Of a DNA stretch of 64,000 nucleotides, positions 1-64,000 are shown in pieces. The position numbers were made by a program, and so were the translations under genes. This DNA comes from Eublepharis macularius (lineage: Eukaryota > Chordata > Lepidosauria > Squamata > Eublepharidae). The stretch is taken from NCBI RefSeq assembly GCF_028583425.1, contig NC_072805.1, positions 17,308,001 to 17,372,000 on the forward strand, in the 5' to 3' direction. Within the stretch, counting starts at the first letter, position 1; each line of letters opens with the position of its first letter. Under the pieces are notes generated by a model. It made no database searches. It was not told the DNA's origin and saw only the letters and a program-made list of their open reading frames with translations.

Positions 1-204
1 TGATCCTGGCCAGGTGAAGGCAGGGGGGCGGGCATTGCCTCCTACCCCTCTCCTGATCCCAGGCACGTGAAGGCGGGGAACAGATATTGCCACCTGTTCT
101 GCTTCTGATCCCAGTCTGGGTTTCCTCCCACAGCTGTGCCCTCTGGTGGTGCACCTGGGTAGGAAGTGAGTTGTCTAGAAGATGCTTACTCTTTTATATA
201 ATAA

Positions 205-412
205 AATAATAGCATGCCATCAAGTCACAAAGTGTCTCATAGGTACCACAGGTTTCCTAGGCAAGAGATGAGCAGAGGCGGTTTGCCATTGCCTTCTTCT
301 GCACAGCCACCTTGGTCTTCTTTGGTGGTCTCTCACCCAAGTATTAACCATGGCTAACCCTGCTTAGTTTCCAAGCTCTGACAAGATCAAGCTACTCAGG
401 GTTATTCAGGGT
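205..412 (-). repeat. 5S-rRNA-derived SINE
   Basis: Read on the minus strand it has AAGCTAAGCAGGGTTAGCC and TACTTGGGTGAGAGACCACC, then GGCAATGGCAAACCGCCTC. Confidence 0.8.
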
Positions 413-2114
413 GCTACTCACTTATTTTAAAAATTGTCTTTTGAATCTTTATATCACCCTGCACTAAGTACAGCACTATCCACTTCAGACAAACTTCAAT
501 TTGACATTTATTTTGTTCCAAGTGGCCACCATAGAAAGTATTCGATTAGCCAAAGCAACAACAGTTACTTCCAGATTAATGCTCTGCAGAAAAACACACA
601 TTACTGCATACTGTCATAATACACGTAAGCTAGCTTAATTTACCTGGAGCTTAATTTACACTTTCTAGCCTTACACGAATGGTAAAAAGAGCTTAAGTTC
701 CAAGTAGACTCTTAAATACACAAATATGTATAGCTATCCCTATGATGTCCACTGTGGTTTCCATATTTGAAACATTCTGTTATGAATGTTCTAGGTACAT
801 AAAAAGAGTTTAAATAAGAGTCCATATGGAAATCAAGAGGAAATCCTAATGGTAAATGACTGATCTTCAGAAAAAGGTTGTCTTCATTCTCTATGATTCA
901 TGAATGCTCATCTGAAACTTGGGATATGCTTCTAGAAGTCCACAAATTTTAGTTCACCTTGGTAAGCAATTAAAATGTATGCCTGTCAATGACCCTGCTC
1001 CCCTAAGGTCTGGTCTTCAATATAATGTTTAGAGGCATACAGATGCTATAACATATTCTGCTGTATTATGCAAACCACAACATTAAATCTCAGATTTCTT
1101 CCTGATGCAGTATATTCAAAGAATAACACAGAAACAATCATAGATGTAATTTGTTTGTCAAAAGAATTATGATCTCTACTCTTCATGTCTGACTGAAAGA
1201 GGGAAGGCATTTACCAGCAATCAAATGCAGGGGAAACTGTGACCTTTGAAAACAGTAGAAAAGAACACTGCATAGAGAAATCTGAAGAGAGAAACTGTGG
1301 ATACAATTAGAACTCTGTGTATGTTCTTAAAAGAAATGAAACAGTGTAAGCACACCTGGTTACAGATGATTCATCGTCAACTGAATGACAAAAATACACC
1401 CTTAAAAAACTCAGAAGAATAGAATAAAGTTGCCTACCATCGTGCAAATTAACTTTGACTTCATCTTACCTACTACATTTCACTGCTGTGGAAAAATGTG
1501 CAGCAACCTACCATCAACTGAGTGGAATGGTGCAATCCAACACATAATGTGATAATCTAACACCAAATAGAAGGCTGAGCTATAAATTAGCTAGCTAAAT
1601 AAAAACTTTTTATAAACCAAATTCCTGGAGGCTTAGAAGGCAATTCATATCCTTTCAGTCTTAGTTTAAACAATTAAGATCACAATATCAAATCAGCAAT
1701 TCCCCACTTTACTTTTGCTCCTCTTTAGCATATCTCTCCAAAATTCAGTATTTCTCTACTAAAGACCGCTTTTAGATCATTACTTTAACAGCTCATTCCT
1801 ACAGTAAGTTGCTGAGAACACAAAGGGAGTGGTACCAGATACAAAGGCTCCATCGGAGATATAAATATCTTGCAATATACTGCCAGAGAGTGGAGACATC
1901 AGCACAGAGCAAATCTTCCATTTACTGCAAAGATCTGTAGCAGCTGTCATATTCTGAATGTCATACTCTCTTCCTCTCTGGAAGAGTATATTCAGTTCAC
2001 ACAGAAGGCCGTATTAATTGCCATATGAAGGGCAAGCACCTTCTTAGTTTCATTAATTTTGCTTTCTCATAATTCTCTCATACATGCGCACACACACAAA
2101 ATCAGGAAGTGGTA
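413..2114. other. No gene recognised
   Basis: AT-rich sequence with only short open frames. No repeat family was recognised. Bases 1-175, before the first SINE, contain two imperfect copies of a TGATCCCAG-GTGAAGGC phrase about 55 bases apart. Confidence 0.6.
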
Positions 2115-2498
2115 GGATTTCCTTTCTTGGAAGTATTTAAGAAGAGGCTTAAGAAGAGGATAGATGGCCACCTGGCAGCAGTAATGATTCTATGATTCAA
2201 TATGAATGTATGCAGATTAGAAGCGGAGGGCATGAAGGGATTATCCAGTACTAGGACCTCGTGGCCCTGTTATATGCCCAGGGTAAAGCTGATCACCACC
2301 TTGGGGTTAGGAAGGAATTCTCCTCTAGGCCAGATATCCTGGTGTTTTTTTGCCTGCCTCTGAGCATAGAGCAGGGGTCACTGGGTGGAGTGGGGGGCAG
2401 GGTGAGGCAGGGAGTTAGCTGTGAATTTCCTGCATTGAGAAGGGGATTGGACTAGGTGACCCTTGGGGGTCCCTTCCCACTCTTTGTTTCTAATTCTA
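2115..2498 (+). repeat. CR1 LINE 3' end
   Basis: AGGATAGATGGCCACCTGGC and, at the end, GGGATTGGACTAGGTGACCC, TTGGGGGTCCCTTCCCACTC and TAATTCTAT, the classic CR1 3' terminus. An ATTCTATGATT run at 2188 suggests either a second CR1 end or an internal repeat. Confidence 0.8.
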
Positions 2499-4564
2499 TA
2501 CAAATAAGGAGAAGGTGCCATTGGCATGAGTCATCTTAGGCCAGGTGTGACCGAGTTGTGGATTGCAAATCTCAACTTCCAGGCTGCAAAAGATGTTTTC
2601 ATAGTGCTGGAAAAACATTATCAGGCTTTTGCCTAGCCAATACTGTGTCATATCTGATCTAACCGGTTGTAAATAATTGGCTTTTAAATGTAACAAACAA
2701 CTCTGCTCAACAAATAAGTACATTGTTATTTTTAGCTGTGTCATACCAGTTGAAGTCTTTATGGGTAACCTGAGCTCCTCTTTGTTGAAACGAAAGCCAC
2801 TCTAAAACATGTTTGTCTTCTAAATAACAAAGAGAGTACACTGTTCTTCCACAGCCCATCGTGGATGTTCTTTGGCTGCTGTTACAATTACTACCTTTGC
2901 TTTCAGAAAAGCATACCACACACACGTTTCAGGGAACATCTGTTCTAAAATCAGAATTTGAAAACTGTTCCATAATTACCACAGTTGGTTTGATTACCAA
3001 AAATAGCAGTACAGCGCAGAGGCAACCTTCTTAACCTGTAAAGATAATTAGCTTGGGAAAGGGTTGAGGGCTCATGCATTTCCTATCTGCTAACCCATTC
3101 TCTCTTATGCATCAGTTGTGCCCTGCATTTCCCCAAAAAGCTTGTTAAGGGTTACATCTGCACCAAAACCCATTAGTAATGCTCAGATTTGCAAGTCAGC
3201 TTCAAAGAACCCCAGATTTCAAAAGGAACCATTGTTAGCACTAATCATAATAAAGGCCTGTGTGGATATAACTCTTAATCATGGCTAAGGCTATCAAGTG
3301 CAGGATTAATCCAGAATCTGCTCTCACTCTCTCTGGTGGTTGCACTTGAACTTTTATCCAGTTTCATTACAACCATCTTCACCTCCAGACTGTAAAAATC
3401 TGACTTCAGGCTGCCACCGGACTGAGGCATCTACACAAAAGCACCTGGGAATTGGTGCAAATGTCACTGGAACAAACATTTGTATGGTTTAAGCTATAAT
3501 TTCCCTGTCAGACTCAGACTGCATGAACTTTCCCTTCCTAATGCAAATCAGGCTTGTGCATGTATATCACAGGTTGTCATTCACAGGCCATCGCCATTCG
3601 GCTTCTGTAATCACTCCACTCTTCAAGATATAAGGACAGATGGACTCACATTCTAGCTGTATCTGAAGAAGTGAGCCTGTGACTCATGAGGTTTTGGCAT
3701 CTCACAGGTTGCACAGACTTACAGTGAGGGAATGCATTCCCATATCCCTCACACAAAAACGACTGTCAGCTAAGCACAGTTGTAAACCAGCTCCCACATA
3801 CAGTGACAACGCTGAGACCCATTTGTCAAGACTCATTGCTGAAAAGGTTGTATACCTCAAGGTACAAATTCACAAGCAGAATTATGAGGAAGCAAAATTA
3901 ACCAAACCTAGGCAATTTGTTCCGGTTTATGAGTTAAGGTTTCTTGTCCTATTTTTAGCAGTAGATAAAGCAAAAATGTGCTACTTCAAATACCCCCTCC
4001 AAAAGGAATGTATCACAATGAACAAACAGAAATGAAGCCAAACCTCCCAAATGGGAGAGTGTTTGGCCATGACTGGCTCTTTCTAGCATTTTTAAAAATG
4101 AAATTACAGCACCTCAGGTATCCAACAGGCCACAGAGGATGAGAGATGTTTTAAACCTTTCCAACACATCCTGCATGGTTTCAGTAATCAGTACCACCCT
4201 CTCCTGCATTGCTATAACCCTTTCAAGAAAAAAAAGGAATGGTTGTGGTTTTTTTCTTTTAATTGGCTAAAAATAGTATTATTTTTGACAATTAAATAGC
4301 ACAAAATAAAGAGCTGTGAAACCCTGATAAGTTCTGAATTTTTTGGATTATTGGCACCAAAGGAGAAGAACCACTAAAGTTAGCTATACAAAAGAGGAGA
4401 AGGTAATTGCCAGATGCAATTTTATTATAAATTAACACGTATTGCATTGTAACAGGAATTACAATGGGAAGAAAGCCACACATATGCAATGCCACTTCTG
4501 TGTCAATTGCTACCTACTTTCTGAATGAACTGCATCTCGCACTGCTTCCAAGATAGCAACGTTA
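2499..4564. other. No gene recognised
   Basis: Unique-looking AT-rich DNA. A 118-codon plus-strand frame at 3679-4035 has no domain or splice context. Confidence 0.6.
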
Positions 4565-5105
4565 TCTCTTCCAACTGTGCTCCACTGTACCTGCCTTGCT
4601 CATCCTAGCAAAATCCTCTACAGGTGCCATCCTGTAAATGGGCAAGATTGGCAACTTCTCATTCATCCCAATGTTACGTGGTGCTTCTCGACGTGTGGAA
4701 TGTCCTCCCTATGGTGGACAGAACTCCCATCCCCCATACACTTATATTATTTCACAGAACATGAAAAACAGAACTGTACAGGATGGCATTTTTATAAGGA
4801 GAGTAGAACTGTAGTATAAAAGAGGCTCCTTCTATGTGGAAACAGTATTGAGCCTACTGTGATGCTTATTGTACATATCACTTCCCTTGTTTACGAAATC
4901 TCCTCCACCTTCGTAACCCCTTTCTTCATTGTGTTATGCCATTCAAAGCATTTTTTGTTGTCTTAGATGTTTTTGTTTGCACTGCTTTTCCAATTCTGTA
5001 ATATAGTTCTACTGCATGGTTTATGTCTGACCGAACTGTTTTTCATATTTTGTAATCTGCCTTGATTCTCAGTGCAAAAGGCAGGTTATAAATGAAATTA
5101 ACAAC
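4565..5105 (+). repeat. L2/CR1-group LINE 3' end
   Basis: TGTGGAATGTCCTCCCTATG corresponds to the WNSLP stretch near the end of ORF2. The 3' UTR finishes with CTGCCTTGATTCTCAGTGC, GCAGGTTATAAATGAAATTAA and CAA repeats. Confidence 0.6.
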
Positions 5106-6127
5106 AACAACTCTGACTCTGAAAAAAACAAACTAATGTTGACCTCCTGGAATCTAATAGTTGGCTACAGCATTCTTTTCTTCTATCTCAAGACTCAACA
5201 TCATTGCATAAGAATGTACGTATGATCTCAACAAAGTCATTTTAGGGGAGAAATGGAATGTGGGAAAAATTGTCAAGATAAGAGAAAGATGAGTTGGGGG
5301 AATTAATGCAGTGAGGGGATTTTTGAAAGGCTGTTTTGAAAATACGCTGCAAAGGAATGCAGGGTACCCACAGGAAAACAATGCTAGTATAGCTATGAAA
5401 CAATGCAAAAGAAGTTTAATTGCATCAGAAAGGATGTATGCATCTCTATCAAACCAATTAACCATCACAAGAACAGAACTCTGCTGTAATTCTCTTGGCA
5501 AAAATGGTAAGGGTGAATGCATCCTACGACATACAGGAGCGGACACAGTGGCAAAATATAGTAAGAAAGCACTAAAAAAACAGACAAGACATGCAGTAGC
5601 GTTCCCCTTCACAGTAGGAAACAACAGAAAAAAACTCTGACATAGGAATGGGCTGTCTCATTTGTGAGCTTCTGCGGAGCACTGCCAGACAGCTACTTCA
5701 GAATACATCCAAATGAGGTCAGGTAAGTCCCACTGATTTCACTGAAACACCCTTCCAAGCAGTCACTGATTCAAGTGTGTGGAAGCAGGAGCCTAAACTG
5801 TGCAGTGTGCATGCCACTGCTTGTTTCTATGCCTTTAAAGACCACGATCAGCATCAGCATCCACTTTTCTACGCTGAGATTGAAGAGACAAGTGGTGAGC
5901 TCGCATTTCACCTATCCTCATTCCCTACAAGCAGCACTCCAGCAAGTTCTGTTACCACAGCAGAGATCAGCTGTAGTGGTTAGATGAAGGCCAGAAAGAC
6001 TGACTCGGCCACAGTGTTCACTACTAAGCCAGTAACTATCTTATTATAGGGGGGGGGGAAGTGGAGGGGAAACCACATGCTAATCCTAAAGCCTTTAAAC
6101 ATGAAAAAATAATAACTAAACTAAGGT
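5106..6127. other. No gene recognised
   Basis: Open frames of 156 codons (minus, 5154-5624) and 109 codons (plus, 5311-5640) overlap on opposite strands. Neither shows a domain. Confidence 0.55.
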
Positions 6128-6365
6128 TGTTGTGGGTTTTCCGGGCTGTATTGCCGTGGTCTTGGCGTTGTAGTTCCTGACGTTTCGCCAGCAGCTGTGA
6201 CTGGCATCTTCAGAGGTGTAGCACCAAAAGACAGAGATCTCTCAGTGTCACAGTGTGGAGAAGATGTTGGCAGGTATTTATTTACTCAGAAAGGTGGGTT
6301 TGGGCTGAGTCATCCTGTAAGAGTTTCCCAGGGTGTGGAATGCTAATGGAGGGAGGCATCACTGT
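6128..6365 (+). repeat. Dispersed repeat with GGGTTTTCCGGGCTGTATTG start
   Basis: GGGTTTTCCGGGCTGTATTG, GACGTTTCGCCAGCAGCTG, CATCTTCAGAGGTGTAGC and GACAGAGATCTCTCAGTGTC. I know this phrase as widespread in lizard genomes but cannot assign its class with certainty. No reverse transcriptase is attached. Confidence 0.5.
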
Positions 6366-6394
6366 ATCCTGAGGTTCTACCAATAGCGGATGGG

Positions 6395-6512
6395 CACGAT
6401 TCGGGTCCAGTAGTGCCTTAAAGACCAGTTAAAGGATGGACAGTGTTGGTTTTTAATGAGCTACTGGAGCCAAATCTTGCTTTTCTACTCCAGACCAACA
6501 CGGCTACCCACC
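6395..6512 (+). repeat. Dispersed repeat (CCAGTAGTGCCTTAAAGACC family)
   Basis: Starts GTCCAGTAGTGCCTTAAAG and ends CCAACACGGCTACCCACC. Other members: 34130-34252, 34687-34905 and 35708-35795. Confidence 0.5.
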
Positions 6513-6674
6513 TGAAACTGCCAGAAATCCAGGATTGCTTTCTTTCAACTTCAGCTGATTTGTTGACTGCACCCTCTGCTGGAAGACCAGGACCTTGCCA
6601 TTGTCATCCATGCCTTAATGACCTCTGCATTACACTACAGTGGTGTTATTTAATATGCTCTATGTAAGGCTGTT

Positions 6675-7010
6675 CCTGGGCACAGTCCAGAAAGTACAGA
6701 TAATGCAGAATGCTACAGGCCAGACTTTTGTCTGGCACAGCATCACAGTTCTGTGATACCGAAACAGCTACACAGGCTGCCAATTTGTTTGTCAACCTCA
6801 AAGCACTAATTGGCTTGGGACAGTCTTACAACTTAGAAAATATTCCTATATCCTAGACCCCAAATAGGACCTGTTTGATGATGGCCCCATAGTTTTAGAA
6901 ATGCCCTCCCCCAGAAGAAGCATTCAGCTTAATTGCTCCAAGCTTTTCAAAAATAACTGAAAACTATTTTTTCTCTATAGCCTTTTAAGTTGGCATTTTT
7001 AGGTCCTGTC
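6675..7010 (+). repeat. L2/CR1-group LINE ORF2 C-terminal fragment
   Basis: GATAATGCAGAATGCTACAGG is the VQNAAR region. It is followed by CACAGGCTGCCAATTTG (LHWLP region) and GAAATGCCCTCCCCC (NSLP region), with many changes. Confidence 0.6.
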
Positions 7011-8439
7011 TGCCTTTTATACTTTCTATGACACTATTAACGGTTACTTTTAATGTTTCTTTTAAAGAAAATATTGTTTTAGCTGTGCTACTTGTTTTAC
7101 TCTGTTCCTTTTTTCAGAAACTGGTGAAAAACTTCTCATTAGTATCATACAGATGGCTATCAAGATTGACAAGTACAGAAGTTGGTGCAAAAGGTGTGCC
7201 TTCTCCCAGTTTTCTCTGACAGCATTCTTTTCTCTCTCTGCTCAAGGCAAGTGAACAGATCCACATGTCCACTGGAACAAGGGAAAAGGTAACAAAAGAG
7301 GGGCTCAAAGAAAAGCAATACACTACAATTCAGTCCATCCTCACAAATTACAAATGGGGAGTGAGCAGCAAAATTAATCTCTCACCTGGAGAAGCAAAAG
7401 AGCCTGACAACACTCCTTTGCCTCCTAACATCTTGTGGTTCAGCGTGCTTGTAAATGAAGATAATTTTTACACACACCCAGCTACCCCACCCGTCACTTC
7501 TCTCCACAAGATGCCCTGAGGTCCAGCACAATTCCACAGACAGGACAGGCACCCAGTCAGGGCTCTTACAACCTATCATAGACCACCTGCATGTCGCCTC
7601 TTCAGACTATACCTCATGACTGATAACAAAAGAACAAAACCGTGAATATCAATCAAAACAGTATATTGATAAAATACTAAAACAATAAGAATTCAGAAGG
7701 TCTAGGGTAAAGGGAGAGAGGGCTTCTAACAAATGGGGAAAATCCCTGAGGGTATCTGATGGGGGAGCAAGAATGTGTGTCCCAAAGCTTTTCTCCCTCA
7801 CTGCTACTGCTTTAACCCCACCCTAAACGTATGGAGTGCAGATGCACTGAAATGGAAAAAGGTTTAAACTGTAGATGGGGTGGGCCGCCATTATGTGGGG
7901 TGAGGCGGCTTGGGGAGCCGCCACCCACCCCCCCCAAACACCCCACATAATGTCTCCCCCTCCCTAGAAAAAGACAGGGATAGTGACTTTCATTTTTCCA
8001 CAGAGGCAGCCAAATAGTTTGCTTCTGCCCTCTTCCCTGAGGCTACTCTTGTTTTTCCCTCCGTCCAAGTGAATGGAGCCCAGTGCCCATTCACTTGGAT
8101 GGAACCGTGCCAAGGGAGTCGAAATGGGGAATCCTACACGGAGGAGGGGGAAACCTCACACAATTTCTCTCACCATAAAAAAAATAAAGGCCGAAATATA
8201 ATTCTCCCGGGGGGGGGGGGCAGTCAATTGCTGCTTCTATCCCAAACCCCGAATGTTTTCTTCTCCTTTGCTCGATTCAAGTGAAGGGAGCCAGGGCTGA
8301 ACTGGGGAGGGGGTGAAGCACCATCCCTGAGGGAGAGGCCAACACCCCCCACAATCCCCCCACCACTACCACCCCTTTCCCGCGCAAAAAAAAGACGGGG
8401 GGATACATTTGGGGATCCCCCCCTCGGAGGGGGGGCAGC
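7011..8439. other. No gene recognised; approaches the CpG island
   Basis: Apart from the hairpin at 7886-7955 and homopolymer C and G runs near 7930 and 8210, nothing can be assigned. GC content rises from about 8050 towards the island. Confidence 0.55.
7886..7955. repeat. Short GC-rich hairpin
   Basis: CATTATGTGGGGTG pairs with CACCCCACATAATG, and AGGCGGCT with AGCCGCC inside. About 70 bases in all; function unknown. Confidence 0.6.
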
Positions 8440-9140
8440 CACATGCCTTTCGACTCCCCACTTCCCTCAAGACGGGTGTTCCCCGTCCAGCCCCCTGAGA
8501 GAGCCGGACCCGGGGCTCGCCGCCGCCGGCCCACCCCGCTCCCCCTGCGGCCGCTTTTGCTCCTCCGGGCGGGCGCCCCCTGCCTTGCCCCGGGCCGGGA
8601 GCTTCGCCAGAGCCGCAGGAAGAAAAGAGGCCGGCCGGGTCTCCTTCCGCCTCTTCGCCTCAGCCCGCGTCGCCGGCTGAGGTGAATTCCGCCACCGCCT
8701 TCCTCCTCGTCGCCCCGACCCGTTTCCCCCTCCTCAGGCCGGGGCTCGCCGGCCCGCTTGGCCCCTCACGCCCGCCCGGCGAGGCGGAGGCTGAGCCCGC
8801 CACCCACCTTCGCTCCTGCCCGGAGGGCCGCTTCGTCCTGCCGCGGCGGAGGATGCTCTGCCCGGCTCAGCCCCGCCGCGCTCCCTCGCCTTGTTTCCCC
8901 CCTCAGGGACTGCGGCGCGGGCGGCCACCCGGCTGCCGCTTGCCTCGGCGCCGCCTCGCCTCGCGTTGGGCCCGCCCTGCGCCTCCCTCGCCGGTGTCTC
9001 CTTTCCCCTCGCGAGGGGGGTCCCGGGCGGGGAAGGCGGCGGCGGCGGCCTCGGGGAAAGAGCGACAAAGCCGCTTTCGGCGGGTTTACTCGGGAGCAAG
9101 GCCTGCGGGGAGGCGGCGATAGGGGCTTACTTTCCAGGTA
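8440..9140. promoter_or_regulatory. CpG island, probable promoter of an unassigned gene
   Basis: About 700 bases of very GC-rich, CpG-dense sequence stand out sharply from AT-rich surroundings. Several frames are open only because of base composition. On the plus strand a good donor (TTTCCAG/GTAAAG) lies at the downstream edge near 9136; on the minus strand GTAAGC near 9127 and GTGGGT near 8806 are possible donors. Direction is therefore unresolved. No coding exon that would follow it was found in the window. Confidence 0.6.
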
Positions 9141-9364
9141 AAGGGCGCCTGGGAGCTTCGGCGGGCGTCATTCAATGTGTTAAGAAACAAAACCACACCG
9201 TGCAGCTACGTTGCTCCGTGCAAGCAAGCAAACAAAATCCGTATAATACATATACAAATATTTTGCAGGGATACTGTTTTCATTCAGTGTGTTGCCTGGG
9301 GGGGGCGGTGGCCGTGCAGCCAGGTTTATTTGGGGGCACGGAGTTACTCCCTCTTCCTCTAGAG

Positions 9365-9440
9365 TTCTCCTTTCTCTGTTTTATTTATTTATTTGTGTTC
9401 TTTCTCGTCTGCCTTTCTGATGGCGGCTCAAGGTGGATTG
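9365..9440 (-). repeat. LINE 3' tail fragment
   Basis: The minus strand ends GCAATCCACCTTGAGCCGCC, then AGAAAGGCAGACGAGAAAG and AAATAAATAAATAAA. Confidence 0.55.
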
Positions 9441-9499
9441 CATAATGTAAGACAATACAATCAGTAGGATGAGGAGACATCTAATAAACAATGGGATTG

Positions 9500-9690
9500 C
9501 GGAAGTCTGAAACAAGGCATAAGCATTAAAGCTGCTGTGTCTTTGTGAACTTGTATCTATTTACCCTATGGCATTGTTTGTGAAAATGTTCCTGATACTG
9601 ACTGTACTAATCTCACAGTGTGTAAGCCTCCTCGAGTCTCCGTGAGAAAGGCAGACTATAAATGACATAAATAAGTAAATAAAGATGACG
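9500..9690 (+). repeat. LINE 3' tail
   Basis: GTAAGCCTCCTCGAGTCTCC, GAAAGGCAGACTATAAATGAC and AAATAAGTAAATAAA. Inverted relative to the tail at 9365-9440. Confidence 0.6.
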
Positions 9691-9829
9691 TGTTAGGCGA
9701 GGCAAGAAATGGTATTACCTAAGTAGAAATATAATGCAGTCACAGCAAGATGAAAACATACAGCAACAGATAATACATAAGACTCTACAGAACATCAGAA
9801 CTGCTTTGCTGGATCAGACCAATCTATCC

Positions 9830-10145
9830 AGTTCTTGTTGCGAAGGCCCTGTGAGGTAGGCAGGCCAGGCTGAAAGAAAGTGATGGCTCCACCCAATGAG
9901 ATTTAAAACGGGATTCTTCCTCTGGTATATACTCATAATAATCTTGTGAGGTAGGCTATGCTGGGAGACAGCAAGCAACTGGCCCAAGGTCACCAAGGGA
10001 GCTTCATGACAGAATGAGGGATTATTTCCTCTTCCATTTTATACTTGCAACAACCCTGTTAGGTAGACTAATATGAGAGAAAATGACTGGTCCAATGTGT
10101 GGGTATTTCAACTCAAGTTTCCCAGATCCTAGTTCTACACCACTA
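9830..10145 (-). repeat. MIR-like SINE, two broken copies
   Basis: Twice shows the pattern CTTGTGAGGTAGGCTATGC (9941) / CCCTGTTAGGTAGACTAATA (10052) followed by an ACTGGCCCAAGGTCACC-type block and an eroded GAACC-like end. Confidence 0.55.
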
Positions 10146-10234
10146 CTCAGAAGCAAGTCATGTATGACAAAATGTCACGTATGTCATACATAAACAGTGT
10201 AAGAAATCAGCTCACATTGTGTTTATACGCCTAG

Positions 10235-10960
10235 CAGTGCTCATTTTTTTAATACTGTTATTTATAGTCCACCTTTCTCACAGAGACTCAAGGCACATTA
10301 CACAGTGAAGTATAATACAATCAACAGCTGGGGCATTCAACAAACAATACAATAGGACATAGATTGTAAAATATGAAAGCAAGCAGAAATCTGATAGCTG
10401 AAAGAAAGTTGGAACAAAATATAAGCAATTTGACACGATATAATAAACTACAGTAACGGACAGTGAGCAGTAGTATAGTCAACAGTCCCTATCACTTTAT
10501 TGAATCATCTCTCTGAACCATTTCCTTACAGCACAGCCCTATTGTCAGTGTATAATTTGGTTTTGCACAGCTTGTGAAAAGCCAGGTGAGTGGGAGCTTT
10601 CCTGACCTCTTCAGGCAGGCTGTTCCATAAGATGGGGGCCACTGCAGAGAATGTGTATATACAGGCAGCTGTTGGTTTTGCCCAACAGCAGGGTGGCACC
10701 TTCAGCAAGCCCTGTTCAAATGAGTGACAGTGCTTTGGTAGAGCGTCGGAACAGAGACTCAACCGTAGATATGGGCCAAGACCATGAAGGGCTTTGTAAG
10801 TATATGATAGCCAAAACCTTGAACTGAGCCCAGTAACTGATGAGCAGCCAATGGAGTGAATGCAAGATGGAAGTAATATGCATGCTCTGCCTAGTTCCTG
10901 ATAGTAATCGAGCTGCAGTGTTCTGCATCAACTGGGGTCTCCAGGTTGACTTTGGGGGGA
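10235..10960 (-). repeat. L2/CR1-group LINE ORF2 C-terminus and 3' end
   Basis: Minus-strand reading QLMQNTAARLLSGTRQSMHI and HSLHWLLISYWAQFKVLA, then LWNSLPEEVRKAPTHLAFHK. The tail is GTGCCTTGAGTCTCTGTGAG and GGTGGACTATAAATAAC. Frame changes make it a dead copy. Confidence 0.85.
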
Positions 10961-11079
10961 GACCATGGACTGGGCAATTAGCCATAGTTTCATTGCGCAT
11001 ACAGCAAATGTACACACAGCAAAATATTCCTGTGTGTGCTGTCATCATGTTCTTGGAAAGAGATAAAAATGTACTGGAG

Positions 11080-11238
11080 TAAGGACCAGGGAAACCAGGA
11101 TTCAAATCTGTCCATGAAGTTCACCTGATGAACTTGGGCTGACCACTGTCTACCTAACCTACCTCACAAAGTTGTTGCGAGGATAAAATGTGGGGGTCAT
11201 GTGTACTTCCCTGAGCTCATTGGACGAAGAACAAAGTT
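11080..11238 (+). repeat. MIR-like SINE
   Basis: GGATTCAAATCTGTCC, ACTTGGGCTGACCACTG and ACCTCACAAAGTTGTTGCGAGG, then GATAAAATG. Opposite strand to most other copies here. Confidence 0.65.
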
Positions 11239-12004
11239 AAAAACCTAACAACCACATGAAACTATCTTATGGGAGACTAACGACTAATGACTCTTAACTG
11301 GTAATCACTTTCCAGGGCCTTGTGAAGAGAAAAGTCTTTCTCAAGTCTTTTTAATTTCTAAGCAAGTTTACATAGCATTGCAGCATTATTTGTCACCACA
11401 CCAGAACATCATCAAAGCAAGGGACCCTTCTCACTGACCGTAGCGTTTTAGGTTTTCAGCGATCAAATAAGGGAATATTTACAGACTGTGCTCAGTTCTG
11501 TATCTGTGTGTATTCTTTTGTGCAGCATGGGTGAAAATCTCAAACAAATAAATATCCGTGAGGAATCAGTAACTAAAAATTAGCATTGGCATTTTTATAT
11601 CCTTAAACCTGACCGAACTTGTCAAGACCTCGTTAATGTGGGCGTTACATTTGGTCTTGCCTCAAACCTAAAAGTAAGCCCAACTACAAGTAACCTGGAT
11701 TTGCACAAATCCCTGTTCCTTGTCTTTCTATTTCTGCCTTCTGTTCTCTCTGCCAAATTTTTAATTCTAAGTTCCCTAGATACAAGAAGAAACTAGTTTC
11801 CCCCTGAATTAATATTATTACACTTTAAAGAACCATGCACATAAATGGTATTACAAGAATCCTGTAACCTTTAGTTGTTTCAGCATCAACTGAGAAGTGT
11901 ATTTTATTTCTGGGGAAACATGTTCTAGCTCAAACAACCATAAAGATAGACAAATTATTACTGTTTCACTCATCACTTGGGGAAAGGTCATGGCTTATGT
12001 ATGT

Positions 12005-12212
12005 GTTTATTATTTATTTAGATATTTACACTCCACTTTTAGCCCCAATGGGGACCCAAAGCAGCTTGCGACATCATTCTCCGCTCTTCCATTTCATCCT
12101 CACAACAACTTTGTGAGGTAGTTTAGGCTGAGAAATAGTGACTGGCAGAAGTTCATCTGGTGATTCTGCTCATTGCAGAGTGGGGATTTGGACCTCCCAG
12201 ATCCTAATCCTT
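12005..12212 (-). repeat. MIR-like SINE
   Basis: TCCTCACAACAACTTTGTGAGG, AGTGACTGGCAGAAGTTCATC and GAGTGGGGATTTGGACCTCC in forward text. A short LINE-like tail (ACTCCACTTTTAGCCCC) precedes it. Confidence 0.7.
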
Positions 12213-12221
12213 ATTCTAACC

Positions 12222-12451
12222 GGGGCTTTTTTTCAGCAGGAATGCGGGGGAACGGAGTTCCGGAACCTCTTGAAAATGGTCACATGGCTGGTGGCCCTGC
12301 CCCCTGATCTCCTGATCTCCACTAGAGCGCTAGAGCGGCGCAGAGGGCAATTTAAACTCCCCTCTGTCTGGAGATCAGGGGGCGGGGCCACCAGCCATGT
12401 GACCATTTTCCCCGAGGGCAACCCACTGAGTTCCACCATCTCTTTTCCCAG
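12222..12451. mobile_element. hAT MITE, CAGGGCTTTTTTT family, right end missing
   Basis: Begins CGGGGCTTTTTTTCAGC and shares the inner palindrome, but stops at TCTTTTCCCAG without the terminal AAAAAAAGCCCTG. It adjoins the MIR-like SINE at 12005-12212. Confidence 0.78.
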
Positions 12452-12885
12452 TTATAATATCCAAGTTATTGCATGAGCAGATGAAAACTTCCAACACCAA
12501 TCTGTTGTGAATCTACTGCAGATATTAGTTTACACTGATACAGTTTGCAGCCCAAACTGGTAACAGACCAAGGTTCCTTAGAGAGGGTTCAAGCAATGCT
12601 GTTCATTGCTGGTAAAACAGGCTTGAATTAAGCTCTTCACAGCTTGTGAAGAGCGGACTTTGTTAGCATAACATTTTGTTGCGTGCAGCTTCTGAGCTGG
12701 AGCGGATGGGCACCTGTGTTTGTACTTTCCACATGCAGCTTTTCACATTTGGCATCTGATACAATGATAGTTGTTTCAACTTATCTACTGGCATAATTAT
12801 CCATTTAGAAAAAAAGTAAACCAAAAGGGATTACTGAGTAAATTTCCAGGTCTCTGTCCCCATACTTCTAGGAGATCCAGCAAAA

Positions 12886-12968
12886 ACTGGAAAGAAACTG
12901 CCCAGAACTGCAATGCAAGGCAGGGATAATTAGAAACTGCCCAGAACTGCAACGGGAGGCAGAGATAA
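12886..12968 (+). repeat. Tandem duplication, two units of about 38 bp
   Basis: GAAACTGCCCAGAACTGCAA occurs twice, each time followed by a GGCAGGGATAATTAG or GGCAGAGATAATTAG block. Confidence 0.8.
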
Positions 12969-13663
12969 TTAGAGCAAACAGAAGTGAATGAGAAAAGGGA
13001 GGTAGGATTTAAACTTATTAACATGACAGCATGTTAAGCTATAGGATTCAGTTCCTTAAAAAACAGAACAATGGAAACTTATGTCACCTTTAAAAATGAA
13101 TGTTTCTAAATATACCAGTGGAATAAGTCTTGTGGAGAAGGAACAGAAAGCCCAAGTAGGGTTATTCCAGAGAAGCATCAGTCTGTTTCCAAGCTTTAAG
13201 CTTTTGATGGGGTGGGGGGATGTAGATGCTTCTCCTCTTTATGAGTACCAGCTCATACAAGACCAGTATTTTTAGTCCCTTGCACTTCTTGCAAACTTTT
13301 GTACATCCTTGTTTGGCTCTCAGACTTAAGATACAAGGTGCCATGATCAAAGTTTCCTGCATACTTAAAAAAATACCGTTCAGGAGGAAGAGTTTGGAGG
13401 CTTTGAAATGTCATGGTCTGTGGGAATGGGAGGAGGAGCAAGAATGGAGAATTGAATGATGGGAAAACATGCATGTTGTAACTTCATCAAAACTAATTTT
13501 CTTTCAATAGATATGTATAAATTAACAGAATACAAATTTTATTAAAATAAATAAAATACAAATATCTAGCTTATTTTCCATAACTTGCTATTTTCCATAA
13601 CTTGCAGTTTTTCTATGAGCAGAATCCCATATCTCGGCTTTGAGGTGTTTTATGAGTCATATT

Positions 13664-14418
13664 TAGACATGGGCACGAACAAAAAAAATTTAATGAACCA
13701 GCAGTTCATGGTTCGGTGCCACTGCCGAACCCGAACTAACGAACTGAAACGAACATTTTCTGCTGATGAACTGGTTCGTGGTTCGTGGGCGTCAGAACGG
13801 CCCCTGTTGGACTTAGAGAGCCCATATTCCCAGGGACTGTTTAGCAGGCTCTCCTCCAGCCGGCACCCAATTTTGGTCAAGATTGCAATAGGGATCTTGG
13901 AGTTATACCTTCTCCAGTCCAAGGCCTCCAGGAAACTCCCATTCGATACAATTAGAGCCACCAGTTGACGTTGGCCCAGTGTACAAGGGGTTGGCTGTCA
14001 GAACTGCCTATCAGGGTTTGCAGGGATGAGATTGGAGTGCCCATGGCTACAGAACACCCCCCTTCCCCCTCCCTCCCCCTGGGTGTCTTCTCCCATGTAA
14101 CCAATTGTAACCAATTTGCAGCTCAATGATTGGAAGTAAGACCTGCCGATCAAGGTAAACTGGGCTTCGATTCTGGTTTCCAGGGTGACAGAAGGAGTGC
14201 AGACAGAGTTCAGGCATTCCCCCAGCTCCATTTCCAAGGGAATTGATTGATGGCCTGACTGTCTGGCTTCACGAACCACGGGCGAACGCAACAAACCAGG
14301 CTTTCCAACGAACGCTGGTTCATTGGCCATGGACCCTCACGAACCACCGGTTCACGAACAGACGATCAGGCAGTTCGTGGGTTTTTTTAGTTCGTAATGT
14401 GGTTCGTGCCCATGTCTA
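13664..14418. mobile_element. hAT-type non-autonomous transposon, 755 bp, 8-bp target duplication
   Basis: Ends are perfect inverted repeats TAGACATGGGCACGAAC, flanked by the identical 8 bases GTCATATT at 13656-13663 and 14419-14426. Both subterminal regions are dense in GAAC/GTTC units such as GGTTCGTGG, as seen in hAT elements where they bind transposase. No transposase frame was recognised in the interior. Confidence 0.85.
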
Positions 14419-14426
14419 GTCATATT

Positions 14427-15267
14427 TTCTTACACCTCCTTTGGTTGTCTTGGAGGTAACATGTATCAGCTGGATATTGCATGTTACAAATACCTCAGCT
14501 GAAATTTGAGGAACTTTCTTTATTTGTGCAGGACTAACAGCCCAGACATTCATTTCCATGGCAGACAGAAATACTTTAGCTGATAGAGCCTTTTATGTGG
14601 TTAGATGGACCCCCTGAATGGCTCAGCCTTTCAGTTCCTTTATTCTAGATGTGTCCTAGAAAACAGTGCAGCTAAATTAGCAGAGAATACAAAACATGAT
14701 TTTCATGGAAGGAATTTCTTCTAATATCAAATAGCAGAGGAGGTAGCTGTATTATTAAGGAATTGCATGGCTCCTTAAAAGGTTGGATCCAGCCAATTTT
14801 TTCACTCTACCGTACCTAATTCCTCTGCTTACTATAATGCTTGTCCCAGATGGCTTTTGCTGAAGAGGTCCCATGATCCTCAGCATAGCCTTTTGGTGGT
14901 TAAAGGGAAGCCCCTCCTCTCTTTTTCACCCGTAAAAATGCTGGTTGGATCCAGCACTATGACTATACATTACAAACATCACAGCCTACCATCTTGCATT
15001 TCATTGTGTATAGGCCCCATTCTTAGTCTAGGAGAGTTTCTGCCCCAATAGATCGATTTGTCTTTTAACATGCCACATTTGTTACCATAATATAACATTA
15101 ATGAAAGTGTAGAAGATATTAAGCAAATTAAAAGATTTGACAGTAGCACTTCTGGCTGTTACTCAGCAACCTGAGAGCATTTTTCAATTTATTTTCTTAG
15201 TGCATTTGTCCATTCACCGCAATCTCCATGTCTTCCACACTTCATCCACTTAATCTCTTTTCTGGCA
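14427..15267. other. No gene recognised
   Basis: Unique-looking AT-rich sequence between the hAT element and direct repeat A. Confidence 0.6.
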
Positions 15268-15332
15268 AAGTAGGGGTGATCCTCAAACAAGTTTGAGCAG
15301 AGGTTCCAGTAACACACTCCAACCTAACCCCA
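15268..15332 (+). repeat. Direct repeat A, copy 1
   Basis: GGGGTGATCCTCAAACAAG then TTTGAGCAGAGGTTCCAGTAA. It recurs at 16929-16991 in the same orientation, 1.66 kb away, with a few differences. Weak similarity extends upstream (CTCTTTTCTGGCAAAG). Confidence 0.7.
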
Positions 15333-15351
15333 TAGCATGTTTAGCAGTGCT

Positions 15352-15597
15352 ATTTATTTCTTTTATTTTACCTCATTTATACTCCACCTTTCTCCCCAGT
15401 GGGAACCCAGAGTGACTTACATCATTCTCTTCTCCTCTATTTTATCATTACAACAATCCTGTGTGATGTATGGTGAGGCTGAGTATACATGACTGGCCCA
15501 AGGTCACCCATCAAGCTTCCACAGCAGAGTGGGGATTCAAATCTGGGTCACCAAGATTCTAGTCTGACATTCCAACCAGTACATCACATTGGCTCAC
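15352..15597 (-). repeat. MIR-like SINE, nearly complete
   Basis: Forward text ACTCCACCTTTCTCCCCAG, ACAACAATCCTGTGTGATG, ACTGGCCCAAGGTCACCC, GTGGGGATTCAAATCTGGG and AACCAGTACATCACATTGGC. The longest MIR-like copy in the window. Confidence 0.75.
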
Positions 15598-15823
15598 TTC
15601 AGTTCTAAACAGCATTATGCATTTCTAAGTCCATTGATTTCCATGGATTTAGAAGGATGTTATTCTGGAAGAGTTGTTCTGAAAGCTATTTCATTATATG
15701 AAACCAAGGTCATTGTCTTTCTCATATACATCCAAATCCAACACATTCAATAGGACAGGTTTTGAAAATCTGGTGAAACTCTTGAACATGTAAAATGAAC
15801 ATCTCATCAATAAAACCAACATT

Positions 15824-15973
15824 GGGCATTTCCACACATATTGAATAATGCACTTTCAATGCACTTTCGCAATCCGTTTGAAGTGGATTTTGTGTTCCAC
15901 ACATGGAAAATCAGTTTCAAATGTTCACTAAAGAGTATTGAAAGTGGATTATCCAATGTGTGTGGAAGCAGCC
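15824..15973. mobile_element. Foldback MITE, TTGGATAATGCA subfamily, with ATT duplication
   Basis: 150 bp, the same length as the 59979 copy. Flanked by ATT at 15821-15823 and 15974-15976. Left arm GAATAATGCACTTTCAATGC, right arm its inverse. Confidence 0.83.
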
Positions 15974-16451
15974 ATTGTTTTATCTGCTGAGTGGTCCATA
16001 AGCTAACTTTGGCAATGGAGCTACGTGTCTGCTGTCTTTAATTCTTTTCTTGCCTTTAATGGTGGCTTCTTCCAAAAGTGGTCAGAACTCAAGGAAAAGC
16101 ATGCTTCCTTCTTTGACCTGTGTTATCTATGAGTGTAGAGTCTGCTGCTAAACCTAATTTCTCTCATTCTGCTGTCCTCATTGGTTGCTACTGCACTGCT
16201 GGGAAATTAGAAGAGAGAATCATCTCCCACATATACACATCATCCCAAAAGACTGAGGGAAAAGGTGTGGATTAGCATGCGGGCTAAGACAATGGGGGAA
16301 GCATCAGATGAGAAGAGTACATGACACACTGCCCCAATGCCAGCACTATAAGTGACCACCAGTTAGGTAGTTACAGTGATCTAAAGCAAGATCCAAACCG
16401 AAAGCCACATATTACCTTTTATTAGAACTGATTAAAATTACACAAAACAGT

Positions 16452-16600
16452 GGCTGATTCCGCACACGTTGGATAATGCACTTTCAATGCACTTTATCAA
16501 TCGTTTGAGGTGGATTTTTTGTTCCACATACAAAAAAATCCATTCCAAATGATCTATAAAGAGGATTGGAAGTGCATTATCCAACATGTGCAGAATCACT
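16452..16600. mobile_element. Foldback MITE, TTGGATAATGCA subfamily
   Basis: 149 bp, 480 bases from the copy at 15824 and in the same orientation. Terminal bases are eroded on the right (ATGTGCAGAATCAC). Confidence 0.78.
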
Positions 16601-16928
16601 CAGTCGTGCAAGCCTTTGAATCCTCCATAACTCCATCTTGCTGGAAGCTGACAGTCTAGTCTCTGACCATTGGTGTATGTGCACCAATTTTCCATGTACA
16701 TAAAATATAGTATGTGTACCTAAACCTCATTGTTTGTCTTTCCAGACTTCATTCCATTCCCACTCCATTCCAAGATTGGTCTCCCTTATACTTTGTTTTC
16801 CCTGAATTGATTGAGACAGTATCCCACCAAATAGACCCCAACAAATTAATTATAATCAAAAATATCATAAATATTGTGATCTCAGAAATATGAAAAAAAG
16901 ACTTCAGAGATCTCTTTTTCTGTAAACT

Positions 16929-16991
16929 AGGGGTGATCCTCAAACAAGTTTGAGTAGAGGCTCCAGTAATATACACCAACTGCTAACCCCC
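16929..16991 (+). repeat. Direct repeat A, copy 2
   Basis: GGGGTGATCCTCAAACAAG then TTTGAGTAGAGGCTCCAGTAA. Between the two copies lie a MIR-like SINE and two foldback MITEs. Confidence 0.7.
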
Positions 16992-17792
16992 CTATTGTGA
17001 CAGGACAAAAAACTTTGTGAGACTACCAGAGTTTTGTGCATTCTAAATACAGATTTGTTAAATTATGCTAGAGACACACATTCCCAATCTTGTCTGCACT
17101 GCACACAGCCAAATGTTAATCCAATGATTCAGTACCATTACACAATGAGAACAGCAATTAAAATTTGGAGATGGATTAAACCAAATTAAGGTTTACTGTC
17201 AACTCTAATTTGGGTTAATCCATGTTTTGCTCTCACTTTTTCCTCTTTCTCTTGGCACAAATGTTCCATTAAACTTCTCCCTGGGTCTAGGAATCCAGGG
17301 CGCTTTTGAAATCTAAAAAACTGTGTTGGAGGGGGAGGGGATTTGGAAAGGATGCTTTATTAGTCTGCTTCTATATGGAAATAAAACAATAAAGACACTA
17401 GAATGATACAGCAGATTCTGCAGCCCCCAAATAGTAATTCAGAGCAGACTCATCAAAGCCTGTAATAAAAAAGGTGGATTTTTGCAGCCCTTTTGGAATG
17501 TGATAAAAAATAAGCTAGTCCTGGTTTCCATAGGGAGGTAATTCCCGAGCTTTAGGACTATTGCAGTCAAGGCCCTGCTCCTCTCTATCACCAGTTTTAT
17601 CCACATAACAAAGTTAGGCCTAATTAGAAAACCTCAACAGGGCTCTTGACTGTGAGAGATGGTCTCTCACCCTTCTGTGCTTGCTACTTCTTTGCACTCC
17701 CGTCAGCTAAGTTTCTTCCAATAGAGGAAAATGAGGAAGAAACACACGGGATTCTTTGAAATCATATTATTTTCAAGCACTATTGCTGAGTA

Positions 17793-17848
17793 TTTTCAAG
17801 AGGTGCCGGAACTCCGTTCCCCCGCGTTCCCCCTGAAAAAAAGCCCTG
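17793..17848. mobile_element. hAT MITE, CAGGGCTTTTTTT family, end fragment
   Basis: Only the last 56 bases survive: CAAGAGGTGCCGGAACTCCG followed by the terminal GAAAAAAAGCCCTG. Confidence 0.75.
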
Positions 17849-20800
17849 CTTTTTTGGTTTGGTTTTGTGTTCCCTCACTCTAGTTAGCCCTCTTCCCTCT
17901 TTGTCTGTGTGTTTATATTATATTTTATTTAACTTCTTTAAATATTACATATTTTCAGACCTTTTCAAAGTCTGAAAGTTTTAATATTTACCACCCTGGG
18001 GTCCCTGATTGGGAAGGAAAGGCAACCTAGAAATCTTTTAAATGAATAATTCTTTTGTTTCCCATTCACAACCACCATGTGCAGCAGATAAGGTTAGTTA
18101 GAGAAGCCCAATTCATACCTGAGTTGCGATTTAAATCCATGTATTGCCTCTAGCACTGTGGCTCAGTTGGCCCAGGCCGCAAGGTATGTTTTTCTTCACA
18201 GGGGGAGGGATCTGCTCATTCCAGAAGGTGGGACCCCAGGGGAACAAAAGACCCACAGAAATGAGAGCACTCTGGAGCTAGGTGGTGGTGTTTTCTTGGC
18301 TCAAAAGGCTATTAAAATACAGGAGTAGATCTCATACTCTTCAGTCATGAGGTGGAGGCAGAGAAGCCACTTCATGGTCCCTCTGTCTTAGCTTAAATTA
18401 AGAAACCACAAGAACTTGCAAGTAACAAAAAGAGATCTGTATCTTTCAGTGTTCTTATTGAGGTGGCAAGCTTGTGCCTGGGCTGCCTCACAAAGCCTCA
18501 TCATACATAAACATCAATTCCCTCTGACAGAGAAATGTCATGGAAAAGCCTTCTTCCTGACAAGCTAGCTTTTTATGTTGAGGCACTATGGAGGGACTTT
18601 TACAGTGCAGTTCTTCCTGAGAGTAAGTCCCATTGAATAGACCTGAGTTGGATTCTTAGTGGACCAGCTTAGGATTGTCCTCTGGCCGTTGGGTTAGAGG
18701 ATCTAGTTTGAAATCCCTGATCAGTCACGACTCTCACTAGCTGACTTACCTCACAGGGTTATTCTGAGGAAAAAGAGAGGGAGAATAAAACCATGGAGTG
18801 CCGCTCTGTGCTCCTTGACGGAATGGTAGGAGAGTGACTACAGCACTTTTAACATACATTTAAGAAGTCAGTGTTCATCATCAGACCTGGATCAGGAGAT
18901 TTAGGTTAACATTTGGTAACTACAAAGCAGTGGGGGTGGGAAAATGCAAGTCATAGTAACGGAAGGTGCTCTTTCCCCATACACAGCAGGCTTCCAGTGC
19001 AACATTCTCTCCTCAGCTACTTTTCCTTTCAATGTTGTGAACCTCTAGATCTTGGGAGGCGGAAGTACCTAAGGTAGAGAGGATTGCAGGGACAAGTGGA
19101 CAGGGAAAAGGTTATATACTGCTACCTTGGTTGCAGCTGGTACCACCTTCCTACCACCTTGCAGCTGTTTGGCAGCCAACCCATATTCCTATAGTGTGGT
19201 CTGCTGCTAAACCTCTAATTTGGCCTTCACAAAAGCTCAGTTTCTGGGGTTTGTAAGGGCACCTATAATGCAGCCAAAGTCATTTCAGGTCACTTTTCAT
19301 TTTGCAGCATTGCCATGCACCTATTTCAGGATTAATTAATACAGAGTATAAGGATAAGAGATCTCTCTCTTCAAACTTCCTCTCTGGACAGGCAGTGTTC
19401 ATGCTTGCTGAGGGACAGAGAAAGAGGAAACCAGACAAGATCCTCTAGAACAGTTTAAAAATTAACTCCCATATTAACAAAAGGAGCGGGGGGAGTCAAA
19501 AGAAATTCCCTCTAGAACTAGGTCATAACTCCCAATAGACCATTCTAACAAACATTGTTATCTTGTGTGTAATGCAAAGCAAATTGGCCAAGCCTTTCAT
19601 TGTAAAGTCAAATGGCCTTTGTTCGTACTCTAAATAAGGCTGTTTATTCATCTCTGGCGGCCATCTTTAATCTAAAATGAAAGAACATCATAATCTATAC
19701 TCAAACAAGTAACTATATTCAGTGGAGTTTATATCCACAGTGAAGTACTTCCCTTCCAGCTTTCAATTACAAGGAGGGGAAAAAAAACCTTTATCCTTAT
19801 ATGAACCATGTATTAAGATCCACCTAGTTCAGATGAGGTAAAATAAAGCCTAGAGGCTGTAAAGGACATTTTGTGGGTTTTAGTCATCACTTAACTATGC
19901 TGAACCCAGTGCTTAAAGAAACCATCTTCACCTTTACTTCTGGATAATATTGCCACTTCTCAGAGTTGTCATATTGACTGGGGAAAAGAATTTCTACTCA
20001 GAATCGGGGCACAGGATTGCAGACACAGGGTAAAACTTGAGGAGAAAATCTTCACTTAAATGTTTATTTGGGTGGAGGAGGAAAACAATTTAGAGGAAGA
20101 GAAAACAACATTTTTGAAGGGAGAAATGCTTATTAACACTTGTGGGGAAAGAACTCTTTGGAGAGGAGCAGCACTTTGGTGGGAGGTGGAAAATTTATAG
20201 AAAAGGAAGATTTTAATGTCTGCGCTTCAGTGAAAAGATTGCAGCCAATGGGATCTCTGAAACATGCGTGAAAAAGGAGTCTTGCCTTCCCCTTAGATCC
20301 ATGGCATGAGAATGTGTACTGTATGTCCACGGGATGTGGGGTGGGGGGGACACTTCCCATCCCTGGAAACTCCGAATGTATTGAAATACGCTGTTTGATG
20401 TATGAAAAGTCAGAAGCATTGGTACCTCTACTCATCAGTGTGGATCTCTAAATTCATTGATAGCCAAAGAATTTTAGCAGCTTCTGGGTGGAAAATCCAG
20501 CTCCCTGTCTCTACTCTGGGAGAGCCGCAACTGTGTGTGGAACCCGGCATAGTCAGTATTCGTTAACTCTTCTTCTGTTTGTCTCCAGTAAATCTCATGA
20601 GGTAAGGATACCAGGGAAGTACACCTTCCTTTATTGCACTTTCATTTTCCTTTTTAGGCTCATGGTAGTGGGCTTGTCACAGGCAATGGTTATTATGTTC
20701 TATCTGGAGAGGTGGAACTGGTAAAGGGCACAGAAGAAGAGGAGGAGGAGGAGGTCAGAGCACAGAGGAGGGTGGGTGAGTGGTTCTGGCCCGGGTGCAG

Positions 20801-21067
20801 GCATGAAGGGAGGAGAAGGATACAGTTTACTGGAACCCAGAGATCCGGGGTGCCAGCTCTGTTTGCAACCCCATTATGTAGAAGGGAGAAAACAACCTGA
20901 GGCTAAATTGTAGATCGTGGTTGAGGACATTTCTGGAAACATATTTCCATAAATCTATGACATGTAGTTATGTGGGGCATCCCAATCTTGTTAGATTTCT
21001 CAGAGATGAGACATTTAATTCTTAAAAAGACAATAGTTGTAAAATTGCTGGAGGCAATGTGTGTGTG
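17849..21067. other. Long stretch without gene or clear repeat
   Basis: Over 3 kb with only one doubtful MIR-like fragment (18700) and a GAGGAGGAGGAGG tract near 20740. It has the lowest repeat density in the window, so a diverged enhancer or non-coding exon could be hidden here. I see no signal that proves one. Confidence 0.5.
18700..18795 (+). repeat. Possible MIR-like SINE fragment
   Basis: GTTTGAAATCCCTGATC and CTTACCTCACAGGGTTATTCTG followed by a decayed GAGG-AAA stretch. Confidence 0.4.
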
Positions 21068-21190
21068 GGGGTGTGTGTTATGCATCTTCAAGTCACTTCC
21101 AACTCATGCGACCCTATGAATTAACAATCTCCAAAATAGCCTATCATGAACAACCTGTAAAAAAATGTAGCGGTGCTCAGTTGCCCCAGC
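21068..21190. repeat. SINE tail fragment
   Basis: TCAAGTCACTTCCAACTCATG then CGACCCTATGAATTAACAATC, the common 3' body of squamate SINEs, without a recognisable promoter head. Confidence 0.5.
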
Positions 21191-22741
21191 CCAAGCCTGT
21201 TGATTTCAGGAAGTTAAGACTGGAGTGACTCTGCATTGGATTGAATGATCATCAGCATCATAAAGCACACTGTAATATTTGCTACCGCAAGCTTTGCAAA
21301 ATGATGTCATCGGAGCCCGAAATGTGGAATAAACACATTTTACTTAACACAGATGGTGCCTTGGAATAATTTGCTGTGTTCCCTGGAACTGCTTTCTTCT
21401 AAGCACACACTTCCATTCCTATAATCATTACACACTCCCTGATCAAACAGTTATGCTTCACTGCAATGACTGCATTTGTAGCTACAATGACATCTTATTG
21501 CCCAATGGCAGGTTAGGCAAGTCTATCTGGCTTTGCTGCCCGTCTGAAAAAAAAGTTGATAACATTAGATATACAGCTGGCTCCTGGGTGCCCCAACACT
21601 TTAGAGAAACCACAGAGGCACACCCAATCCCACCATGCCTGTCCTTGCTGCATAGCACTAGGTTGACACATCAACCCTTGCAGGTACAGCCAGATTGAGA
21701 GAAGTCTTTGGAAGGTTTCCAACACCAGCCGACCATCACAGCTTGGGAACTGCCAAATGGAGGCAGCTTGTGTCCCTAAGAGCCGCCATGCCAACAAATA
21801 GGAATAATACAGAGTACTTTTGGAGTCTTCATAAACACCAGGAATTTAAAATTGGCTACCTACAGTTATGATATCATATCATTATGTTACCCTGATTGTT
21901 TGGGATTGTGCAATCAGGGAGAAGAAAATGTCAACAGAGCAGGCTGTGAACAGCACACAAAAGAAAAAAATTAAATTAGTTTTTTGGGGAACGTTTTGCG
22001 CTCATCAAGACCCCCTTCTTTTCACGCAGTGTTTTGTGGACTGAAATTCAGTACAGCCATAAATCTGTTCATTTCCTCAAGCAATGATAATGATCATCCT
22101 CTAAAATCTTTTATTGGCGCAGTGTCTCGTATCCTATGATGCTGCTCACCCAAGTTTGAAATCTTCCTCTGACCCAAGGAGCCTTCCTCTTCTGTCACTG
22201 GAAGGCTCTTGGGGCTGGAGGAAAGCTGTAAACTCAGCTAGCAAGATTGAACTATGGAATACAGGCTAGTAGATTTCACATCACTGGAGAACTGAAACTC
22301 GTCTAATGCCCCTCGTTGAATTTATAACTGAGGCGAGATTTGGATCATATATCCTTAGCCACTGCAATACAGCAGCTCTAAAATTTGCACAGGCTCCTAG
22401 TATATTGCAATAATAAAGCTATTCCACACATTATTTCCTCTTCCTGCATGGATATGACCTTTATACAGAGAAAACTGTGTTCACTTCAAAGTATGGAGAA
22501 AGTGCATGGGGCACTTTCCACGATGGTTGGGAAGCTGCTGGCCAAAAGCTGCCTCCTAGCTCTATTATTCAAAGATTACTGCCTTTGTATATGGAGGTTC
22601 CCTTTACTCACCATGGCCAATAACCATTGATAGAGTTCAGCTCCATAAATCTGCCTAGCCCCCTTTTAAAGCCCTGTATTCTAGCGTCCATCACTACCTC
22701 TACCGGCAGTGAATTTAACAATTTAATTTCAGGTTGAGTAA
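21190..22741. other. No gene recognised
   Basis: Overlapping 80-95 codon frames on both strands at 21453-21797 have no domain. Confidence 0.55.
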
Positions 22742-22990
22742 AGGAGGACTGCCCTGACCTGGATAGCCCAGGTGAGCCTGATCTCGGCAGATCTCAGAAG
22801 CTAAGCAGGGTTGGCCTTGGTTAGTAATTGGATGGGAGACTTCCAAGGAAGACCAGGGTTGCAGAGACAGGCAATGCCAAACTATCTCTGTTAGTTTCTT
22901 GCCATGAAAACCCCTCCAGAGGTCGCCATAAGTCTGCTTTGACTTGAGGGCACCACACACACACAAACACACACACACACACAAAGGAGG
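22742..22990 (+). repeat. 5S-rRNA-derived SINE with CA-repeat tail
   Basis: GCCTGATCTCGGCAGATCTCAG, AAGCTAAGCAGGGTTGG and AATTGGATGGGAGAC follow the internal promoter region of 5S rRNA. The body then reads AGGCAATGCCAAACTATCTC, and a (CA)n tract ends it near 22985. Best preserved 5S SINE in the window. Confidence 0.85.
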
Positions 22991-23544
22991 ACTATCTTGT
23001 CCAGCCTGCATTAATTGTTCATCAATTGTCCATCAACATCATTGGGTGCTATCCACGTTCTACTATTATAGAAGAAAGAGAAAAAAGTTGTCTCTGCCCA
23101 CTTTCTTCACCCTGTGCATAATTTTATAGACCTCTATCATATCTCCCTCTTCCCCCTCCCCTTAGTCATCTTTTTTTCTGAACTGAGAACTTCCTAAGTT
23201 TCACAGAACCCAGCGTGCTAAATCTTAAGGCTCTTCCGTAGATTTGGAATCTCATGGTTCACGAGGTAATTGCTCAAGAATGTCTGAAACTTTGCCACAA
23301 ATTCAAGAAGAGGACCCATTATTGCCGCAACTGTTTACATTAGCAAGAGACAATGGTTTGCTATTGTGTGGCGCTCTAGATGTTTGTTATGCAACAGCCA
23401 GACTTCATGAGAGGCTCCATTATAAGTTTTAAACCTATTTCTCACTTCCCAGCTTTGCTTTCTCAACCTATGCAACCAGCTTCTCATACTGTCCGGTTTC
23501 CTCTGGATTTACTTAGGAACTGGATGCAGTTATATAGGTTTAAA

Positions 23545-23868
23545 TCCAGAGTAGTAAAGGTAAAGGTAGTAAAGTCCCCTGTGCAAGCACCGAGTCATTA
23601 CTGACCCATGGGGGGACGTCACACCACGACGTTTTCTTGGCAGACTTTTTACAGGGTGGTTTGCCATTGCCTTCCCCAGTCATCTACACTTTACCCCCAG
23701 TAAACTGGGTACTCATTTTACCAACCTTGGAAGGATGGAAGGCTGAGTCAACCTTGAGCCAGCTACCTGAACCCGGCTTCTGCCAGGATCGAACTCAGGT
23801 CCTGAACAGAGCTTGGGCTGCAGTACTGCAGCTTACCACTCTGCGCCACGGGGCTACTATAAATCCAG
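23545..23868 (-). repeat. tRNA-headed SINE, Sauria-SINE type
   Basis: On the minus strand it opens with GTAGCCCCGTGGCGCAGAGTG (A box) and has GAGTTCGATCCTGGC (B box) about 55 bases later. It continues with GGCTCAAGGTTGACTCAGCC and ends in a TACCTTTACCTTTAC tail. The head is tRNA-derived but the whole is a SINE, not a tRNA gene. Confidence 0.8.
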
Positions 23869-24087
23869 AGTAGCTGATCAGCAATGTCTTCATTCATTAG
23901 CAGTTAGTCAAGGCAAGAAAGACAACCTTTTTTCGCTTGGTCACCTCATGGTGGAAGAACCATAATTCAGTGGCAGAGGATACATCTGTCCTGCAGAAAC
24001 TATCTGGTTCATTCTTCGGCACTGTTAAAGGATCTCAAGTAACAGCTGCTGGAAAAAACCTCTGAGTCTTCAGGGAGCTATTTAGTT

Positions 24088-24662
24088 ATTTATTTAAAAC
24101 ATTTATATAGCGTCTCTTCCAAGATCCGCTTAAGGTGGCTTACAAAATAAGACAAGATAAAATCATTTTAAAAAATCAAATCATTAACATTTGCAACCAT
24201 TAGAAAGCCAGCCAATAAAAGCCCAGAAGCTTAAAACATTTGGCAGCCTGAATTATCCTCATAACAGTCCTCAGGCAACGGAAAGATTGTAATGATTTAA
24301 AAAATCAAATTCCTAAGTTCAAAGCCTGGGTAAAAAGAAATGTTTTGGCCTGGCACCTAAAAGAGAGTAGGGTAGATGTCAGGTAAATTTCAAGTGGAGA
24401 GCATTCCAGGAGACCATGGTGGAACCACCACTGAAAAGGCGTTGTCTTTCGTCACCACCCACCTCAGTTCTGCAGGCCAGGGCACAGAGAGCAGAACTGG
24501 CGAAGAGGATCTTAACTGGTGGGTTGGATAGTATAGGAGGAGGCCGTTGTCCCCTGTCCCCAAACCTTTTAGGGCTTTATAGGTGAGAACCAGCATTTTG
24601 AATTGTACCCAGAAACAGACAGGCACAAGGTGCAGCAGATCTTTCAACACAGAGCTCATTTG
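24088..24662 (-). repeat. L2/CR1-group LINE ORF2 C-terminus and 3' end
   Basis: Minus-strand reading FWVQFKMLVLTYKALKGLG, the same region as LVLTFKALSGLG of the long LINE in intron 4. The 3' end is TTTTGTAAGCCACCTTAAGC with TAAATAAATAACTAAA. Confidence 0.8.
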
Positions 24663-25002
24663 CTCTCTATAACCTGCCCCCTACAATAGCCTCCGTGTTC
24701 CCCAACCCAAATCGCAGCAGATTTAATTTGGGCTTCTGCATGATAGTCGTGCTTCTGCTGACCTTCCGCCAGTTCTCCCCAGCATTGCTGTAATTTTTCT
24801 CAAACCTGCTTTGATGCAATCTTTACTGGAGGGTTTTGCCCAAAGTGAGTTAGGGAGAGTGTGCAGGGGGAGACGCCACAGCTGGCAGGCACCATTCTCC
24901 CCCCTCCCACACATACACACACCACTACCACCAGCCTTTTTTGCTAGACTTTTGAAAGATGATCAGTAGTACTGTTTTAACATTATAGCAAAAGTAACAT
25001 TC

Positions 25003-25122
25003 GATTTACATACCACCCTTCAGCACAACTTAACAATCACTCAGAGAAGTTTACAAAGCATGTTATTATTATCCTCACAACAATCACCCTGTGAGGTGGG
25101 TGGGGCTGAGAGAGCACTGAGA
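25003..25122 (-). repeat. MIR-like SINE, 3' half
   Basis: ATCCTCACAACAATCACCC and TGTGAGGTGGGTGGGGCTG in forward text. The part with the tRNA-like boxes is gone. Confidence 0.6.
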
Positions 25123-25936
25123 TATATATACTGCCAATAATTTTTCTTTAAAAACCTGGTAATAAATTTCTTGGGGTGGGGGAGATTGAAGGCAGCAGGA
25201 GAAAGCAGAGCATAAATTCTCTGCACAGAGGCACTTTTGCTGCTGTGAATACCGTTGCTTTCTTAGCAGCCATCAGAGCAACACAGGGAATCATCCCTGT
25301 GCGGAAGCCACTTGTGTGTGTTAAAGTGCATGTGTACACACTGGTCCCTGGCTTCTCTTTTCTGGTTCTGGTCTCCTCCCACCTTATACCTCCTTTACCT
25401 CCTCAGCCAACGGGGACAACAGAAGCTACTCAGGTTGCATTCCCCATGCAATCCAAAGTGCAATGTCAGACACAGTTTTTGAGCACCAGCCATAACAAAA
25501 ACCGCTTTTCAGAGAAATCCTCCTGACCTTGTTCATGAGCTGAAACACTGAACTACAAGCCAGTGCTCGACACTACAGGATTGCAGGTGACTCAGAGGTT
25601 GTGTAACAGAGGTTCCGCTCTGAGGATTTAACACACAGTTTCACAAAACAGTTTGGGTAACTATTTCGGCCTTGCAATCATGTTCTCCTTTGCTGGGGGT
25701 GGGGGTGACCTTTGGAAGCTTAGAGGTGCAAATACAAGGAACCCACTGGACTGTAGCTGCTTTTGCCAACAACGTCCATTCAACGTGGACAGCACACACA
25801 TCACTGTTCTGTAAGAAACCATGTTGCCAGGTGTTAGAGCAACAGAGCAGTGGAAAATTTTCGGAAGAAGGGAAAGCATGAATCATATCATCCCTTCCAA
25901 CATTAAGCAGAACTCCAGCAGCATCTGAAAGATTAA

Positions 25937-26379
25937 CCCAGGGATCCCAAATCCTTTTGCTCTTATAGATACATTTGGAATTCTGACAGCGAGTGGTGGG
26001 TGCAGCCACAAAATGAATGCCACAGGAGGTGGAGCCAGCCATAAAATCACAGGGACTTAGGTTATGCATATCTCTAATAGTAGCTCTGCAACATTTCAAG
26101 CTGAAGCTCTGTTTAACAGGATGTCTAAATGAACATATTATTTCAAAATATTTTCTTCCATACACACAACTTACCTTTAGTCTCAGTGAAGATCTTTGTG
26201 CTGCGGTGGCAGCTGCTGTCAAAGCAACATTTTTAAAGATCTGCACAGGCAGTCAGCTGTCCAATAGCCAATCAGAAACCCTGTTGGGCAAAAGCCGCAT
26301 CTGGCCCTGCCCGCTTTCTAAAAACACTTGGCAACGGCCAGGAAAGGTGTTGGTGGGCACCATATTGGGGAAACCTGGA
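25937..26379. mobile_element. hAT-like MITE of the CAGGGG family, inverted copy
   Basis: Read on the minus strand it has the order of the 30465 copy: CCAATATGGTGCCCACCAAC and CCTTTCCTGG, then GCCATTTTGTGG units and a GGGATCCCTGG end. A long open frame on the minus strand (25641-26246) crosses it and is not a gene. Confidence 0.6.
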
Positions 26380-26963
26380 CTAAGATTTAGTCCACCATAA
26401 GGTTTTATGAATCAGAAATCACTTCATCAGATACATGGGGGTTTACGTCCACAGGGTAGGTGTTTAATTTTGCTGCAGCAGATTAACACAGCGACTGCTC
26501 TGAAATTGCTTAAGTGTATAATAATAAAGTTTGACCAAGTGGTATAGACAGCAGGAGGACCATCTCCTCATTATGTGAAATTCCATGCAATCCCCCACCC
26601 CAGTATTTTTTTTTAATGAAATGCAATCGTTGGAGGCTGTAATTAGCATAAAAACAAATGTGGGCAAGAGTGAGGGGAAATGGCCAACGAGGAAAGTCCT
26701 CCTTTCCTCTCTTCTTTTGGATCACATTGCAGACCTCCGCAGCTTTCCTTGAAAAATCCATCAGAAGAAAATTAAACAGAACTCTAGTCATTTGACATGA
26801 CTGGCAGCGTGTTAGATAGGCATGTACGCTTCCTTAGAACAAGAGATGCTTTGAGAAACCTTGATTTGTCCCATTTTTTAAAAAATGCAGTTTTTTCAAC
26901 TGTGTTTGAAACTTTCACATGCTTTAAATGGAAGAGATTTTTTTCCAGCTTCAACCACTCCTT

Positions 26964-27175
26964 GGCCGTTTCCAGACGGCTTACCTTCTGCCGCTCCATG
27001 CCGCAACATCATGGCTCGTGCCGGAGAAAACACGAAATAGCGTGTTTTCTCGCACGAGTTTTGCGCAACATCGTGCAAAACTCGCGTGAGAAAACGCGGT
27101 ATTTTGCGTTCGCCCCAGCACGAGCCGCGACGTTGCGGCATGGAGCGGCAGAAGGTAAGCCGTCTGGAAACGGCC
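26964..27175. mobile_element. Foldback MITE, GGCCGTTTCCACAC family, near-perfect 212-bp palindrome
   Basis: Ends GGCCGTTTCCAGACGGC and its inverse, flanked by CTT on both sides (26961-26963 and 27176-27178). Almost the whole length can pair with itself; GC-rich arms around GCCGCTCCATGCCGCAAC. Both strands show spurious open frames. Confidence 0.85.
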
Positions 27176-27365
27176 CTTTTATACTCACTCAAAAGACAAG
27201 AACTCCTTGCAACTACCCAAAGAGTTCCTACTTGATGGATATTTGTAGATTAAAATTTCTGGCCCGAACGGGATGCCCAGTTCCTCTGGAGAACTAAAAA
27301 TCATACATTAAACATAAATTTCAAAGATATAACACATCATCTGGGTTATCTTAAAAATACAAGTA

Positions 27366-27550
27366 GAGCCTGCTGAATCAGACCAGTGGCCCATCTAGTC
27401 CAGCATCCTATCTCACAGTGGCCAACCAGTTACTCTGAAGGGCCAACAACAGGGCAGAAGGGCAGAAAACTTCCCCTGGTGTTGTCTCCTAGCAGTGGTT
27501 TTGAGAGGCAACCAAACGTGGAGGTTCCCTTTAATCACCACTTTAGTAGC
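27366..27550 (+). repeat. Dispersed repeat (GCTGAATCAGACCAGTGGCCC family)
   Basis: CTGCTGAATCAGACCAGTGG, CCATCTAGTCCAGCATCC and CTCACAGTGGCCAACCAG. A second piece, CTGGATCAGACCAATCTATCC, is at 9807-9828. Confidence 0.5.
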
Positions 27551-29167
27551 CACTGATACATCTTCCAATGCACATGCGGAGCTCCCCCTACTGGCAAGGA
27601 GGATTGCTTACGCCTCCCTCTCCCCCAGTATGCTCGTCTGCCTCCATCAACGCAGATATTTAACGGGCAACTCTCCATCTGGCCCTGAAGTGAGGGGGAA
27701 CGTTTTACCTGGTAGGCATTTGTTTAATGTGCAGATGAGTTCTATACAAAACTTTGCCAGGACTGATGTGTTCATTTCAATTAGGGAATCTAATCCACAT
27801 ACAGCTGAATTTTGTAATTTCATCTTTAAAAAATCTACCTTTTCCCATATGATCAAATTGCAATTGGGCTCCCATTGCATACAACAGCACATGTAAAATC
27901 CAGACCAGGAAGTTGGGATACACTCATGCTTCAAAACACAGAAAACTAAAAATGGCCGTCATCACACATAAATTTAGCGCCAAACTAGCGCCATCTCCCA
28001 CTGAATGCTCACCTTATTCCGTCTCTCTTGCGATTTCGCCATTCTCCCCAATTCATGCCTTGTGACTCTTTATGTCGTCTTTATCCACTTCTATGTGAAT
28101 GTCCTGGATCGACTATGAACACTTTGCAACACCAAAACGCTTACTCTCCCCGATCATCTGTCTCACCAGCACTGATTCTCCTGCCCTACACTCCCACAAG
28201 CCCCAGCGCAACCCGCAATTAAGCCTCAAAGTAATTTTTTAAAAAAACGTCAGCCTTATAGCGCTATAGCGCTATAGCACTATTCTGCCATGAGCGGGAT
28301 ACCTCTGCTACCTATTACGGTTGGCTTTTGGGTTGGCTCAGCACAACATTGGTATAATAGAAGAGTGATATAGTGCAAATATGCAAAAAAAAAAAATTTA
28401 AGGGCGGGATTTTTAGGGCCCCGTTTCCAGAGGCACTTTGACTGACTGTCAAATTGTGCTTTTCCCTTTTAATATGACTGACTGGAAGCACAAGCAGTCA
28501 TCAAAAGATGGGAGAATCCGTTCTAATAACGTTAACAGAAGAAACGATTTCGAGTGCAAAACTGATGAAATTAGGGCCCGTGTGATGATGGCCAATGGCT
28601 TCAAATTCTTCCATCTGCTCTTTGTTGGTGGGAGTTAGTTAATAGAACTAAGTACATTATTTATCCTAGCTACAGTTCAGAACCATATACAACATCTATT
28701 AGCCTTTTGTGGGGTTAGGCAATGTAGAATTTCCTTTGCTGTCAAGGTGGCCTGGCATGTAGTTCCATAGGCTTTTTAAATCCATTTCTTTTTAACAGAA
28801 TGGAGCACCTTGGTGGTTGCAGTTTAACACGGAAGATCAGCAAGGGGGGGACCTTTTCTCTTTGGATCATTTTTCAAAATTGCCACCCCACTGCTTGCTG
28901 GGAAAACCTATACATTTGTTTGTGCATCGTTTGGGAGATTATCTGTTTCCCCCCCCCCCTGAGTTGGTCTCTCCTTCAAAATTGAAACTGCAACAGTTGC
29001 ATTCTGTTTACAACAGGATAAGAAAACCACAACAGATCATACGGCTCCACCCTCGGTGGTGGGACTTATCTGTAACCCATTGGCTGTTCTTTACCTGCTT
29101 AACCAACCTCTTGCTTGAGAGGTCTAAATATGGCAGCTTACCAAGTTTCTGCACTTAATGGAATTTC
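27551..29167. other. No gene recognised
   Basis: Contains TATAGCGCTATAGCGCTATA at about 28257-28276, a short self-complementary tract, and little else. Confidence 0.5.
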
Positions 29168-29300
29168 CTGAATTTTTATTTATACATTTATTTACTGGAA
29201 ATATTTATACTTTCCCCTTCCCTAAAGCTTAAGGAGGCTTACAGTGTAAAATAAAAATAAGTGTGCACAGCAAACTGAACAACATCTTTAAAAACCGCTA
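29168..29300 (-). repeat. LINE 3' tail
   Basis: The minus strand reads CTGTAAGCCTCCTTAAGC, then AAAGTATAAATATTTCC and AAATAAATGTATAAATAAA. Confidence 0.55.
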
Positions 29301-29361
29301 AACCAAATCAGATAAATGGCGTCCAGCCCTAAGTTTATCCTTCTCATTTACAGGGCTGTAG

Positions 29362-30290
29362 GGCAATGGTTCTCAAACTTTTTGAAATGGGATGGACTTG
29401 TAAGCTAACAGTGCCAGCCGAAGAACATTTTCCCCGGAGTAAGGGCCACGGAATAGACCATAGCAGGATTCTGACTAGACTTCCTTAGGATTGCTCTGAT
29501 ATAGGAGTAAATATCATTGAACTTAATGAGACTTGCTTTTGAATAGACATTACACTGTTACTTTGCAATTGGGTCCTGAAAACGACAATAACTCCATGTT
29601 CCTTCCTCCTCAAAATAAAATACAGGAATCTCCAAATAGTTAAAACATGGAACAAATTTATTATTTTATTTTTCATGTTTCATCTTTATAAATATATACC
29701 ATTATAGTAGGGTTGCCAGCTCCCTTTAGTCCCCCGGTGGGAGACTTGGAGCCTGGCACTTACCCTTTGGCTTTGGAGTCTTCTCTCTCTCTCTCTCGCA
29801 CTCCCGGCGTGCATGATGACATCACTTCCAGGAAGTGACATCATCACACGAGACAAAGGGCAACCCGGGAGCACTCCCACGCTTGCCAAAGGACTGAATC
29901 GGCCCCCCCTCGCGGGCTTGATTCGGCCCGAAACAGGTCTGTTGTGGGGTGTAGGAGCACGCTGTGCTGCCCAGGGGTGCGCTGCGCCACTGCGGGTGCC
30001 CCGGGGTCGTGCCCCCTGCTGGCCAGGTAAGTGGGGGCAGGAGGGAGGAGGTGGGAGCAGAGGATCCCCCCATCCCCGGTGGGGGAATGGCAAGCCTACA
30101 TTGGTCAGGTGCATTGACCAAGGCCATTTCAGATGTTCTGCAGAAGTAAACCTAAGTTTGCCATCCAGCCACTCAGAGCTTCCTTTCCCAGCCCATCCTG
30201 TTCCTCTTCCTCCCTCTTGGCCTTGCAATCCACCCACAAGACAGTTGTGACTCACTTCTGGGGCCTGGCTGCAGTTTGAGAAACACAATT
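29362..30290. mobile_element. Possible hAT-type element with TTCTCAAAC ends, carrying a nested element
   Basis: The left end CAATGGTTCTCAAACTTT and right end AGTTTGAGAAACACAATTG are imperfect inverted repeats of a type common in Charlie-like hAT elements. The centre is taken up by the GTTGCCAG element at 29704-30100. No duplication was found at the ends. Confidence 0.45.
29704..30100. mobile_element. Element with GGGTTGCCAGC ends and a palindromic GTGACATCATCAC core
   Basis: Left end TAGTAGGGTTGCCAGCTCCC and right end GGCAAGCCTAC. Near 29815-29850 the sequence GATGACATCACTTCC is followed by its inverse GGAAGTGACATCATC. The block at 55440-55755 has the same core. Confidence 0.5.
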
Positions 30291-30464
30291 GCAGAAAACC
30301 TTTTATTTATCAGACAACAGTGGATTACACTAGCACTTAATCTGTATGGAATAAGTGCAATTTGGTCTAATATGTATTATTAATAAAATACATTCTTTAA
30401 TTAAAGGATCTTCATGAAAATGTAAAAAACATTTTGCATGACATGAATAAAATATGGCCTAGTT

Positions 30465-30875
30465 CAGGGGTGCTCGATATTGTGCCCAAGGGCACTATCG
30501 CTCCTTCTGATACCTTTCCTGGCACCCACCAAGTATTTTAGAAAGTGGGTGGGGCCAGGTGGGGCTCTTACTCAGCAGGGCTTCCGATTAGCTATGCAGA
30601 TTTCAATAACATTGTTTTGGCAGCAATTGCTATCACAGTGTTTGTTTTATTCTCTCTCTCATGCCTTTCCCCCAGAATTCCCCAGATAATTAAAAAAAAA
30701 ACTCCCCTTCTCCCCTGCACTTAGGCTTCCTCTGTACGTGTGCATGGTTCCACCTCCCACAGCAGCCATTTTGTGGTTTGCTCTGCCTCCTGCAGCAGCC
30801 ATTTTGTGGTTGCTCCTATCACCCTATGTCGGAATTCCAGAGGTGCCCACAGACTCAAAAAGGCTGGGGACCCCT
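30465..30875. mobile_element. hAT-like MITE of the CAGGGG family, complete copy
   Basis: The ends CAGGGGTGC and GGGGACCCCTG are inverted. The interior holds CTTTCCTGGCACCCACCAAG near the left and two GCCATTTTGTGGTT units near the right. The flanks GCCTAGTT and GCCTTGTA could be a decayed octamer duplication. Confidence 0.65.
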
Positions 30876-31025
30876 GGCCTTGTAGGTAAGTATAAGTCAT
30901 GTAACTTGATACAGAGCTGTATTTCTCAGCATCTAATTTTTATGATCCCACAAAATTGGATAAAGTGGGAGGGGGGCATCCAATTCTGCTGATGAATGTG
31001 CAATTGCCAATTCAAAGCTTCACTG

Positions 31026-31144
31026 AGGGCCAAGCTACACATGACGAATGACACTTGAACGGCAAGTGGATTGAGTGGCGGGCAAGTGAACAGGGAGAAA
31101 TACACTTGCTGTTCAAGTGTCATTCGTCATGTGTAGCTTGGCCC
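31026..31144. mobile_element. Foldback MITE, GGGCCAAGCTAC family, short copy
   Basis: The arms AGGGCCAAGCTACACATGAC and GTCATGTGTAGCTTGGCCC are inverted, with CGAATGACACTTGAACGGC paired further in. Confidence 0.78.
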
Positions 31145-31292
31145 ACAGAGTCATCAGACCCGTCCTTCAAGCTGTTCTTGAGCTAAAGCTGGTGCTGTTT
31201 GCCTTAACAGAGATGCTATGAGCAATCTCAAGTCAAAGTTGTTTCTGTCACACTGAAAAGAAACCCCAATATATATTGATTATTGTTTTACA

Positions 31293-31617
31293 CGGGGCTT
31301 TTTTTCTGGGAAAAGAGGCGGTGGAACTCAGTAGTGAAACTCAAGACCGCACAATGATGTCACTTTGGGTCAGCTGGAACAAGGGGAGAGTTTTTAAAAT
31401 CGGCCTTGGCGAAAGTGGTCACACGGCCACTGGCCCCACCCCCTGATCTCCAGACAGAGGGGAGTTTAGATTGCCTTCCACGCTGCCGAACGGGGCGGAG
31501 GGCAACCTAAACTCCCCTCTGTCTGGAGATCAGGGGGGCGGGGCCACCGGCCATGTGACCATTCTCAAGAGGTGCCGGAACTCCGTTCCACTATGTTCCC
31601 CCTGAAAAAAAGCCCTG
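31293..31617. mobile_element. hAT MITE, CAGGGCTTTTTTT family
   Basis: 325 bp, longer than the 241-bp reference copy because of extra sequence (31330-31410) next to the left end. The flanks GTTTTACA (31285-31292) and GTTCTACA (31618-31625) differ at one base, so the insertion is older than the copy in intron 9. Confidence 0.85.
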
Positions 31618-32452
31618 GTTCTACAGCCTGCCTCTCCTCCCAAGAGCTCCGAAAGCCTGCCTCTCCAGCAGTCTCCTGCCCACTTAGTTTTGGCATTCGG
31701 TCCACCTCATGACTTCAGCCCCTCCTCTGGACTATTGCCAAGTTCATCACCGCCACTTATTTAAGTGGATGTGATCAGACACATTAGGAACATTCAGCAC
31801 TATCTTATCCATCAGACCAACGTGCCCGTTCAGGCGGATCAGAGCCTCTGAGAATTCACCAGACTCGATTTCAAGCATAGACAGTAATAACTCGCTCCTT
31901 ACATCCAACCAAGTGGTTACTCATAAGCCCTCTTGAAACTCTGCAATTAACAAAAGTTCATTTGAACCCAGCTGCCCTGCAGGGGGTCTTGGCTTCCTTG
32001 CGTTTGCCCTTACAATTTGCTTTCCCCAGCATGTGTCCTTTGTTGCTGCTCCACAGGGCAACCCTGGCCTTAGGTGCCTTTTCCCCTTCATTTGCCAAGT
32101 CTTGGCAATCTCCTCTCTCCCAGTATGAAAAACGAGAGCGCCACAATACATTTTAAGAAGAGCCAACACTAGACTTCCACTGTGCCCTAATTCGAACATC
32201 TCAAAGATCCATCATTATTAACAAAAAGGACTCTGATGGTTATGAGCAGAGGCAGTGGGTGACTTGATCTCTTAATCCCATTCTCCTTTGGTTAAAGTCA
32301 CGGAGCGGAAGTGGGTGAGACTCTGTCATCTGTGACTGCAGGCCCGGAAAACACATGAATCAATGCCAGCACACAGTTACCATTCACAGAGACACTTGTG
32401 AATGACGTGCTATGCGAAAAGCCGCTCAATTCACTGCATTGGTCGGGAGACT

Positions 32453-32724
32453 TCATGCCAAAGGGCTGCACTTGCTGGCAGACAAAACAGCCACAACAGT
32501 TTGGGCAGCTCTCTCCCCAAGTCCTAGGCAAGTGTCCAGCAAAGCACGCGCCCGACTGGTCACAGTGGGGAACGAAGTGATTGTTTCATAGTCCTTCTTG
32601 GATAAGATCTGCCGGGAGCGCAGGACGTCCAAGATGTGGTTCAGGCGCCCTTCCGTCATAAAGCTCAAGATGGTTTCTCGCCCACAAGCCAGGATGGTAC
32701 AGCAGCTTCCTTGGCAGCACAGAT
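32453..32724 (-). CDS. RIPK2-like exon 11 (C-terminal CARD, stop codon)
   Basis: Residues 432-521 and TGA at 32455-32453. Acceptor CTGTGCTTCAG. After a cysteine-rich entry (LCCQGSCC) the CARD runs from about ETILSFMTEGRLNHIL. Its helices match RIPK2's CARD in spacing: LNHILDVLRSRQILSKKDYE against LDALLSRDLIMKEDYE, and TSRARALLDTCLGLGERAA against TSKVRQLLDTTDIQGEEFA. CARDs of this type assemble by homotypic contact with NOD-type sensors. The 3' UTR continues below 32453; I found no convincing AATAAA on this strand in the next few hundred bases. Confidence 0.93.
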
Positions 32725-35700
32725 CTGAAGCACAGAGGAATATAATGAACCTTTCCTACACTTTTTGGGGTCAAACACTCACCCCATTCCCCTGCAGCCA
32801 TACCACTGTATTCCACATATTGCTGCATAAATAAAATGGGGCAATTCTGACTTGTTTCTGCCCAGTTTTTTTAATTGAGGGTTTCATTAAGAGGGCACTG
32901 GAGTAGGGTCAAGCTACAAGTGACGAATGACACTTGCCTGGCAAGTGAACAGACTCACGTGTATTCCTCTCTGTTCACTTGCACTCCACTTGCATTCCAC
33001 TCGATCAAGTGAATGGCAAGTGAACAGGGAGGAATACGCTTGAGTCTGTTCACTTGCCAGGCAAGTGTCATTCGTCACTTGTAGCTTGACCCTTAGAGCC
33101 AAGCTACAAGTGACGAATGACACTTGAATGGCAAGTGAACAGACTCACATGTATTCCTCTCTGTTCACCTGCACTCCACTCAATCCACTCTACATGATCA
33201 AGTGGAGTGCACGTGGAGTGCAAGTGAACAGGGAGGAATACACGTGAGTCTGTTCACTTGCCGTTCAAGTGTCATTCGTCACTTGTAGCTTGGCCCTCAG
33301 ACTTCAATTAAGATAGTGGGGTGTGTACAAGAGAGAATGAAGCTGTAAATCAAAGTTCCTAGGAGGTTTAAATTATGGAAATTCTTGTTTAAAAACACAG
33401 CAGATGTTTTATGTTGATGCAACTATCAAAGTATGGCGAAATTAACCAATTAGGGTGTTTTTTTAAAAAATTGTACTCCTAGGAGACCTAAAAGTAGAAT
33501 CCTCAGAGGTATTAACACTGGTGATGTCAATAGACACCATAAATAACACTCCTGTACAACTGGATTTCACGGCTATAACACAATCCTTAATACAATTTCA
33601 TACTTTTATATAACTTGAATGACCGCAACTAAAGTAATCGAGCTTCTTAAAGGACAAGTGGGATAAAAAGTGGGAGATTTCATTTTTCTTTCGAAGTGAT
33701 AAAATTGTGGTTTATATGAATCTATCATCTGATCTGTAAAATGTTGGATTCATTCAGAGGTCCTAGCAGTGAGAAAAAAATTAGTAGATGGTTATTCTCA
33801 GATATGCCACACAAGCATAGAAATTGCTACTGGGCATAAGAGATACTCTCTCTCCCCCCGCCCCCAGGCTTGAACAAAGACTTGGGTTTTCTCACTCACT
33901 ACAGATGTTAATAGTTTAGCATGATCCCCCCTCCCTAAACACTGCTGTTAATTAGTTCTGCTTATTTTGTTTCACACTGTGCTTTCCTTGACTAGATTTA
34001 ATTAACTGATTTCTCTTTGACTGGTTTTGTTTCAAACTGGCCTCTTTGTAACATCTCCCACCACCTGTCCATTTGTTGCTCGTAATTGTATGTATAGATA
34101 AGTACTGAGGATGTACACTCCAATGCATCAGATGAAATGAGCTCTTTCTCACAAAATGTTGGGATGATTTTCATTAGTCTTTAAGGTACCATTAGACTTC
34201 ATTTTTATTGTGTTGCTTCAGATTAACACAGCTACCCATCTGGCATCAATATCAGAAGCAGCTAGAAGTTTTCACAGTTCAATAACATGTTTGTTTACTT
34301 GGAAGTAAACCCTACTCAGTTCAATCAGACTTGCTTCCAAGTCTGCACAGGACTGCAGCTTCCGCTGGTTCTCCAGCTACGTTTAAAAGCGAAACCAATT
34401 TGTCGTTGGCCATTTCCACACGACTTACCGGCTAATGAAACGTTCCGCAAAACACCCAGAAGATAGCGTCTTCTCACGCAAAGTTGCGCCAGGAAGACGC
34501 TACTTCACACAAAACTCCTGGAGGAAAGTGTCTTCCTGGCGCGATTTCGTGCAAGAAGACGCTATCTTCCGGGTGTTTTGCAGAACATTTTGTCGGCCAG
34601 TAAGTCGTGTGGAAACGGCCATTGTTCCTGTGACTTGGCTCTTTCATTTTGAATGAAGGTTCTGGATCTTATTACTTGGACCTAGTTTCAGGTGGGTAGC
34701 CATGTTGATGTGCAGTAGAATAGCAAAAATTGAATCCAGGAGCACCTTGAAGACCAACAAGATTTTCAGAGTATAAACTTTTGAGAGTCAAAGCTTCCTT
34801 TGTCAGATACCGCATGTATCTGACGAAGGGAGCTTTGACTCTCGAAAACCTGTACCCTAAAAATCTCGTTGGTATTTAAGGTGCTCCTGGACTTGAATCT
34901 TACTTGGACTGAATAGCCCATTCTCCCCCACAAGCTGTATTGCTTATTTCTCTAGCACAAACCACAGCAAATCAGTAATAGGTGGCAGTTCAGGATGGAT
35001 TGATTCGAAACAGGGTTGGCTCTTCCCAATGAATGGCTTTTTAAAATTCATCTGTGAATCGACATTCAGGCCAGGTGCTGGAAAAGTTACCTTGGGAAGG
35101 GCTGTGGTGGGGTCCCTGCAGAGGAGGTGGCTGCTGCCAACCTTCTGACTTCCTGCGAGAGGGAAAGTTGACTTTTTTACTTGGATCCGGTGTAAGAAGA
35201 GTGGGTAACGAACGGCGAGGGTTTGATCCTTTGCTGCTGCCAGCTGGCTGACCTGCAGAAATTAGTTCAAGAACTGAATTGCAACAAAAAACTGGAACCA
35301 GGTAAAGATCAGCAAACCACACAGAATCTCCAATGAGTCTAGAGACTGCTTCCTTTAACTAAAACACTGTGCTGTCATTAGATCTTCTTCCTGAGTGAAG
35401 TGGCAAGAGCTTTTTCACAGAATCAGCTGCCCATGTAATATTTTTAAGATGCTTGTTTATAAATGATTTTGGAAAAAAGTAGAAGCGTTCAAAGGCATTC
35501 AGAATCAATACCAATCCAATACAGCAACTTGTATTTATTGTCTCTACTTTACTTTTCTCTTCAAAGTAGTTCATAACATTGTTCTCCCCTCCTCCATTTT
35601 ATCCTCACAACAATCCTATGAGGTAGGCAGGACTGAGAGTAACTGGCCCAAGATCACCCAGTGAACATCTGTGACAAAATGGGGATTCAAACCCAAGTCT

Positions 35701-38700
35701 CCCAGATAATTTTGTTAGTCTTATAGGTGCTACTGGACTCTTGCTTTTTTCCACTGCTACAAACAAACTAGCACAGCTACCCATGTTGATATAGATACTA
35801 GTTTGAAACTCAAATTACTACACCAGTGTCAGTGTTGCTCTTATAAGGGGAGGGTTCTTTGCACATAGACTCTCAAATGGACAATGAAACATAAACAGCA
35901 GTAGAACACCACCCAGGCAGGAATTACCAGAAACTAGGAGCTCAAGGACTGGCCCTGCTGCTAGGATACATTCCACTCTTGGGTTAGGGCAGGGATTCAG
36001 GTGCAACCTATCATGTCTTGTGTCAACAGAATGGCAACAGAAATACCATCTCAGCAGACAAGACTTCATGCATTAGAAAGGTTTTTTGCCAGTGTGCCAC
36101 CGCAACCTAGAGATCACCCAAGAAGGCTAGCTCGCATTAACACTATTCGCCTCTTCCAACTGGACTGCTCAAACACCTGAGCTGCTCTTAATTTTGAATT
36201 TTTTAAAAAATAACTTTTTGTTGTAATAATGCTTAACAAATAAAAACAGGACTAATATTGGGGTTCCGTTATAGTCCAATGCTCCCCTCAATTTAGCTAC
36301 CACAAGGATCTTTTTTCTAATGTTCCCATCCTGAAATGTAGCTATGATGTCTCTGGGGAACTTTTTCTTTCCGTTGTTCCGCAGACCCACTCTATAAATG
36401 TTTTCTATTTTTGGAGCCTTTTGGAGCCTTGTCCTCTTTCCACTGCAGCTGCTTTGTTAGCTAAGAAGCCAAAAAGTTTGATAACTTTAAATCCTCTAAA
36501 TTTTACATTTCTCTGTCTTGCTGCCATTTCCAATTTTAATAATCTTTCATGAAGATAAGTGTTTGTACAATGAAGTTCTTTGACTTCCATCTGAACTGCA
36601 TTGCTGATTTCCACAGCTTTACTAGCATTTTGAGTTGCCTTATTTCTGTTTTCATTTCAGCGAATTGTGCTGTAAATTGTTGCAATAGCATTTTCATATT
36701 GTCAGGCAAGTTTTGTTCCATTTGCTTTATTAAATCAGTAAGATTGTTTCATTGGGAGAGAGGGGTTATGCTGGTGATTTTAGCTGCGTCCGCCATTTTG
36801 TTTTCCTCTCCCTGCATCTTCCCTGATGCCACTACTATTTCCCGGTTCGGAAAGAACTCCTGAAAGTTTTTTACCGCTTTTACCTGATGCTTCTTTTTCT
36901 TAGACATCTGCTTCCCCATACTTTATGAACTTCATTTCGTTATGATTATTTTAAACAGGATGTTGGGGTGGGGAGGGACGGAGCTCTTGCATTAAGCATC
37001 CTTCCTCCTCTGCACCGACACCACACACCCCTTAACTTTGAATTTAAAACTCCTAGAAACAGTTCTGTACTCGTGTCAATGCCTGCACTGCCAAGAACTG
37101 CTAAAATATACCCTGAGAGAGGCCTCCCACTCAGCCAGAGAAGGAGCAATCCAAGACAGGAAGTGGGGGAAGCCCAGGTGTGCAACCAGAAGTGTTTGCC
37201 GGCTCCTAAGTAACTTTTAGGTTCCACTTTTATTTTAAACAAGGCTGCATGTATTCTGTAGTACATTAATTAAAATTCAGCATCAAGCTAACTCAATTTT
37301 GCAACGTATTTAAATTGTGCAATTTTACACAGTTTGAATCATCTTTGATTTTGCACTGTTTATTGTGGCTTTGCTTATCAAGAAAAAAGACACCAAAAGC
37401 CCCACTCACTGGAAGTCTTATTCTCTACCCAATAACAAATGTTGTTTTCTCTGTACCACCACAGAATTGCAGAACACGCGTCCTGCCTTTCTGATTTTCA
37501 GTGTTCATGATTTTAAAAAATAAATAAAAGGGGTTAAAGCCCTACTACTTCGGCCATGTTTAAACCTGGGCAGAAAAAAAAATCCTTCCATTTTTACATA
37601 AGGCCTTCAAGCATTCCTACTGGCTCATTAATGTGCATGAAGCGAAGCAGCTGGGATGAAGAGCTTGAGTTGCTAACAACCTGGAGGGGAAAAAAGGCTT
37701 TTCCCTTTAACGGAGGCTTGATGTGTGGAAACGAGCAGGCAAATTCTTTTATGGCATGGAGGTCAATAACATCCCATTAAAGGAGTAGGACACTGGGCAA
37801 CCCTGGGGAGAACTCCACTGATGCTCTCTGAAACACAGATTCAGAGGACTAGCTTTGGAGAGAGTTATAGAATGCCATTCTTAACTTCTTGCATTTTAAG
37901 GATGTTCTGCTTTCCCAGGCTTTCCTCTGTACATCTTAAAAACAAAGTAAGTGGGAAGTGGCTCTAAGATAACCTTCAAACTTTAGACTTGTTTGTTCAG
38001 ACTTGTTTTGTATCCTGCTGACCTGTTAGCAAAACACTGCTCTGAGATTTCAACTAGACCTAGATTTTGGCTGTATACTTAACTTTTGGATTGGATGTAT
38101 GCATATTTTTCTTCCCTCGGATCAACTGAGCTGACTAAAGAAGAGCCAGCAGTATCTGGTCTGCCAGAGGAAGGATGACGGAGTCAGTAGCCATTCATTT
38201 GGTTAGAATAACTGCATAGGACAGGTCCCAAAGCCGTGCGTTTGCTGGATGATTGCTCAGTGATTTTTGGAAATGCATCGATCAGTAGATCCACCAGTGG
38301 GATAGGGATATAGGAGACATAAACCCTTCTGAAGTCTTCCAGTTGCGTTTTGAATATAGCTCTTTGCAGGGCTTTTTTTCTGGGAAAAGAGGTGGTGGAA
38401 CTCAGTGGGTTGCCCTCGGAGAAAATGGTCACATGGCTGGTGGCCCCGCCCCCTGATCTCCAGACAGAGGGGAGTTTAGATTGCCCTAGAGGGCTATCTG
38501 AACTCCCCTCTGTCTGGAGATCAGGGGGCGGGGCCACCAGCCATGTGACCATTTTCAAGAGGTTCCGGAACTCCGTTCCACCGCGTTCCGGCTGAAAAAA
38601 AGCCCTGGCTCTTTGGTTCCACACCAGCAGAGTGCTGCTGACCATAGAAGTGGGAAGCACAGAATTTCACAACCTGATTGGGGTGGGGGGGCAACAGAGT

Positions 38701-41700
38701 CCCTACTCATTGCTGTGCATATCTTTCCAATTGCTGTGCATATCTTTCCAACCTCTCTGCAAACAGAAGCAGATGGCAAAGGCTCCCAACTATGGCATCA
38801 CAGACATGAAAGCAGGAGCATGTTCAAAGAGCCAGCTGGGATGTATGGAGCCCTGCTCACAAACCTTAAGCACAGCTGTCTTGTAGCCAACAGGCACTTT
38901 GGCAAGCTATGCGGAAGGATGCAGTTTTGATCCTTCACACGTGCAGGGATGGAAACGCATTACTCTGTGCCTTAAAAAGAAGGGGAGCATTTACAGAGGA
39001 GAAATAGGGTGCGGAAGGAGGGAGTCCTTATTCCTTGCCAATTCTTCCCCCCAAATCCCCTCCCAATGTTGTTTTCCCTCCAACTGAGGGCCAAGCTACA
39101 AGTGACAAATGACACTTGAACAGCAAGTGAACAGACTCACGTGTATTCCTCCCTGTTCACTACGTGATCAAGTGGAGCACAAGTGGACAGGGAGGAATAC
39201 ACGTGAGCAGGGGTTATTTCGTAGAAAAAGCTGGAGGAACTCATTAGCATAACTCATTAGCATATGCCACGCCTCTTGCCATTGCCGGAAGTGTGTCATT
39301 AGTATAACTGATTTGCATATGCCACACCCCCTGACATCAGCTATTCTGCCTGTTTTGGACCCAATCCTGGTCATTCAGGGCCGAAATTGGGTCAGTGTGA
39401 CCTCATCAGACATAAGGGTAATTTTAAATAGTAATTTAAAGATTAATTTTGAAAAGTTTCTCATGAACTACTGGGCATTAGCAAAAGGGAATTCTGTCTA
39501 AGTATGGATGTTGGAGCATGACTGGCAAGTGGGATATGAACTAAGTGAACCCTGAATTGGCCACTTATTGACATTTGGGAACCAGAGATGCACACGGAGA
39601 AGGGAGGGGAAAAGACAGTTAATAATAATACCTTTTTCCAAGGTTATATTAGGAAGGGTGGCGAATGGTATCTGCTTAACGACCTTTTCTTGCCTGTGTG
39701 TGTCGCTTTCAAGGTGGGTGCCTGGCAAGCATTCTGGTTTCAGAGTAATCTGTTTGGTGGGCCTGTTGTGGTTCTGGGGATGAATTGCCTGCAACAAAGA
39801 GGGAAACCTACAATTATTTAATATAACAGCAGCAGCAATGTTGGTCTTGCCCTGATGCAGCGATACCGTGGACTTTGGGGCAAGCGTATGTTCCACCCCC
39901 TCACTCCCATTTCCCCTTGATTAAGAAACAAAATTGAGTCCGGCAATCCCATTAAGCTGTTTGTTATTATATCCGGCTGGGAAAGAATGCATTTGTTCCT
40001 ATCTCAAATGTTGAGTTGTTCAATCATTACCCCCCCACACACACACCCAATTTCTTTATTAATGATTTCAACATCTGCTTTCCGTATTTTTTTTTTTGCC
40101 TTGAACCTGAAAACAGATGACAAAAATTCCTTTTTATCCAAACACCATGGCCCTTTTCACACTACTTACCAGGACGCGCAACGACACGGAACATCGCGCT
40201 ACAAATGCGGAAAATCACATTTTCTCACGTGAGATTTGCACGACATCGCGCGAGATTTGCATGATGTCGAGAAAATCTCGCACGAGAAAATGCAATTTTC
40301 CGCATTTGTAGCACGATGTTCCGCGTCGTTGCGCGTCCCAGTAAGTAATGTGAAAAGGGCCAATGACAGGCTACCCAAGAGAAACCCCCAAGTAATGTAA
40401 AACTATGCTGACATCCACGTCACATCTCCCCCTATAGAACAACCATATTCCAACATTCTTACAACAAGGCATACTTCTAAGACTTCCCAGGAAAAATGAG
40501 AACCCAGTTCTGTCTGTGTCCACAAGTAAACATATATTTTGGTCTCTGGCAATACCAGCCTTAGCAGACAGCAGCCCCGTACTCTGGGAGAACGTCTCAA
40601 ACCAAGTGAACATGCTCACCTCCAAATTGCGCAAATCTGTTTCAAGCCCATGAGAAACCGGGCTTTTTGCAGCATCTGTAGCACAGTCCTGGAAAAGAGA
40701 AGCATAGCATGAAAACGCCTGTCACTAAAAAGGGCAAACATTTACAAGGGTATCACAGCAAGAAAATGGACCCGAGTCAACTGCCAGGAATACCTGATTC
40801 TTTCAAGGAATTCGGGGGCAGGGGAGGAATCCATGACGTGGTCAGCCATGCAAAGTTTATGTTTAAGCCACTTCACATATTAGTTTTCAGTCTTGGGAGA
40901 ATTCCATAGCATATGAACCAACAGTCAGCAGGGAAAAAACCCAGCACAGGTATTGGGGTGGTGGGGCCCATCTGTCCCATTTTCCTTCCCTCAATGTCTT
41001 CTGTTCACACCTTCGTATGAGAAGAACCTTTCTCTGCCCATTTTTAAATCTCTCACACTTCTACCCAACCTCTCCTCCAAAGGCGTTCAAGGCGATTTAC
41101 ATGGTCCCCTCTTCCTCCAGTTTATTCTTACAACAACCCGAAGAGGCAAACTGGGCTGAGAGAGATGACTTCTCAGTTGCTACACTTGAATGTGCATACG
41201 AGGAGAGAGAAGACATGCAATCCTTCCGATATGCACAATCCCCATTTTTTTTTAAGTGCCTGAAAATCTGAACTCAGAAAAATCTGGTTACTGATAACAC
41301 ATGTACCAAAGCTGAAAAGATGCACCCTTTCAGACAAAATGGCTACTGCGTGTATGGGTGGATTGCTTGAAGCACACGTGAGTTGGTGGACTCTCAGAAC
41401 ACATTATCATAATGAGTGAAGAGGGATAGAATGACTGGCCCAAGCTCACCCACAAAGCTTTATAACCGAGGGGGAGACTTGAACCCAGTTTATCCTTTAA
41501 ACCACTACCCCATACTGGCCTTTGTCTTCCTGTGGCTTCAACAGCAACCAGGGAGGAGGAAAGAAAGGGAGAAACCAAGCTTGACAATGTTCTTAGAAAC
41601 CACCTACTTCCTCTGCTGACCACTTTCCTGTTGAGCAGGAAAGGATAAAGAAATAACCCATGAAAAAGGGGGCGGCAGATAGGCACACTGTTGCTGATTA

Positions 41701-44700
41701 CTCTATCATCATTATATAGCCGTAAGTAATTAGGGATTGCATTAGACAACCTTCAGGTTTAGTCCAAGATCAGTCTTGGGCCGGACACCTGGAATGTGAG
41801 AACTGGCCCTTAAAGCAGCAAAGACATTCACAGAGGTGTGTATGATGTATCAGTTCCAGATCATTTGCATTCTGTAATACCCTAAACCAGGCTCTCGTAC
41901 GTCACCGGTGACTTTTCTGAGTACCATTCCCCACTATGGCATCTACTCCATGTTTCAGGAACGTGGGCAAAGTCCGTACTCAGTGACGCTTGTGGTTGGC
42001 AGGTAGCTCCCCACCTTGAAACAACCACGGCTAGAGGAACGGGCAAGCTGTGAGCCTCTCTGAGGATGCCAGGGTAAATACGGCTCTTCTGGTTGATGGC
42101 AATTGCAAATAAGACTTTCCACAAGCTGCAAAGTGAGTTCCAGTGCCCTAATAATTCTTCTGGCTTCCGCCATTGCAGGTGAGGGTTACTCTGCAGCTGA
42201 CTTGGTTCTTTTTCTTGCCATTATAGTTCCATTTTCTGCAGGTTTATCCAAACTCATCCAAAAATCTTTTCCCGCTTTTCTAAATCTTGAAGGACGTTGT
42301 GCTTCCCAGTTTCAAAGGGGTTCAGCTGACCCTTGCTAACTCAGTTAAGAGCCTGGGGTTATACTGGATCCAGCACTGCTGCTGGAGAAGTGAGTTAATG
42401 TAGCTGCAAAAAACACTTCCCCCCCCCCATCTTCATTTAGTCTGGAAGATGGCTCCCTAACCTTGACATGACCACTTGGATCCACACCAGGGTAACATCG
42501 ACTAGACTACTGTAATGCTCTCTACATAGGTCTCCCCATGGAGACTCCAGCTGGTGCAAAACGTCATAGCTAGGTGACTATCAGTTACTAGACGGATTAT
42601 CAGGAACTAGATCAAGATGGATAACCATGTTTGTTTGTAGTAGCAGAAAACAGCAAGAGTCCAGAAGTTCTGAAGAAGTGGGCTCTTGTTCTTTTCTTCC
42701 ATCAGGAACTAGGTGGAAGTACTCCCATTCGGCAGTCACTCCATTGGCTGCACATCAATTGCTGGGCTCATTTCAAGTATTGACCATAGGCCTGAGGTTT
42801 ACCCTGGTGGTCAGTAACCAAGCCTTTTATGGTGTGGCAGGCAGCCGGGGTGGCGTGCAGGCAGCTTCCCGTCCCTCCCGGTCAGCCGCCCGCCCGCTGC
42901 CACCGCCAGCTCTGTGGTGCGCGCCCCCACCCCTGGTGCTCCCTCCGACGCCTCAGCACTGGAGGCGATCACTGAGCTTGCCTCAATGGAGGCACCGGCC
43001 CTGCTTGGGAGATAAGTAGGGTCGGTCACAGTCAGTCCTTGAATGGGAGACCACCAACAAAGACTAGGGTTTCTACATGGAGGACGGCAAACCACCTCTG
43101 CTCATTTCTTGCCTGAAATGCCCTATGGATAGGGTCACCATGAGTTGGCTGCAACTTGATGGCACGTCCTTCTGAAGCTCATAACCCCAAAGGTAAGGCA
43201 ATACAGTCACGTGAGATATCAACCCACCAACGAGTGTCACTCACCTTGGCGTGAATCAGACTGTAGATTGCGTCAGAAATCATCTCCTTCCTAAACATAC
43301 CAAGAACATCCTGTAGCGATGCTGTGCAATCTGTAGGGAGTTGGGGAGAAGATGCATGAATATTTATGTGTGCACGGTCAGCGTCCCTGTGTTATTAGAG
43401 TTCATTTATGCACACACACAGACACTCCAACTGCACTCGCTTTTAAACTCTGACATTGCCTTCACATGTGCTCCAAAACAACACAGAGGCTGTTTCCACA
43501 AGGCTTACCTTGTTCCAGAAAACAGCAAAATCTTGCACGAAATCACGCAAGAAGATGTGGCACGAAACTGCGTCTTCTCGTGAGGTTTCGTGCGAGATTT
43601 CGCTGTTTTCCAGAACAAGGTAAGCTGTGTGGAAATGGCCAGTCTTGTGGCACATTAAAAATGAACAGACACAGGCTTTTGCGAATCGCAGCCTATCCAC
43701 CTTAATCTCCTGGGACGCTGCTGCCTCCAACATGGCACCAACAACAGCCCAGACTTCCACCCACATGGTTCATCCCAACAGTACTTGCGTATCTCGCAAC
43801 TGCTGCACCTCCTCCGGGGCTGAGTGTCCTCAGTGCAGTATGTAAATATGGAATCAAGAATCATCTATACCAAGTGCAAGGGCCCTTTAGTAGCATGGGA
43901 GTAAGTACAGAGGCAGTGGCACCGGCACTTATGGAGTAAGAGGGAAAGGGGGGTGGAGAGATAGCGATGGAGGAGGTAGGGGTTGGCAACCGCAGTGGGT
44001 CTGAGTAGTTCATTTCAACCAGCTATGTCTCACAGCTGAGTCTTAAGTCTCTGCACTGGTAAGATCAGGGCTTCCACCTTGTGGAATGGCCTATCTAAGG
44101 GGGACAGGCAGGGCCCCCCACTTCTGCCATTCTGAAAAATGTGCAAAACAGAATTGTTCAAAAGTGCACTTTAATAAAAGGCTATAGGTTAGGGAATGGG
44201 TCGAGAAGGCATTTTTATAAAGGGAATCAGGACTGTAGTTTGTGACCCTGTTTATGGTATGTGTAATCTTCTTATTGTATATCCTTCCCTATTCTTGCTA
44301 CACCGTTTCCTACTTCTGTAATTCTACACTCCGCTTTGTTTTGACGTATCATGTCCGATACTTCTTTACATTGTTTGTAATAGTTGTAGTCCTAGCCCTA
44401 TCGCATTGCCGATTAAATGTCTTGTGCTATTTGACTGCATTGACTTGCGCTGTGTAATCCGCCTTGAGTCTTTGTGCAGAAAAGCGGGCTATAAACAAAG
44501 TAACTATGAAGTGTTCCCGCTGCCATACAAGCACAGATATCAGAAGTTGTGATGCTGCACTAATGTTTCAGAAAGTTTGATAAACCAGGAGGTGCATATG
44601 AGGAGATGCAAAGAACTGGAGTGCCAGTCACAGAACAACATGGACCAGCAGATGATCAAAATGATGTGCAGCGGTGGTCTTCCCTGCATCCTCAAATCCC

Positions 44701-47700
44701 AAAACAGTTTGTGCAAAATCCATATATTTTGTCAGAGCCAAGCCAACATACCTGCAGCCTGCGGCCTGTAACTGGGCTCTTGGTGCCAGCAGAGAGCGAT
44801 GAGCTGCAGCAGTCTGCTTCGATGAGGGAGGTCACAGGGAATAAAAACTGGGTCAAGGCCAGGGCGGACTCCGCTGCAGATGCTAGTCACAGCTTCGAGC
44901 AAGGTCTTCTTGCCTGGGGAAGCCAAAGAAAATGTTCCTTAACAGAACCTGTTGATGCAAGCCTTGCTGCTGTGTAAGTTTCATGCTGGCAATGCATACA
45001 AAGCAATCTTAAACAAAGTTGCACCATTCTCAATTCACTTTCACATGCAATTATACAGACAACACACATACACTTGACCACTAGAGGGCAGTACACACCA
45101 CCCAGACTTTTAACTAGGCAGGATACAGGAGTTTTGTAACTGGAATGCCCAATGTCTTTTGGCTCTTAAAAGCAGCTGGGGAAGTTTGGTCAGAGCAACA
45201 GCACTCAAGTTCCCAACTGACTTACGGTAAGCCCCCTCAAGGGCTTTTCAAGGCAAGAGGCTAAGGGCCAAGCTAGAAGTGACGAGTTACATTTGAATGG
45301 CAAGTGAGCAGACCCACATGTATTCCTCCCTGTTCACTTGTGCTCCACTCGATCACTTCTAGCTTGGGCCTAACAGAGATGGATCTTGGACTTCCTTGGT
45401 GGTCTCCCATCCGAGTGCTAACCCTTCTTAGGGTCTCTCTAAATGATATGTTTCAGTACGGGCATGCATTGGTTTTAATGTGCTCCCTGCACATCAGCTG
45501 AAGGGAATTGCTTCTTTTAAAAAAGGAGCTCCGAATGGCTCCCCAAGGGGAGGGGATGCTCCTGCCTTCCCTCAAGCCATTTTTCTGTACAAAAACAGTA
45601 TGGGGTGGTAGTGGTTGTTTTGCTGACTTTACTGCTCCATGTGGAGAATCTGTGAAATAACTCCCCTCACACACAGAGCAGAACCACAAGTGACAAAAGG
45701 CACAGGTTGGACACTTGCCAGCTTCCCTCAAGTTTTGATGGGAAATGTAGGCAGCTTGGCGGAATGTTGGACAAGTGACAGTTGAAAAGTCCCTTGGACA
45801 GCAGTCAGAGAGCAAAGCTGCGAGACCAGGATGCCGACATTTCCCATCAAAACTTGAGGGAAGCTGACAAGTGTCCAATCTGTGCCTTTTGTCACTTGTG
45901 GTTCTGCTCATAGTTTTCATGTGAGAAAATAGCATTGGGGAAGGGCGCGAGCCTTTCCTCCCCCTGTGGAGCTGTTCTTTGACTAAAATTTTCTTTATTT
46001 AAACTATACACACCACAAGACAATAAACAATAAGCATAGAGAACAAGAAAAAACATACATTTCTAAACATAACACACTAACAATACATATATCTATAAAA
46101 TTAAGAGGAAAAGAAAAAAGAAAATAAAAAACACCTAGATTACACTACACTGGGTTCCAATTTTCTCCGCCACAAGTATATATCGTTTCTAGAGTCCCAC
46201 TTATTCTGAGTTAGTCACAAACCCCCTCTTTTTTCTATTGTTCCTGTTTCTTAATCCATAAATCCAGATGTCATCAAATCCTTGTTATCCATTTCATGCA
46301 AAAAGTCTATTAGCGGTTTCCATTCAGTCAAGAAGTTAATTAATGTCCTTTCTCTAATTAATGCAGTAAGTTTTGCCATTGACACAAACTCCAAAACTTT
46401 TGTCAACCATTCCTCCACTGTAGGCAATGTTGTAGTTTTCCATTTTTTTGCATAAAGTACTCTTGCTGCTGTTATAAAGTATAAAAACGGCGTTCTAAAA
46501 CTTTTTTCCAACTGGCTGTCACCCCTGTGGAGCTGTTCTGAGCTCATCTAAGCTCTCCTTTTTTAAAAAAGAAGCAGTTCCCCTCAGCTGTCTGACTGCA
46601 GGGAGCATGTTAAAACCACTATATGCCCGCACAGAAACATCCTGTTTAGAGAGACCCTTCGCTTTCAAGAGCCAGCGAGACTGGGCTAGGCTGGGCCGTC
46701 CAGGTCAGAGCAAGACTAGTACTCTATACTGTGCCTGCATTTCCCCCTACTGGGGCTTAAAACAGCCTCCCCAAAGCTGCCATTAGCCCTGCGGCGGAGT
46801 TTATACCAGCTCAGAGAAGGGGGATTTAACTCTCCCTGTATTGTGTTGCTCCCGGCGATTTGGCAGCGCTGTCCCTCCCCATTGATTTCAATGATCTTAG
46901 ACTGGAATAACTTTTCTTACAATTGCTCAGTAAGCCTGAGAACAGCCTTACTGATTTGGGAGCCACCCAGCTCAATCCCAGATAATTGCCTGGAAGACTC
47001 CTCTTACAAGAAGCAAGGCAAAGAACCAAGGAAGCAAGGCAAGACAACCTAAAAGGAGGCTTGGTAAAGCTTTGGTGGTTCCCACATATTCACAGTGACA
47101 GGGGACGTAACCACACTACTTACATAAGTTTCACAACAGAGCCAATGGAGGCTCCGTGGAGGGGTTTGAGGACACAAAAACTGGGAGAGGGGGGATACAG
47201 CTGCTTCTCCCTGCATGCAGTTGTCCCAAACAAGCTGCAAGGGATATGGTAGGCACAAAACTCTCATCACACATATGATACAAAGGCCTGCTAGTGTTCC
47301 CCAACAGACATGATGACTTCGTCATGTGGAGCCTTAAGATCACGGATAAAGAGAGGGTCAGGTAGTTCCTCTTAGTTTTGACACTTCAGCCGAACACTCA
47401 GAGCAGCAATGATGCTTGTGCAACAGTCAAAGGTAGCAAGTTGGCAAGCTTGGACGTTGGAAGCAGGAGTACTTGGGAATGATGCAGGCCACAAGAGAGC
47501 CAGGAAGGATGGAAGAACCAGCAAGTGGCATTCCTGGTAGAGACAAGATTTGGAGAAATAATTCCTCCACTCTGTATCTTCCCTACCAGGAGGCAGCAGA
47601 TGCATGAAACAGGAACCTAAGCCATGTCCTACAAATAGCATGCCTGGTACATGACACCAGCATCCTTCCCCCACACTGTGTACCCCATACAAACTAGAGG

Positions 47701-50700
47701 AGGCACAGGAAGGCCACAGAAAGCTGGTCATGCAGGCTAGCTAAGTTCAAGATCGGCACTAGTTCCAAGGACGAGCCAAGCCTTTCCAGTGCTTCCAAGC
47801 CCAGATGTTTAGCCCTTTCTCCATATGCGTGAAGGGAGATACTCCCAAGAAGAAGCCACCCAATCTGATGAAGGCCCAATTGATGTGTTAGGTTGCAGGG
47901 TGCTTCAGCATTTCCCTGAGGATGCTATTCAAGGTCAAAGCAGTAGAGGAAGGCCATCATCCGAAGCTCAGGAACCTGCCTTCCACAAGACCCCCAAGCA
48001 AACAGCCAGCAAGATTTAGTGCAGTGGGTTGCTCTGGACTTTGGTGACACATAAAAAGAAAGCGCACATACGTGCAATGGGCATACCCTGTAATTCCTTT
48101 GATGGGATTCAGCCATACATCTGCAGCTGATCATTAAATAGCCCTGTCACGTCTAGTGTAAGGAAAGGGCAAAGAGGAAAAAAAAGGAGGGGTGACCAAG
48201 AAAGAACTGAACTCTGGACGAAAAAGCAGGAGACAGCAAGGTCAAACCTACAGGCAAACAGAGGGAGTGTAAGCCTAGTTCTGGAGGTGTGAGAAGATTT
48301 ATCTAGGACTCCAGATTTGGAAACAGGTAACAGCTCATACCTGAAGGGGTGGAGGTCACGGCAGCTCCAGCTGCAAACCGATATTCTCCTGTAGGATCAG
48401 GTTGCAGTTTAAGCCTGGGGACGGAGTGCAATGAATTCTAGCCACAATCAAGTTGCTCGCTGTCAAGATCCTGGATTCTCTCCAACAGGGACCCTAAGCA
48501 GCTTACAACTTTCTCCCCTCCTCCATTTTATGCTCACGCCAACCCTGTGAGGTAGCTTAGGCTGAAAGAGAGTGACTGCCCCAAGGTCACCCAGCAAACT
48601 CCCATGGCAGAAGGAGGGGGATTTGAACTTGGGTCGCCCAGATCTTAGTTTAACAATGATTCCATGCTGGCTCTTATGACTACCTTCTGCTAAGCTATAA
48701 GATCATACCCTCGATTAGGAATAAGACTCCGTTCTCTTGTATTCTGCGCATTTTAATCGCCTTGTTACTGAACCTATAAACATGCTGCTTGTTGATACGC
48801 ATTACTGATGGACTAAGAGAGCTGCGTAGCTAGGATTACGCCTCCTGAAATCTTGTGGTATTTAGAAAGCTTTGAGAGCTTATGTGTATGACTGGATTTC
48901 CCCTTGTTTGATTACTCAACAATGGACGGATGGCAGTTAAAAAGTGTGAACTGACACGGCTGCAAAGCACAGTTTTGCACGGGATGTAAAGGCGTAGACA
49001 CATGGGAAAATCAGGCTCAGAAAAAGAAGATCAAAAGAAAAGCTACAATATGGACAGCCCATGTGAGCTACTGCCTCTACGTGCCGTATTTCAATGGCTT
49101 TGAAATGGATTGAACTAGCATGATTTCTTGTATAGAATTCTAGGAACTGTCATTTTTGGACAGAGCAATGTTTTGAGATGCCTCTCTGGTTATCTGTCAC
49201 AGGCACAACAACGTATTGGTCCCTTTTCACCCCAAAACTGAACTACAGCAGGGCACATTTGAAAAAGATCAGGAATATTTCCAAAGACGCTCCTTCTGGT
49301 CCTAGAAGCACGACTATCGTCAGGAAAGTACCAAGCCAGAAAGAAACAAGAACAGACACAACCACAGGATTACATAAAAGTTCTATTAGGGGGAAAACGA
49401 AAGGAAAAGACTAGAAATGGAACACAGATGCCTACCTTCCAACGGCTTCTGTCTGCTTATGGTTTCCCAACACATCATTCCAAAGCTAAGCAAAAATATC
49501 AGGGGGAAAAGATGTATTACTTTGGAGTCGCTGCTATCTCAACTAGCAAATTCACAAGTCTAAGGTGCCGTTTCCATAACATACATTTCTCTTTACTGAC
49601 AGCCTTTCTATTCTGAATATTTGGGAACAAGTACTTTGGGCCCTTTGCTCCAAGGCTTTTACAGCTTTCCTGATATCAAATGTCATCTTTCTCCCCAAAT
49701 TTCCTCTTTTGGCAGAAACTCAAGGCAACCTGTATTCTTGTTCTAGTTGGGCAAACAACAGCTTGGGAGGGTTGACAGGGAAGATATAGACCACTGCCCT
49801 GCCTGCCGCAACATACATCCAAGCCACATTCCCTAGTTAGCAATAACAATGCTCTGGAAATCTGTTCACAGATCTTTCAGCATCTGGCTTGACTCTCAAA
49901 GTCCAGATGTTGAGTAATTTGCCCAAGGCCAGGGGGACCCCAACATGGTGCCCGTGGGCACCATGGCACCTCCTGGCAGCTTTCCTGGCACCCGCTGAGT
50001 GTTTTCAGAAAGTGAGTGGGGCCAGTTTGGGCTTTTGCTCAGCAGGGCTTCTGATTGGCCACCAGAAATCTGTCATATTGCCAGATGGTTGTTTCTTAGC
50101 TAAGTTAATAAGTATACTTGTGCTCGCGAATATTTTATCTGGTCTCCATCTTCTGTCTGATTTTGATAAACTAAATTTTATACTTTCAGATACAGACCCT
50201 TTTATTTTGAACAAGATGGCCCTCTATGCCCCGGCTGCTAGGAAAATAAGGGCAAATGTGGCAACCAGGAAGGAGAGTAAACATCTGATATATTTATTTT
50301 ATTTATTTTATTTATTTATTCAATTTATATACCGCCCATCCCAGGGGCTCTGGGCGGTGAACAGTTAAAATTGATAAAAACAAAAACTAAAATCAATATA
50401 CAAATAATAAAACAAATTAACAAGGTGCAGTGGTGGGGAGAACCTTCCCCACCCCAAAGGTGGGAGGCCGACATGGCACCGCCCCCTTCAATCACCAAAC
50501 GCCTGGCGGAACAGCTCTGTCTTACAGGCCCGGCGGAACGATAATATGTCCCGCTGGGCCCGGGTTTCCATTGACAGAGCGTTCCACCAGGCTGGGGCCA
50601 GGACTGAAAAAGCCCTGGCCCTGGTTGAAGCCAGGCGGGCTTCCTTAGGGCCGGGGACCACAAGTAAATATTTATTCGCTGATTGGAGCGATCTCCGGGG

Positions 50701-53700
50701 AACGTACAGGGAGAGGCGGTCCCGAAGATATGCCGGTCCCAACCCACTCAGGGCTTTAAAGGTAAGAACCAACACTTTGAACCTGATTCGGAATTCAACT
50801 GGAAGCCAGTGCAGCTGGCGCAGGACAGGTGTGATGTGTGACTGGTAAGGTATACCAGTCAGGACCCGTGCCGCCGCATTCTGGACCAGTTGTAGTTTCC
50901 GGATCAGGCCCAGGGGTAGCCCAGCGTAGAGTGAGTTACAGTAATCTAGCCTGGAGGTGACCGTTGCATGGATCACTGTAGCCAGGTCCTGGGGCGTCAG
51001 GTAGGGGGCAAGTTGCCTGATCTGACGAAGATGGAAAAATGCAGACTTGGCAACCGCCGTGACCTGGGCCTCCATCGATAGGGAGGCATCCAGGAACACA
51101 CCCAGACTCTTTACCACTGGCAAAGTTGCCAGTGGTGTCCCATCCAGGGCAGGGAGCTGGATCCCAACATCTGGCAGCCCCCGTCCCAGCTGCAGGACCT
51201 CCGTCTTCACTGGGTTCAATTTCAGCCTGCTCTGTTTCAACCATGCCGTCACAGCCTCCAAAGCTCTGGCCAGATTGTCTGGGGCCGTATCTGGCCGGCC
51301 GTCCATCAACAGAAAAAGTTGGGTGTCATCCGCGTATTGATGACAACCCAGCCCAAACCTCCGCACCAACTGGGCGAGGGGGCGCATATAGATGTTAAAT
51401 AACATTGGGGAGAGTATCGCCCCTTGGGGAACCCCGCACACCAAAGGGTGACGGGCCGATAGATCTCCCCCGAGCGCCACCCTCTGTCCCCGACCCTGGA
51501 GAAAGGAGACCAGCCACTGTAAGACTGTCCCCCTAATCCCCACGTTGGCAAGGCGGCTGGCCAACAAATCATAGTCAACCGTGTCAAACGCTGCTGTGAG
51601 ATCAAGTAACACAAGCAGCGCTGACCCGCCTCGATCCAGATGCCTGCGAAGGTCGTCTGTGAGGGCAACCAAGGCTGTCTCCGTCCCATGGCCAGGACGG
51701 AAGCCAGACTGGAATGGGTCCAGGACTAGAGCATCATTCAGGAATTCCTGCAGTTGTACCGCCACTGCCCACTCAATCACCTTGCCCAGGAACGGGAGGT
51801 TCGACACTGGGCGGTAACTGGACGGGGCGGTGGGGTCCAAAGATGGTTTTTTCAGGAGGGGCCGCACTACCGCCTCCTTTAACACTCCTGGAAAAACCCC
51901 AGAGCTCAGGGAGATGTTAACAATGGCCTCCAGATGGTCCCGTAGCCCCTCTGAGCTGGCCTTCACCAGCCAGGATGGGCAGGGGTCCAGAGGACAGGTG
52001 GTTGGCCTCATCCCCTGCAGGATCCTGTCAACATCGTCCTGAGAGAGCAGGCTGAAATGGTCTAATACGGACCCAGAAGACGGCCAAGGGGTCTCTAGTT
52101 CCCTTACTGTATCAACAGTGGGTGGCAGGCCACGGCGAAGGGACAAGATTTTACCCGCAAAATAGCTCGCAAAAGCCTCGCAGCCAATAGTTGAATTAAG
52201 AATTTGGTGGTCTCCCTGAGAGAGGGAGACCAAGGACCGAACTGTTTGAAATAATTGAGCCGGGCGTGAGCTAGCGGATGCAATGGAAGCAGCAAAGAAA
52301 TCCCTCTTTGCTGCTTTCACTGCCACCTCATAGGCTTTCATAAACGTCCTATAAGATGTTCTTGCCTCTTCGTCGCGCCCCCGCCTCCACACTTGCTCTA
52401 GTCGTCTCAGAGACCGCTTCATCTGGCGAAGCTCCTCGGTAAACCAAGGAGCTACCCGTTTGCGGGCTCGGAGAGGACGGCAGGGGGCAATAGCGTCGAT
52501 GGCTTCGGAAAGACGGCCATGCCAATCATCCACCAGCTCATCTAACGTACTGCCAGGGGGCATCGGATCCCGCAGAGCCACCTGGAAACCAATTGGATCC
52601 ATAAGCCTCCGCGGGCGAGCGTAAATCCGCTCACCGCCCACCCGGGAAAGGAGCGGCATGCTCAGACGAGCCTTCAGAACAAAGTGATCTGACCATGGCA
52701 CTGCATCATAGGCATCCAGGACCACCATCACCCCTGCCCCAAAAATCAAATCCAGCGTGTGACCTGCTTGATGCGTGGGAGCCGAAACAAACTGGGAGAG
52801 TCCTAGGGCCGCCATGGAGGACACCAGGTCAATGGCCTGCATGGAGGCATCGTCGTCAGCATGGACGTTGAAATCCCCGAGATCCCCGATTGTCTTATAA
52901 GCTGCTGGAAATTATTTGGTTTTAATGTTGTTAACTTTTACATTTTAGGCAAAATGCATTTTATAATAATTTTATTTATATGTATGTAATTATATCTGTA
53001 TTCTTGTATTTTTTTTTGCTTTTAATGGTTTTGGATTGTATATTGTATATGCCTATGGCCATATACAATGAATTCATTCAAGTTGGTATACTTGTGTTTA
53101 TGAAATAACCATATGTTCATTTGGAAAAGTATCCTGTTAAACAGTGCTTCTGTTGGAAATACTGAAGAGCTACAGTCAAGAGTTATGTCTAACCACACCC
53201 TCTGATGTTTTGTGGTTGGCTCCGCCTCCTGTGGTAGCCATTTTGTGGTTGCACCCACCACTCTGTGTCAGATTTCAGGCTCAAAACACTGGGGATCCCG
53301 ACCAAAGATCTTGGTGAACTGCTGCCAGTAGGAATAGATAGGACGAACATCCCTGCACTTTGAGACATTATAAGGCAGCGTCATCTACCAGAAAAATGGC
53401 AATATGAAAGCCCTATTCAAGCCTGGAAGTATCAGCTGACGAAATTCTGCTTGGAAAGAGGGAGAAAAAAATGGCTCACCTGTAAATATCACTTTCTTGA
53501 GAGAAGTTGCCTCCTTGGAGTATTTCAGGGGAGAGGTAAAGCAAATCCCAACAACTTTTGTTGCAGTTCTGTAGGTCAGACATCAATTGCTGCCTTCGCC
53601 AGGTGGGGAAGCCATAATCTGATACCTGGAATCGAGGAAGGAAGGAACCACTTTAAGGTATAAAGCACGCCTTGGCCAAGCCCTTCTGTGTATTTTAATG

Positions 53701-56700
53701 CTTGTTACATCATCTTCTTGAAGCTTTCTTTTAAATGCATTTAATTCTAAGCTAGAAGGCAATGGGGGAGGGTGGCACTTTTACAAACCCTACCTTAGCT
53801 CTGTACTCAAGATCTAGGAGGACATTGGAAGGTTTCAGGCTGCGGTGAAGGATGGGGGGCTCCAAACTGTGTAGATGGCTGAGGCCTTCTGCTACATCTG
53901 TCAGGATCCTCATGCACAAAGGAAGAGGCAGATCCGGATAGAGTTCATGCTAAAAAAAATAAAAATCCAAATAACACAATCGTTTCATTCTTAGACTATT
54001 CTTGATTTCTATCCCGCCTTATCCCAAAAGGTTTATTGTGAATTTGGAAGCTAAGCAAGGTTAGTACTTGGATGGGAGAGCACCAAGGAAGCCCAGAGTC
54101 GCTACGCAAAGGAAGGCAATGGCAAAACACCTTTGCTCATCTCTTGCCTGGAATGCTCCATGGATGGGGTCACCACAAATTGGTCGTGACTTGAAAGCTT
54201 GAACAGTTATAGCTTGAGCTCGTCAGAGCTTGGAAGCTAAGAAGAGTCCACCCTGTTTAGTACTTGGATGGGAGACCACCAAGGAAGTCCAGGGTTGCTA
54301 TGCAGGGGCAGGCAATGGCAAACCACCTCTGCTCATCTCTTGCCCTGAAAACCCCATGAGGGGTTGTGACTTGACAACACTTTATTATTATTATTAATTA
54401 TAAGGTCATTGGAAAATAACGCATACTGTAAAAATACTAAATTTAATAATCTGACTGAAAAATGTAACAGCCTTTGGTCATATACAATGATTTTTTACTT
54501 AAAGGTAAAGGTGCAAGCACCGAGTCATTACTGACCCATGCGGGGGACGTCGCATGATGATATTTTCTTGGCAGACTTTTTGTTACGGGGTGGTTTGCCG
54601 TTGCCTTCCCCAGTCACCTTCCCCAACTGAAAAAGAACTCAGTAGGCCCCACCTCAATTATCTGCATAAGAAATTGCTCTCCCTTTTGCATACCTCATGG
54701 ATGAGGGCATGGAGTGATCCGTTGTGCATCCATTCAGTAACCACCCCGAGAAGTCCTTGGAACTGGTAGATGCCAATGGAAGGCATGAGTCTTTCACAAT
54801 GAATCTGCTGGATGCCAGCTACCTCTTCAAGCAGTGCCTTCAGGTCTCTGAAAACACATTCATAATTACAGGCAGTGATTTCATTCACAATGACTGCTTT
54901 AAATGAAATGAGGAAGACTGGGACTACGGAAAGGAAAGGGGAACTATGTGGTCCTCTACTGGTAGGTTCATCGTGGCTCGCTCAGCCACTTTCCTCCAGG
55001 GCTGAGCTCGACTGTTTTTGTTTGCACAATCAAGGCCAGAGTCAGCACATGGTGAGGTGGGGCCCGTGGCTTTGGGTGCGGTCTGCTGGTGCTGACTCCC
55101 TCCCTACTCATGCGTCTCCTCAGATGCTGCCATTCACACCCTTTCCATTGCCTGTCTGTGAGTGCTTTGTTCCAGCTGCATATGCTGCCTAGTGCTACTG
55201 GAGAAGGGCATGTGGGTGGTGCATAAAGCGTCAGCATTCCTGGTGGCCACGGCAGTGGCACCCACCACCCAGCACCACCAGGGAAAGCTGTGTCTGCAGT
55301 GGTGGGACATCTTGCAAACGGGCAAAGGAAGGCCCCACAGGCAGGTGGGGGTAAGTGAGTGAGACGGAGTTCCCAGGTGCCCGTGGGTGGCGGGCAAACT
55401 CCCAGAGGTTTGCCCCATTGCCCATTGATCTGCCAGTATTTGGTAGGAGCTGGCAAGCCACCGGAGGTTGCCCACCACTAGCAGGCACTCTGGGAACACG
55501 AGCACTGTGCACACTCCTGCGGGGCATGACGATGTCACTTCCTGAAATGACATGGTTGCGCAGGCCGCAGGTGTGCTTCTGCACTTTGCTGGGGCCGATT
55601 GCGGCCCCAAACAGGCAAGAATTAGCCCCACACAAAGGGCAGGAGCATGCTGGAGTTCAGTGTGATGATGTCATTTCCCAGAAGTGACATCATCACACAC
55701 GTGCTGGGAGTGCGCACGTACAGGGAGGTTAAGTGGACCTGATAACCCTAGAGTGGGATGTCAAGAAGGGGAGGCCAGCAGTGGGCCTAAGCCGCCCCCT
55801 CCAGAACTAGAACTGGTCCCGTGTACAAGACAAGGGGCAAGTACCTTCTCTTGGACTCTGAGGTCATGTGGGAAGGGCTGACAAGGCCTAGATCAAGTAA
55901 TAGCAATGCTGGAGGTTTCCCAAGGCCCCAGAATGACAAAAAGCCCCCAAAGCCCCAAAAGTATCAATGCCAACATCAGGAGAAGGCCTTGTCCTCTATG
56001 CCCTTTTGGTTGAGCCTCCCGGGCAACAGACCGGCCACTGCATGAGTCAGGATGCTGGACTAAATGGATCCCTTGTCTGATCCTATAGGGCTCTTCTTAC
56101 GTTATGCAGTTTTTGTCCACATGATTTTTGCACCATCTCCAGCATAGCCTTTTCGGTAGCTGAAAGAGGTCCCTCCTCCTCCTTTCATCAGCAGAAGGGT
56201 TCTTATAATCCAACTCAAAGGTTTTAAAATAGAGGAGAAACCAGGGATTTTTTTCAGCTGGAATGCGGTGGAACGGAGTTCCGGAACCTCTTGAAAATGG
56301 TCACATGGCCGGTGGCCCCGCCCCCTGATCTCCAGGCAGAGGGGAGTTGAGATTGCCCTCCGCGTTGTGCAGCACGGAGGGCAATCTAAACTCCCCTCTG
56401 TCTGGAAATCAGGGGACGGGGCCACTGGCCATGTGACCATTTTTGCCGAGGGCAATTTAAACTTTAAAAAACAACCCCCCCCCTTGTTCCAGCTGACCCA
56501 AAGTGACGTCATTGTGCGGTCCTGAGTTCCACCACTGAGTTCCACAACCTCTTTTCCCAGGAAAAAAAAGCCCTGGGAGAAACCAATGGTAAAGCAATGC
56601 TTGGTGAGTAAAAAGTTATAGGTTCAGTTCCTAATATCACCAGTTTAGTAATCTTAGAAAACTTGGCAGAGAACAACTGTTTCCTGCTCAAGACCAATTC

Positions 56701-58061
56701 CATGTTCAAGACCTGGAAAGCCATTCATTTCCAGCCAGCATAAACCATTCTAGGCCAGATGGACCAATGGTCTCTCTCAATATAGTGCAGTTTCTTATGT
56801 TAAATACACAAAGCTGCTAACAGTTCTCCTATACTTCTGCTTATAGCATTGGTCCCCAAAGTGGTACCCATGGGAGCCACAGGACCAGCCGACACCTTTC
56901 CTGGTGCCCGTCAAGTATCTTTCAAAAGTGGCTGAAGACGGGTGAGGCTTTTGCCAAGCATGGCTTCTGATTAGCCATTGAGCTGTGCAGATATATTCCA
57001 TATCCAATTTATACAGCCTCACTTGAACAGGAAAAGAGGGAAAATAAGAGGAGGGACGTGTTCGATGAAGACTGCTTTCTCCCTTCCTCTCTCATAACGC
57101 TTGGCAGGGCTTTTTTTCAGCTGAAACACGGTGGAACGGAGTTCCGGAACCTCTTGAAAATGGTCACATGGCTGGTGGCCCCGCCCCCTGATCTCTAGAC
57201 AGAGGGGAATCCGAGCGGAGCAGAGGGCAATCTCAACTCCCCTCAGTCTGGAGATCAGGGGGCGGGGCCACCGGCCATGTGACCATTTTCTCCTAGGGCA
57301 ACCCACTGAGTTCCACCACCTCTTTTCCCAGAAAAAAATCCCTGATGCTTAGGTATGGTCAAAGGTTCGGCACAAGCTGAATGGCAAGAGTAAAAGGGCT
57401 CTTAGTACCATAGCTTGCACCACCTGTGACTTCAAACAAACCAGGCAAGGAATCCAGGACTTCCCTGAGATGTATTCGTTTTGATTTTGTATGCTTGACT
57501 GTTTGATCTGCAGTGGTTTACTTAGGCATTTTTCTTGCAAATCATTTTAGTCCTTCTTTGGAGAAAAGCAGGATATAAATACTTAAATAAATTTTGTGTA
57601 TGCTCCCACCAATAAAAATCAAGTTTCAACCCTAACGCTTGCCCTGGAGCAGGAACATGGTGGTCTTAGATACAGTAGTGAGACTATAAACAAGACTTGG
57701 AAGCACTGCTTGCTGGGAGATGAAGTAGGGTAGGGCAGAAAACAGGAGATCTGGCCAGGGCCTAGGCTGACATTGAGGCAGCAGTTGTTACGCCTGTTTA
57801 AGACCACCAATAAACCTACTTTGGGATATAAATTGTATTCAGTTGCTTGATACAAGGAGCCGCTGCCATTTATTTGTCACCCCCCTCCCGCCTCTCCCCA
57901 GAGGCTCACCTGTCTGTTGGGTTCTTGCAAGTCAACAGCTTCAAGATGACATCCGTGTTCCGAGGTGTGTGGAAAGCTTTGAGAATGAAGCCAGAACCTG
58001 TCCTGGTTAGGGCGATACTCTCCAGATCCTCTGGGGAAACGATGGGTACCCGACTGGACAT
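32453..58061 (-). CDS. RIPK2-like CARD protein with a degenerate kinase domain (11 exons, 521 aa)
   Basis: Coding exons in transcript order: 58061-57910, 54847-54694, 53949-53794, 53625-53480, 49485-49436, 44913-44752, 43330-43245, 40688-40620, 39788-39632, 35252-35091, 32724-32453. Every junction is AG/GT and the phases join without a break (1566 nt including TGA). Residues about 8-275 form a kinase-like domain: glycine loop remnant TGSGF (21-25), VAIK-type lysine K41 in VILK, alpha-C Glu E59, HRS (137-139), N144, DYG (157-159), SPE (186-188) and SDIYSFG (about 200-205). Residues about 300-430 are a polar, proline-rich linker and about 445-520 a CARD. Human RIPK2 has the same order, 11 exons and 540 aa. 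RIPK2 relays NOD1/NOD2 signals by CARD-CARD filaments and ubiquitin scaffolding. By inference this protein acts in the same cytosolic pathway as a scaffold or decoy. Loss of the catalytic Asp argues against phosphotransfer. RIPK2-like paralogue is favoured over a diverged RIPK2 orthologue. Confidence 0.9.
32906..33092. mobile_element. Foldback MITE, GGGCCAAGCTAC family, first of an adjacent pair
   Basis: From GGGTCAAGCTACAAGTGACG to CGTCACTTGTAGCTTGACCC, with arms AATGACACTTGCCTGGCAAG. It lies in intron 10, about 180 bases upstream of the CARD exon. Confidence 0.82.
33096..33297. mobile_element. Foldback MITE, GGGCCAAGCTAC family, second of an adjacent pair
   Basis: From GAGCCAAGCTACAAGTGACG to CGTCACTTGTAGCTTGGCCCTC. 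Only TTA separates it from the copy at 32906-33092, so one copy either landed in the other's target site or both came from a tandem duplication. Confidence 0.82.
33300..34129 (-). other. Intron 10 of the RIPK2-like gene, no repeat recognised
   Basis: AT-rich DNA; no conserved block could be picked out. Confidence 0.5.
34130..34252 (+). repeat. Dispersed repeat (TAGTCTTTAAGGTACC family)
   Basis: TTTTCATTAGTCTTTAAGG, CATTAGACTTCATTTTTATTG and TTAACACAGCTACCCATCTG. Confidence 0.5.
34408..34620. mobile_element. Foldback MITE, GGCCGTTTCCACAC family
   Basis: 213-bp imperfect palindrome, GGCCATTTCCACACGACTTAC to GTAAGTCGTGTGGAAACGGCC, with the inner repeat AGAAGACGCTATCTTC. Flanks GTT and ATT. Same length as the 26964 copy but a different interior. 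Confidence 0.82.
34687..34905. repeat. Two dispersed-repeat copies head to head
   Basis: AGGAGCACCTTGAAGACC and TGAGAGTCAAAGCTTCC are followed by the inverse GGGAGCTTTGACTCTCG and TTAAGGTGCTCCTGGAC. The junction near 34807 (CAGATACCGCATGTATCTG) makes a 200-bp palindrome. Confidence 0.6.
35091..35252 (-). CDS. RIPK2-like exon 10 (proline- and serine-rich linker)
   Basis: Residues 378-431, 162 nt, acceptor TTTCTGCAG and donor CCAAG/GTAAC. In frame it reads GQPAGSSKGSNPRRSLPT and ends PPPLQGPHHSPSQ. A second frame of the exon is also free of stops over all 54 codons, but only the chosen frame joins exon 11 in phase. Confidence 0.85.
35530..35707 (-). repeat. MIR-like SINE
   Basis: ATCCTCACAACAATCCTATGAG, AACTGGCCCAAGATCACCC and GGGGATTCAAACCCAAGTC. 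It lies 280 bases upstream of exon 10. Confidence 0.7.
35708..35795 (+). repeat. Dispersed repeat (TTAGTCTTATAGGTGC family)
   Basis: TTTTGTTAGTCTTATAGG, TACTGGACTCTTGC and CTAGCACAGCTACCCATG. Directly joined to the MIR-like SINE. Confidence 0.5.
36180..36919 (-). mobile_element. L1 LINE ORF1 remnant
   Basis: The reading starts at 36919 (MGKQMSKKKKHQVKAVKNF), has a leucine-rich heptad stretch near 36560-36720, and continues with RNVKFRGF and FPRDIIATFQD, typical of the L1 ORF1 RNA-binding domain. In-frame stops after TPLSQ and after FMKDY, plus a frame change, show that it is dead. A reptile L1 fragment in intron 9. Confidence 0.75.
38367..38607. mobile_element. hAT MITE, CAGGGCTTTTTTT family, perfect 8-bp duplication
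   Basis: Reference copy, 241 bp. It starts CAGGGCTTTTTTTCTGG and ends AAAAAAAGCCCTG, and is flanked by GCTCTTTG on both sides (38359-38366 and 38608-38615). The interior is a near palindrome built on GGTCACATGGCTGGTGGCC and CCCCTGATCTCCAGACAGAG. Confidence 0.88.
38707..38751 (+). repeat. Tandem duplication, two units of 21 bp
   Basis: TTGCTGTGCATATCTTTCCAA is present twice back to back with no change seen. Confidence 0.85.
39086..39205. mobile_element. Foldback MITE, GGGCCAAGCTAC family, right arm lost
   Basis: Starts GAGGGCCAAGCTACAAGTGAC and keeps the central palindrome CACGTGTATTCCTCCCTG, but the sequence changes to the CAGGGGTTATTT element before the right arm completes. Confidence 0.75.
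39206..39420 (+). mobile_element. Probable hAT-type MITE fragment (CAGGGGTTATTTCGTAG end)
   Basis: Starts CAGGGGTTATTTCGTAG and has two tandem units of CATTAGCATATGCCAC / GATTTGCATATGCCAC, then TTTTGGACCCAATCCTGGTC. No right terminus was found. It abuts the foldback fragment at 39086-39205. Confidence 0.45.
39632..39788 (-). CDS. RIPK2-like exon 9 (linker)
   Basis: Residues 326-377 plus one base of G378, 157 nt. The acceptor follows a long pyrimidine tract (TTTCCCTCTTTGTTGCAG) and the donor is AAAG/GTATT. Polar and rich in Lys, His, Gln and Asn (begins AIHPQNHNRPTK), with no known fold. It is required by phase: it turns the phase-0 end of exon 8 into the phase-1 start of exon 10, which supports the exon independently of sequence similarity. 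Confidence 0.85.
40149..40361. mobile_element. Foldback MITE, GGCCGTTTCCACAC family
   Basis: 213 bp, GGCCCTTTTCACACTACTTAC to the inverse, interior arms AATGCGGAAAATCACATTTTC. Flanks CAT and AAT. It lies between exons 8 and 9 of the RIPK2-like gene. Confidence 0.82.
40620..40688 (-). CDS. RIPK2-like exon 8 (linker, 23 codons)
   Basis: Residues 303-325, 69 nt, phase 0 at both ends. Strong acceptor CTTTTCCAG and donor GGAG/GTGAG. Acidic and polar, beginning DCATDAAKSP. No recognised domain; it sits where RIPK2 has its poorly conserved intermediate region. Confidence 0.85.
41060..41500 (-). repeat. MIR-like SINE split by about 230 bases
   Basis: GGCGTTCAAGGCGATTTAC and TTCTTACAACAACCCG (to about 41170) are followed after unrelated DNA by GACTGGCCCAAGCTCACCC and GAGACTTGAACCCAG at 41431-41490. 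Confidence 0.55.
42470..42830 (+). repeat. LINE ORF2 C-terminal fragments split by another repeat
   Basis: CTAGACTACTGTAATGCTC is the RLDYCNAL region and GCTGGTGCAAAACGTCATAGC the VQNA region. After an insert at about 42605-42700 the text resumes with ACTCCATTGGCTGCACATC (LHWL). Confidence 0.7.
42835..43005. other. Isolated GC-rich block in intron 7
   Basis: About 170 bases rich in CpG, such as GCCGCCCGCCCGCTGCC, between a LINE fragment and a 5S SINE. No splice-flanked frame was found. It may be part of an unrecognised repeat. Confidence 0.4.
43008..43178 (+). repeat. 5S-rRNA-derived SINE, 5' part degraded
   Basis: AAGTAGGGTCGGTCACAGTC, CTTGAATGGGAGACCACC and GACGGCAAACCACCTCTGC, ending GTTGGCTGCAACTTGATGGC. 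Confidence 0.75.
43245..43330 (-). CDS. RIPK2-like exon 7 (helix after the kinase domain)
   Basis: Residues 274-302, 86 nt, CTCCCTACAG acceptor and CCAAG/GTGAGT donor. LQDVLGMFRKEMISDAIYSL corresponds in position to the helix [20 protein letters not shown] of RIPK2 that closes the kinase domain. Confidence 0.9.
43488..43640. mobile_element. Foldback MITE, GGCCGTTTCCACAC family, shorter copy
   Basis: 153 bp, GGCTGTTTCCACAAGGCTTAC to GTAAGCTGTGTGGAAATGGCC, inner arms AGAAAACAGCAAAATCTTGC. It lies about 160 bases upstream of exon 7. Confidence 0.8.
44035..44510 (+). repeat. L2/CR1-group LINE 3' end
   Basis: CCACCTTGTGGAATGGCCTATC (NSL region), then a 3' UTR ending TGTAATCCGCCTTGAGTC and AAAGCGGGCTATAAACAAAG. 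Related to the 4565-5105 copy. Confidence 0.7.
44752..44913 (-). CDS. RIPK2-like exon 6 (C-lobe end)
   Basis: Residues 220-274, 162 nt, TTCCCCAG acceptor and GCAG/GTATG donor. Contains GVRPGLDP, then IPCDLPHRSRLLQLIALCW and PSYRP. Human RIPK2 has YDIPHRARMISLIESGW and DERPS at the same places, including the invariant Arg of subdomain XI. Confidence 0.95.
45265..45370. mobile_element. Foldback MITE, GGGCCAAGCTAC family, with perfect TAA duplication
   Basis: 106 bp from GGGCCAAGCTAGAAGTGAC to CACTTCTAGCTTGGGCC, flanked by TAA at 45262-45264 and 45371-45373. A TWA duplication is the rule for PIF/Harbinger elements, which suggests that superfamily. Confidence 0.8.
45376..45430 (-). repeat. 5S-rRNA-derived SINE fragment
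   Basis: On the minus strand AAGGGTTAGCACTCGGATGG and GAGACCACCAAGGAAGTCC. It is cut off at the left arm of the large foldback element. Confidence 0.65.
45675..45909. mobile_element. Foldback element, variant of the AAGCTACAAGTGAC family
   Basis: The arms GAGCAGAACCACAAGTGAC and GTCACTTGTGGTTCTGCTC are exact inverted copies at the two ends. Inside, CAGCTTCCCTCAAGTTTTG is also found inverted. Related to the element at 61293-61455. It sits inside the loop of the larger foldback element. Confidence 0.75.
45979..46521 (-). mobile_element. L1 LINE 3' fragment (ORF2 C-terminus and 3' UTR) with 18-bp target duplication
   Basis: The minus-strand frame at 46251-46547 reads LYFITAARVLYAKKWK and EEWLTKVLEFVSMAKLTALI, the C-terminal end of L1 ORF2. 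An A-rich 3' UTR runs down to 45979. The same 18 bases (cccctgtggagctgttct) stand at 45961-45978 and 46522-46539. This perfect duplication marks a recent, strongly 5'-truncated insertion. Confidence 0.88.
46659..48340 (-). other. Intron 5 of the RIPK2-like gene, mostly unassigned
   Basis: Many 60-120 codon frames on both strands without domains. No repeat family was recognised in this part. Confidence 0.5.
48341..48388 (-). other. Possible 48-nt cassette exon in intron 5 of the RIPK2-like gene
   Basis: A good acceptor (CTGATCCTACAG) and donor (TTCAG/GTATGAG) flank 48 nt that are open in the required phase (1 to 1) and would add EYRFAAGAAVTSTPSG between exons 5 and 6. Skipping it gives the shorter product, which fits RIPK2 without a gap. 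It lies at the helix F-G loop of the kinase fold. Either a cassette exon or chance. Confidence 0.3.
48485..48670 (-). repeat. MIR-like SINE
   Basis: ACGCCAACCCTGTGAGG, GTGACTGCCCCAAGGTCACC, GGGGGATTTGAACTTGGG and CATGCTGGCTCTTATG. Confidence 0.7.
49436..49485 (-). CDS. RIPK2-like exon 5 (helix F, 50 nt)
   Basis: Short exon coding S203 to the first base of G220: FGMMCWETISRQKPLE. RIPK2 has the equivalent YAVITWEVLSRKQPFE. The acceptor is TTTGCTTAG and the donor GGAAG/GTAGG. It is in phase with exon 4 across a 4-kb intron that contains the LINE at 50285-52895. Confidence 0.93.
49930..53300 (+). mobile_element. hAT-like MITE of the CAGGGG family, split by the LINE
   Basis: The left part (49930 to about 50080) has CAGGGG, the phrase CTGGCACCCGCTGAG and a GTGGGGCC block. 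The right part (about 53190-53300) has twin GCCATTTTGTGGTT units and ends ACTGGGGATCCCG. The undivided copy at 30465-30875 has the same order, so the LINE and other DNA between them entered later. Confidence 0.6.
50285..52895 (-). mobile_element. CR1/L2-group LINE, 5'-truncated, long intact ORF
   Basis: An open frame of about 800 codons runs from about 52890 to the stop at 50488. It begins inside the endonuclease with GDFNVH, then THQAGHTLDLIFG and SDHFVLKARL. The reverse transcriptase follows: FQSGFRPGHGTETAL, LLDLTAAFDTVDYDLL, GVPQGAILSP and YADDTQLFLL, then LVQNAAARVLTG near the C-terminus. These motifs place it in the CR1/L2/L3 group of LINEs. It lacks the N-terminal part of ORF2 and any ORF1. 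The 3' end on this strand finishes in ATAAA-type repeats near 50285. The uninterrupted frame suggests a young insertion. It lies in intron 4 of the RIPK2-like gene, in the same orientation. Confidence 0.93.
53480..53625 (-). CDS. RIPK2-like exon 4 (DYG, activation segment, SPE)
   Basis: Residues 155-202 plus two bases of S203, 146 nt, GATTCCAG acceptor and ACAG/GTGAG donor. It opens with VSDYGFPTW, aligned with IADFGLSKW of RIPK2, so the metal-binding Asp157 is present but Phe is replaced by Tyr. The activation segment is short and cysteine-rich (NCNKSCW). LYLSPEIL matches the IYMPPENY region of RIPK2, and the exon ends in ESDIY, which precedes helix F. Confidence 0.93.
53794..53949 (-). CDS. 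RIPK2-like exon 3 (catalytic loop, HRS)
   Basis: Residues 103-154, exactly 52 codons, TTTTTTTAG acceptor and AAG/GTAGG donor. YPDLPLPLCMRIL matches the YPDVAWPLRFRIL stretch of RIPK2, followed by LSHLHSLEPPILHRSLKPSN. The catalytic-loop Asp is replaced by Ser139 (codon AGC, two changes from GAC), while Lys141 and Asn144 are kept. The phosphotransfer base is therefore absent in this copy. Confidence 0.95.
54012..54210 (+). repeat. 5S-rRNA-derived SINE, first of two in tandem
   Basis: GGAAGCTAAGCAAGGTTAG and TACTTGGATGGGAGAGCACC, followed by the GGCAATGGCAAAACACC body and GGTCACCACAAATTGGTC. The 5' part of the 5S unit is missing. Confidence 0.8.
54215..54400 (+). repeat. 5S-rRNA-derived SINE, second of two in tandem
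   Basis: GAGCTCGTCAGAGCTTGG and AAGCTAAGAAGAG, then TACTTGGATGGGAGACCACC and the GGCAATGGCAAACCACC body. Ends in ACACTTTATTATTATTATTAA. Confidence 0.8.
54500..54632 (-). repeat. Sauria-type SINE, 3' part only
   Basis: Forward text AAAGGTAAAGGTGCAAGCACC, ACTGACCCATGCGGGGGACG and GGTGGTTTGCCGTTGCC match the tail half of the 23545-23868 copy. The tRNA head is missing. Confidence 0.72.
54694..54847 (-). CDS. RIPK2-like exon 2 (alpha-C to hinge)
   Basis: Residues 51-102, 154 nt, TTTTCAG acceptor and GAG/GTATG donor. It carries LLEEVAGI with the presumed alpha-C glutamate E59, and the strand that leads into the hinge, GVVTEWMHNGSL. The human RIPK2 hinge reads GIVTEYMPNGSL, one of the best matches in the gene. 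Confidence 0.93.
55440..55755. mobile_element. Relative of the 29704-30100 element
   Basis: Contains GGAGCTGGCAAGCC near the left, GATGTCACTTCC near 55530, GATTGCGGCCCCAAACAGG, and the inverted pair GATGATGTCATTTCC / GAAGTGACATCATCAC near 55663-55697. Long minus-strand frames here (54968-55635) follow composition, not coding. Confidence 0.45.
56242..56575. mobile_element. hAT MITE, CAGGGCTTTTTTT family, perfect 8-bp duplication
   Basis: Flanked by GGAGAAAC at 56234-56241 and 56576-56583. As in the 31293 copy, the interior carries an extra block with CAGCTGACCCAAAGTGACGTC, here on the right side, so these two are a long subfamily read in opposite directions. Confidence 0.87.
56848..56985. mobile_element. 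hAT-like MITE of the CAGGGG family, left half only
   Basis: GGTCCCCAAAGTGGTACCC, then ACCTTTCCTGGTGCCCGTC and a GGCTTCTGATTAGCC block, matching the left half of the 30465 copy. The right half is absent. Confidence 0.6.
57105..57344. mobile_element. hAT MITE, CAGGGCTTTTTTT family
   Basis: 240 bp, short subfamily. The flanking octamers ACGCTTGG and ATGCTTAG differ by two transitions, an aged target duplication. It lies about 530 bases from the copy at 56242. Confidence 0.83.
57478..57595 (+). repeat. LINE 3' tail
   Basis: GAGAAAAGCAGGATATAAATAC followed by TTAAATAAAT. It lies between exon 1 and the hAT MITE at 57105. Confidence 0.5.
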
Positions 58062-58085
58062 TTTTGTGATGTTTAGCAAGGAGAA
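57910..58085 (-). CDS. RIPK2-like exon 1 (start codon, N-lobe)
   Basis: The start ATG is at 58061-58059 with A at -3, and the reading begins MSSRVPIVSPEDLESI. It codes residues 1-50 plus two bases of R51. The N-lobe shows a weak glycine loop (TGSGF) and the VILK lysine K41, equivalent to K47 of human RIPK2. The donor ACAG/GTGAG is clear. A pyrimidine-rich stretch ending CAG lies directly upstream at 58086, so 58062-58085 may be 5' UTR spliced from a farther non-coding exon, or the CAG may be chance. The frame stays open for eight codons upstream of the ATG, so an extra N-terminal coding exon is not excluded. Confidence 0.85.
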
Positions 58086-58224
58086 CTGAAAAAAAGAAGT
58101 TAAAAAAATTATCTCAGCTGCCTAGGTAGGCTTCACAGCCTCTCTCTTGGTTGCCCACTGCCACTCAGCAAGAGAGAAAAGTACCAAAAAAGTAGCATTG
58201 CTGCAATGAGACAACACCATTTCT

Positions 58225-58358
58225 GGGTATCATGTTACTAATGTGACGTTCTAGGATTTGGACAGAAGTCTATGGTAGAACTACGGTAATAGACTGATAT
58301 ATTAAAGCCATAGACTTTTGTCCAAATTCTAGAGCATGTCAGCAACATGACATAACTT
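58225..58358. mobile_element. Unclassified 130-bp foldback sequence
   Basis: CATGTTACTAATGTGACGTTC and TTTGGACAGAAGTCTATGG on the left pair with CCATAGACTTTTGTCCAAA and the GCATGTCAGCAACATG region on the right. Only one copy was noticed in the window. Confidence 0.5.
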
Positions 58359-58924
58359 TCAGATATTCATCGGAAATGACGTCTTTCACTGGGCTCACGG
58401 TTTCAGCAGAAGTCTGAGTCTGGATTTTCTGAAGAAAATGCTGCGTTCCCAAACATGCCCTTTGCTCAGTTTATATAGAATTCTTTGTTGAGACATCATC
58501 AATTGAGCAAGTTCCTGAAATCCTAAACTGCCTCAGCAGAAATGGAAGTTTCTGTTGCTCTGGTTAAGGCTCAGAGTAAAACTTAAATACTGATTTTAAA
58601 TGAAAAGCAAGTTTGTATAGGGCTGAAAACTTGGTGGGGATACCAGCAGGGAGAGGAGAGGCTGGCGCGGGGCTGCTTAACTTTCTCCCTCCAGCCATTT
58701 ATAGCTACTCTACCCACTTCCCCCTTTTCCTCTCTATAGGGCAAACACCTAACCACATTGTTTTCTCTGCAAGCGGGAAAGCAAATTTGCTGGTTTGGAA
58801 CAGGGTGGGAGTGGAAATAGCCCAAAGGGGAAGAGATAGGAAGCTCCTCCCCCTTACAAAAGCTGCATTCATGATTTCAGCCTCCCAAAGTTCTTTTTTA
58901 TATTTTAAAACAAAATACAGTTGA

Positions 58925-59620
58925 AAGCCAGTTGCATGCCAGGTGTTTGCAGGCGAGTGCTAAGTGGGGGGAGGAGAGCGGGGAGGGGGCACGGCGATAA
59001 GAAACACACGGACACAGTGCTGGAGGTAAAGAGGCCACAACTTTATTGAGATTACAGCTCAGGGAGCAAAGGCGCGCATAGGGCACAGATCCGAGCATCG
59101 GCTGACCCGCCTGCCAAGCCGATGACCCACACGCCCCCTCAGACCTCTGCTGAGGGGGGGGAACCATGGGATGACAGTCAGTGGGATGCCAGGTGGGTGT
59201 ATACCCGCGTGGATTATCCCGTCACCTGGGAGTGAGGCGGACTGACAGCCCCCGCCTGGGCATGCACCGGCTATTCCTCACTCCCTAGACCCCTTATGGG
59301 GATCCCCATAATAGGGAAACTGAGCCTGAGGCCCTGTTTTCCCCCAAATGGATCGGTGCCCAATGCCCCAATCCGCAGCCTGCTCACTCTGAAGTTGTGA
59401 CAAAAGGGAGTGCTGGGCGGGATGCTGCCACGGGCAAAGTGCTGAGGGGTGGGGATCAGCCATCCGACCAGGGCCCCCCCCAGGATGTGCCTGGGTGGAG
59501 TCACCTGGCCCCTGGACACTCCCCGCCCCTCCACAACACGGCGGCCGCCATGCCGCTTCCCCGCTTGCCTCCCACTGCATTGCCCACAACTCAGGCCCCC
59601 AGGTGAGTCTGGGAGCCGTT
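58925..59620. other. GC-rich block upstream of the RIPK2-like gene
   Basis: Composition changes abruptly to GC-rich here. On the minus strand AATAAAG (59047-59041) lies just after a GC-rich stretch and could be a polyadenylation signal. A non-coding transcript end or the end of an old LTR-type retroelement are both possible; no protein or paired repeat supports either. Confidence 0.3.
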
Positions 59621-59775
59621 ATTTCTGAAGAGGTGCAACGGAGTAGATCTTCCAAGGAAAAAGACAACCTGTGCAGCAGTTGTTGACAGAAGAGCGGCCA
59701 CTTTCTGGAGGGAGCCTTTTCTGTTCCTCAGCTCTTATAGAACTTTGGTTGTGAGGAAAAGGTAAAGCAGCCCCT

Positions 59776-59778
59776 GCC

Positions 59779-59808
<30 letters not shown>
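59776..59808 (+). repeat. (CA)n microsatellite
   Basis: Uninterrupted run of about 14 CA units. Confidence 0.95.
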
Positions 59809-59809
<1 letters not shown>

Positions 59810-59978
59810 TGCTGGTGCCCCATGCCAAGTTTTCAGCCCCATGCAAACTGGCTTTTCACTAAGAATCAATATTGGGGCAAAGTTACAGACACGTGAGGGT
59901 CTCATGGACCTTAGCTGAAGCAAGTAAAATGTCAGTTTCTGCTGAGGAAGCTGTCCTGTTAGAGATGCCATTTACAAG

Positions 59979-60128
59979 GGCTGCTTCCACACATGTTGGA
60001 TAATGCATTTTCAATGCTCTTTAGTGATCATTTGGAACTGGGTTTTCGTGTGTGAAACACAAAATCCACTTCTAAAGGATAACTAAAGTGCAATGAAAGT
60101 GCATTATCCAACGTGTGTGGAAACGGCC
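59979..60128. mobile_element. Foldback MITE, TTGGATAATGCA subfamily, with AAG duplication
   Basis: 150 bp, GGCTGCTTCCACACATGTTGG to the inverse ending GTGTGTGGAAACGGCC. AAG stands at 59976-59978 and 60129-60131. The inner arms carry GATAATGCATTTTCAATGC. Confidence 0.83.
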
Positions 60129-61292
60129 AAGGCTGGGGCAGGAGAGCTCCCACCCCCAGCTCCTTTTGCCTGCCACCACTCCAATGGCCAGTGGGAGAAA
60201 AAAAATTAAATCACTTTTGGTGCAACAGTGGTACATAATTTCTGAGGGAAACACAGAAGTAATGTCATGCCACTCTAGGAATCCCCAGAAAAGACTGTTT
60301 TTCCACAGTGTTTTGGCTATTTTTAGAGTGGTGTGATATCACTTCTGTGTTCTCCCTGGAAGTGATGTAATGAAGTTGTGCCAATGGTATCCCCAAATTC
60401 CCACTCCATCTGACTCCCTCCAAGTTGCCAGCCACTGCTTGGCAACCGTATTTGCAGTAACTTGTTCATTCCACAGCATCTCGGCAAAATATTCCATATT
60501 AACACAGCAAAGGACATGTCAGGAACTCATCTTTTTCTACTGCAAAGCCAGACTCAAAACTCCACTGAAAAACAAATCGTTGCCTGTGAGCACAGAGATA
60601 GGTGTGTGTGACTCAGTGTGCAGCAAACAACACCCACGCAGTGCTGGTGAGGATGAGTCAGGCAGCATTTATGAATGCAAGAGTCCTAAAAATAGAGAGG
60701 AATGTAAGCTCTATAATGCTTGCCACTGAAGGAACAACACAGACTAGGTACAGCTAGTGCACAAAAAGAGAAGGAAAAACAAGGCGTTGTTACTCTTGGA
60801 AAAAAGGGCACATGAGCACACACTTCTATGAGTATTTCATGAGACTGGAACTTTAGGTCCAAGACATTGCATGGAGAATGCTTCTCCACAACTCTTGCTG
60901 GAAGAACCAAGAAAGTGAATGTCTAGGGCTAGAGAGCCCCTGCTACCATGCCCAAGCACTGAACCGACAGCTACTTGGAACTCCTAGCGGCCTTATGGGG
61001 GTCTAGTCTAGTTTGAGACTCCTCAGCCTCTGGGTTTGTTTCTGAGAGTAGAGGGACAGATTCAGACAGTAACTCTTGACACCAGAAGGAAAATATATTC
61101 TGTTTATTAAGTAGGTTTAAATTAAATTAGGAAGAGTGTGTGCAGGGCAGGAATCACTCTATTAAAGCATAGAACAATAGGCAAGGAAAATAATAACAGC
61201 TTGTCTATGCTGGCTAACTCTGTCTAACTAGACATTTAAAAAAGCTTGCTGTCTTGCGTCTCTGAAGTAGATGTTGCTCATACTCATAAACT
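60129..61292. other. Upstream flank or first intron, no gene recognised
   Basis: 60255-60380 has ATGTCATGCCACTC- and AAGTGATGTAATG-like phrases that faintly recall the 55440 element. Nothing else is assigned. Confidence 0.45.
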
Positions 61293-61455
61293 CAGAGCCA
61301 AGCTACAAGTGACGCCTGACACAGGTTGGACACTTGTCAGCTTCCCTCAAGTTTTGGCGGGAAACGTAGGCGTCCTGGTCTTGCAGCTTGGCTCTCCGAC
61401 TGCTGTCCAATGGACTTTTCAACTGTCACTTGTCCAACATTCCACCAAGCTGCCT
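61293..61455. mobile_element. Foldback element related to the GGGCCAAGCTAC family
   Basis: Opens AGAGCCAAGCTACAAGTGACG and shares CAGCTTCCCTCAAGTTTTGG and ACTGTCACTTGTCCAACATTCC with the element at 45675-45909. The right arm is incomplete and runs into the hAT MITE at 61474. Confidence 0.65.
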
Positions 61456-61473
61456 AAAGTTTAAATCACCCTA

Positions 61474-61645
61474 GGCAAAAATGGTCACATGGCCAGTGGC
61501 CCCATCCCCTGATCTCCGCTGGTACGGAGGGCAATCTAAACTCCCCTCTGTCTGGAGACCAGGGGGCGAGGCCACTGGCCATGTGACCATTTTCAAGAGG
61601 TGCCGGAACTCCATTCCACCGCATTCTAGCTGAAAAAAAACCCTG
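61474..61645. mobile_element. hAT MITE, CAGGGCTTTTTTT family, left end missing
   Basis: Contains GGTCACATGGCCAGTGGCC, the inner palindrome and the right end AAAAAAAACCCTG. The left end is lost where it meets the foldback element at 61293-61455. Confidence 0.75.
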
Positions 61646-61734
61646 CTTATGTTTAACATAGAATAAGCAAGACTTTGAAAACAATATATATTTGTAGCCG
61701 AGAAAATCAGAACTCAATTTGTAGTGTAGTTTTT

Positions 61735-61915
61735 GTCTTTTTCTTCTCTTTCTAAACTGTATTTTCTTTTTATTGTTATTAGCGGCTTGTCTTGTTTGTT
61801 ATTTCATGTTTATATGTATTGTTAGTGTGGGGTTTTTTTTTTAGATTGTCGTGTTTTTTTATCTTTTATGCTTACTGTTTATAGCTTTAATAAAATTCGT
61901 AAACGAGAAGACTAG
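61735..61915 (+). repeat. Probable L1 3' UTR
   Basis: T-rich sequence ending TTTATAGCTTTAATAAAATTCG. It resembles the 3' UTR of the L1 at 45979 read on its own strand. No ORF2 is left. Confidence 0.45.
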
Positions 61916-62607
61916 CAGTACAGAAGCGTCAGTGAAAGACCACTATTCCTCTGTCACCCATTTTGCACTGCAATGTGCAGTAAGAGAACACCGGGTATGT
62001 TCTAGCGGGCAACCCACAAGATAAAAATGTTCACATAGGGCAACATTTAGGCCCAACAGATCTGACCAGTAGGCTTGCTTGAATGGTGTATGCGCCACTG
62101 ACCCAAAACTCTCTACAAGGCATGGGGGATTTCCATGCCAGATATGTAGAAATCCTTGATAGAGAGGTCAATGCAACAGGACAAATTCTGAAACTACGGG
62201 CTTTAAGTGCAATCTCTAAAATGTTCCATCCAAAGCAAACAAAAAAGAATCCTACACAGACATTTCAGGAAGTGTGTGTTCTCTACTGCGTAAGCCATCC
62301 CATGTGATAAGCACAGATCTGTTCTACTTCAGGCAGACAATGCAGAAATTTTGTTCGGGCTGTGGTTCCCAGTGGAACAAACACCCAACAAAACAAATCT
62401 TTATTTTTCCATTTCATTTGCATCTATACCGTTTTTCATGAAAGAAAAGGTAGCACACATTTCTATATGCATTTATTAAAAAGTGGCCGTGTTCTGCTTT
62501 TCCAAACATGTTCAGCACCACGACAGTAAACATGTAACACAATTCAAAAAACACAGCCCATTATACAGGATTTCCAACTGGCCTGGAGAAAAGTCCTTTA
62601 GCAGAGA

Positions 62608-62845
62608 CTTCACAGCCATTTTCACACATCCTAACCGTAGCAGAAAATTACGCAAAACAGCGTCTTCATGGTACAATTTCCTGTCATGATTCCATTTCAT
62701 GGCGCAATTTCTGACGTCGTCGCGCCATGAAACCAAGTCATGATGGGAAGTCAAGCCCTAAAGATGCTGCCGTTCCATGAGTTTTGCATGATTTTGTGCG
62801 ACAGTTAAGACACGTGATAACGGCTTCCATGTAGAAATGGACAGC
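62608..62845. mobile_element. Decayed foldback MITE, GGCCGTTTCCACAC family
   Basis: AGCCATTTTCACACATCC at the left and CGGCTTCCATGTAGAAATGG at the right are weak inverted matches; ACGCAAAACAGCGTC-type arms remain inside. Edges approximate. Confidence 0.45.
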
Positions 62846-63141
62846 AGAAGCTTTTCATAGCATGGAGATAAAGAATATTGCCTGGTAAATAGCATCCCAT
62901 TAAGACTCTGTTAAATGAGTAAGACTTTTTTTCCCCAGAGCAGCTGGCAACCTTAAGCACCTAAGTTACAAATAATTGCTAAAACTGCAAGTCTAAAAGG
63001 GTACATCTCAAACAACATAAACAGCAGAGGAGGCCAGCCGATTTTCACAGTAGCTGGTAAAAGCTAGTATTACGATATTAATAGTGGAGGCAGAATCAGC
63101 AGGTTTGTATTCTGCAGTCCCTTTCCATTTGACTAAGTGCT

Positions 63142-63353
63142 AGGGTTGCCAGCCTCCAGGTAGTGGCTGGAGATCTGTCGGAATTACAACTGGTCTCCAG
63201 GCCACAGAGTTCACCTGGAGAAAAGGGCTACTTTGGGGGGTGGACTCTATGGAATTATGCCATGCCAAGGTCCTTTCCCTCCCCAAACCCCACTTTCTCC
63301 AGGTTTCACCTCCCAGATTTCCAGGAATTTCCCAACTTGGAGCTGGCAACCAT
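63142..63353. mobile_element. Short element with GGTTGCCAGC ends and a 10-bp target duplication
   Basis: 212 bp, starting AGGGTTGCCAGC and ending GCTGGCAACCAT. The ten bases ACTAAGTGCT stand at 63132-63141 and again at 63354-63363. A 9-10 bp duplication is unlike hAT (8), Tc1 (2) or Harbinger (3) and would suit a Mutator-like element; the family is not settled. Confidence 0.7.
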
Positions 63354-63363
63354 ACTAAGTGCT

Positions 63364-64000
63364 CTTGAAGAAATATAATTTTGAAAGGAAGATGGCACTA
63401 AATTATTGACAGAGTATCCAAACCTTACCTTCCACTTGCGCACACTCTAGCACAAACACCACTGCAGCAGCCTGCAGCCCTGTGTGACAGATCATTGTCC
63501 ACGGCACGCATGGAACAGCATTCCGCCACCCCCCCAAAACAGAAAACTCACTTTTAAAATACAGACATGACTTTGTTAACTTTGAAATACGACACACACA
63601 CACTGCTTGCACAAGCTCCTGCAGATCAACACCAAGTTCAAGTTCCACTGACGTCTTGTTGGACACCGGCCAGCAACCAGACCCAAACCTAATTAGCTTC
63701 TGATAGAATCCTCCTCCAGGTACCTGCGGAGCATACCTTTGAGAGCACTTAGATCCAGGTATCCTTATCATATCTGAATGTGATTCTGAGAGGAAAATGC
63801 ATTTCTTCATATAGAAGAGAAAAAGGGGTTTCAAAGGAGAGCACCGATTTTCTAACTGGCAGCTCTCCTGTGAACAAGACAGCAGGGCAGCAAACTGGCA
63901 AATGGGGCAACTCAATTCACTTCCCAGCTCTGCCACATACAATCCTGGGTGACCTACCTAGGATCACACCATTTCATTCACTTCCCTGTTTGACACGGCT
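63364..64000. other. Upstream flank, possible non-coding exon on the minus strand
   Basis: A 179-codon minus-strand frame (63403-63942) has no recognisable domain. Within it, GCGCAAGTGGAAG/GTAAGG gives a fair donor near 63428 that could end a 5' UTR exon spliced to the CAG acceptor at 58086. Speculative. Confidence 0.2.

Follow-up and report, generated by a model that had tools for sequence, protein, structure and literature searches.

The window analysed here is a stretch of 64,000 nucleotides from the genome of the gecko Eublepharis macularius (NC_072805.1, positions 17,308,001 to 17,372,000). A preliminary description read a RIPK2-like protein from its minus strand, a kinase domain followed by a CARD, with HRS in place of the catalytic HRD motif. 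The locus raises the question of what such a protein is, i.e. the RIPK2 of this species, a second RIPK2-type protein or the product of a decaying gene, and what it could do with the catalytic Asp missing. The locus is a real gene that very probably belongs to the RIPK2B group already described, the first reading of it being correct apart from the DFG motif.

Gene structure and integrity of the frame

The gene was re-derived from the raw sequence. Eleven exons between positions 58061 and 32453 join into 1566 nt, which give 521 aa and a stop codon with no break in the frame, and all ten introns display GT-AG borders. The eleven-exon join proposed earlier is thus in phase throughout, and the ten introns rule out a processed copy. 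The exons are as follows:

57910..58061, minus strand, exon 1: aa 1–51; N-lobe, Gly-loop and K41
54694..54847, minus strand, exon 2: alpha-C Glu59 and hinge; phase and length (154 nt) equal to RIPK2 exon 2
53794..53949, minus strand, exon 3: catalytic loop HRSLKPSN, aa 137–144; phase and length (156 nt) equal to RIPK2 exon 3
53480..53625, minus strand, exon 4: DYG, aa 157–159, and activation loop; 146 nt, RIPK2 exon 4 being 12 nt longer
49436..49485, minus strand, exon 5: alpha-F; length (50 nt) and phase equal in RIPK2
44752..44913, minus strand, exon 6: C-lobe; length (162 nt) and phase equal in RIPK2
43245..43330, minus strand, exon 7: end of the C-lobe; length (86 nt) and phase equal in RIPK2
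40620..40688, minus strand, exon 8: linker
39632..39788, minus strand, exon 9: linker
35091..35252, minus strand, exon 10: linker
32453..32724, minus strand, exon 11: CARD and stop

An acceptor-like segment, TTTTTTTCAG, at 58086–58095 of the minus strand ends 24 nt before the ATG and the frame is open upstream of it; a further 5′ exon upstream of exon 1 is possible. Intron 4 contains an uninterrupted 807-aa retrotransposon frame (50488–52911, minus strand; RVT_1, 3.8e-36). Elsewhere in the window, a match to the 5S rRNA family at 22759–22865 on the plus strand scores 38.2 bits against a threshold of 38.0 and perhaps represents a 5S-derived repeat or pseudogene. Long overlapping open frames are found on both strands at about 8277–9445, and the G+C content is 0.487 in 8001–12000; this region resembles a CpG-island promoter. 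The one frame submitted to Pfam from this region, 8499–9119, shows no match.

The signs of a pseudogene (broken frame, broken splice sites, loss of introns) are absent over the 1566 nt and 10 introns. The preliminary description held that the intact frame implies selection. In a neutral simulation that allowed base changes only, with 2000 runs per level, the share of runs without a premature stop was 33% for 0.02 substitutions per site, 8% for 0.05 and 0.55% for 0.1, and none of the 2000 runs stayed open for 0.2. The open frame speaks against a long period of neutrality and is compatible with recent inactivation. A recently inactivated gene on its way to becoming a pseudogene would agree with the third of neutral runs still open at the lowest level, with the fast divergence of the protein (34% to human RIPK2 and the longest branch of the kinase tree described below), and with the finding of no AATAAA or ATTAAA within 1.8 kb of the stop. 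However, the gene shows no stop, frameshift or damaged splice site, and the change of Asp to Ser requires two substitutions. Decay of this kind appears improbable.

A second RIPK2-type gene in the gecko genome

A search of the 2.24-Gb gecko genome with the CARD exon, at E-values up to 1 and scoring best candidates only, yields two places, the window gene on chromosome C16 and a locus on C7. The C7 locus, of which exons 1–7 and the last exon were rebuilt, is a canonical RIPK2 with HHD and DFG motifs. Its kinase domain is identical to that of human RIPK2 at 235 of 307 positions (76.5%), whereas the window protein agrees with human RIPK2 at 102 of 297 (34.3%). That the window gene is the only RIPK2 of the species, misread as a paralogue, is refuted by the C7 gene and can be put aside with near certainty. 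The distinction from a true RIPK2 drawn in the preliminary description is borne out, which makes the window gene a paralogue.

The two genes share domain order, CARD type and much of their architecture. The phases of introns 1–7 are equal (7/7), that of RIPK2 intron 7 being taken from the donor only, with exon 7 recognised among the open stretches of the RIPK2 locus. Exons 2, 3, 5, 6 and 7 have equal lengths (154, 156, 50, 162 and 86 nt) and the last exon begins in phase 1 in both genes. Intron 2 has no counterpart in the RIPK4 exon on C3, which is a continuous open frame at that point, hence this intron is common to both RIPK2 genes and not to RIPK4. A tblastn search of the RIPK2 locus with the tail and linker of the window protein (aa 271–432) gave no match, and RIPK2 exons 8–10 were not located.

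In a kinase-only tree of six sequences the window protein has the longest branch (1.82) and takes no firm place within the RIPK2/RIPK4 group. The assignment to the RIPK2 type is made from the gene architecture and the CARD. A kinase exon at C12:68846192-68849461 with the sequence LHLDLKPSN shows 49% identity to the window protein over aa 83–174, more than the 42% of RIPK2 exon 3 over aa 102–156; this exon is presumably RIPK4/ANKK1-like. Orthologue scans were negative, with a single locus of 22 matched residues in viral contigs and a single Rhodococcus locus at 25% identity in genome contigs.

Relation to the published RIPK2B

A second RIPK2 paralogue, RIPK2B, with a kinase domain and a CARD, has been described by Fay et al. 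2025 (PMC12119088) in many vertebrates and as lost in therians. A RIPK2-like gene adjoins OSGIN1 in chicken and zebra finch, with the true RIPK2 beside OSGIN2 (PMC10492769). Two RIPK2 sequences are listed for green anole, zebrafish and sea lamprey and one for chicken and frog (PMC9573974). The second anole sequence, XP_008112157.1, has 392 aa, 35.0% identity to human RIPK2 and no listed CARD; the second zebrafish sequence, XP_005166455.1, has 513 aa, 27.2% identity and a CARD at 424–503; that of sea lamprey has 34.5% identity and a listed DEATH domain (PMC9573974). We infer that the three papers all refer to one gene. The window gene resembles it in its kinase and CARD, in its occurrence as a second copy beside a true RIPK2 and in a similar identity to human RIPK2 (34.3% against 35.0% in the anole), and is in all likelihood RIPK2B. 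It is almost certainly neither a new family nor specific to reptiles. The suggestion that this is a dedicated reptile gene finds no support, RIPK2B being reported in many vertebrates (PMC12119088) and a second RIPK2 being listed for anole, zebrafish and lamprey (PMC9573974).

OSGIN2 starts 104 kb past the stop of the canonical RIPK2 on C7. OSGIN1 is found on C16, the chromosome of the window gene, but 4.65 Mb off, whereas it is adjacent to RIPK2B in the two birds, and a tblastn search for OSGIN1 in 114 kb around the window gene showed no match. MLYCD is likewise on C16, at 44.1 Mb, and a search for NECAB by family PF03992 gave no match.

The available text of PMC12119088, PMC10492769, PMC11747288 and PMC9573974 does not mention that the second RIPK2 lacks a catalytic residue. 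A lost XIAP site in RIPK2B is likewise unmentioned in the available text of PMC12119088, PMC10492769 and PMC9573974. The word pseudokinase does not occur in the main text of PMC12119088, and occurs once in PMC10492769, in a reference on MLKL.

Catalytic residues of the kinase domain

The window protein contains a Pfam kinase domain at aa 32–278 (2.7e-33). The best PDB match of exons 1–5 is the RIPK2 kinase (E = 1.9e-37), followed by RIPK3 (7.8e-31), RIPK4 (1.6e-24) and RIPK1 (6.8e-21). RIPK2 is also the best PDB match of the CARD, and the naming of the protein as RIPK2-like is upheld for both domains.

HRS occupies positions 137–139, so that the Asp of HRD is replaced by Ser, while Lys41, Glu59, Lys141, Asn144 and Asp157 are all kept; HRS, K41, E59 and N144 are thus where they had been placed originally. 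Among the catalytic residues checked, the HRD Asp is the only one lost. The absence of this one member of the Lys/Asp/Asp set, with the Lys and the DFG Asp present, makes the protein a candidate pseudokinase. Ser is encoded here by AGC, which is separated from either Asp codon (GAC, GAT) by two changes, thus the loss is explained neither by an error at one base in sequencing nor by a mutation in one step. An Asn at the HRD Asp in the RIPK4 crystal chain is uninformative on RIPK4, the C3 exon of the gecko genome having Asp.

Two other proposed defects do not hold. DYG at 157–159 was taken originally as a catalytic loss, but the metal-binding Asp157 and the Gly are retained, Phe to Tyr is the sole change, and DYG by itself does not point to an inactive kinase; the notion that DYG is dead was rejected. 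The Ala position of VAIK is Ile, and the idea that this residue blocks ATP was dropped because RIPK1 also carries Ile there (row MIMK, shifted by two columns). The Thr at position 47 in the same RIPK1 row is an artefact of the shift and uninformative on RIPK1.

Loss of the HRD Asp is not always fatal to phosphotransfer, as in HER3 and the JAK2 JH2 domain. A weakly active kinase with a modified catalytic loop would be consistent with retention of the VAIK Lys, alpha-C Glu, loop Lys and Asn, and DFG Asp, and with the Ile shared with RIPK1. It has against it the missing catalytic Asp, a Thr in place of the first Gly of the Gly-loop, Met in the alignment at the position of S176 and the 12 nt shorter exon 4, and is judged quite unlikely. 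From its residues the window protein is probably non-catalytic or nearly so.

The XIAP docking surface

Loss of catalysis need not silence a RIPK2. Human RIPK2 with the D146N substitution, a laboratory mutant (PDB 5NG2) changed at the same position as the Ser of HRS, still signals, while with R41L signalling is not fully restored (PMC6120666). RIPK2 depends on XIAP binding and CARD filaments. Since D146N still signals, and XIAP binding and CARD filaments are needed, the XIAP and CARD surfaces of the window protein were compared with those of RIPK2.

Mutation implicates R36, R41, N133, N137, K209, E279, S282 and K285 in binding of the XIAP BIR2 domain, N133 having been tested in a double mutant only and R36 and R41 possibly acting via dimerisation (PMC10485824). 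None of the eight is kept in the window protein; the canonical RIPK2 of the same genome keeps seven. The other kinases show 1/8 (RIPK3), 1/8 (RIPK1) and 2/6 of the positions covered (RIPK4). Given the overall identity of the window protein, a score of 0/8 has P = 0.033, and RIPK1 and RIPK3 score almost as low; P values for these interfaces, here and below, are nominal, uncorrected for multiple testing, and the counts are small. K209 lies beside a gap, and one alignment pairs it with the gap and another with Glu.

CARD and filament interfaces

Pfam places a CARD at aa 447–512 of the window protein (6.1e-10). The open frame of the last exon matches the RIPK2 CARD best in PDB (8.7e-12), then caspase-1 (2.8e-5), and the RIP2 CARD structures take the first 8 rows of the match list of its predicted structure (pLDDT 84.6, from an alignment of 2). 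The identity is 42% to the CARD of the genome's own RIPK2 and 32/72 positions to that of human RIPK2.

Filament interface residues were taken from PMC6255760 and PMC6168553; the lists overlap, D467, D495, K471, Q458 and E472 being named for more than one type. With the full residue sets, the window CARD keeps 8/12 residues of the type I surface (P = 0.084), 3/13 of type II (P = 0.078) and 6/10 of type III, where the genome's RIPK2 keeps 12/12, 11/13 and 10/10. A first choice of residues had given 7/9 for type I (P = 0.036), 3/11 for type II (P = 0.18) and 5/9 for type III. The contrast between a kept type I and a changed type II surface appears to be a lean and not proof.

Of importance among the changes are C455R and M470S. 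In human RIPK2, C455S and M470K both keep NOD2 binding and do not pass on the signal, the former producing irregular filaments and the latter none (PMC6168553). The genome's RIPK2 keeps C455 and has Leu at 470, hence position 470 varies. Both the window CARD and the genome's RIPK2 retain E453, on which filaments depend, and the window CARD also retains T452.

D146N shares with the window protein the loss of the same catalytic Asp and demonstrates that a catalytically dead RIPK2 can signal. D146N, however, is a single change with the XIAP site and CARD intact, whereas the window protein is altered at the XIAP site and at the type II surface of the CARD.

Proposed role

The preliminary description had suggested that the protein modulates NOD filaments or acts as a decoy, an idea compatible with the CARD pattern. 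As to the receptor, a NOD2 NACHT query of the gecko genome gives 11 matches, the best at 35% identity; this is compatible with the absence of NOD2 reported for reptiles (PMC12119088) and is not proof of it. The window protein would join NOD1-RIPK2 assemblies with its CARD, through the type I surface. It would not recruit XIAP, and with its altered type II surface it would add poorly to a growing filament. The outcome would be that NOD1-RIPK2 signalling is dampened or redirected, the protein acting as a brake or cap. This chain of steps is proposed tentatively and at less than even confidence, which was lowered since type I and type II differ less clearly with the full CARD residue sets.

ICEBERG reportedly acts as a CARD-only decoy, and its PDB title reads 'an inhibitor of interleukin-1beta generation'. 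The mode proposed here for the window protein is shared with decoys of the ICEBERG type in that a CARD joins without propagating. Those decoys consist of a CARD only, whereas the window protein has a full pseudokinase domain and its decoy action is putative.

The main rival explanation is that RIPK2B serves as a positive, XIAP-independent scaffold, in which the pseudokinase would bring in a different E3 ligase or an adaptor and the CARD would work with NOD1 or some other CARD receptor. The intact frame fits such a role, as do the signalling of catalytically dead RIPK2 (PMC6120666) and the distinct regulation suggested for RIPK2B (PMC12119088). But the known recruitment surface is gone, at 0/8 XIAP residues, and two type II filament residues are changed whose mutation stops signalling by human RIPK2. 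A positive scaffold is a real contender and, on these grounds, somewhat doubtful.

Taken as a whole, the explanation favoured, by a little over even chance, is that the window gene is RIPK2B, with a product that is probably non-catalytic and whose CARD may join NOD1-RIPK2 assemblies and restrain signalling. A broader proposal, which we regard as unlikely, is that RIPK2B is a natural pseudokinase throughout its lineage, with one RIPK2 copy the XIAP-using adaptor and the other, lost in therians, capping the CARD filaments of NOD1-RIPK2 or acting as a decoy for them.

Significance

The RIPK2B family is already known. Loss of the catalytic Asp, loss of the XIAP residues and the CARD pattern in the gecko copy were not met in the available text of PMC12119088, PMC10492769, PMC11747288 and PMC9573974, and no claim is made that they are unpublished. 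Drugs and engineered mutants have so far supplied the arguments on kinase versus scaffold in RIPK2. In an intact natural paralogue with neither the catalytic Asp nor the XIAP site, evolution has set the two roles apart, and the window protein thus offers a natural test of whether such a protein signals or restrains RIPK2. If it restrains, the lineages with RIPK2B would possess a means of braking NOD signalling that therians, laboratory mice and people among them, have lost.
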